DNA of 64,000 bases from Variovorax paradoxus. Lineage in GTDB: Bacteria > Pseudomonadota > Gammaproteobacteria > Burkholderiales > Burkholderiaceae_C. The position numbers were made by a program, and so were the translations under genes. Below, in pieces: positions 1-64,000 of the stretch; the stretch's first letter is position 1; the number at the start of each line of letters is the position of its first letter. A model generated the notes under the pieces. That model made no database searches, was not told the DNA's origin, and saw only the letters and a program-made list of their open reading frames with translations. The stretch covers positions 7,434,501 to 7,498,500 of the forward strand of contig NZ_CP091716.1 of NCBI RefSeq assembly GCF_022009635.1, written 5' to 3'.

Positions 1-341
1 AGCGGATTGCCCAACGCGATACGCAAATCGACGTCATTATTCCACCGCGCGTTACCGCCCAGCCCAGCGCGCAATTCGAGGCAGCGCCGACCACACGCGA
101 CAACCACCTGTTGATGATTCAAAGCTTGGGACGGCTGGAGTGGCAAGAGGCCTATGGCTACGGCAAACGTGCGCTGGTGGAAACCACGATGGGTCGCTTC
201 AAGGCCATCATCGGGCCAAAGTTGCGTGCCCGTGATCCACGTGGCCAGCAGGCCGAGGCAAATGCTGCGGTGGCGGTGCTCAACCGCATGCTGAGCGCTG
301 GACGCCCGAACTCCGTCCGCACTTCAGCAGCTGCCGTCTAA
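1..341 (+). mobile_element. IS5-family transposase, C-terminal fragment (cut by window edge)
   Basis: The frame is open from base 3 to the TAA at 339-341 and encodes about 112 residues of a transposase C-terminus. The stretches RALVETTMGRFKAIIGPKL and VLNRML match the conserved end of IS5-group DDE transposases, where the catalytic Glu lies in the Y-x-x-R-x-x-V-E type motif (here YGKRALVE). The N-terminal part, with the two catalytic Asp residues, lies outside the window, so I cannot say whether the element is intact. It abuts a LysR remnant, which suggests that insertion or rearrangement shaped this edge of the siderophore island. Family assignment is from motif memory; the exact IS is unknown. 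Confidence 0.75.
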
Positions 342-362
342 GCCCCTGCGGGGTTGGGGTAA

Positions 363-572
363 CCCCGGTCCCAGCGGTATCCATGCACCAACGCCGTCGC
401 CAATGGCATGGGCATCGGTTTCGTCACCCAGGTCGAGTTCATTCCCCTGCCCGGCCTTGCCGCGGTCCCGATCGACGACAGCGAGCTGTCGATCAGCTAC
501 TCGCTGTGCTGCCTGGCGGTGCGCAAGGACCGGCCTTTGATCCGCGCGCTGTTCGATGTGGCGCTCGCCTGA
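363..572 (+). pseudogene. LysR-family regulator remnant (C-terminal end only)
   Basis: The frame from 363 to the TGA at 570-572 encodes about 69 residues. From residue ~10 it reads like the end of a LysR substrate-binding domain: NAVANGMGIGFVTQVEF corresponds to the A-x-G-x-G-(I/V)-(S/G)-F-(V/L) turn, and LAVRKDRPLIRALFDVA matches the usual last helix. There is no start codon, no helix-turn-helix and no upstream frame, because the transposase tail ends 21 bases earlier. I read it as a relic truncated by the insertion sequence. It has no expected function and is the only gene-like content between 342 and 643. Confidence 0.6.
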
Positions 573-643
573 GCGCGGCGTACGCGGCGGAACGTGCCGG
601 CGAACCCGCCGATGCCTGCCGGCATCCGTCGAGAAACCACCAC

Positions 644-1216
644 CTACATCGCAAGAAGCCTGACCGGCGCAGCATGCCCCACGGCCGGCCGCTGCGGCAG
701 CGTGTCGCCCGCGTGCGCAACCGGCGCCGACCCCTGATCGCAACGCGCGCAGTCCGGCTGCGCGCAGGCGAGCTGCACCGTGACCGGGCCACCGAGCGAC
801 ATGCCATGCGCCTGCGCCGCGCGCACCAGCCCCTCGTGCAACGCCTCGTCGACCACCTCGACGCTCGCGTTGCAGCCCCCGCATCGCAGGCGCACCATGC
901 CTTCGGGCGCCTGGCTGCGCCGCAGCCGGTGAACCGCGCGCGCACCACCGAGGCTGCGCTCCCATTCGCGCTGCACGAGCCTGACTTTCTCCAGCTCCTT
1001 GATCACGCGGTAGACGCTCGCCAGGCCGGTGGCGGTGCCGCGCCTGAGCATGCGGCGAAACACTTCCTCGCCGCCGAGCCATTCGGAATCGCTTTCCGCC
1101 AGCGTCTGCAACACGCACAGCCGAATGACCGTGGGCCGGATGCCCAAGCTGCGCAGTTGCTCCGAAAAACTCTCGTTCGCCGGCACCTGCGCTCGGCGCG
1201 TCTCTGAAAATGCCAT
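644..1216 (-). CDS. Fur-family transcriptional regulator, divergent metal site
   Basis: The 190-residue protein has the Fur-family layout: an N-terminal winged helix with recognition helix GLASVYRVIKELEKVRLVQ (about residues 65-83), then a dimerisation domain. The structural zinc cysteines are visible as CGGC and later C-x4-C-x2-C (CAQPDCARC). The His-rich stretch (H-H-x-H type) that normally precedes the first Cys pair and builds the regulatory Fe/Zn site is absent; the sequence there reads SQAPEGMVRLRC. It may therefore sense metal poorly, or sense something else. ATG 1216 was chosen; an in-frame GTG lies at 1228. It starts 45 bases after the exporter gene in the same direction, so it is probably cotranscribed with it. 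Likely role: local regulation of the siderophore island. Confidence 0.75.
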   Translation of the reverse strand: MAFSETRRAQVPANESFSEQLRSLGIRPTVIRLCVLQTLAESDSEWLGGEEVFRRMLRRGTATGLASVYRVIKELEKVRLVQREWERSLGGARAVHRLRRSQAPEGMVRLRCGGCNASVEVVDEALHEGLVRAAQAHGMSLGGPVTVQLACAQPDCARCDQGSAPVAHAGDTLPQRPAVGHAAPVRLLAM

Positions 1217-1261
1217 CGACTTGCGCACTTGTTGCCGCCTGCCCGTGTCGTTGCCGTGCGC

Positions 1262-2941
1262 TCAGGCCGCGAGGCCTTGCGCCGGCGCCTTGGTGTCCTG
1301 CGCGACGCGTCCGGCCTTCATGTGGACGATGCGGTCCGCCACGTGGAAGTAGCGGTCGTCGTGCGAGATGACGACGAGCGAATGTCCCTTGGCACGCAGT
1401 TCGGGCAGCAGCTCGGTGTAGAAGAGATGGCGGAAGGTCGGGTCCTGGTCGGCGGCCCATTCGTCGAACACCAGCACCGGTCGGCCTTCGAGGTACGCGT
1501 GCACCAGCGCAAGCCGCTTGCGCTGGCCCGTGGAAAGGTCGGTGGTGCTGAACGCGCCGTCCTTCACCGACACCTTGTGCGCGATTTCCAGCCGCTGCAG
1601 GTAGGGCAGCGCGGTCTCCGGCAGCGCCTGGTGGCCGCCCTCCTCGCCGGCCACGAGATCCTCGAACAGGTAGAAGTCGGAAAACACCGTGGTGAAGAGC
1701 TGGCGGTAGTCGTCGCGCGTCTCGGGCGTGACGGGCTTGCCGTCGAGCACCACCTCGCCCTGGTGCGGTACGTACAGGCCGAGCAGCAGCTTGATGAGCG
1801 TGGTCTTGCCCGAGCCGTTGTCGCCGACGATGAAGACGATCTCGCTGCGGCCGATCTGCAGGTCCACCGGGCCGAGCACGAAGGCCTCGCTGCCCTCGGG
1901 CGTGTCGAAGGCGTAGCGCACGCCGCGCAGCTCGATGGCGTTGCGCAGCGGCGGCGACGTGGGCGGCGATCCGAGGTGCAGGTGGGGCTCCGGCGTGGCG
2001 AAGCGGGCCGACAGGTCGGCGATGCGCTCGAAGGCCACCCTGGCGCGGCCGAGGTGCGGCAGGGCGCCGACGATCTGGTCGATCGGGCCCTTGATGAACA
2101 GCAGCACGAGCACGAAGCCGCTGAGCACCACCGGCTCGGTCGTGCGCCAGGCGGCCCAGCCGAGGATCAGTGCGATCAGCAGGAAGAACAGCGCCGAGCC
2201 GAAGGACGTGGCCAGCACGAAGGTGTTGATCGCGCGGCGGTTGATGTCGCGGATGTTGTCGACGGTGCGGGCAATCTGCCCCTCGTACACCTTGGCGCGG
2301 CGGGCACGGTGCATGCGCAGTTCCTTGGCGCCTTCGCTGATGCCGCGGTAGGCCTTGTGCAACAGTTCTTCCTGCTCGCGCGACTGGAAAAAGCCCGCGA
2401 TGCCGCGCCCATGGGCCCAGGTCTGGACGGCCACGCCGATCAGCATCGCCACCACCAGCAGGCCGAACAGCGGCAGCGACAGCCAGGCGAGGTAGCCCAG
2501 GCAGCCCAGCGCGATGGCCAGCGAGATCATGGTGGCGGCCAGCATGAAGGCCACGTCGCTGATCATGTCCACGTCCTGCGTGAGCACCGGCATCAGCCGG
2601 TGCATGCGGTAGCGCTCCAGCGCGTCGATGGGCGCCGCAAGAATTTTCTGCGCCAGATCCTTGCGCACCTGCGCGACCAGCCGCTGGCCCACGACGTTGT
2701 TCGAGATGTCGGAGATCGCGCGGCCGACGAGCGCCACCGCGCACAGCGCCACGAAGGTCAGCAGCAGGCCGCCGGCCATGCCGCCGGGCCGGCTGAGCAC
2801 CTCGTTGATGGTCGCCAGCAGCGCCACGGTGGCCACGCCCGCGCCGATGCCGGTGACGGAGGAGAGCGCGATCCAGGGGGTGAAGGGCTTCAGCAGCCGA
2901 AGGAGGTCGGATGCCTTGGCGCCGGCGGGTTGGGTTTGCAT
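1262..2941 (-). CDS. Cyclic-peptide/siderophore ABC exporter, PvdE/SyrD type (fused TM and ATPase)
   Basis: This 559-residue inner-membrane protein has six hydrophobic segments in residues ~15-300 followed by an ABC ATPase. Walker A is GDNGSGKTT, the signature is LSTGQRKRL, Walker B reads LVFDEWAADQDP and the H-loop is ISHDD. The DEWAADQDP and LSTGQRKRL variants are typical of the PvdE/SyrD cyclic-peptide exporter family, which moves (lipo)peptide siderophores or their precursors from cytoplasm to periplasm. ATG 2941 was chosen because the frame upstream is not protein-like and a promoter box (2951-2975) sits immediately before it. That box leaves almost no 5' leader. It lies 41 bases downstream of a DUF4880 gene and 45 bases upstream of the Fur-family gene. 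Confidence 0.9.
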   Translation of the reverse strand: MQTQPAGAKASDLLRLLKPFTPWIALSSVTGIGAGVATVALLATINEVLSRPGGMAGGLLLTFVALCAVALVGRAISDISNNVVGQRLVAQVRKDLAQKILAAPIDALERYRMHRLMPVLTQDVDMISDVAFMLAATMISLAIALGCLGYLAWLSLPLFGLLVVAMLIGVAVQTWAHGRGIAGFFQSREQEELLHKAYRGISEGAKELRMHRARRAKVYEGQIARTVDNIRDINRRAINTFVLATSFGSALFFLLIALILGWAAWRTTEPVVLSGFVLVLLFIKGPIDQIVGALPHLGRARVAFERIADLSARFATPEPHLHLGSPPTSPPLRNAIELRGVRYAFDTPEGSEAFVLGPVDLQIGRSEIVFIVGDNGSGKTTLIKLLLGLYVPHQGEVVLDGKPVTPETRDDYRQLFTTVFSDFYLFEDLVAGEEGGHQALPETALPYLQRLEIAHKVSVKDGAFSTTDLSTGQRKRLALVHAYLEGRPVLVFDEWAADQDPTFRHLFYTELLPELRAKGHSLVVISHDDRYFHVADRIVHMKAGRVAQDTKAPAQGLAA

Positions 2942-2950
2942 GACAGGTAT

Positions 2951-2975
2951 GACGGGACGACCGCCCGAATGTTTA
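2951..2975 (-). promoter_or_regulatory. Iron-starvation ECF sigma box before the ABC exporter
   Basis: Read on the minus strand, TAAAC (from 2975) is followed by 16 bases and CGTC (2954-2951). This is identical in spacing to five other boxes in the window and fits the OrbS/PvdS-type pattern TAAA-N17-CGTC known from ornibactin and pyoverdine genes. CGTC ends only 9 bases before the ATG at 2941, so the transcript would be nearly leaderless. Confidence 0.65.
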
Positions 2976-2982
2976 GCAAACG

Positions 2983-3222
2983 CTATTGCAGCGTCGGCTC
3001 CTGCCGGGACTCGTCGCCGGGAGCGGAACCGACCATCGCCGCACCGGCCAGCGCCCAGAGGGTCAACGCCTCGTCGAGCGCGCGCACATGTTTCGCATCG
3101 CGCCCCAGCCACAGGACCAGCTTCTCCGCGCGTTCGAGCGAGGGCGCGTCATGCAGCTCGCGAAAGAGTCGCCAGGCCTCGCTGAAAGCCGGATCGGAAG
3201 GAACCTGGTGTCGGGAGTTCAT
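2983..3222 (-). CDS. Small free-standing DUF4880 (FecR N-terminal-like) protein
   Basis: This 79-residue soluble protein resembles only the N-terminal cytoplasmic segment of FecR anti-sigma factors. The pattern AWRLFRELHDAP, then W-L-G-x-D, then ALDEALTLWALAG matches the W-x-x-(D/R)-x-x-H-x-x-A-x-x-x-x-x-x-LW layout of DUF4880. There is no membrane helix, no FecR domain and no STN-like C-terminus. In FecR proteins this segment contacts the ECF sigma factor, so a sigma-binding regulator is a reasonable inference but unproven. A second such protein lies at 58524-58784. It is preceded by its own box (3261-3285) and followed after 41 bases by the exporter. Confidence 0.6.
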   Translation of the reverse strand: MNSRHQVPSDPAFSEAWRLFRELHDAPSLERAEKLVLWLGRDAKHVRALDEALTLWALAGAAMVGSAPGDESRQEPTLQ

Positions 3223-3260
3223 CGCATTCGGGAGGCCGGACTGCTGTGGATGCGTGGATA

Positions 3261-3285
3261 GACGCGACCTGCCGCCATATGTTTA
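3261..3285 (-). promoter_or_regulatory. Iron-starvation ECF sigma box before the first DUF4880 gene
   Basis: On the minus strand TAAAC begins at 3285 and CGTC occupies 3264-3261, giving TAAA-N17-CGTC. It lies 38 bases before the ATG at 3222 and is divergent from the fhuF box at 3333-3357, so this 150-base region drives transcription both ways. Confidence 0.7.
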
Positions 3286-3332
3286 GCGCATGTCATCCGC
3301 ACGTCGCAATTTCGTGAACTGTTGCGCCGCAC

Positions 3333-3357
3333 TAAACCGCTGGGCGCGCCAACCGTC
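3333..3357 (+). promoter_or_regulatory. Iron-starvation ECF sigma box before fhuF
   Basis: TAAAC at 3333-3337 and CGTC at 3354-3357 are separated by 16 bases. The box argues that the true fhuF start lies downstream (ATG 3400) and not at the in-frame TTG at 3322, which would precede the promoter. Confidence 0.7.
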
Positions 3358-3399
3358 TCCATCAGCGATGAGCATGATTTGCGCGGTCGCGCCCTGTCG

Positions 3400-4152
3400 A
3401 TGATTCCCCTGCTGGCGCCGATCTTCCGGGGCGAGTGGGCCGCTTATGGCGAAGCGCTGGCGTGCGCGCCGCAGCCGCCGGCCGGCGCCGTGCGGGTGGC
3501 CGACCTCGTCACCGACCCGGCGCTGCTTGCCGGCTTGCTGCAGGCGCACGCACGGCACCTGCGGATGCGCAAACCCGACCTGCGCCCGGTGGCATCGGCA
3601 TGGAGCATGGATTACCTGAGTGCTCTGCTGCCACCGGTGGCCGCGGCGGCCAGCCTGCTGCAGCACGTGTTTCCGATGGCGCCGGCACAGGTCTGGCTGA
3701 CCCTGGCCGACGGGGCCGTGCCGCAGCGCTTTCATATTCCGCACGAGGGGCAGGCGCTTGCGGGGGCCGACACCGCGGCGCGCTACGCGGTGCTGCTCCA
3801 CGAGCACCTGGCCCCGCTCTTCGCGCAGCTGACGCGGCTGACGCGAATCGCGCCCAAGATCCTCTGGGGCAACGCGTCGCGCTACCTGGAGCCCGTGCTC
3901 GAACAGGGACTGGCGTTGAGCGGCCATGCCCCCTCCATCGCGAGAGACCTGCAGCATCTGTTGCACCAGCCGCACTGGGGCGGCGACGACAACCCGATGT
4001 TCACCGTGCAGCGCAAGGTCGTGCGGATGCATGCCGGCGCGCCCGAGCCGCTCACGCTGCACCGGCAGTGCTGCCTTTACTACCTGCTGCCCGAGGAAGG
4101 CTATTGCGGCGCGTGCCCGCTGGCGCCGCAATTTCGCAAGACCACCGGCTAA
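3400..4152 (+). CDS. fhuF: Siderophore-iron reductase, FhuF family
   Basis: The 250-residue cytoplasmic protein ends in the FhuF hallmark: Cys-Cys, ten residues, Cys, two residues, Cys (CCLYYLLPEEGYCGAC), which binds a [2Fe-2S] cluster. FhuF proteins reduce hydroxamate-bound Fe(III) to release iron after ferric-siderophore uptake, which fits the hydroxamate ligands predicted here. The rest aligns with the family in general shape (for example HIPHEGQAL and ILWGNASRYLEPVLE). ATG 3400 was chosen because the promoter box at 3333-3357 rules out the longer frame from TTG 3322; TTG 3379 remains possible. The stop codon overlaps the next promoter box (4150-4174). Confidence 0.85.
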   Translation: MIPLLAPIFRGEWAAYGEALACAPQPPAGAVRVADLVTDPALLAGLLQAHARHLRMRKPDLRPVASAWSMDYLSALLPPVAAAASLLQHVFPMAPAQVWLTLADGAVPQRFHIPHEGQALAGADTAARYAVLLHEHLAPLFAQLTRLTRIAPKILWGNASRYLEPVLEQGLALSGHAPSIARDLQHLLHQPHWGGDDNPMFTVQRKVVRMHAGAPEPLTLHRQCCLYYLLPEEGYCGACPLAPQFRKTTG

Positions 4153-4174
4153 ACAAACAGACTTGCCGCGCGTC
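4150..4174 (+). promoter_or_regulatory. Iron-starvation ECF sigma box before the esterase-acetyltransferase gene
   Basis: TAAAC starts at 4150, using the fhuF stop codon as part of the -35 element, and CGTC occupies 4171-4174 after 16 bases. The downstream ATG is at 4218, leaving a leader of about 35-40 bases. Confidence 0.7.
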
Positions 4175-4217
4175 ATTTGCGGATAAGCATCCATTCATCG
4201 GTGCCACTGCGATTCCC

Positions 4218-6302
4218 ATGCCACTGCATCCCGATCTCGAAGCCTTCCTCGAACTGGCCGCCCTCGCCGAAGAAGACGGGCGTCCGCCGATGTGCGACAT
4301 GTCTCCCGCGCAGGCGCGTGCCAGCTATGACCAATCGACCGTGGCGCTGGACGGCGTCGGCCCCGACCTGCCGGTCGAGGACATCGCCTTCCAGGCCCGC
4401 GACGGTGCCACGCTGCACGCGCGGCTGTACCGGGGAGGCGCCACCGCGGCGGCGCTGCCGACCCTGCTGTATTTCCACGGCGGCGGTTACGTCGTCGGCG
4501 GGCTCGATTCGCACGATGCGCTGTGTCGCTCCATCGCGCTGCGCACGCCCTGTGCCGTCCTGGCGGTCGACTACCGGCTGGCGCCGGAGCACAAGTTTCC
4601 GACTGCGTTTCATGACGCCGAGGACGCAGCGGCATGGCTCGCGGCGCACGGCGGCTCGCACGGTCTCGATACCGCGCGCGTGGCCTTCGGCGGCGACAGC
4701 GTCGGCGGCACACTGGCCACGGCGCTGACCCTGGCCGCCCGCGAAGCCGGACGCGCGCAGCCGCTGCTGCAGTTGTTGCTCTATCCCTGCACCAGCATTC
4801 GCCAGGACAGCGCTTCGCACCGGCGTTACGCGAGCGGGCACCTGCTCGAGCAGCGCACGCTGCAGTGGATGTTCGGCCACTACCTGCGCAGCGATCAGGA
4901 CCGCCAGGACTGGCGTTTCGCGCCGCTTGCCGCGCAGGACCTGTCGGGCCTGGCGCCCGCGCACGTCGTGCTGGCGGAATACGACCCGCTGGTGGACGAG
5001 GGCAAGGCCTATGCCGAGCGGCTGCAGGCCGCCGGTGTGCGCACCCGGCTCGACGTGCACGAGGGCATGGTCCACGACTTCGCGCGCCTGAGCCAGGTGG
5101 TGGAAGAGGCCGATGCGCTGCGCACCGCGATCGCGCGGATGCTGGCCGACGCGTTCCAGCGTCCGGCCGTGTCCACGTCGCCGGCCGCCACGGCTTCGAT
5201 CGGCGCGTGGGTGTTCCATGCGCATCCCGACGGCCGTCCGCTCGAAGTGCGGCTCGACGCGGCGAAGCTGAGCGTCGGTCCGCAGGGAAGCAAGGAGGGC
5301 ACGAGCCAATGGGCGCTGCGCAAGCAAGCCGATGCGCTGCGTCTGGAATGGCCGGCAGACCACGGCGCGCAGCCCCCCGAGGAATCGCATCTGCTGGCGG
5401 CCATCGAGGCGGCTTTCGTGCGCCATCCGGAACTTTGCACGCTGTCGCTGGAGGTGCCGCCATCACGCACCGCGTGGCTGGTGGACGTGGGCGCGGCGAG
5501 TGCGGCGTACGGCTCGCAGCCGAGCGTTGTCTCGCGCGAAGCCTTCTGGCAGCTGCCTCGCGTGTGGCAGCGCAACCCGCGCGAGCCCTTCGCACAGCGC
5601 TACACCTTGAGCCAAGGCCGGCGCCATCCGATGCGCCCGGCCAAGCCGGTCGGCACGGTCTATCAGCGCCACATTCCGTGGCTGTCGCAGACGCTGACGC
5701 TCGACACCGTCGACATCGAGCGCGACCTGGCGGCTTTCAACCGCTGGATGAACGACCCGGTGGTGGCCCATTTCTGGGAGGAGCAAGGCGACCTTGCCAG
5801 GCACCGCGCCTACCTCGAGACCATTGCCGCCGATCCGCGCGTCACCGGGCTCGTCGGCCGGCTCGACGGCGAGGCCTTCGGCTACTTCGAGGTTTACTGG
5901 GCCAAGGAGGACCGCATCGCGCCCTTCTACGACGCCGGCGACCACGACCGCGGCTGGCATGCGCTGATCGGCGAGGCGCGCTTTCGCGGCAAGCCGTTCC
6001 TCACGGCATGGATGCCCTCGGTGTCGCACTACCTCTTCCTGGACGACTGCCGCACGCAGCGCATCGTGATCGAGCCGCGCGCGGACAACCACAAGATGAT
6101 CAAGAGCCTGGGCCGCTGCGGCTACGCCCACGTCAAGGAGTTCGACTTTCCGCACAAGCGGGCCATGCTCGGCCTGCTGCTGCGCGAACGCTTCTTCGGC
6201 GAGGCCCTCTGGATTCCCCGCGGGGAACCGACCATTTCGCCAACTTCGGCCAAGGGCGCCGAACTTCCCATCGAGGACACCCAATGCAAATCCATGACCT
6301 GA
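4218..6302 (+). CDS. Alpha/beta-hydrolase (HSL-type esterase) fused to siderophore N-acetyltransferase
   Basis: One uninterrupted frame of 694 residues joins two enzymes. Residues ~1-315 are a hormone-sensitive-lipase type esterase: oxyanion motif HGGGYVVGG (~86), nucleophile GGDSVGG (~158), acid in EYDPLVDEG (~254) and His in MVHDF (~285). Residues ~325-694 are an IucB/AlcB-like GNAT acyltransferase: FNRWMNDPVVAHFWEE (~500), then YWAKEDRIAPFY, HYLFLDD, and EPRADNHKMIKSLGRCGYAH near the end. The second half probably acetylates N5-hydroxyornithine to the hydroxamate; the first may hydrolyse an ester of the siderophore or its acyl chain. It overlaps the ornithine monooxygenase start by 19 bases, so the two should be cotranslated. 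The fusion is unusual; no stop or internal start clearly separates the halves. Confidence 0.85.
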   Translation: MPLHPDLEAFLELAALAEEDGRPPMCDMSPAQARASYDQSTVALDGVGPDLPVEDIAFQARDGATLHARLYRGGATAAALPTLLYFHGGGYVVGGLDSHDALCRSIALRTPCAVLAVDYRLAPEHKFPTAFHDAEDAAAWLAAHGGSHGLDTARVAFGGDSVGGTLATALTLAAREAGRAQPLLQLLLYPCTSIRQDSASHRRYASGHLLEQRTLQWMFGHYLRSDQDRQDWRFAPLAAQDLSGLAPAHVVLAEYDPLVDEGKAYAERLQAAGVRTRLDVHEGMVHDFARLSQVVEEADALRTAIARMLADAFQRPAVSTSPAATASIGAWVFHAHPDGRPLEVRLDAAKLSVGPQGSKEGTSQWALRKQADALRLEWPADHGAQPPEESHLLAAIEAAFVRHPELCTLSLEVPPSRTAWLVDVGAASAAYGSQPSVVSREAFWQLPRVWQRNPREPFAQRYTLSQGRRHPMRPAKPVGTVYQRHIPWLSQTLTLDTVDIERDLAAFNRWMNDPVVAHFWEEQGDLARHRAYLETIAADPRVTGLVGRLDGEAFGYFEVYWAKEDRIAPFYDAGDHDRGWHALIGEARFRGKPFLTAWMPSVSHYLFLDDCRTQRIVIEPRADNHKMIKSLGRCGYAHVKEFDFPHKRAMLGLLLRERFFGEALWIPRGEPTISPTSAKGAELPIEDTQCKSMT

Positions 6303-7600
6303 TCGGCGTCGGCTTCGGCCCGTCCAACATCGCCCTGGCGATCGCCCTCGACGAGAAGCGCCACCACGGCCAGTTCGTGGACGCGCTGTTCATCGAAAAG
6401 CAGCCGGGCTTCGTCTGGCACAAGAACATGCTGCTGGACAACGCGCACATGCAGATCTCGTTCATCAAGGACCTGGCGACGCTGCGCAACCCCGCGAGCC
6501 GCTTCACGTTTCTGAATTACCTGCACGAGAAACAGCGCCTGCAGGATTTCGTCAACCTCAAGACCTTCTTCCCGAGCCGTCACGAGTTCAACGACTACCT
6601 GGGCTGGGCTGCGGCGCAGTTCGAGGACCGCTGCGCCTACGGCGAGGCCGTGTTCGAGGTGATTCCAGAGATGCGCGGTGCCGAGGTGCAGTTGCTTCGC
6701 GTGCGCTCGCGCGAAGCCGACGGCACCGTGCGCGAGCGGCTGGCGCGCAACCTGGTGGTGAGCGTGGGCGGTGTGCCGAACGTTCCTGCGCGTTTCCTGC
6801 CGTTCAGGGAAGACGCACGCGTGTTTCATTCGAGCAACTACCTCGAGGCGATCGCGCGGCATCCGGATGCGAAGCGCATCGCGATCGTCGGCGCGGGCCA
6901 GAGCGCGGCCGAGCTCTTCATGGATCTGCAGAGCCATCCGAACAAGCCGGCGGTCGACCTGATCATGCGGGCCCGCTCGATCAAGCCTTCGGACGACAGC
7001 CCCTTCGTCAACGAGATCTTCAATGCCGACTTCACCGACTTCGTGTTCAACCGCTCCGAGCCCGAGCGCGCAGAACTGCTGGAGGAGTTCTGGCACACGA
7101 ACTACGCGGCGCCCGACCTGGAGCTGATCCAGCAGATCTTCAACGTGTTCTACCGCCAACGCGTGGCCGGTGTGGCGCGCCACAGCTTCCTGCGCCGCCA
7201 CGAGGTGTCGGCGGTGCGCGCGGCGGCCGACGGCATTCACCTGTCGCTGCACGACATGAACACCGACCAGCGCGGCAACCAGGCCTACGACGTGGTGATC
7301 CTCGCCACGGGCTACAAGCGCGACGGCCACAAGGCGCTGCTCGATCCGATCGCCCCGTACCTGGGCGACTTCACGGTCGACCGCCACTATCGGCTGCAGG
7401 CTGCGCCGGAGCTGAAGCCGGGCATCTTCCTGCAGGGCGCCTGCGAGATGAGCCATGGCCTGAGCGACACGCTGCTTTCGGTCACCGCGATCCGCTCGGA
7501 CGAGATCGGCCAGGCCTTGCTGAACGCGAATCCGCGCACGGCAGCGGCGCAGCCGACGCAGGCCGCGGAGCGCACACCTCGTGCGGCGGCCGTGCTCTGA
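6284..7600 (+). CDS. L-ornithine N5-monooxygenase (PvdA family)
   Basis: This 438-residue flavoprotein hydroxylates the side-chain amine of ornithine using NADPH and O2, the first step to the hydroxamate ligand. Visible motifs are the FAD site GVGFGPSNIALAIA (residues ~8-21), the NADPH site IVGAGQSAAELF (~205) and the C-terminal ATGY motif (ILATGYKRDGH, ~343). Substrate-region residues DSPFVNEIF and the length agree with PvdA/SidA-type enzymes. It follows and overlaps the esterase-acetyltransferase gene, whose GNAT half would act on its product. Two A domains with OH-ornithine-type codes in the large NRPS are the expected consumers. Confidence 0.93.
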   Translation: MQIHDLIGVGFGPSNIALAIALDEKRHHGQFVDALFIEKQPGFVWHKNMLLDNAHMQISFIKDLATLRNPASRFTFLNYLHEKQRLQDFVNLKTFFPSRHEFNDYLGWAAAQFEDRCAYGEAVFEVIPEMRGAEVQLLRVRSREADGTVRERLARNLVVSVGGVPNVPARFLPFREDARVFHSSNYLEAIARHPDAKRIAIVGAGQSAAELFMDLQSHPNKPAVDLIMRARSIKPSDDSPFVNEIFNADFTDFVFNRSEPERAELLEEFWHTNYAAPDLELIQQIFNVFYRQRVAGVARHSFLRRHEVSAVRAAADGIHLSLHDMNTDQRGNQAYDVVILATGYKRDGHKALLDPIAPYLGDFTVDRHYRLQAAPELKPGIFLQGACEMSHGLSDTLLSVTAIRSDEIGQALLNANPRTAAAQPTQAAERTPRAAAVL

Positions 7601-7634
7601 CATTTGACGGGCATGACGCGGCTCGGTGATACAC

Positions 7635-7657
7635 TTAATAAGAATAGTTCTTATTAA
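7635..7657. promoter_or_regulatory. Fur box upstream of the ECF sigma factor gene
   Basis: A 23-base near-perfect palindrome has arms TTAATAAGAA and TTCTTATTAA around a 3-base centre. Centred on 7646, its middle 19 bases agree with the E. coli Fur consensus at 12 positions by my count. It lies about 80 bases before the sigma ATG (7737) and 35 bases after the monooxygenase stop, and presumably gives iron repression of the sigma/FecR/receptor genes. Confidence 0.75.
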
Positions 7658-7736
7658 CCTCCCCCGAGATCACCGACGCGCAGTGCAGCGGCAGGTTTCC
7701 GGGGCTCATCGTCGATGCTTGCGAGAAGGCGACCGG

Positions 7737-8369
7737 ATGCGCGACCTCGTTCAGGAACTGGTAGCTCACTATGCGGACTTGCGCCGGCAGTTGACTCGCG
7801 ACCTGAGGGATCCCCACTACGCGGCCGACATCGCGCAGTCGAGCTTCGAGCGGGTGTTCGCACAGGCCACGAAGTCGCTCGGCGCGGCCCGCGGTACCGG
7901 CGCCGAAGTGGCGGCACCGGATGACGCGAAGGACGCCGGCAGCGGTATCGAATCGCCCCGCGCCCTGCTCTTTCGCGTGGCCCGCAACCTGTGCATCGAC
8001 GATGCGCGCCGCCGCAAGGTGGCGCAGGAATGGGTCGGCACGCATGCCGCCATCGGCACGCACCTCGTGGCGCCGTCCAGCGAATTCATCCTGGCGCAGC
8101 AGCGTGTGCTGGCGCGGGTGGTCGAGACCATGGAAAAACTCCCGCCGCGGCGGCGCCAGGTGTTCCTGCTGTTTCGCGCCTACGGCCACACGCGCGCGGA
8201 GATCGCGCAGCAGTTGGACATCACCGAGATGGCCGTGGCCAAGCACCTGCTGCGCGCCACCATCGATTGCTCGCGGGTGTTCGCCGAGCTGCGCGCCGAG
8301 CTGATCGAGCCGCAGCACGTGCAGAACCACGCCGGCTTCGATACTGCGCTGGCCGAAGACTTCTCGTGA
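7737..8369 (+). CDS. ECF sigma factor, FecI type (cell-surface signalling)
   Basis: The 210-residue protein has sigma region 2 (LTRDLRDPHYAADIAQSSFERVF, then FRVARNLCIDDARRRK) and region 4 (LPPRRRQVFLLFRAYGHTR, then EIAQQLDITEMAVAKHL). Between them lies an Ala/Gly/Asp-rich insert at residues ~45-70. ATG 7737 was preferred over upstream starts because of the purine-rich GAGAAGG shortly before it and because the upstream frame runs through the Fur box. The next gene, a FecR homologue, overlaps or follows within a few bases, and a TonB-dependent transducer follows that: the standard Fec/Fpv signalling trio. It should direct transcription of the receptor when the ferric siderophore binds outside. 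Confidence 0.88.
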   Translation: MRDLVQELVAHYADLRRQLTRDLRDPHYAADIAQSSFERVFAQATKSLGAARGTGAEVAAPDDAKDAGSGIESPRALLFRVARNLCIDDARRRKVAQEWVGTHAAIGTHLVAPSSEFILAQQRVLARVVETMEKLPPRRRQVFLLFRAYGHTRAEIAQQLDITEMAVAKHLLRATIDCSRVFAELRAELIEPQHVQNHAGFDTALAEDFS

Positions 8370-8377
8370 GCGGCAGC

Positions 8378-9445
8378 ATGGCAATGAGCGCTCCGCGCGA
8401 ACGGCTGATCGAGCGCGCGCTCGCGCTGATCGTCGAGGGCGAGATCGCGCCGGGCGAGGCCGCGCAGCACGCCCGCATGGCCATGAATCAATGGCGCAGC
8501 AGATCGCCCGAGCATGCGGCGGCGCTGCTGGAGGCGCGCCATCGCTGGGACGCGCTCGGTGGCATGGCCGGCGACCTGCGCGCGCACTTCGACGATCCGG
8601 CAGCCGGCATGGCCGCCGCGGCGGCGACCGAGTCCGGCCGGCGGTCGCAGCGCCGCAAGATGCTGCTCTCCATTGCGGGGCTGCTGGGCGGCGGCCTCGT
8701 CGCGGGCCGCGGCATGCAGTGGTATTGGCAACAGCCGGTTTTTCATGCGGCCTACAACACCCGCACCGCGCAGATGCTGAAGGTGTCGCTCGCGGATGGC
8801 GCCGGCGACGCGCCGGGCAGCCAGCTCGACATCGCACCGCAAAGCGCCATCGATGTCACGCTGTATCGGCAGCGCCGCGTCGTCGAGATGGCACGCGGCG
8901 AAGTGCGCTTCGAGGTGGCGCATGATGCGCGGCGCCCTTTCCAGGTCCGCACGCGCGGTGCCGTCATCGAGGTGGTCGGCACGGTCTTCACCGTGCGCGA
9001 CCGTGGCGGACCCATCACCGTGGGGGTGGAACAGGGGCATGTCCGCGTGCAGGTTCGCGCCCGGCAAGACGGTGGAGCGCCCTACGCGAACGCCACGGAA
9101 GTCATCGACCTGCGCAGGGGCGAACTAATTGAAGTGCGGGACGGCCACGCCGATGCGGTGCGGCAATCAGACACCAGGGCCCTCTCGGCATGGCGCGACG
9201 GCTGGCTGGTGTTCGACAACACACCGCTGGGCGAGGCGCTGGCGGTGGTCAACAGCTACCGCGCCAGCCCGATCGTCGGCGCCAATGCGCGCATCGACGC
9301 CCTGCGCCTCTCGGGCCGCTTCCGCAGCAACGACTCGGTGGCGCTGGTGGCGCTGCTGCCGACGATCCTGCCGGTGACCGCCGTCTCCCGGCCGGATGGC
9401 AGCGTGGAACTGCAGGCCTGGCCGCATGGCGGCACCGCCTTTTGA
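8378..9445 (+). CDS. FecR-type anti-sigma factor / signal transducer
   Basis: This is a full-length (355-residue) FecR protein. It has an N-terminal DUF4880 segment (ERALALIVEGEIAPGEAAQHA through ARHRWDALGG), one membrane helix at about residues 93-112 (LLSIAGLLGGGLVAG), and a periplasmic FecR domain (VVEMARGEVRFEVAHDARRPF, then VIEVVGTVFTVR). A C-terminal STN-like tail (VFDNTPLGEALAVVNSY) contacts the receptor's signalling domain. ATG 8378 was chosen; GTG 8366, overlapping the sigma stop as GTGA, and ATG 8384 are also possible. It holds or activates the upstream sigma factor in response to the receptor at 9572-11962, and gives an internal comparison for the two solo DUF4880 proteins. Confidence 0.88.
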   Translation: MAMSAPRERLIERALALIVEGEIAPGEAAQHARMAMNQWRSRSPEHAAALLEARHRWDALGGMAGDLRAHFDDPAAGMAAAAATESGRRSQRRKMLLSIAGLLGGGLVAGRGMQWYWQQPVFHAAYNTRTAQMLKVSLADGAGDAPGSQLDIAPQSAIDVTLYRQRRVVEMARGEVRFEVAHDARRPFQVRTRGAVIEVVGTVFTVRDRGGPITVGVEQGHVRVQVRARQDGGAPYANATEVIDLRRGELIEVRDGHADAVRQSDTRALSAWRDGWLVFDNTPLGEALAVVNSYRASPIVGANARIDALRLSGRFRSNDSVALVALLPTILPVTAVSRPDGSVELQAWPHGGTAF

Positions 9446-9571
9446 ACAGGCTGTCTCTGTTTGGCGAGTTCAAACGTCTTACTTTGAGAAGCGGCAAGGC
9501 TCCGATTTTTCGGGGGGCCTCCGCCCAAAAGTACGAATACGTCGCATTTACCTGACCTGGAGCCCTGACCC

Positions 9572-11962
9572 ATGCGTTCTTCGCCTCGCCACCGCCTTCT
9601 GAGCGCCGCGCTTGCCGCTGCCTTTGGAACCACCTTTGTCAGCTGGAGCAACCTTGCTTCGGCGCAGGCGTCCACACAGGCGGCCGTGCCTACCTTCGAA
9701 ATCAGCGTGCCGGCACAGCCGTTGGCGGCGGCGTTGAACGAACTTTCCCGGCAGACCGGCATCCAGGTGCTGGCCTCCGGCGATCTGGTTTCACGCGTCA
9801 GCGCGCCGGCCGTCTCCGGGCGACTGACGCTGCAACAGGCACTGGACCGCCTGCTGGCCGGCAGCGGCCTGAGCGCCGCGCGCGAAGGCGGCGCGGTGGT
9901 CATCCGCGCCGCAAGCAGCGCCGATTCCGGCAAGACGCTGCCGCAAGTCCTGGTCACGGACTCGCTCGAATCCGACTCGGCCGCCTCGCTGCAGAAGGAC
10001 GGCACGGCCGCCGACGGCTACCGTGCCAAGACCGTGTCCTCGGTCGGCGCATTCGGCAGCATGAGCCTGCAGGACACCCCGTTCTCGATGAGCGTGGTTC
10101 CCCGCGAGTTGATCCAGAACATCCAGGCTCAATCGCCCGACGACATCTACAAGCTCAATCCGTCCACCCGTACCTCCACGCCGCAGGTCACGAGCTGGAG
10201 CCCGCTCGTGAGCATCCGCGGCTTCGAGGGCTCGAACATCGCCGAAGACGGCATGCGCCGCATCTACAACCACGCAGCCGTGCTCGAAGACAAGGAGCGC
10301 GTCGAGATCCTGAACGGTCTGTCGGGCTTCCTCTATGGCGCTGCGTCGCCGGGGGGCATGATCAACTACGTCTACAAGCGCCCGACCATCGAGCGCCTCA
10401 ACAGCGTCACGGTCGGCAACTACGGCGGGAGCCAGGGCTATGTTCACGGGGACTTCGGCGGCCGCTTCGACGAAGCCGGCCGCGCCGGCTACCGGCTGAA
10501 CGTGGTCAAGCAGGAGGGCGGCACCGCCGTCGACGACCAGACGATCAACCGCACGCTGGTCAGCGCCGCCGTCGACTGGCAGGTGACCGACAAGCTGCTG
10601 CTCGAATTCAACGCGGTCTACAACAAATACCAGACCTCCGGCACCTCCGCCTACTGGTTCTTCGACGGCGTGCCGCACGGCCGTGCCCCCGACGCCAAGA
10701 AGAACTGGAGCCAGCCGTGGGTGCGCGACGAGTTCGAAAACACCAAGCTGATGGGCAAGGCGACGTACCGGCTCAGCGACAACGTCACGCTGCGCGCGGC
10801 CTACATGCGCGACAACATCGACCGCCCGGTGCAGGACCACACGATGAACAGCGTGGCCTCGACCGACGGTTTCAGCCAGATCCGCATCCGCTCGGGCCGC
10901 ACCAAGGACACCTTCGACGCCGGCTCCGCCCTGGCCGACGTCACCTTCAACACCGGCCCGGTCGCGCACAAGCTCACTCTCGGCTACTACATGTACTCCG
11001 ACAAGTCGTGGGGCACGCTCAGCAGCCCCAACACCGGCTGGCAAGGCCCCTACCCCTTCAATGCGCCGACCTACGTGCCCGAGCCGTACTTCCCGCCCAA
11101 CCTGTACGCGCCCTACTACTCGGGCCGCGTGGTCAACTCCAACTACGTCATCGGCGACAACATCCAGTTCAACGACCAGTGGTCGCTGCTCGTGGGCCTC
11201 AACCACAGCACCATCCGCACGGAGTCGCTGACCTCCACCGGCGAGCGTTCGCAGCCCGACTACGACAAGAGCCGCAACTCGCCCTCGGTCTCGCTGATGT
11301 ACAAGCCCGTGCCCTGGCTGACCGCCTACGCCAGCTATATCGAGGGCCTGGAACAGGGCGGCATCGCACCAGACACCGCGTCCAACTACGGCGCCATCCT
11401 CGCCCCGATGGTGAGCAAGCAGAAGGAAATCGGCATCAAGGCCACCGTGGGCAACATGCTGCTGACCACCGCGTTGTTCGACATCGAGAAGGCCTATGAA
11501 TTCACCGACAGCAACAACGTCTACACGCAAAACGGCCGCCAGAACCACAAGGGGATCGAGTTCAACGCTTCCGGCAAGCTCTCCGACAAGTGGACCGTGG
11601 TCGGCGGCGTCACCGCGCTCGACGCCAAGGTGAAGGGTTCCGACTTCAACGGCAACGCGCCGATGAACGTGGCGAAGGTCGTGGCGAAGGTTTACTCCGA
11701 GTACGAGCTCCCCGTGCCCGGCCTGAGCCTGACCGGCGGCATCTACTACACCGGCAAACAGTGGGCCAACGCGGCCAACACCGACCGCCTGCCGGGCGTG
11801 ACCACCGCCGACATCGGCATGCGTTACGCCACCAAGGTCGGGGGAAAGCCACTGACCCTGCGCCTGAATGTGGCAAACGTGACCAACAAGAGCTATTGGC
11901 TCAACAGCTACTACGTAGGTTCGCCGCGCAGCGTGGCGTTCTCGGCGCAAGTGCAGTTCTGA
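9572..11962 (+). CDS. TonB-dependent ferric-siderophore receptor with signalling domain (FpvA/FecA-like)
   Basis: This 796-residue outer-membrane protein begins with a signal peptide (~1-32, ending near SAQA). A secretin/TonB N-terminal (STN) domain follows at ~45-115 (FEISVPAQPLAAALNELSRQ), characteristic of receptors that signal to FecR. The plug lies at ~150-270 (QDTPFSMSVVPRELIQ, LVSIRGFEG, FLYGAASPGGMINYVYKRP), followed by a 22-strand barrel ending in the expected terminal Phe (AFSAQVQF). The product should import the siderophore made by the cluster. The 126-base gap after the FecR gene shows no TAAAC-N16-CGTC box, so this gene probably depends on the upstream FecI-type sigma factor. A hairpin at 12038-12066 ends the transcription unit. 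Confidence 0.93.
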   Translation: MRSSPRHRLLSAALAAAFGTTFVSWSNLASAQASTQAAVPTFEISVPAQPLAAALNELSRQTGIQVLASGDLVSRVSAPAVSGRLTLQQALDRLLAGSGLSAAREGGAVVIRAASSADSGKTLPQVLVTDSLESDSAASLQKDGTAADGYRAKTVSSVGAFGSMSLQDTPFSMSVVPRELIQNIQAQSPDDIYKLNPSTRTSTPQVTSWSPLVSIRGFEGSNIAEDGMRRIYNHAAVLEDKERVEILNGLSGFLYGAASPGGMINYVYKRPTIERLNSVTVGNYGGSQGYVHGDFGGRFDEAGRAGYRLNVVKQEGGTAVDDQTINRTLVSAAVDWQVTDKLLLEFNAVYNKYQTSGTSAYWFFDGVPHGRAPDAKKNWSQPWVRDEFENTKLMGKATYRLSDNVTLRAAYMRDNIDRPVQDHTMNSVASTDGFSQIRIRSGRTKDTFDAGSALADVTFNTGPVAHKLTLGYYMYSDKSWGTLSSPNTGWQGPYPFNAPTYVPEPYFPPNLYAPYYSGRVVNSNYVIGDNIQFNDQWSLLVGLNHSTIRTESLTSTGERSQPDYDKSRNSPSVSLMYKPVPWLTAYASYIEGLEQGGIAPDTASNYGAILAPMVSKQKEIGIKATVGNMLLTTALFDIEKAYEFTDSNNVYTQNGRQNHKGIEFNASGKLSDKWTVVGGVTALDAKVKGSDFNGNAPMNVAKVVAKVYSEYELPVPGLSLTGGIYYTGKQWANAANTDRLPGVTTADIGMRYATKVGGKPLTLRLNVANVTNKSYWLNSYYVGSPRSVAFSAQVQF

Positions 11963-12037
11963 CGACGAGCATGCGCTGCCAGGCCGTCGCCGCCTGAGCC
12001 GCGCGGCTCTCTTCTCCGGCTTTCCCTCCAGACTCGT

Positions 12038-12066
12038 TTGCGCCCTCCCTGCACGGGAGGGCGCAA
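12038..12066. terminator. Intrinsic terminator hairpin between convergent genes
   Basis: A perfect 12-base stem (TTGCGCCCTCCC pairing with GGGAGGGCGCAA) closes a 5-base loop, followed on the plus strand by TTT. It lies between the receptor stop (11962) and the NRPS stop (12072), which converge, so it probably serves both directions. Confidence 0.8.
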
Positions 12067-12071
12067 TTTCG

Positions 12072-30523
<18,452 letters not shown>

Positions 30524-30524
<1 letters not shown>

Positions 30525-33500
30525 CAAACTTCTCCCAAACTGTCGATAAAGGAGTCGACGGCCGAGAGCGCGTCGTCGGCGCCTCCCTGCGTTGCCGAGG
30601 CTCCGGTTCGCAACGCCATGTCCTTCAGGACAGGGTGGCGGAATACATCCTGGATGGCGATGTCGGCTCGCATCGCGGACTGGACTCGCGCCACCATCTG
30701 CACGGCCAGCAGCGAATGGCCGCCGAGGTCGAAGAAGCTGTCGTGCCGCCCCACCCTTTCGACGCCCAGCACCTGGGCCCAGATGACTGCAAGTGCCCGC
30801 TCGGCATCGCCTTGCGGTTCTTCGTGGACCTGTTGCGTGCCCTGCTCCAGTTCGGGCAGCTGCTTGCGGTCGACCTTGCCGTTCATGTTCAGCGGCAGCG
30901 CCGGCAGCACCATGATGCTCGCGGGCACCATGTATTCGGGCAGCGCCCGTGAAATGCGCGCCTTCAGCAGCTGCGGCTGCGTGTCAGACGACAGGGACAC
31001 ATAGGCCACGAGCCGCGCGCCGCCAGGCCCTTCCTTGGCCACCACGACGGCTTCGCGCACTTCGGGCTGCGCCAGAAGCTGCGTCTCGATCTCGCCGAGT
31101 TCGATGCGAAAGCCCCGGATCTTGATCTGGTGGTCGACGCGGCTCAGGTACTGCAGCCGTCCGTCGAAGCTCCAGCGCACCATGTCCCCGGTGCGGTAGA
31201 TGCGCTCACCCTTCGTGCCGAAGGGGTCGGCCAGGAAGCGTTCGGCGCTCAGGCCGGGGCGATGCAGATAGCCGCGCGCCAGCCCCACGCCGCCAATGTA
31301 GAGCTCGCCCGCCACACCCTGCGGCACGGGCTGCAGATCGGCATCGAGCACACGCAGTTGCGTCGCCGCGATGGCCTCGCCAATGCCGGGATGGCCATCC
31401 GCCACGCGCTGCGCGCTGGACCAGATGGTGGTCTCGGTCGGGCCGTACATGTTCCACAGCTCCACGCCCAGGCCGTGCAGGTCCTCGGCCAGGTCCGACT
31501 GCAGCGCCTCGCCGCCGCACAGGCCCTTGAACCCGTGCAGAGGTGCCGCAGGCCAGCCCGCCGCACGCAGCAGCCGCCAGCCCGCGGGCGTCGATTGCAA
31601 GAGCGTCGCACCGCTTTCCTCGACCAGTTGCGCCAGTGCACGCCCATCGCGCACCGTCTCCTGCGAGGCCAGCACGATGCGCGCGCCACAGCTCAGCGGC
31701 AGGTACAGCTCCAGCGCCGCGATGTCGAAGGACAGCGAGGTCACCGCCACCAGCACGTCCTCGGCCGTCATGCCCGGCGTGGCCTGCATGCTGCGGATGA
31801 AGTGCGACAACGCCTCGTGGCGCACCATCACGCCCTTGGGCTTGCCCGTGGAGCCGGAGGTGTAGATCACGTAGGCCAGGTGCTCCGCGTGCAATGGCAC
31901 TTCGGGATCGTGCGCGGGCTCGCCCGAAAGGTCGATGCGGTCGATGGCCAGGACGCGGATGCCCGCGTCATCCGCGATGCGGTCCTGCAGGCTGCTTTGC
32001 GTCAGCAGCAGCGACAGGCCGCTGTCGGCAGCCATGTAGGCCAGGCGGTCTTGCGGATGCTCCGGGTCGAGCGGCACATACGCCGCGCCCGACTTGAGCA
32101 CGGCCAGCACGCTCACCACCATGCCGGCATCGCGCTCCATGACGATGCCGACTTTTTTCTCCGGGCCCGCGCCCGAAGCGATCAGCCGATGCGCCAGCCG
32201 GTTGGCGCGCTCATTCAGCTGCGCGTAGGTCAGCGCCCGCGCGCCGCACGTCAGCGCGACGGCATCGGGCCGCAACTGAACCTGTCGTTCGATGAGCCGG
32301 TGCACCGGCTGTGCATCAGCGAAGCGCAGCGCGTTGAGGCCGCGTTGCGGCGCCGCCGCCTGGTCGCGCAGCACCACGTCACCCACCGCCTGCTCCGGCG
32401 CATCGACCAGCGCCTGCAGCAGCGCCAGATAATGCCCGGCCATGCGCGCGATGGTGTCGGGCTCGAACAGCTCGCGCGCATAGCCGAAGACGGCCTTGAT
32501 TCCGCCTTCGGGGTCTTCGATGGCCGTGAGCGTCAGTTCGAACTGCGCGGCCTTCTCGCCGAGCGAGCAGCCTTCCATCGTCAGGCCCGGCAAGTTGCGC
32601 AGCGCCTCGTAGCCGCCGCGCAGGTAGTTGAACATCACCTGGAACAGCGGTGAATGGCCCATGCTGCGCTCCGGCTGCAGGGCTTCGACCAGTTGCTCGA
32701 AGGGCAGGTCCTGATGCGCCTGCGCGCCGAGCGCCGTCTCGCGGGCCTGCGCGAGCAACCGCGCCAGCCCCATGCGGCCGTGCACGGGGCTGCGCAGCAC
32801 CTGCGTATTGACGAAGAAGCCGATGACGCCCTCGGTCTCGGTCCGGTTGCGGTTGGCCACCGGCACACCTACGCGGATGTCTTCCTGCCCGGTGTAGCGG
32901 TGCAGCAGCGCCTGGAAGCCCGCAAGCAGCAGCATGAACGGCGTAGCGCCTCTCGCCTGCATCTGGCGGCGCAGCCCCTGGGCGAGCGCCGCCGGCAACT
33001 CGACGACATGACCGGCCGCGCGGTAGCCGCCCTCGGCTTTTCTTGGGTGGTCGGACGGCAACTGCAGCACCGGCTGCTCCATGCCCAGTTGCGAGCGCCA
33101 GTAAGCGAGTTGCCGCTCCCGTTCGCCCGCATCCAGCCATTGGCGCTGCCATGCGGCGTAGTCGGCGTACTGCACCGGCAAGGACGGCAATTCCACCGCC
33201 TCGCCCTGCGAGATGGCGCGGTACTGCGCCACGAACTCGTCGACCAGGATCTGCATCGACCAGCCATCGGAGACGATATGGTGCATCACGACCACAAGGA
33301 CATGGGCGAATTCGCTCTCACGAATCACGCTCACGCGCAGCAGCGGGCCGCGCAGCAGGTCGAAAGGCTTCTGGTTCGCTGCGCGGGCGGCTTCCTCGAC
33401 CAGCTCCGCACGCAGCGGCTCGGGGGCGTCGCTCAGGTCGATGACCGGAATCTCCAGTGCAAGGCTGGGCTGCACCACTTGCTCGGCCAGACCGTCCTCG

Positions 33501-33826
33501 CCGGCGCGAAACACCGTGCGCAGCGATTCATGGCGCGCTAGCAGCGCCTGGAAGGCGGCCCTGAGCGCTTCGATGTCCAGCGCGCCCCTCAGTCGCAGTC
33601 CTTCCGCAATGTGATACGCGGTGCTGTCGGGGTCCAGCTTCCAGAGGAACCATTGCCGGCGTTGGGCGAAGGACAGCGCAGCGCGGGCGGCCGGGTCGGC
33701 GCTGCGGACCAGGGCCGGCTCCCGGTCTTCGGACGCCGCGGTTCCTTTCAGGCGGCTCGCCAGCAGTGCTTGTTGCGCCGGCGTGAGGCGGGCGCGTTGA
33801 ACGGACAGTTTTTCGGATGTGGACAT
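30524..33826 (-). CDS. NRPS module C-A(Gly)-T
   Basis: This single-module synthetase of 1100 residues has C ~45-490 (active site HHIVSDGWS), A ~520-1000 and T ~1010-1075 ([10 protein letters not shown]). The A-domain code reads DILQLGMIWK, the glycine type. It receives the chain from the second PKS and passes it to the large NRPS that starts at its stop codon (TGATG). The A domain is almost identical in DNA to that of module 4 in the large NRPS, so the specificity should be the same. It starts 84 bases after the PKS stop, the largest gap among the megasynthase genes apart from the FAAL gene boundary. I see no promoter box in that gap. Confidence 0.9.
30852..31933. repeat. Copy 2 of the 1.08-kb Gly A-domain repeat
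   Basis: Partner of 16483-17564, in the same orientation, about 14.4 kb away. The flanking C and T domains of the two modules are clearly different in sequence, so the homogenised block is essentially the A domain alone. Confidence 0.9.
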
Positions 33827-33910
33827 GGGGTGAAGAAAAGTCGGTCTGCGCGGTGCGCGCGGTCCACGCGGTGGACTTCACCCTTGATGACGTATCCGGT
33901 GCCGCTTTGT

Positions 33911-36900
33911 TCAGGCCACCCTTTCCACCTGCCCTGCAACCCCGGCCTGCTCGATCTGCTCGATCACGTGCAGCTCCACCAGCGCGGCCAGCGCGGCCAC
34001 CGTCGGCTCGTTGAAGAGCGCCGCCGGATGCAGCGCCACGCCGAATTTCTTGCGCACCCGGCCCAGCAGCTGGATGGCCGTGAGCGAATCGCCGCCCAGC
34101 TCGAAAAGGCTGTCGTTCACGCCGATGGACGAAAAGCCCAGTGCCTCGCACCATGTCTGCGCGATGTCGGCTTCCAGCTCGGTTTCGGGCGGTGCGAAAG
34201 GCGTTGCCAGCGTGGGCCGTTCGTGGCTCCCCCCGACCACGCCGCGCATTGCTTCCGCAGGCGATTCCACCTCGAAATCGAGTGACGTCAGGCGCGCGCG
34301 CTTTTCCTCGACGCTCAGCGGCGAGACAAAAAGCTGCGGCGCGACCTCGCCGCAGAGCACACGCTCGAAGGCCCGCGCGCCCATGTCGGGGGAGATGCCG
34401 ACGCCTTCCGGATGGTCGCGGTGCGCCGCCATGCCGACCTCGCGCCAGGTGTCCCAGTTGACCGACCAGACGGGAAAGCGCTGCTCCCGCAAGGCCAGCC
34501 GCGCCGTGGCATCGAGGTAACAGTTGGCCGAACAGTAGTCCGCGTCGCCGAAAGCACCGAACGCGGCGGCGGTGGACGAGCAGAACAGCACGAAGTCGGG
34601 CGCGTGCCCGGCCAGTGCTGCCATCAGCGCGCGTGTTCCCTGCACCTTGGGCTTGCACACGGCATCTGCATCCGCGCGCTCGCGCTGCGCCATGACGCCG
34701 CCACCCGGCAGGCCGGCCGCGTGAATCACGCCGTGGAGATTGCCGAACTTCGCGACAGCCTCGCGCACGACCTCCTGCATGCGCCGGGCGTCGGCCACGT
34801 CGGCCTGCAGCACCAGCACCTCGGCGCCGGCCTGAGACAACTGCGTCAGCTTCTGCAGGCGCTCCCTCTGCGCGGGGGCGGTCGACGGATCGGCGATGGC
34901 CTCGCCCCACAGGTGGCGCGCCGGTATCTCCGAACGCCCCACGAGCACCAGCCGGGCCTGCCATTCACGGGCCAGGTGGCCCGCCAGCGCGAGGCCGATG
35001 CCACCCAGGCCGCCGGTGATCAGGTAAACGCCCTGCTTCCTCAGCCGCCGGCCCTGATGGCCATCGCCGCCCGGCGCCGGCTCGAACACCTGCTGCCATC
35101 GGTGCGGCCCCCGATAGGCCGCCAGCGCGGACGGTTCGGCGGCACGGGACTCGGCCAGCACCTGCCCGGCCAGCCGGGCGAGTGCCGCGTCATCGTTCAC
35201 GGGCACGGCCACGTCGATCAGCTGGCAGGCAATGTCCGGGAATTCCTGCGGCAGCACCTTGCAAGGGCCGTGCAGCATCGCCTTGCCGGGGTGCAGGCTT
35301 TCCAGGCCGGTCACGTCCTCGAGCTGGCTGGCGACCACCGTCACGCGCAGTCGCGCGCCGTGGCTGGCAACGCCCTCGCCATACAACGCCTGCGCCAGTG
35401 CGAGCATGCTGTGGAAGCCACGCGCCAGCACGGGCTCCAGCGGGCCGTGCGCATCGTGCGCTTCCAGGCTCCAGAGGTGATAGACCTGACGCAGGGGGCC
35501 GTGCGCCGAGCCGGCTTCTCGCAGCACACGCGCCAGGTCTTCGCGCGCATCGGTGCGCGCACGATAGTGCTGCGCATCTGCAACCTCGAAGGCCGATGCG
35601 CTCTCCACCACGACGACAGGCCGGGGCGAAACAGCCAGCTTCTGCAAGAGGGCCGCACGGAAGTCGCCCGCGTCGCCGAGCACGAGGCAATAGCCGGCTT
35701 CGGCAATTTCCACCGCCGCCTGTGACAACGGCTGCGCGCGCCGCCATGCGGGGACGTGGAACCAGTCCGCGAGCTCACGCTGCGCGGGCCGGCTCTGCGC
35801 TCGCGCGCTCGCCACGGGCGCGGTCTGGCCCGGCGCGACCCAATAGGAACGGCTTTCGAACGGATAGGTCGGCAGCGGGACATGCCGCCGCGACGCGCCC
35901 CCGTGGTACGCCTGCCAGTCGACCGGTACGCCCGCCACCCACATCTGCGCCAGCGCACGGGCGCACTGCGCATCGCCCTGCCGCCATTGCTGCGGACGGG
36001 TCTGTGAAGCCACGATGCAAGCGGCCGAGGCCGCGTCGACATGACGCCGTGCCAGCGACACCAGCACTTCGCCCGGCCCGGCCTCGACCAGCACGCGCCC
36101 CGGCGTGCGCAGCAACTCGCCAAGGCCATCGGCAAAGCGCACGGTGCCGCGCAGATGGCGTACCCAGTACTGCGCGCTGGTAGCCTCCGCGTCGGTGATC
36201 GGTCGGCCCGTGACGTTGGAAATGAACGGAATCGAGGGCGCATTCCTGCGCACGCCCTCGACGAGCGCCTCGAAGGCCGGCAGCACCGGCTCCACCATGG
36301 CCGAATGGAAAGCATGCGACACATGCAGCCTGCGCGCCACGGTGCCGCGTGCGGTCAGTTCGCGCTCCACGGCTGCAATGGCTTCGGGCGTGCCGGACAG
36401 CACGCACAGCCTGTCGTCGTTGACGGCCGCAAGGCTGCAGTCCGATGAGAGCCACGGCTGCAACTCGGCCTCCGACATGGCGACGGCCATCATCTCGCCG
36501 CGTGGCAGGCTCTGCATCAGGCGTCCGCGCGCGGCGATGAGGGTCAGCGCATCCTCCAGCCCGAACACACCCGCGATGCACGCGGCCACGTACTCGCCGA
36601 CGCTGTGCCCGAGCATGACGGCCGGCTGCACGCCCCAGTGCATCCACAGCCGCGCCATCGCGTATTCGACGACGAAGAGCGCCGGCTGCGTGATGGCGGT
36701 CTGCGAGAGCTTTTCCGTGGCGGCCACCTGATCGGTTTCCGAAGGAAACAGGCATTGCCGCAGGTCCAGCCCGAGCACGGGCTGCAGCACGCGGCAGCAC
36801 TGGTCGATCACATCGCGGAACAGCGGCTCGCTCTCGTAGAGCATGCGCCCCATGTGAAGGTGTTGCGCGCCCTGTCCCGGGAACAGGAAGGCGACTTGTG

Positions 36901-38505
36901 GCGCTTCTGCGGGGCATACCCCTGTCCAGCCGTGCGTCGCATCAGGTGCATCCAGATAGAACGCAGCCTCCGCTTCAGTCGACGCCAGCACGGCGCGCCG
37001 GTGCGCAAAGTGCCGGCGCCCGGTCTGCAGCGTCCAGGCAACATCCGCCAGCGACTGCCCCTCGTTCTGCGCAACGTGGCGCGCCAACCGTGTCTGCGCC
37101 GCGCGCGCCGCATCGGCGCTTCGGGCCGACACCGGCAGCACCTGCCAGGTACGGCCCGCGACGGAAGGTACGGGGACAGGCGCTTCTTCCAGCACCACGT
37201 GCGCATTGGTTCCACCCATGCCGAAGGAGCTCACACCCGCGCGGCGCGGCGCGCGGCCGGCAGGCCAGTCCTTCGCCTCGGTGTTGACGTAGAACGGACT
37301 GCCCGCGAAGTCGATCTGCGGGTTCGGTCGCTCGTAGTGCAGGCTGGGCGGCAGCGTCTTGTGCCGCAGGGCGAGCACCGCCTTGATGAGTCCGGTCACC
37401 CCCGCGGCGGCGTCGAGATGGCCGATGTTGGTCTTCACCGAACCGATGGCGCAGTAGCCGGTGCGTTCGGTCTCGGTGCGAAAAGCCTGCGTGAGCGCGG
37501 CGATCTCGATCGGGTCGCCCATCGGCGTGCCCGTGCCGTGCGCCTCGATGTAGCCGATGCTGTCGGGCGAGACGTCCGCGATCATCTGCGCGGAAAGGAT
37601 CGCTTGCGCCTGCCCCTCCACGCTGGGCGCGGTGTAGCCCACCTTGGCCGAGCCGTCGTTGTTGATGGCCGAGCCCTTGATGACCGCGTGAATTGTGTCG
37701 CCGTCGGCCAGCGCATCGGCCAGGCGCTTCATCGCCACGATGCCCACGCCGCTGCCGCTGACGGTACCGGCCGCACGCGCATCAAAGGCACGGCAATGGC
37801 CATCCGGCGAAGCGATGGACCCCGCCTGGTAACGGTAGCCGAGGCCCTGCCCCAGGTTCAGCGAGACACCGCCGGCCAGAGTCATGTCGGCCTCGTGATT
37901 CAGCAGTGCCTGGCAGGCCATGTGCACTGCCACCAGCGAGGTCGAGCAGGCGGTCTGCACCGTGACCGCGGGCCCCTGCAGGTTGAGCTCGTAGGCCACC
38001 CGGGTGCACAGCGCGTCTTTCTCGTTGCCATTGAGCAGCGTCTGCAGCGACGCCTCTTCGCCCTTGCCGCCCAGCACGCCGGCGGACAACAGATTGCGCC
38101 AGGCGTACTGGTTGGTGCTCGCACCGCCGTAGATGCCGATGCGCCTCGGCTGCCGATCGCCGTAGCAGCCGGCATGCTCGAGCGCCTCGACCGCCGTTTC
38201 GAGGAAGAAGCGCTGCTGCGGATCGAGATATTCGGCCTCGCGTGCCGAATAGCCGAAGAAGCCCGCGTCGAAACGGTCCATGCCGTCGAGAACGACACCG
38301 GCCTTCACGTAGTCGGGGTCGGCCAGGGCCTCGGGCGGCACGCCGCGATCGCGCAGTTCCTCATCGGAGAAAAAACTGACCGACTCGATGCCGCTGCGGA
38401 TGTTGCGCCAGAAGGCGTCGACATCCGGCGCACCCGGGTAGCGCCCCGCCAGGCCGACGATGGCAATGTCGATCTCGTTGACCTCGCCGGATTCGGTGCC
38501 GTCGC

Positions 38506-38509
<4 letters not shown>
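33911..38509 (-). CDS. Type I PKS module KS-AT-KR-ACP (malonyl-type AT)
   Basis: This 1532-residue protein starts at ATG 38509, overlapping the previous stop as ATGA. Domains: KS ~12-440 (TACSTS, EAHGTGT, NIGHLDAAAG), AT ~520-830 (GHSVGEYVAAC, with HAFH pointing to malonyl-CoA), KR ~1155-1340 (GGLGGIGLA; catalytic Ser in FCSSTAA and Tyr in DADYCSAN) and ACP ~1430-1500 (FELGGDSL). There is no DH or ER, so the two-carbon unit should keep a beta-hydroxyl. Following the Ser module it would produce a statine-like gamma-amino-beta-hydroxy acid before Gly is added. A frame extending upstream to 39553 is not protein-like and overlaps the previous gene. Confidence 0.92.
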
Positions 38510-41783
<3,274 letters not shown>

Positions 41784-41787
<4 letters not shown>

Positions 41788-44700
41788 GCGGTCTCGCTCA
41801 TGTCTTCTTCGGGCTGCCGGTGGGCCTGGGCACGCTGCTCGAGCTGCGCGGCGTCGTCGCTGTCTTCGCGCAACGCGGCCGCCAGCGCGGCCGGCGTCGG
41901 GTGGTCGAACACCACGCCGGCCGCCACCTCGACCTGCAGCAGCTTGCGGATGCGCGCGACCAGCTTGATGACCTGCAGCGAGTGGCCGCCCAGTTCGAAG
42001 AAGTCGTCCTCCACGCCGATGGGGCCGCTACCCAGCAGCGAAGCCATGCCGTCGGCGAGCACCGCTTCGAGCGCATCGCGCGGTTCGATGCGTGCCTTGT
42101 GTCCGGCGGCGGCAGGCACGATCGCGGCCAGCGCCAGCCGGTCGATCTTTCCGTTGGGCAGGCGGGCGAAGGCATCGACGGCCGTGAAGCTCGCCGGCAC
42201 CATGTGCGCCGGCAGCTGCGCGGCGAGTCGTTCGCGCAGGGCACGGCCATCGGCCAGCACCTCGTCGGCAATGAAGAATGCGGACAGCGCGCTCGCGCCC
42301 GCCGCATCCGGCACCGCAAGCACCGCCGCCTGACGCACGCCCGGCTGCGCCAGCAGCACCGCTTCGACCTCGGCCGGCTCCACGCGGAAGCCGTGGATCT
42401 TCACCTGGTGATCCGCACGCCCCGCAAGGCGGATACCGCCTTCGGCCAGCACATAGGCCAGATCGCCCGTGCGATACAGGCGCTGGCCCGGGTTGAAGGG
42501 GTCGGCCACGAAGGCGTCGGCCGCCTCACGGTTCAGGTAGCCGCGGCACAGCTGCGCGCCGCCGACGTAGACCTCGCCCAGCGCGCCCGCCGGCACGAGG
42601 CCCAGCGCCTCGTCGAGCACATGCACCCGGTTGTTGGCGAGCACCCGCGTCAGCGGCAGCTGCTCGGACACCTGCGCGCCGGCGGGCACCGCATGGACCA
42701 TCACGCCGACCGTGGTCTCGGTCGGACCGTAGTGGTTGTAGATAGCGCACTGCGGCGCAAGACGCGCGATGCGCTCGACCAGCGCGCGCGGCGCAGCCTC
42801 GCCGCCCAGCACCAGCGTGCGCGGCAGATGCGGCGACTCGCATTCGAGAAGCGCCTCCAGGTGCGAGGGCACGATCTTGATTGCGTCGATCTCGCGCTCG
42901 GCCATGAAGCGCGCGAAGGCGTCGGCGTCTTTCACATCGTCTTCGGCCGCCACCACCAGGCAGGCACCGTTGAAGAAGGCGCCGAACAGCGCGGTGTTGC
43001 CCAGGTCCGCCACGACCGAGCTGGTTAGCGCCCAGCGGCGGCATGCATCGAGCCTCATCGCGGCCGAGGCGGCAGCCACGTAGTTCAGCAGATGCCCTTG
43101 TTCGATGGCGACGCCCTTGGGCTTGCCGGTCGATCCCGAGGTGTAGAGCACGTACGCCAGGTCCTGCGGCGAGATGCGGTGTGCGGGCGGTGTGCCGGGC
43201 ATGCCCTCCGGCACGGGTGGTGCGGCGGCATCGAGCACGAGCGCAGGCCGTGCGTCCGCGAGCACGGACGCGCGGCGTGCCTCGGGCCACTCGGGCTCCA
43301 GCGGCAGGTAGGCGGCGCCCACGCGCCAGGCGGCGAAGATCGCCACCGTCAGTTCGATCGAGCGCGGCAGGTTGAGCGCGACGATGGAGCCCGGCGTCAC
43401 GCCCTGCGCAGCGAGCCAGTGCGCGAGCCGGTTGATGCGGCCGTCGAGTTCGCGGTAATTCAGGCGCTGCTCGCCTGCCTCGAGTGCGGGAGCGTCCGGC
43501 GTTGCCTGCGCCCAGTGCGCAATGCGGTCCGCCACGGTCTGCGTTCCGGCATCGATACGTTCGCCGCCGCACCGCGCGAGCAGGAGTTCGCGCTCTTTCG
43601 GCCCGACCAGCGACAGCGCTCCGACGGAAGCGTCCGGCTGCGCCACGACGGCCTCGAGCAACGCGAGGAATTGCAGCAGCAGGCGCTCCACGGCGGCCTG
43701 GCTGTAGTGCGCGGCATCGGCGTGCAACGACAGTTCCGCGCCCTGCGTCTGCCATGCCGCCTGCAGCGCGAGCTCGAAGCAGGGCATCGGATCGGGCAGC
43801 CCGGTCAGCCGCCACCGCGGTTCGGTGCCGCGAGGCAGCGGCGCCTCATGCGAGGCGAAGCCGACGACGGTGTGCGTCGCAAGCGGCGGCGCATCGACGG
43901 ACCAATATTCCTGCACATCGACATGCGCCGCCAGCGCGGCGTCGAACCTCCCGACCCAGCCGGCAAAGGACTCGTCCATCGCCACATCGACCACCACCGG
44001 CAACACCTTGTCGAAGAGGCCGACCGCGCCTTGCATGGGTTCGTAGTCGCGCCGGCAGTCGTGCTGCCAGCCGCCGATGAAGCGCCCCGTGCCGTCGAGC
44101 CGGGCAAGCAGCAGCCACCAGGCTGCCTGCAGCAGGGTCTCGGGCTGCGTTCCGAGCGCATCGGCGCGCGCGGCCACTCGGCCCGCAAGCGCCGCGTCGA
44201 TGGCGCCGCCCGCGCGATGCCGCCCCGCCTGCGGCTGAACGCTCTCCGCCCTCCCTTGCAGGCGCGGCGGCGCCAGTGTGGCCGCTTCGGCCGCGACGCG
44301 CTGCCAGTAGGCGCGCCCTTCGTCCGCATCATCGCCTTCGAGCAGGTCCTGGCGCCACTCCACGAAACGTGCGTACTGGAAGATGTCCTCGGACTCGACA
44401 CTGCCCTCGTCCAGGTACACCGCGGCGATCTGGTCGAAAAGGTTCTGCAGGCTTTCGCGGTCCGCTGCCAGCGCGTTCACCGAGAGCGCCAGCGTGTGCC
44501 GCGCATCGGCCGTGCGCACGAGGCCGACGCTCACGAGTTCGCCACGCTCCGCCGCCAGCGGCTCGCGATGGAACGCCTCGAGCCATGCGGCCAGCTCGGC
44601 TTCCGCCACGTCGGCCGATTGCCACTTCGGCGGCGGCATCCCGTCGAGGGGTTGCAGGCGTGGTCCACGGTAGCCCGGCACCTGCCGGATCGCCGCGCAC

Positions 44701-44866
44701 AGCGCGCCGTGCGACTGCAGCACGCCCTCCACGGCAATGCGCAGGCGCGCGGTGTCCAGCATGCCTTCGATCCCGACCAGCAGCAGCTGACGCTCGGCGC
44801 CGGCAGGCACCATGCGTTGTTCAGGGCTCAACGGGAAGCTCGTTTCCACGGGGTCGGTCATCACGC

Positions 44867-44870
<4 letters not shown>
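41784..44870 (-). CDS. NRPS interface domain-A(Asp)-T for beta-hydroxyaspartate
   Basis: This 1028-residue protein starts at ATG 44870, overlapping the TauD stop as ATGA. Residues ~1-440 have a condensation-like fold but the catalytic HHxxxDG is lost: the equivalent stretch, about residue 132, reads NALAADR. That matches the described interface domains that recruit a TauD-type aspartyl beta-hydroxylase. The A domain (~445-925) has code DLTKVGHVGK, aspartate. T lies at ~945-1010 ([10 protein letters not shown]). Together with the C domain and hydroxylase on the preceding protein it should install beta-hydroxyaspartate, one of the iron ligands. Inference rests on the code, the degraded motif and the hydroxylase neighbour. 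Confidence 0.88.
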
Positions 44871-51948
<7,078 letters not shown>

Positions 51949-51949
<1 letters not shown>

Positions 51950-54900
51950 CAGAAGCTTCTTTCGGTGGGACGGCGGCGCTGCAGCAGGGCGGTGCGCTGG
52001 CGTTGCGCGCGCGCCTGTTCGCTGTCGGCGTCCTCGGTATCGGCATCGGCATCGGCATCGGCGGGCTGCGCGGCGCCGCGTCCCTGCTCGATGCGGCGCG
52101 CCAGCGCGCCGACGGTCGGGAACCTGAAGAGATCGACCACTTTCAGGCCCGGGTTCAGCCGGTCCTCCATCAGCCGGTGCATGCGGATCACCAGCAGCGA
52201 GTTGCCGCCGAGGTCGAAGAAGTTGTCGTTCATGCCCACCTTCTCGACCTTGAGCAGTCCGGCCCAGATCGAGGCCAGCGTCTCGGCGATATCGCCCTGC
52301 GGCACCTCGTAGTCCAGGCGGCTGGGGATGGCGGGCGCAGGCAGCGCGCGGCGGTCGATCTTGCCGCCCGCGGTGAGCGGAAAGCTGTCGAGCGCCGCGA
52401 TGGCCGAGGGCACCATGTAGTCGGGCAGGACGCGGCTCAGCTGCTCCCGCAGCGCCGCGGTGTCGATCTGCGCGGCGGGTGCGGGCGAGACATAGGCCAC
52501 CAGCGAGGCGCCGGCCGGGCCGTCGTGGACCACCACCAATGCCTCGCGAACGGCGGCGTGCTCGCGCAGGCGCACCTCGATCTCCCCGAGCTCGATGCGA
52601 AAGCCGCGGATCTTCACCTGGTGGTCGAGACGGCCGAGGTACTCGAGCTGGCCGTCGCCGCGCCAGCGCGCGAGGTCGCCGGTGCGGTAGAGCCTGCCGC
52701 CCGCGGCGTCGAACGGGTCCGCGACGAAGCGCTCCGCAGTGAGGGCCGCGCGGCCGAGATAGCCGCGCGCGAGCCCTTCGCCGCCGAGATACAGTTCGCC
52801 GGGAACGCCCTGGGGAACGGGCTGCAGGTTCGCATCGAGCACGTGCGCGGTGCGCTGGCCCACGGGACGGCCGATGGGCGCATAGCCCTGCACGGCCTGC
52901 TGCGCGTCATGCGCGGTGCCGTGCCAGGCGGTGGGCGTGATGACGGCCTCGGTCGGGCCGTAGGCGTTGACGATGTGCGCAGGGCGCAGCACGCGGCGGA
53001 TCAACGCGAGGTCCTCGCCGGTCCAGGCCTCGCCGCCGAAGAGGGCCAGGCGCACGGCATGCGCGAACGGCGCCTGGCCCTGCATGAGCTGGCGCGCATA
53101 GGCCGGCGGCAGGTCGACCACGCTCACGCGGTGGCGCTGCAGCAGGGCCTCGAGTTCGCCGGCAAGCGAGCACCATTGCTGCTGCACCACGAGTGCCGCC
53201 CCCGCGACGAGCGGCAGCAGGCATTGCTCGATGGCCGCGTCGACGTGCGGCAGTGCGAACTGCAGCGAGCGGTCTTCGGCGCGCATCCCGCAGCGCTGCG
53301 CCATCGACCGGATGTGCATCGACAGCGCGCCGTGCGGCACGGCCACGCCTTTGGGACGGCCCGTGGTGCCGGAGGTGTAGATGACATAGGCGAGATGCCC
53401 GCCGTGCAGCGCGACCCCGGGGTTGGTGGCCGGCTCGCTGCCTTTCAGCTGTGCTTCGTCGAGCATGACCTGGGCAATGCCGCCCGGCGCCGGTGCACCG
53501 CCGTTGCGGTCGGTGAGCAGCACGCCGGCGCCGCTGTCTTCCAGCAACTGCGCAAGCCTCTGCGGAGGATGCGATGGGTCCAGCGGCAGGTAGGTGCCGC
53601 CCGCCTTCAAAACACCGAGCAGGCCGGTCACACGATCGGCCGCGGCTTCGATGGCCACTGCGACGATGCGGTCGGGGCTTACGCCCTGGCGGATCAGCCG
53701 GTGGGCGAGGCGGTTGGCGCGCTCGTTCAGAACCGCGTAGCTGAAGCGGGTGTCGCCGTCGATCAGGGCGGTGGCGTCGGGAGTGGCTTGCGCCTGCGCC
53801 TCGAAGAGCCGGTGCACGGGCGGCGCATGCACCGCCTGCGGCTCGCCTGCCGACCATTCGTCCAGCTGGCGCTGCTCGACGGCATCGAGCCACTGCACGT
53901 CGCCCACGGCTTGCGCGGGCTCGGTCGCCAATGCCTCCAGCAGCGCGCGGTAGTGCCCCGCCATGCGTTCGATGGTGGCCGGCTCGAACAGCTCCGCCGC
54001 GTAGGTGATGACCGCGCCGGCACTCCCGTCGGCATGCTCGCGGATATCGAGCGTGAGCTCGAACTGCGCAGCGCCGTCGGCGATGCGGTGCTCGCGCGCC
54101 TGCAGGCCCGGCAGCATGCGCAGCACGCCCGCGTCCTCACGCAGGTGGTTGAACATCACCTGGAACAGCGGGCTGTGACTCAGGCTGCGCTGCAGTTGCA
54201 GGGCTTCGACGATCTGCTCGAACGGCAGGTCCTGGTGCGCCTGCGCGCCGAGCGCGGCTTCGCGCGTCTGCGCCAGCAGCCCGGCAAGGCTCATGCGGCC
54301 CTGCACCGCGGCGCGCAGCACCTGGGTGTTGACGAAGAAACCGATCAGCCCGGCCGTTTCGGGGCGATGGCGGTTGGCGACCGGCACGCCGACGCGCACG
54401 TCCTGCTGGCCGGTGTAGCGGTGCAGCAGCGCCTGGAACCCGGCAAGCAGTGCCATGAAGAAGGTCGCGCCGTGCGCCTGCGCGGTGACGCGCAGCCGCC
54501 GGGTGAGCGCGGCGTCGAACTCGAAGGCATGGCTGGCGGCGCGGTAGGCCGCGACCGCATGCCGCGGATGGTCGGCGGGCAGGCTCAGCACAGGGTGCTC
54601 GTCGCCCAGTTGGGCGCGCCAGTACACGAGCTGACGCTCGGCCTCGCCGGCGGCGAGCCAGTCGCGCTGCCACAGGGCGTAGTCCGCGTACTGGATCGGC
54701 AGCGGCGCGAATTGCGGCGTGGCGCCTCTTGCGCGGGCGCCGTAGGCGGCGCCGAGTTCGTCGATCAGCACCTGCATCGAGGTGCCATCGGACACGATGT
54801 GATGCGTGATGACGACGAGCAGATGCCGCGCTTCGTCGATGCGGATCAGCGCCGTGCGCAGCAGCGGCCCCTCGCCGAGGTCGAAGGGCTCGGCGTGGCA

Positions 54901-57270
54901 CTGGCTGGCATGCTCGGCGGCAGCGGCCTCGCGCGCTTCGGCGGGCAATGCGCGCAGGTCGATCTGCCGCGGCGCGAGCCGCAATGGCGGCTGGATCCAC
55001 TGGCAGACCGTGCCGTCCGCCGCCGCACGGAACACGGTGCGCAGGCTCTCGTGGCGGGCCACCAGTTCGTCGAGCGCGGCGCCCAGTGCATCGATGTTCA
55101 GGGCCCCATCGAGCTCCAGCGCCGCGCTGACGTGGTACGCGGTGCTCTTCGGGTCGAGCTGCCACAGGAACCACTGGCGCTCCTGCGCATGCGACAGCGC
55201 GAGCGGCTGCGCGCGGCGCTCGGCCTGCAGCACGGGGATGGCACTGCGCTGTTTGCGCTGGCCGGTGGCGAGCACGCGGCGCACTTGCGCGGCGAGCTCG
55301 CCCAGGCGTGGCTGCTCGAACAGCACGCGCACGGGAAATTCGATTTCCCATCGGTCGGCGATGCGGGCCGCCACCTGCGTCGCGGCGAGCGAGTTGCCGC
55401 CGTGGATGAAGAAGTGGGCCTCGCGTGCCAGCGGGGGCTGCTGCTGCGCATCGCGGCGCAGCACATCGCGCCAGATCGCAGCGACGGCCTGCTCCACATC
55501 GTCGAGCACCGGCTCCACGGCGGGCGCATTGGCCGCGGCAGAACCGCCGAGCACGAATTCGCCATGCGCATACATCGCGTAGGCATCGGCGCTGCGGTCG
55601 AGCCAGCCTTGGCGGCATGCGCCTCGCTGCAGCTTGCCGCTCGTGGTCTTGGGCATGCCGCCGGGATTGAGCAGCATGACGACGGACAACGGTTCGCCGA
55701 ACTGCTCGCTCACCGCGGCGCTGAGCACTTCGACCAGCGCTTCGGGCTTCACCAGCTTCTGCGTGCTGCGCGACACCTCGGCGGCCACGCCGATGCCCTC
55801 TGCGCCGGGGCCGCTGACGGCGAAGGCCGCCACGCGGCCCTTGCGCACGATGTCGACCTCGAGCTCGATCATGCGCTCGATGTCCTGCGGGTACAGGTTG
55901 TGGCCGCGCACGATGATCATGTCCTTGATACGCCCGGCCACGTAGAGCTGGCCGTCATGGATGAAGCCGAGATCGCCTGTGCGCAGCCAGGTGGCGCCAT
56001 CGCACTCGACAAAGGTCTGCCGCGACACCTCCGGTTTGTTCCAGTAGCCGCTGCCGATGCTGGGCCCGGTGGCCCAGATCTCGCCGACCGCGCCCGCGTC
56101 GCGCACCGCCAGCGATGCAGGGTCCACGATGCGCACGGCATGGCCGGAAACGCTTCGGCCGCATCCCACGAGGGTGGCGCCCGTTTCGGCTTCGAGCTCG
56201 ACGATGCCGCGCGCCAGGGCCTGGCTGGAGAAATCGTGCGCGACCATGCCGGCGCCACGCTGGCCGCCGGTGACGAACAGGGTCGACTCGGCCAGGCCGT
56301 AGCACGGATACAGCGCGGCGGCGGCAAAGCCGGCGGGCGCGAACTGCTTCCTGAAATCGCGCAGCGTATCGGCGCGCACGGGCTCCGCGCCGGAGAACGC
56401 CAGACCCCAGCTGGACAGATCGAGCTTCTGCAACTGCGCCTTGGACACTCTGTCGAGGCACAGGCGGTAGGCGAAGTCGGGACCGCCGCTGATGGTCGCG
56501 CGATGGCGCGAGACGGTTTCGAGCCAGCGCACCGGCCGCTCCAGGAAGTAGCGCGGCGACATGAGCGCGACGGGAATGCCGCGGTGCAGCGGCTGCAGCA
56601 GGCCACCAATGAGGCCCATGTCGTGGTTCAGCGGCAGCCAGCTGGCGAAGATGTCGTCCGGCCCGACCGACAGGCCCTCCTCGATCGCGCGCATGTTCGC
56701 CATGAGGTTGGCGTGCGTGACCATGACGCCCTTGGGCGCCGAGGTCGAGCCGGAGGTGTATTGCAGGAAGGCGATGTCGGTCGGGGCCGGCGTGTGGGGC
56801 GTCCAGCGTCCGGCGTCTTCGGCGCCGATCTCGTCCACGCAGATCAGCGGCACGTCGGTGAAGGCGCCGGCGACGCCCGCGATGGAGGCCTGGATGGCGG
56901 CGTGCGTCAGCACGCAGCAGGCGCCGGCGTCGGCCGCGATGCCCTCCAGCTTGGCCAGATGCCGCTTGCGCGTGGACTCCGGCGGGAACACGGGCACAGC
57001 GATGAGGCCCGCATAGAGGCAGGCGAAGAAGCTCACGACGTAGTCGTCGCTGTTGTCCAGCATGATCAGCGCGCGCTCGCCGCGGCCGAAGGACTGCTGC
57101 AGTCGGGCCGCGAGGCCGCGCACGCGCGTGTCGAGCCGGCGATAGGAGACGGGCGTGTCGATGGCGGTGCCGTCGCGGTCGGTCACGGCGATGACCGCGG
57201 TGTCATCGGGCCGCCGTGCGGCCAGCTCGCGCAGGTGGCTCACGAAGTCCACGGGGTGCATCGGATTCAC
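51949..57270 (-). CDS. Loading NRPS: fatty acyl-AMP ligase-T-C-A(basic amino acid)-T
   Basis: This 1773-residue initiating protein has a FAAL at ~1-560 (QYTSGSTSAPKGVMVTH, SWLPLNHDMGLIGG, GYGLAESTLF-like CYGLAESTLF, then RTGDLGF and GRIKD), an acyl-carrier domain ~595-665 (FFIHGGNSLAA), C ~690-1120 (HHIVSDGTS), A ~1150-1640 and T ~1660-1730 (FFDLGGNSLL). The FAAL adenylates a free fatty acid and loads it, making the product a lipopeptide. The A code reads DAEDLGAITK; Glu239 and Asp278 suggest a basic substrate, arginine-like by context, but I am not certain. GTG 57270 was chosen for its AGGAA five bases upstream; ATG 57261 is the alternative. The stop overlaps the next ATG as TGATG. Confidence 0.9.
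52035..52062. repeat. Hexanucleotide repeat in the C-terminal linker of the loading NRPS
   Basis: Tandem GGCATC units (GATGCC on the coding strand) encode an Asp-Ala run before an acidic-then-basic tail (TEDADSEQ to QRRRPTERSF). This may be a docking segment towards the PKS; unit number is likely to vary among strains. Confidence 0.6.
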
Positions 57271-57324
57271 ATCGGTTCCTTGATTTGGCGGGCCGGCGCG
57301 GCGGCCGGCCCCGGCGGCGGCAGC

Positions 57325-58065
57325 TCAGGCAAAGGCACGAGGCGCATGGACTCCTCCCGCCGCGAACTGGGCCAGGCGCTGCGCCAGCACGGCGAGCACG
57401 GGGGTCTCGTGCTGCCGGATGAAGAAATGACCGCCCTCAAACCAGTCCAGCGTGAAGCCGGGGTGCGCGGTCTCGCCGGACCAGGCTTGCATGCGCCAGG
57501 ATTCGACGTCGTCCTGCCGGCCCGCGAAGGCGTGCAGGGGAACGGGCAGCGGCGCGTTGCCGGGATGCGCGAAGCTCTGGCACACGCGGTAGTCGGCGGC
57601 GAGCGTATCGAGCGTCATGCGCAGCAGTTCGGGGCTGGCGAAGAGTTCCTCGGGTGTGCCGCCCTGCTTGCGCAGGTCGCCGATGAGGGCCTTGTCGTCG
57701 TCCATGTCGACGAAGCGGTCGGGATCGCGCTGCGACGGCGCGGCGCTGCCGGACACGAGCAGCGCCCGAGGCAGGGCTCGGCCGCTGGCGCGAAGGCGCT
57801 GCGCGATGCCCCAGGCCAGCAAGGAACCCATGCTGTGGCCGAAAAGCGCGAAATTGCCGCGCAGGGCGGCATCTTGTTCGGCGCACAGCTGGGCGACCAG
57901 GGCGTCGAAGTCTTCCACGAAATCCTCGCCCAGGCGTGTGCCGCGACCGGGCAGTTCGACCGGCACGACCTCGATCCAGCGCGGCAGCAGGCGCCGCCAG
58001 CGCAGGTACATGGTGGCGCTGGCGCCCGCGCAAGGCAGGCACAGCAGGGAAAGGGGCGCCTGCAT
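57325..58065 (-). CDS. Type II (editing) thioesterase
   Basis: This 246-residue alpha/beta-hydrolase of the GrsT/PvdG kind shows the N-terminal LLCLPCAGASA, nucleophile GHSMGS (~96), acid in FAGRQDDVES (~196) and His in GGHFF (~225). Such enzymes act in trans to remove misprimed acyl groups from carrier domains of NRPS/PKS lines. It begins four bases after the MbtH stop and precedes the loading NRPS by 54 bases, all in one direction. No signal peptide is seen, so it is cytoplasmic. Confidence 0.9.
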   Translation of the reverse strand: MQAPLSLLCLPCAGASATMYLRWRRLLPRWIEVVPVELPGRGTRLGEDFVEDFDALVAQLCAEQDAALRGNFALFGHSMGSLLAWGIAQRLRASGRALPRALLVSGSAAPSQRDPDRFVDMDDDKALIGDLRKQGGTPEELFASPELLRMTLDTLAADYRVCQSFAHPGNAPLPVPLHAFAGRQDDVESWRMQAWSGETAHPGFTLDWFEGGHFFIRQHETPVLAVLAQRLAQFAAGGVHAPRAFA

Positions 58066-58069
58066 TCGC

Positions 58070-58318
58070 TCAGGCGGCGGCCGGCGCGCTCTTGCTGCTT
58101 TCTTGCTGCGCCATCCAGTCGCGCAGCGATTTGGGGCGCATGTCGGTCCAGTTTTTCTCTACATAGTCGAGCACGGTCTTCTTGTCGCCCTGAATGCCGT
58201 CGACGGCCTTCCAGCCGCCGGGCACGGCCTTCCATTGCGGCCAGATCGAATATTGCTCTTCGTGGTTGACGAGAACGATGAAGGTCTCGTCCTCGCGGTC
58301 GAAGCTGCTGGTAGACAT
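58070..58318 (-). CDS. mbtH: MbtH-like NRPS accessory protein
   Basis: This 82-residue protein has the conserved tryptophan/proline pattern of MbtH proteins: [10 protein letters not shown], then [10 protein letters not shown], then [13 protein letters not shown]. MbtH proteins bind A domains and are needed for their folding or activity. ATG 58318 was preferred to the upstream in-frame start at 58375 because AAGAGGA sits just before it and the upstream residues are not part of the family. It is the first gene after the promoter box at 58393-58417 and therefore probably heads the biosynthetic operon. Confidence 0.93.
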
Positions 58319-58392
58319 GTGCGGTCCTCTTGGGGTTGTTGAGACGACAGGCAAGGAGGCTTTGCACACCCCCAATTGCCTTTGCGATACAT

Positions 58393-58417
58393 GACGGGGC
58401 GGGAGGCCGGGTGTTTA
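58393..58417 (-). promoter_or_regulatory. Iron-starvation ECF sigma box driving the mbtH-NRPS/PKS operon
   Basis: On the minus strand TAAAC starts at 58417 and CGTC lies at 58396-58393, separated by 16 bases. It is 75 bases upstream of mbtH. It probably drives the 46-kb run of thioesterase, NRPS and PKS genes, since I see no other such box before 12072. Confidence 0.75.
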
Positions 58418-58523
58418 GGGTCGTCAACACCATTGCGCCGCGGCATGAGCGGGCGCGGCTGCGCCGCGGCGTGGCCGCGGGAGATCGGACGGGAACGGGA
58501 GGTGCGGAGGCCGGCGGCCGCGG

Positions 58524-58784
58524 CTAGCGACCGGCGATGGGATCCGGGGCGTCGTCCGGCGGGGGGACGTCGTTGGCGGGCGGAACGAGGCCCACGAGCA
58601 GCCACAGACGAGCCGCTTCGTCATAGGCCTTGCGATGAAGAGGATCCGCGGCGAGCCACTGCATGAACTCGTCGTCGCGCGCCGCATCGTCGAGGCTGCC
58701 GCGCTGCGCGTGCTGGTGGCGCACCCAGGTCCATGCGGCCTGCCAGACCGGGTCTTGATCCTTGTCCTTTGTCATCGGCGCCAT
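58524..58784 (-). CDS. Second small free-standing DUF4880 (FecR N-terminal-like) protein
   Basis: This 86-residue protein has AAWTWVRHQHAQ, then FMQWLAADPLHRKAYDEAARLWLLVG, a close match to the FecR N-terminal DUF4880 segment. It ends in a Pro/Asp-rich tail (PPPDDAPDPIAG) with no membrane helix or periplasmic domain. It begins 25 bases after the stop of the PvdS-like sigma factor, so the pair is presumably cotranscribed. In FecR the matching segment binds sigma, which suggests a cytoplasmic modulator of this sigma factor; that is inference. In-frame ATGs at 58784 and 58775 are both plausible. Compare with the solo homologue at 2983-3222. Confidence 0.65.
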   Translation of the reverse strand: MAPMTKDKDQDPVWQAAWTWVRHQHAQRGSLDDAARDDEFMQWLAADPLHRKAYDEAARLWLLVGLVPPANDVPPPDDAPDPIAGR

Positions 58785-58809
58785 CGTATCGCCGATGCGC
58801 GATGCGGGG

Positions 58810-59340
58810 TCAGCCGCCCTGCACCAGGTAGCGGCAGCTTTCGAGGGCCGCGTCGGCGTCCTTGATCATGAAGTTCACCAGCGTGGCGGAGCAGCCGAGC
58901 CGCACACCGATCTCGCGCTGCGTCATGCCGCTCAGCCGGTTGAGCTCGAAGGCCGTGCGGGTGCGCGCGGGCAGCGCGTCGAGCACGCGGTCGATCGCGG
59001 CCAGCGCCTGGCGCCCGTCCAGCACGCGCTCGGGTGCATCGTTGCTCGGCGGACTGACAAGCTCCACGTCCTCGCAGTAGGTGCGGTAGCTGGCTTCGAC
59101 GGAATGATGGCGGTGATAGTCGAAGGCCACGTTGCGCACCACCTGACAGCAGTAGCCGAGCGGCTTGCGCACGTCGCGCACGGCGGCGCCGTCGGCCAGC
59201 TTGAGGTAGGCGTCCTGCAGCACTTCATCGGCCAGGTCTGCGGTGCGGACGATCTTTTGCGCGACGCGCTGGAGCTGGGGACGGTTTGCGATGAAGACCT
59301 CCCCCAACGTGGGCTCGGCTGGCTGCAGCGACATGTCCAT
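58810..59340 (-). CDS. Iron-starvation ECF sigma factor, PvdS/OrbS-like
   Basis: The 176-residue sigma factor has region 2 (QKIVRTADLADEVLQDAYLKL, then CCQVVRNVAFDYHRHH) and region 4 (LPARTRTAFELNRLSGMTQREI, then GVRLGCSATLVNFMIKDA). The sequence style and the siderophore context resemble PvdS and OrbS rather than FecI. ATG 59340 follows AGGAG by five bases; the longer start at 59361 precedes that site and was rejected. A Fur box lies at 59372-59390. It is the best candidate to recognise the six TAAAC-N16-CGTC boxes in the window. Downstream is a DUF4880 protein instead of a full FecR. Confidence 0.88.
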   Translation of the reverse strand: MDMSLQPAEPTLGEVFIANRPQLQRVAQKIVRTADLADEVLQDAYLKLADGAAVRDVRKPLGYCCQVVRNVAFDYHRHHSVEASYRTYCEDVELVSPPSNDAPERVLDGRQALAAIDRVLDALPARTRTAFELNRLSGMTQREIGVRLGCSATLVNFMIKDADAALESCRYLVQGG

Positions 59341-59371
59341 GGGTACTCCTGAAGTGTTCACTGGAGATAAT

Positions 59372-59390
59372 GCAAATGAGAACTATTACT
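59372..59390. promoter_or_regulatory. Fur box upstream of the PvdS/OrbS-like sigma gene
   Basis: The 19 bases starting GCAAATGAGAA and ending TATTACT match the Fur consensus at 12 positions by my count. They lie about 30-50 bases before the sigma ATG at 59340 in a locally AT-rich stretch. Iron-bound Fur would repress the sigma factor and, through it, the biosynthetic regulon. Confidence 0.65.
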
Positions 59391-59514
59391 ATTTTTTGAC
59401 AGAAAAAGACCTGGATTGCCCAGTTGCTCCTCCTCTGTCTCTTACCCTAAAGACGTTTGAACAGCCGAAAGCGAGACAGGGTGCCGCCGATGGCGAGCGT
59501 CGCCGCGCACCGCT

Positions 59515-59712
59515 TCAGGGACGCACCGTCACCCGCCGCAGCTGCGGATCGCGTGCTATGTCTTCCTCGCGAAACGGGAAGCGCAGCCAGTCCTTGCGCG
59601 CATAGCGCGCCACCGGGCCCAGTCCGCTGCCGCCGGTCACCGCGGTTTCACGTTCGCCGTGCGCGAGCAGCGTGCGCGCCTGCACGCCGCGCCGGTCGAA
59701 GTACACACCTGG
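59515..59712 (-). pseudogene. Out-of-frame C-terminal tail of the PvdQ-like acylase
   Basis: From about 59712 the expected acylase C-terminus continues in another frame: VYFDRRGVQARTLLAHGERE, later YARKDWLRFPFREEDI, ending at 59515. Inserting one G in the run that now reads CAGGTGTGTAC on the coding strand would join TYLQV to VYFDRR and restore about 65 residues typical of the family end. The present sequence therefore carries a one-base deletion, or a sequencing error. Confidence 0.7.
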
Positions 59713-61910
59713 AGGTAGGTGTTGCCATGGGAGCGGTCGTCCATGGTGTAGTCGCCGTCGTTGGCGCACGCGACCGTGAAATAGCCTTCGGCATCGCAGC
59801 CGCCGAAGAGAGGCAACTTTCGTCCCTCGCTGCGGGCAAAACGCTGCTGGCCCAGCGGCATATCCAGCGCCCAGCCCTTGCGCGCCATGTCTTCGACAGC
59901 GCCGGCCAGCGCGAAGGCCACACGCGGGTCCGACGCATGAATCGCCGATGGCGTCCGCAACGGCGCCGACGCCGAGAACGGCTGCGCATAGAGGTCCTTG
60001 GCCGGGATCTTCTGCACCCGGGTCCAGAAGGCATCCCAGAGCAGCGCGCCCCGGTCGTTTGCATCCGCGCGGTCGGGCCAGCGTCGCAACACTTCGCAGG
60101 CCCGCCGGATGTCGACCTGATCTTTCGCACAGGCGCCGTCGAGCAGCGCCACCTTGAACCGGTCCGCCGTCGAAGCACGCGCCTCGAGGGTCTTTTGCAT
60201 GACACGGTCCGCCAACGCCTTGGCGGAGGTCGCGCCGGCATTGGCGAGCTCATGTGCGATGCGGTGTCCTTCCTGTCCACGCATCGACAGCGGCTGGCCT
60301 TCCCCTCCGAGGATCGACGCGAATCCCGTCAACGGCTGTTCCGGGTTCGTGAGCCAGTAGCTGTCGTTCATGTTGGCGACGTAGTCCTCGCGCAGCAGGC
60401 CGGGCATGCGGTCGGCGGCCATGGTGCCGGGCTGCGCCACGTTCTTCGCGGACTGCCATTCGCAAGTCGACCGGCTGCCATCGAGCACCGGCATGGCGGG
60501 GTCGAGCGCGGCGAGCGCCTTCGACAGCGGCGTCGCACAGGCCGAGCGCAGTTCGTCCCCGACACCGGGCACCGCGCCGATGTCGGCGTACCAGGCCCGG
60601 CCGTCGCCGCGCCCGATGGCCGCCGTGTTGACCCAGGGCATGGCGGTCTCCTCTCGCTGGATGGCCATGAACTCGTCGAGCGAACGCGCCTGGTCCCAGC
60701 GGAAGAAGTTGCGAAAAATGCGCGGGTTGTCGGCATTGATGTCGCGTATCGCCAGCGCCTTGTGCGCACTCCATGCCAACGCGGGATTGCGGGCTCCCAG
60801 ATCGACCACCGGCCCGAAGCGCGTGCGATAGAGCGTGCGGCGCACCAGATCCACCGAGCCGTCGGGCCGACGCACCGCCACGGCGAGCGGCTGCGCCTGC
60901 ATGGGTTCCGATCGGCCGTCGACCAAGTAGCGCGTGGGGTCGGCCGGGTCCAGCGCCAGGTCGAACAGTCCGAAGCGTCGCGCGGCGGAGACGGTGTGGC
61001 TCCAGGCCACGTCGTTGTTGAAGCCGATCATGATGACCGGAATGCCGAGAAAGGACACGCCCGCCGCGTCGAGCTTGCCCGGCAGCGTGAGGTGCGCCTG
61101 ATAGAAGCGGTCGGGCCCGCCCCAGTACCAGTGCGGATTGCCGAACAGCACGCCGCCGCGTTCGCCGGTGGCCGCCTGGCCGAATGCGAGCACGTTGCTG
61201 CCGATGCCGCGCGCATCGCCCACCGGAATGTCGAGCCGCGAAGACAGCGAGAGCTTGTCTGCTGGCACGGGCGGCGTGAGAGCCGCGGGCTTGGCGTTCA
61301 CGATCTCGGAGACGAAGCGCGTGTACCCGCCGGCCAGCCCTGCGGCGATCATGCGGCGGTAGATGTCTTCCGGCCCGATGGCGCGCACCCACGGCGCGCC
61401 GGCACACGCGTGCGCCGACACGCCGCGCACGGGCTTGCGCGCCTGCAGCGTCCGCAGATGGCGGTTGTAGCCTTCCGCGTAGCCGGCGATGAGTTCGTTG
61501 AGGTCGGCCGGTTGCTCGCGCTTCAGGGCCTCGACTGCTTCGGGACCTGCGAACGCCCTGAAGAAGAAATCCAGGTCGAGATTGACGGGCTCGCCGAAGG
61601 TCGAGCGTGTCCGAGGCTTTCCCTCGGCGCCGAAGTACAGCGAGCGTTGCCCGCTGTAGGTGACGAAGGCATCGGCCAGCGTGCACAACGCATCCTCGGC
61701 CTGCGCCTGGCCGTAGCCGATGCCCAGCCCGCGCCAGCTGCCAGCGCGAACGTGCGGAATGCCGTCGGCGGTGCGCCTGATCTCGATGGCAGTGGTTGGC
61801 GCGTCGCCGCGAGCCGATGCCGGGGTGGCACCGAAGACGGCACAGGAAATGGCAAAAGCGGCCATGCGCAGGCCCCGCGCAGGCGCACGGAAGAAGGAGA
61901 GATTGTTCAC
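59637..61910 (-). CDS. PvdQ-like penicillin-acylase family amidohydrolase, frameshifted near its C-terminus
   Basis: The 757-residue frame encodes a periplasmic Ntn-hydrolase with a signal peptide (~1-34, FAISCAVFGATPASA), an alpha chain, and the autoprocessing site GIGSN with nucleophile Ser near residue 238. SHTVS and NDSYWLTN are family active-site regions. In Pseudomonas, PvdQ cleaves the fatty acyl chain from the pyoverdine precursor; here it could trim the FAAL-loaded lipid. The gene has its own iron-starvation box (61940-61964), linking it to the siderophore regulon. The last ~19 residues (CTSTGAACRRARCSRT onward) are not family-like because the frame shifts near 59705, and the true tail lies in another frame down to 59515. 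Activity is uncertain. Confidence 0.8.
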   Translation of the reverse strand: MNNLSFFRAPARGLRMAAFAISCAVFGATPASARGDAPTTAIEIRRTADGIPHVRAGSWRGLGIGYGQAQAEDALCTLADAFVTYSGQRSLYFGAEGKPRTRSTFGEPVNLDLDFFFRAFAGPEAVEALKREQPADLNELIAGYAEGYNRHLRTLQARKPVRGVSAHACAGAPWVRAIGPEDIYRRMIAAGLAGGYTRFVSEIVNAKPAALTPPVPADKLSLSSRLDIPVGDARGIGSNVLAFGQAATGERGGVLFGNPHWYWGGPDRFYQAHLTLPGKLDAAGVSFLGIPVIMIGFNNDVAWSHTVSAARRFGLFDLALDPADPTRYLVDGRSEPMQAQPLAVAVRRPDGSVDLVRRTLYRTRFGPVVDLGARNPALAWSAHKALAIRDINADNPRIFRNFFRWDQARSLDEFMAIQREETAMPWVNTAAIGRGDGRAWYADIGAVPGVGDELRSACATPLSKALAALDPAMPVLDGSRSTCEWQSAKNVAQPGTMAADRMPGLLREDYVANMNDSYWLTNPEQPLTGFASILGGEGQPLSMRGQEGHRIAHELANAGATSAKALADRVMQKTLEARASTADRFKVALLDGACAKDQVDIRRACEVLRRWPDRADANDRGALLWDAFWTRVQKIPAKDLYAQPFSASAPLRTPSAIHASDPRVAFALAGAVEDMARKGWALDMPLGQQRFARSEGRKLPLFGGCDAEGYFTVACANDGDYTMDDRSHGNTYLQVCTSTGAACRRARCSRTANVKPR

Positions 61911-61939
61911 GTCGTCGTTCGCTGATGGCTCGAATCACA

Positions 61940-61964
61940 GACGGTTCGGCGAGCCCGACGTTTA
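61940..61964 (-). promoter_or_regulatory. Iron-starvation ECF sigma box before the acylase gene
   Basis: On the minus strand TAAAC starts at 61964 and CGTC is at 61943-61940, with 16 bases between. It lies 30 bases before the acylase ATG (61910) and after the stop of the SRPBCC gene, giving the acylase its own promoter. Confidence 0.7.
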
Positions 61965-61993
61965 GGTCGGGCGGCGAAGGACGCGCTCAGTCC

Positions 61994-62440
61994 TCAGCCC
62001 GGAATGTCCGGCTCCACCAGTTGCGCCAGAGCGACGAGCGACTCTTGCCAGCCCAGGTAGCACATCTCGGTCGGAATCGCTTCGGGAATGCCCTCCTGGA
62101 CGACCGAGATCTCGGTGCCGCAAGACACCGGTGTCAGCATCACCGTCGTCTTCATGGTGCCCGGAAGATTGGCATCGTCGAAGGTCGCGTCGTACGCGAT
62201 GCGGCTATGGGGAACGAGCTCCAGGTACTTGCCGCCGAACGAATGGCTATGACCGGTGCCGAAGTTGGTGAAGGACATGCGCCAGGCGCCCCCGACCACA
62301 GGTTCCATGGCATGGACCTTTCCCGTGAAACCGAAGGGCGGCAGCCAGCGCTCGAACGCACTGGGTTCGACGAATGCCCGATAGACACGCTCCGGAGAAG
62401 TGCGCAGAACGCGATGAAGACGGACGGTGTTGGTGGCCAT
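61994..62440 (-). CDS. SRPBCC/AHSA1-family protein (START-like fold)
   Basis: This 148-residue protein of the Aha1/polyketide-cyclase-like superfamily has N-terminal VRLHRVLRTSPERVYRAFVEP, then FERWLPPFGFTGKVHAMEP, and C-terminal GWQESLVALAQLVE, the usual W-x-x-x-L-x-x-L last helix. Members bind small hydrophobic ligands; no reaction can be assigned. ATG 62440 follows AGGAG at a normal distance, while the longer frame to 62578 is not family-like. It is divergent from the next gene and separated from the acylase by that gene's own promoter, so membership of the siderophore regulon is doubtful. Confidence 0.8.
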   Translation of the reverse strand: MATNTVRLHRVLRTSPERVYRAFVEPSAFERWLPPFGFTGKVHAMEPVVGGAWRMSFTNFGTGHSHSFGGKYLELVPHSRIAYDATFDDANLPGTMKTTVMLTPVSCGTEISVVQEGIPEAIPTEMCYLGWQESLVALAQLVEPDIPG

Positions 62441-62599
62441 GACTGTTGCTCCTGAAGAAACGAGGAAGACCCTCAATGGATACGTCGAGCGAGCCTGTTC
62501 AAGATCGACATGCCGCGAGACTGGGGAAAACCCTGCCGGCAAGCCCGACAACTTCATAATCCAGGCCACCCCCCACACGCTGAACGAATCGAATCACCC

Positions 62600-63265
62600 G
62601 TGAGTGCCGCAGACTTTCTTCTGTCCCCCGCCGTGCAAAAGCTCATGCAGGTCTTGTATGCAGACCCCGATCATCCATTTCCGGCGGACGAACTGGCCCG
62701 GCGAACGAAGCAGGAGCGCAGCGAAGTCGAGCAGACGCTGGAACATCTCGTCAAGAGCGGCATCCTCGCCAGGCAGAAGGTGACGGCGGAGCAGCCTGAG
62801 ACCGTCAAGCTGGACCGGTCGTTTGTCTTCTACGGCGAACTGCGCCGCATCGCGCTGAAGTCGTTCGCCGCGGCCGAGCCGATCCGCGCCATGCTGCGTT
62901 CCAAGTTCAAGGATTCGGTCGTGCGCGCCTTCGTCCTGGGAGAGGACGATAACAACGTCATAGAACTGCTGATCGTGCATGGCGCCGTGACGCCTGATGA
63001 GACCGCCATGACCGCGGCCTGCAAAAAGCTGTCAAAGGCCCTCCATCGGCATTTGCAGGTGCACGTGATCTCCATCGCCAGATTCAACGGCTTGACTGAT
63101 CACGACACGTTCACTGCAAAACTCGCGGCAGCTTCGGCATTCGAAATCATCGCGCCGGGCGATACCAAGGCGCAGTTGCCGGTCGAACGGCTCGGCCTGC
63201 TGCAAAGCGCAAAACGGAAGCTGGCTGCACTGTCGCTGTCGCAGCACCGAGGCGACACAAGGTAG
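62600..63265 (+). CDS. Winged-helix protein with nucleotidyltransferase-like domain, function unknown
   Basis: This 221-residue protein begins at GTG 62600 (VSAADFLLSPAVQKLMQVLY). Residues ~1-60 look like a winged helix (ADELARRTKQERSEVEQTLEHLVKSGIL). The middle (SKFKDSVVRAFVLGEDDNNVIELLIVHG) resembles a minimal nucleotidyltransferase-like fold, but without a convincing G-S-x-A-x-G-x-x-x-x-x-S-D-x-D-x-x catalytic motif. The combination is known in ArsR-like regulators carrying a degenerate MNT domain. In-frame ATG 62510 is an alternative start but would encode an unconserved-looking leader. No link to the siderophore genes is visible apart from position. Confidence 0.65.
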   Translation: MSAADFLLSPAVQKLMQVLYADPDHPFPADELARRTKQERSEVEQTLEHLVKSGILARQKVTAEQPETVKLDRSFVFYGELRRIALKSFAAAEPIRAMLRSKFKDSVVRAFVLGEDDNNVIELLIVHGAVTPDETAMTAACKKLSKALHRHLQVHVISIARFNGLTDHDTFTAKLAAASAFEIIAPGDTKAQLPVERLGLLQSAKRKLAALSLSQHRGDTR

Positions 63266-63315
63266 AGAGATCGCGCTCGAAAAAGCGAGCTCGCGGCTGA
63301 GCTTTCGCTTGTAAT

Positions 63316-63329
63316 ATGATGACCATCAT
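63316..63329. promoter_or_regulatory. Small inverted repeat upstream of the NmrA-like gene
   Basis: ATGATG and CATCAT flank a 2-base centre in an AT-rich stretch 41 bases before the ATG at 63370. It could be an operator or overlap the promoter; no regulator can be named. Confidence 0.35.
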
Positions 63330-63369
63330 TTAATTCAGGCGATTCGCATCGCATCCCGAGGTCACAGCC

Positions 63370-64000
63370 ATGCCCACCTTCACCACATCCAATATCTTCG
63401 TCATCGGCGGAACTGGCGCGCAGGGTATGCCGATCATTCGTGCACTGGTCGCTGACGGAAAATACGCGGTTCGCGTGTTGACACGCGATCCTGAATCACC
63501 GCGGGCCAAGGAGCTGCTGGCACTGGGCAACGTTTCGTTGCTGGAGGGCTCGTTCGCCGATGAAGCGATCCTGCGAGAAGGCTTCTCGGCTTGCGACGGC
63601 GCTTTCGTCAATCTCGACGGCTTCAACACCGGCGAGAAGACCGAAACATATTGGGCCATCCGCGCCTATGAGGTCGCCCTTGAGCAGGGCGTTCGCTTCT
63701 TCGTATACGGGAATCTGGACTACGCACTGAAGAAATCGGGCTTCGATTCCAGCTTCCGCACCGGCCACTATGACGGCAAAGGACGCATGGGCGAATGGAT
63801 CCGTTTCCAGACGCAGTCGAACAAAGAAAGAATGGGAGCGGCCATCTTCACGTCGGGTCCCTACATCGAGATGGCCATTTCCGCGATGACGCCCATGTCG
63901 CCGACGGTGGAAGACGGCGTTGCCACCTGGCGAGTGCCACTCGGAGAAGGTGCGGTTCCTCACGTGGCGCTCGAGGACTGCGGGTACTACGTGCGATGGC
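63370..64000 (+). CDS. NmrA-like NAD(P)-binding protein (3' end beyond the window)
   Basis: At least 210 residues are open to the window edge. The N-terminus IFVIGGTGAQGMPIIRALVADG carries the G-x-x-G-x-x-G dinucleotide-binding loop of atypical short-chain dehydrogenases, followed by VRVLTRDPESPRAKEL and GSFADEAILREGFSACDGAFV, as in NmrA/HSCARG redox-sensor proteins. The usual Tyr-x-x-x-Lys dyad is not evident (a Y-D-G-K stretch near residue 137 is not clearly placed), which fits an NmrA-type sensor more than an active dehydrogenase. It lies outside the siderophore regulon as far as can be seen. Confidence 0.8.
   Translation, partial: MPTFTTSNIFVIGGTGAQGMPIIRALVADGKYAVRVLTRDPESPRAKELLALGNVSLLEGSFADEAILREGFSACDGAFVNLDGFNTGEKTETYWAIRAYEVALEQGVRFFVYGNLDYALKKSGFDSSFRTGHYDGKGRMGEWIRFQTQSNKERMGAAIFTSGPYIEMAISAMTPMSPTVEDGVATWRVPLGEGAVPHVALEDCGYYVRW

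Follow-up and report, generated by a model that had tools for sequence, protein, structure and literature searches.

In the excerpted account of the Pseudomonas aeruginosa pyoverdine system (FpvA-FpvR-FpvI/PvdS), surface signaling works through two ECF σ factors, of which one serves the receptor gene and the other biosynthesis; a single anti-σ factor holds the two in parallel, and its cytoplasmic piece FpvR1-89 is by itself enough to inhibit both (PMC4256889). A network study, in its excerpted text, gives AlgU to rpoH as the only direct impact of one σ factor on another, with indirect links for RpoH/algU and FpvI/fecI2 (PMC4362757). OrbS and MbaS of Burkholderia, for ornibactin and malleobactin, are described with TAAA-N17-CGTC promoters, a σ gene beside mbtH and Fur control (PMC4786211, PMC8908255, PMC9023288), and the excerpt on OrbS reports no adjacent anti-σ gene, a receptor without a signaling domain and a C-terminal four-cysteine iron sensor (PMC9023288). 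In Sinorhizobium fredii, according to the excerpted report, the petrobactin FecI-FecR pair governs receptor and siderophore biosynthesis together, with FecI acting directly on one receptor-biosynthesis operon (PMC8822346). ECF σ–DUF4880 modules, each a σ gene with a DUF4880 protein, are listed for Stutzerimonas and Halomonas, in the latter case alongside an MbtH-like protein of a siderophore cluster; the excerpts name these modules without further analysis and describe no promoter or relay (PMC13037486, PMC10291192).

The locus analyzed here lies in a 64,000-nt stretch of the genome of the soil bacterium Variovorax paradoxus (the window). It resembles the pyoverdine system in having surface signaling and separate σ factors for receptor and biosynthesis, but here the predicted promoter of the receptor σ factor also precedes the gene of the second σ factor, which has its own small DUF4880 neighbor. 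OrbS-type promoters and a σ gene beside mbtH are shared with OrbS and MbaS, as Fur control probably is; unlike in OrbS, a DUF4880 gene is adjacent, FecI, FecR and an STN receptor are encoded in the cluster, and the cysteine cluster is absent. As in S. fredii, a FecI-type σ factor would govern receptor and biosynthesis together, but with a second σ factor predicted in between. Among the literature matches listed, outside which the original variochelin paper falls, no title or abstract described a FecI-to-second-σ relay or the regulation of this cluster in Variovorax.

Box 1 and its candidate σ factor

The original prediction comprised six TAAAC-N16-CGTC boxes (box 1) upstream of siderophore genes, and all six were recovered in the window as exact matches with coordinates and strands as given, each preceding a predicted siderophore gene. 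The copy at 2951-2975(−) precedes a cyclic peptide export ABC transporter (1262-2941, −; TIGR01194, 654.6 bits) and ends 9 nt from its ATG at 2941, so the exporter transcript would be nearly leaderless, provided that this start is right; box 1 also lies 5′ of the exporter in seven clade I relatives, all those whose exporter region was read, and in G341. Box 1 at 3261-3285(−) precedes the small DUF4880-like gene dufB, and that at 3333-3357(+) precedes fhuF, encoding a siderophore-iron reductase (3400-4152, +; TIGR03951, 123.1 bits). The fhuF open reading frame can begin at TTG 3322, upstream of its own box, or at ATG 3400, which leaves the box 42 nt upstream and agrees with most relatives' matches, which begin at residues 21 to 27 of the longer frame. 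In G006 and G046 the fhuF box is a TAAAT variant. The remaining copies precede an esterase-acetyltransferase fusion (box 4150-4174(+); gene 4218-6302, +, with matches under curated cut-offs), an NRPS operon whose first gene encodes an MbtH-like protein (box 58393-58417(−); gene 58070-58318, −; PF03621) and a PvdQ-like acylase (box 61940-61964(−), also in G048; gene 59637-61910, −; PF01804 and NF051460, the latter 490.8 bits against a cut-off of 950). The window also contains six one-mismatch matches, of which that at 33889-33913(−) falls in a gap before an NRPS gene.

A chance origin of box 1 was ruled out by shuffling and by the genome scan proposed with the original prediction. In 100 shuffles of the window the mean count was 0.05 and the maximum 1, and the scan returned eight matches in 7,953,676 bases, six of them within the 59 kb of the cluster (binomial p ~ 5e-12). 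The reversed pattern gave 23 matches genome-wide, but this control consists of other words and was not counted as a fair null. Both off-cluster copies overlap coding sequence, one within a histidine-kinase-like ORF and the other at the start of a methyltransferase-like ORF, across its first codons. A divergent SDR-like ORF has an ATG 25 nt beyond this latter copy, and promoter use there is possible; near-identical copies of this site in genomes without the clade I σ factor (e.g., G008, G009 and G023) fit coding conservation. Across eight clade I genomes, the fragmentary G098 and G099 being set aside, 38 of 57 copies lie in the cluster. The idea that box 1 is a common word of the genus was rejected, since genomes without the clade I σ factor average 2.8 copies (n = 91) versus 6.3 in those with it (n = 10).

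Box 1 has the spacing of the OrbS consensus TAAA-N17-CGTC as excerpted from PMC4786211, in line with the proposed likeness to the OrbS/PvdS type, and differs from it at the fifth base, which is C rather than A or T. The gene at 58810-59340(−) encodes an ECF σ factor with Sigma70_r2 and r4_2 domains, PvdS/OrbS-like by the descriptions of those proteins rather than their sequences; its best NCBIfam model, NF005448, scored 148.7 bits, under the cut-off of 190. Its C-terminal part contains only C150 and C169, and thus the Cys-X2-Cys-X3-Cys-X5-Cys cluster of the OrbS subtype is absent. PvdS/OrbS-type iron-starvation σ factors are classed as ECF09/ECF243, and the excerpted text characterizes ECF09 by a gene beside mbtH and no adjacent anti-σ gene (PMC8908255); here mbtH is near, but the DUF4880 gene adjoins the σ gene.

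Comparison of Variovorax loci suggests that this σ factor is most likely the reader of the six TAAAC boxes, as originally proposed, and makes a single regulon with PvdS/OrbS-type promoters likely. A box precedes mbtH in 52 of 53 σ loci, as TAAAC in nine loci of this σ factor's clade and as TGAAC in 43 loci of the sister clades; the −35 variant follows σ clade. Within the predicted recognition helix, T153 together with F157 is found in 11/11 readable TAAAC σ factors and 0/49 TGAAC σ factors (G282, with region 4.2 unreadable, is left out of this count); positions 58, 89 and 108, outside the helix, separate the two sets likewise. The tree, from which G048 with its apparently frameshifted σ gene was omitted, requires two changes of box 1 state, and one of these rests on G380, whose σ factor has A153 and T157, unlike the remaining TGAAC σ factors. 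Pseudomonas and Salinicola loci were rejected for examining this residue switch, as their σ factors are distant (29 to 34% identity) with neither form of box 1 nearby. A shift of −35 specificity through few residues becomes directly testable.

Box 2 and a predicted FecI-to-σ relay

The receptor operon lacks box 1, as had been stated, and its predicted placement outside the box 1 regulon with a σ factor of its own was supported. It encodes a FecI-type ECF σ factor (7737-8369, +; identified by domain, relatives and NCBIfam searches with the query span 7734-8369), a full-length FecR-type anti-σ factor (8384-9445, +; FecR domain E 2e-19), whose membrane segment was assigned by reading the sequence only, and a TonB-dependent siderophore receptor with an STN signaling domain (9572-11962, +; domain and NCBIfam searches). 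The cell-surface signaling set is thus complete and adjacent.

The receptor gene and the biosynthesis σ gene have in common a second element, TGTCTCNNTT-N12-ACGTCT (box 2), at 9452-9479(+) and 59451-59478(−). These are its only two matches in the genome, and we predict both to be FecI promoters. The shorter pattern TGTCTC-N17-CGTC has nine matches, seven of which do not fit the longer one. It is very unlikely that box 2 is an operator for some other regulator and no promoter: although the search pattern fixes its ends, whose constancy across 35 distinct copies is therefore no proof of a promoter, the ends have the spacing of −35 and −10 elements, and the box includes the same CGTC as box 1 and tracks a σ factor gene.

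Across 101 genomes, box 2 gave 71 matches in 37 genomes and the reversed pattern none. It was present in 36/36 genomes that encode the cluster's FecI versus 1/65 that do not; that one genome is G098, whose assembly is fragmented and whose copy lies ~1.4 kb before the σ gene. Among Variovorax loci with the σ gene, box 2 lay within 400 nt upstream of it in 35/35 with FecI, spanning three σ clades, versus 0/18 without FecI. Since the loci of this set without FecI comprise just one clade (support 99/96) plus the fragmentary G098, this contrast reflects few evolutionary events, and Fisher p values overstate it. Upstream of the receptor, box 2 was found in 18/19 FecI-positive loci read, the exact form not being found in G051, and in 0/5 FecI-negative loci. 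Outside the genus, 3/344 genomes have an exact box 2 (reversed pattern: 2). In G341 and G317 it occurs at the σ gene and at the receptor alike; the single copy in G339 was dismissed as chance, cluster genes being absent nearby. The σ gene of G425 has a form without TT, and its receptor one with a single mismatch. In G219 and G380, of one other genus, FecI and the σ factor are present and box 2 was not found before the σ gene; the only receptor seen for these two, that of G219, has a three-mismatch form upstream.

Because both boxes have a −10 CGTC, cross-recognition is possible. The biosynthesis σ factor might itself read box 2, alone or along with FecI, activating its own gene and the receptor, and box 2 does sit in that gene's promoter region. 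We regard this as quite improbable, however, given that 17 clade II-B genomes have σ factor and box 1 with no box 2 found, and that G056 has FecI and a single box 2, at the receptor, with no σ orthologue found.

Fur control is likely as well. A Fur-box-like palindrome at 7637-7655 before fecI matches the Fur consensus at 12 of 19 positions, and AATAAGAATARTTCTTATT is the best Fur-type match in 28 of 30 fecI loci. A second Fur-like site, at 59372-59390 between box 2 and the σ gene, has a core conserved in 49 of 53 σ upstream regions, by an expression composed after inspecting the sequences, and a 19-mer score weakly above shuffles (11.8 versus 10.3). Given its position, a further promoter may exist there. 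G038 and G040 keep box 2, 92 to 93 nt before the σ gene, with no Fur-like core found.

The Fur-like core before the σ gene would also suit a parallel form of the originally proposed split between two ECF σ factors, in which Fur alone governs the σ gene for biosynthesis, FecI serves the receptor only and box 2 at the σ gene goes unused. So would the lack of box 2 at the σ gene in class II-B and genus g120, and OrbS itself, which the excerpts describe as Fur-controlled and without an anti-σ factor (PMC9023288, PMC8908255). Yet box 2 is kept before the σ gene in every one of the 35 Variovorax genomes with both σ factors and recurs there in three other genera, exactly in two and as a variant in one. 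In the 18 Variovorax genomes with the σ gene but no FecI, the 400 nt upstream of that gene contained no box 2. The split is thus unsupported for this locus, where receptor and σ genes share box 2, and we consider it unlikely; in the genus of G219 and G380 a parallel arrangement may hold.

Box 2 tracks FecI and not the σ factor across the 101 genomes, which makes a series from FecI through the σ factor to biosynthesis likelier than parallel circuits. The sequences show the two box sets and their concentration in the cluster, and they show that box 2 occurs together with FecI and box 1 variants with σ clades. Building on this, we propose that FecI probably switches on receptor and σ gene through box 2, and that the six box 1 copies likely mark one siderophore regulon, predicted to be read by that σ factor. 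Under low iron, Fur would release fecI and the σ gene. Ferric siderophore on the STN receptor would then relieve FecR inhibition, allowing FecI to drive receptor and σ transcription from box 2. The σ factor would in turn act at box 1 of mbtH-NRPS, exporter, fhuF, esterase-acetyltransferase, acylase and dufB, and soluble dufA, perhaps dufB too, would bind it, as a restraint or, less likely, as a help. If this is true, siderophore production depends on the receptor's proof that the siderophore returns iron, through a two-step relay unlike the branched pyoverdine circuit, and box 2 offers a DNA handle for pairing receptors with biosynthesis clusters in Variovorax and some relatives. The fuller version, where a surface-sensing ECF σ factor transcribes a second that makes the sensed siderophore, a free-standing anti-σ domain is the brake, living Variovorax preserve stages of decay and T153/F157 switches with TAAAC/TGAAC, we hold to be slightly favored.

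Variation in surface signaling among Variovorax

Signaling components differ among the clades. FecR is only 70 to 71 residues long in 16/16 class II-A loci read and full length in 14/14 of clades I and III (counts excluding G047 and G077). In a scan of 11 receptors, with G023 and most others outside it, STN was present in 3/3 from genomes with full FecR and 0/8 from II-A and II-B. Judging from these loci, Variovorax species appear to represent stages of relay decay: full signaling; a FecR reduced to its bare σ-binding domain and an STN-less receptor with boxes kept; and loss of FecI and box. Decay rather than gain is suggested by the presence of full signaling in clades I and III. Species missing relay parts are natural mutants, in which decay of surface signaling to plain Fur control becomes testable.

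DUF4880 proteins dufA and dufB

The 83-residue dufA (58524-58775, −) is a standalone DUF4880 protein, predicted to be a soluble σ regulator, and adjoins the σ gene in 51 of 53 Variovorax loci. No dufA turned up in G038 or G040, nor in several genomes outside the genus, so it cannot be essential everywhere. Pfam DUF4880 was detected in 26/26 sequences given. Sequence searching with the dufA profile (alignment A1 without L181, whose chosen start ran into a stop) gave neither a PDB relative nor a clear match to the FecR of this window; only the fold search indicated PupR. The AlphaFold2 model (pLDDT 70) is a three-helix fold whose top two hits were PupR structures 5cos and 5cam, with target TM scores of 0.80 and 0.82 but E 1.1, and by this model dufA is predicted to resemble the PupR anti-σ domain. 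The 79-residue dufB (2983-3222, −), inside the box 1 regulon, has no Pfam match itself and was assigned as DUF4880-like through homologues and profiles: 7 of the 11 homologues given match DUF4880 (E up to 1), and its profile (alignment A2 without L119, L124 and L126) matched that of dufA with a probability of 97.2.

Box 1 in the cluster and across the genus

Six copies of TAAAC-N16-CGTC (box 1), the predicted target of the PvdS/OrbS-like ECF sigma factor encoded at 58810-59340 (-) (hereafter sigma), were found exactly where the original prediction had placed them. They lie upstream of a cyclic-peptide-type ABC exporter gene (2951-2975, -), the gene for a 79-residue DUF4880-like protein, dufB (3261-3285, -), fhuF (3333-3357, +), an esterase-acetyltransferase gene (4150-4174, +), the mbtH and NRPS operon (58393-58417, -) and a PvdQ-like acylase gene (61940-61964, -). 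The exporter box is just 9 nt from the apparent start codon. One hundred shuffles of the window yielded a mean of 0.05 matches and a maximum of 1. A scan of the whole genome, the check proposed with the prediction, bore it out, returning 8 matches in 7,953,676 bases, 6 of them in the cluster. Both outside copies overlap coding sequence: one covers the opening codons of a methyltransferase-like ORF, where it also stands 25 nt before the ATG of a divergent SDR-like ORF, and the other lies within a histidine-kinase-like ORF. A match to the sister-clade form, TGAAC-N16-CGTC, at 33889-33913 (-) overlaps the preceding NRPS ORF's stop codon and is positioned 62 nt ahead of an NRPS ATG (33826); it may be a seventh promoter or a chance occurrence.

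Orthologues of sigma (at least 52% identity) are present in 53 of 101 Variovorax genomes, the next matches having E values of 5e-18 or weaker; 10 show at least 83% identity (clade I) and 43 show 52-62%. Fifty-two of the 53 loci have a box between sigma and mbtH, mbtH not having been found on the sigma contig of the remaining genome, G098. Nine clade-I loci have it as TAAAC-N16-CGTC, and 43/43 other loci as TGAAC-N16-CGTC; the -10 element and spacing are constant across loci, and a single -35 base varies. Eight clade-I genomes contain 57 TAAAC boxes, 38 of them inside the cluster. At one locus (L056, G048:C2:47776-48304) sigma was matched as two overlapping pieces in different frames with the boxes retained, and from its sequence the gene looks frameshifted. 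The same order of sigma, DUF4880, TAAAC box, mbtH and thioesterase recurs at L197 in Achromobacter sp. Root83, a more distant genus, which suggests transfer of the cluster.

Box 2 and FecI

A second motif, TGTCTCNNTT-N12-ACGTCT (box 2), occurs only twice in the genome: the copy at 59451-59478 precedes the sigma gene, and that at 9452-9479 precedes the receptor gene. Orthologues of the cluster FecI (7737-8369) were identified at E < 1e-70 in 36 of 101 Variovorax genomes, with next matches at ~1e-16, and box 2 gave 71 matches in 37 of the 101 (reversed pattern, 0). All 36 FecI-positive genomes carry box 2, compared to 1 of the 65 others. That sole exception is G098, a fragmented assembly, where the copy (L161) lies ~1.4 kb before sigma versus the usual ~140 nt, as if sequence had been inserted between them. 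Box 2 starts 92-264 nt ahead of sigma in 35/35 loci with both sigma and FecI; in 18/18 loci with sigma only, a search of the 400 nt before sigma gave none. It precedes the receptor in 18 of the 19 FecI-positive receptor loci read versus 0/5 FecI-negative loci. G056 (L135) encodes FecI, FecR and an STN receptor with no sigma orthologue, and its single box 2 is at the receptor. Box 2 therefore tracks FecI, not sigma. G056 is possibly an uptake-only strain.

Among 344 other genomes of the family, exact box 2 occurs in 3 and a reversed-pattern match in 2. Rhodoferax OV413 (G341) and G317 each have it at sigma and at the receptor, on different contigs, and in G339 it is isolated. Five of the 344 encode FecI at E < 1e-30: G341, G317, G425, G219 and G380. 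In G425, the copy preceding sigma lacks the TT and the copy preceding the receptor has one mismatch. Box 2 was not found before sigma in G219 and G380, of the same genus (g120), and only a three-mismatch form precedes the G219 receptor. Nine further genomes have sigma at E < 1e-25 and no FecI at E < 1e-30; at one mismatch or fewer, no box 2 was found within 500 nt before sigma in their ten loci. G113 has a two-mismatch form.

A proposed relay and its signalling parts

The original prediction had biosynthesis and uptake split in parallel between two ECF sigma factors. Because the sigma and receptor genes both carry box 2, which tracks FecI, an arrangement in series appears likelier, and a relay from FecI to sigma to biosynthesis is, judging from sequence, the most likely working of the cluster. 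In iron plenty, Fur would repress fecI and sigma. Upon starvation a small amount of siderophore would be produced; the ferric siderophore, on the STN receptor, would lead to inactivation of FecR, FecI would fire box 2, receptor and sigma would increase together, and sigma would fire box 1. Counting against the relay are genus g120, the -10 CGTC common to both boxes, and a Fur-like site that separates box 2 from the start of sigma.

This wiring differs from that described for P. aeruginosa, where a single FpvR controls FpvI and PvdS in parallel (PMC4256889); a study of that species' sigma network reports a direct sigma-to-sigma impact only for AlgU on rpoH (PMC4362757). OrbS is described as having a cysteine sensor and no anti-sigma neighbor, and its receptor as lacking the signalling domain (PMC9023288), and in S. 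fredii FecI is reported to drive the biosynthesis operon directly (PMC8822346). ECF-DUF4880 pairs have been named before (PMC13037486, PMC10291192). Neither the proposed relay nor the pairing of box-2 copies nor the decay series described below was found in the titles and abstracts of the literature matches listed.

FecR is full length in 14/14 loci of clades I and III, and the receptors scanned (window, G035) contain an STN domain, as does that of receptor-only G056. In class II-A, FecR is only 70-71 residues long and consists of just the DUF4880 part (16/16 loci), and the receptor lacks STN (4/4 scanned), with FecI and both box-2 copies retained. Class II-B has neither FecI nor box 2, and the receptor again lacks STN (4/4 scanned); a Fur-like core still precedes sigma in 15/17. 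G038 and G040 are the reverse case: box 2 lies 92-93 nt before sigma, and neither a Fur-like core before sigma nor dufA, the DUF4880 gene beside sigma, was found. Fragmentary G098 aside, FecI absence among sigma-positive Variovorax forms a single clade on the sigma tree (99/96), and therefore few evolutionary events lie behind these contrasts. We infer that the series runs towards loss. At L118-L121 and L102-L117 a 70-72-residue DUF4880 protein, a reduced FecR, adjoins FecI; such proteins could be an origin of standalone DUF4880 proteins.

DUF4880 proteins and sigma residues

The 83-residue DufA adjoins sigma in 51/53 loci, and Pfam DUF4880 was hit by 26/26 DufA sequences given; a profile match (probability 97.2) relates DufB to DufA. 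The DufA model contains three helices (pLDDT 70); the PupR cytoplasmic anti-sigma domain accounts for its top two PDB matches (target TM 0.80 and 0.82, E 1.1). DUF4880-type anti-sigma domains alone are described as inhibiting PvdS and FpvI and stimulating FecI, FoxI and FiuI (PMC4256889, PMC9249621). Thus, the effect of DufA could have either sign; by analogy, inhibition of sigma would be favored, since, in role, PvdS is the closer counterpart.

Sigmas with known boxes (12 TAAAC, 49 TGAAC) were compared by residue. T153 and F157 in the predicted recognition helix are present in 11/11 readable TAAAC sigmas (8 clade I, G341, Achromobacter Root83 and G113) and 0/49 TGAAC sigmas, only a correlation with the -35 base at sequence level. 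Positions 58, 89 and 108, outside this helix, split the two groups likewise. The sigma tree requires two changes of box state, one of which depends on G380, whose residues are A153 and T157.
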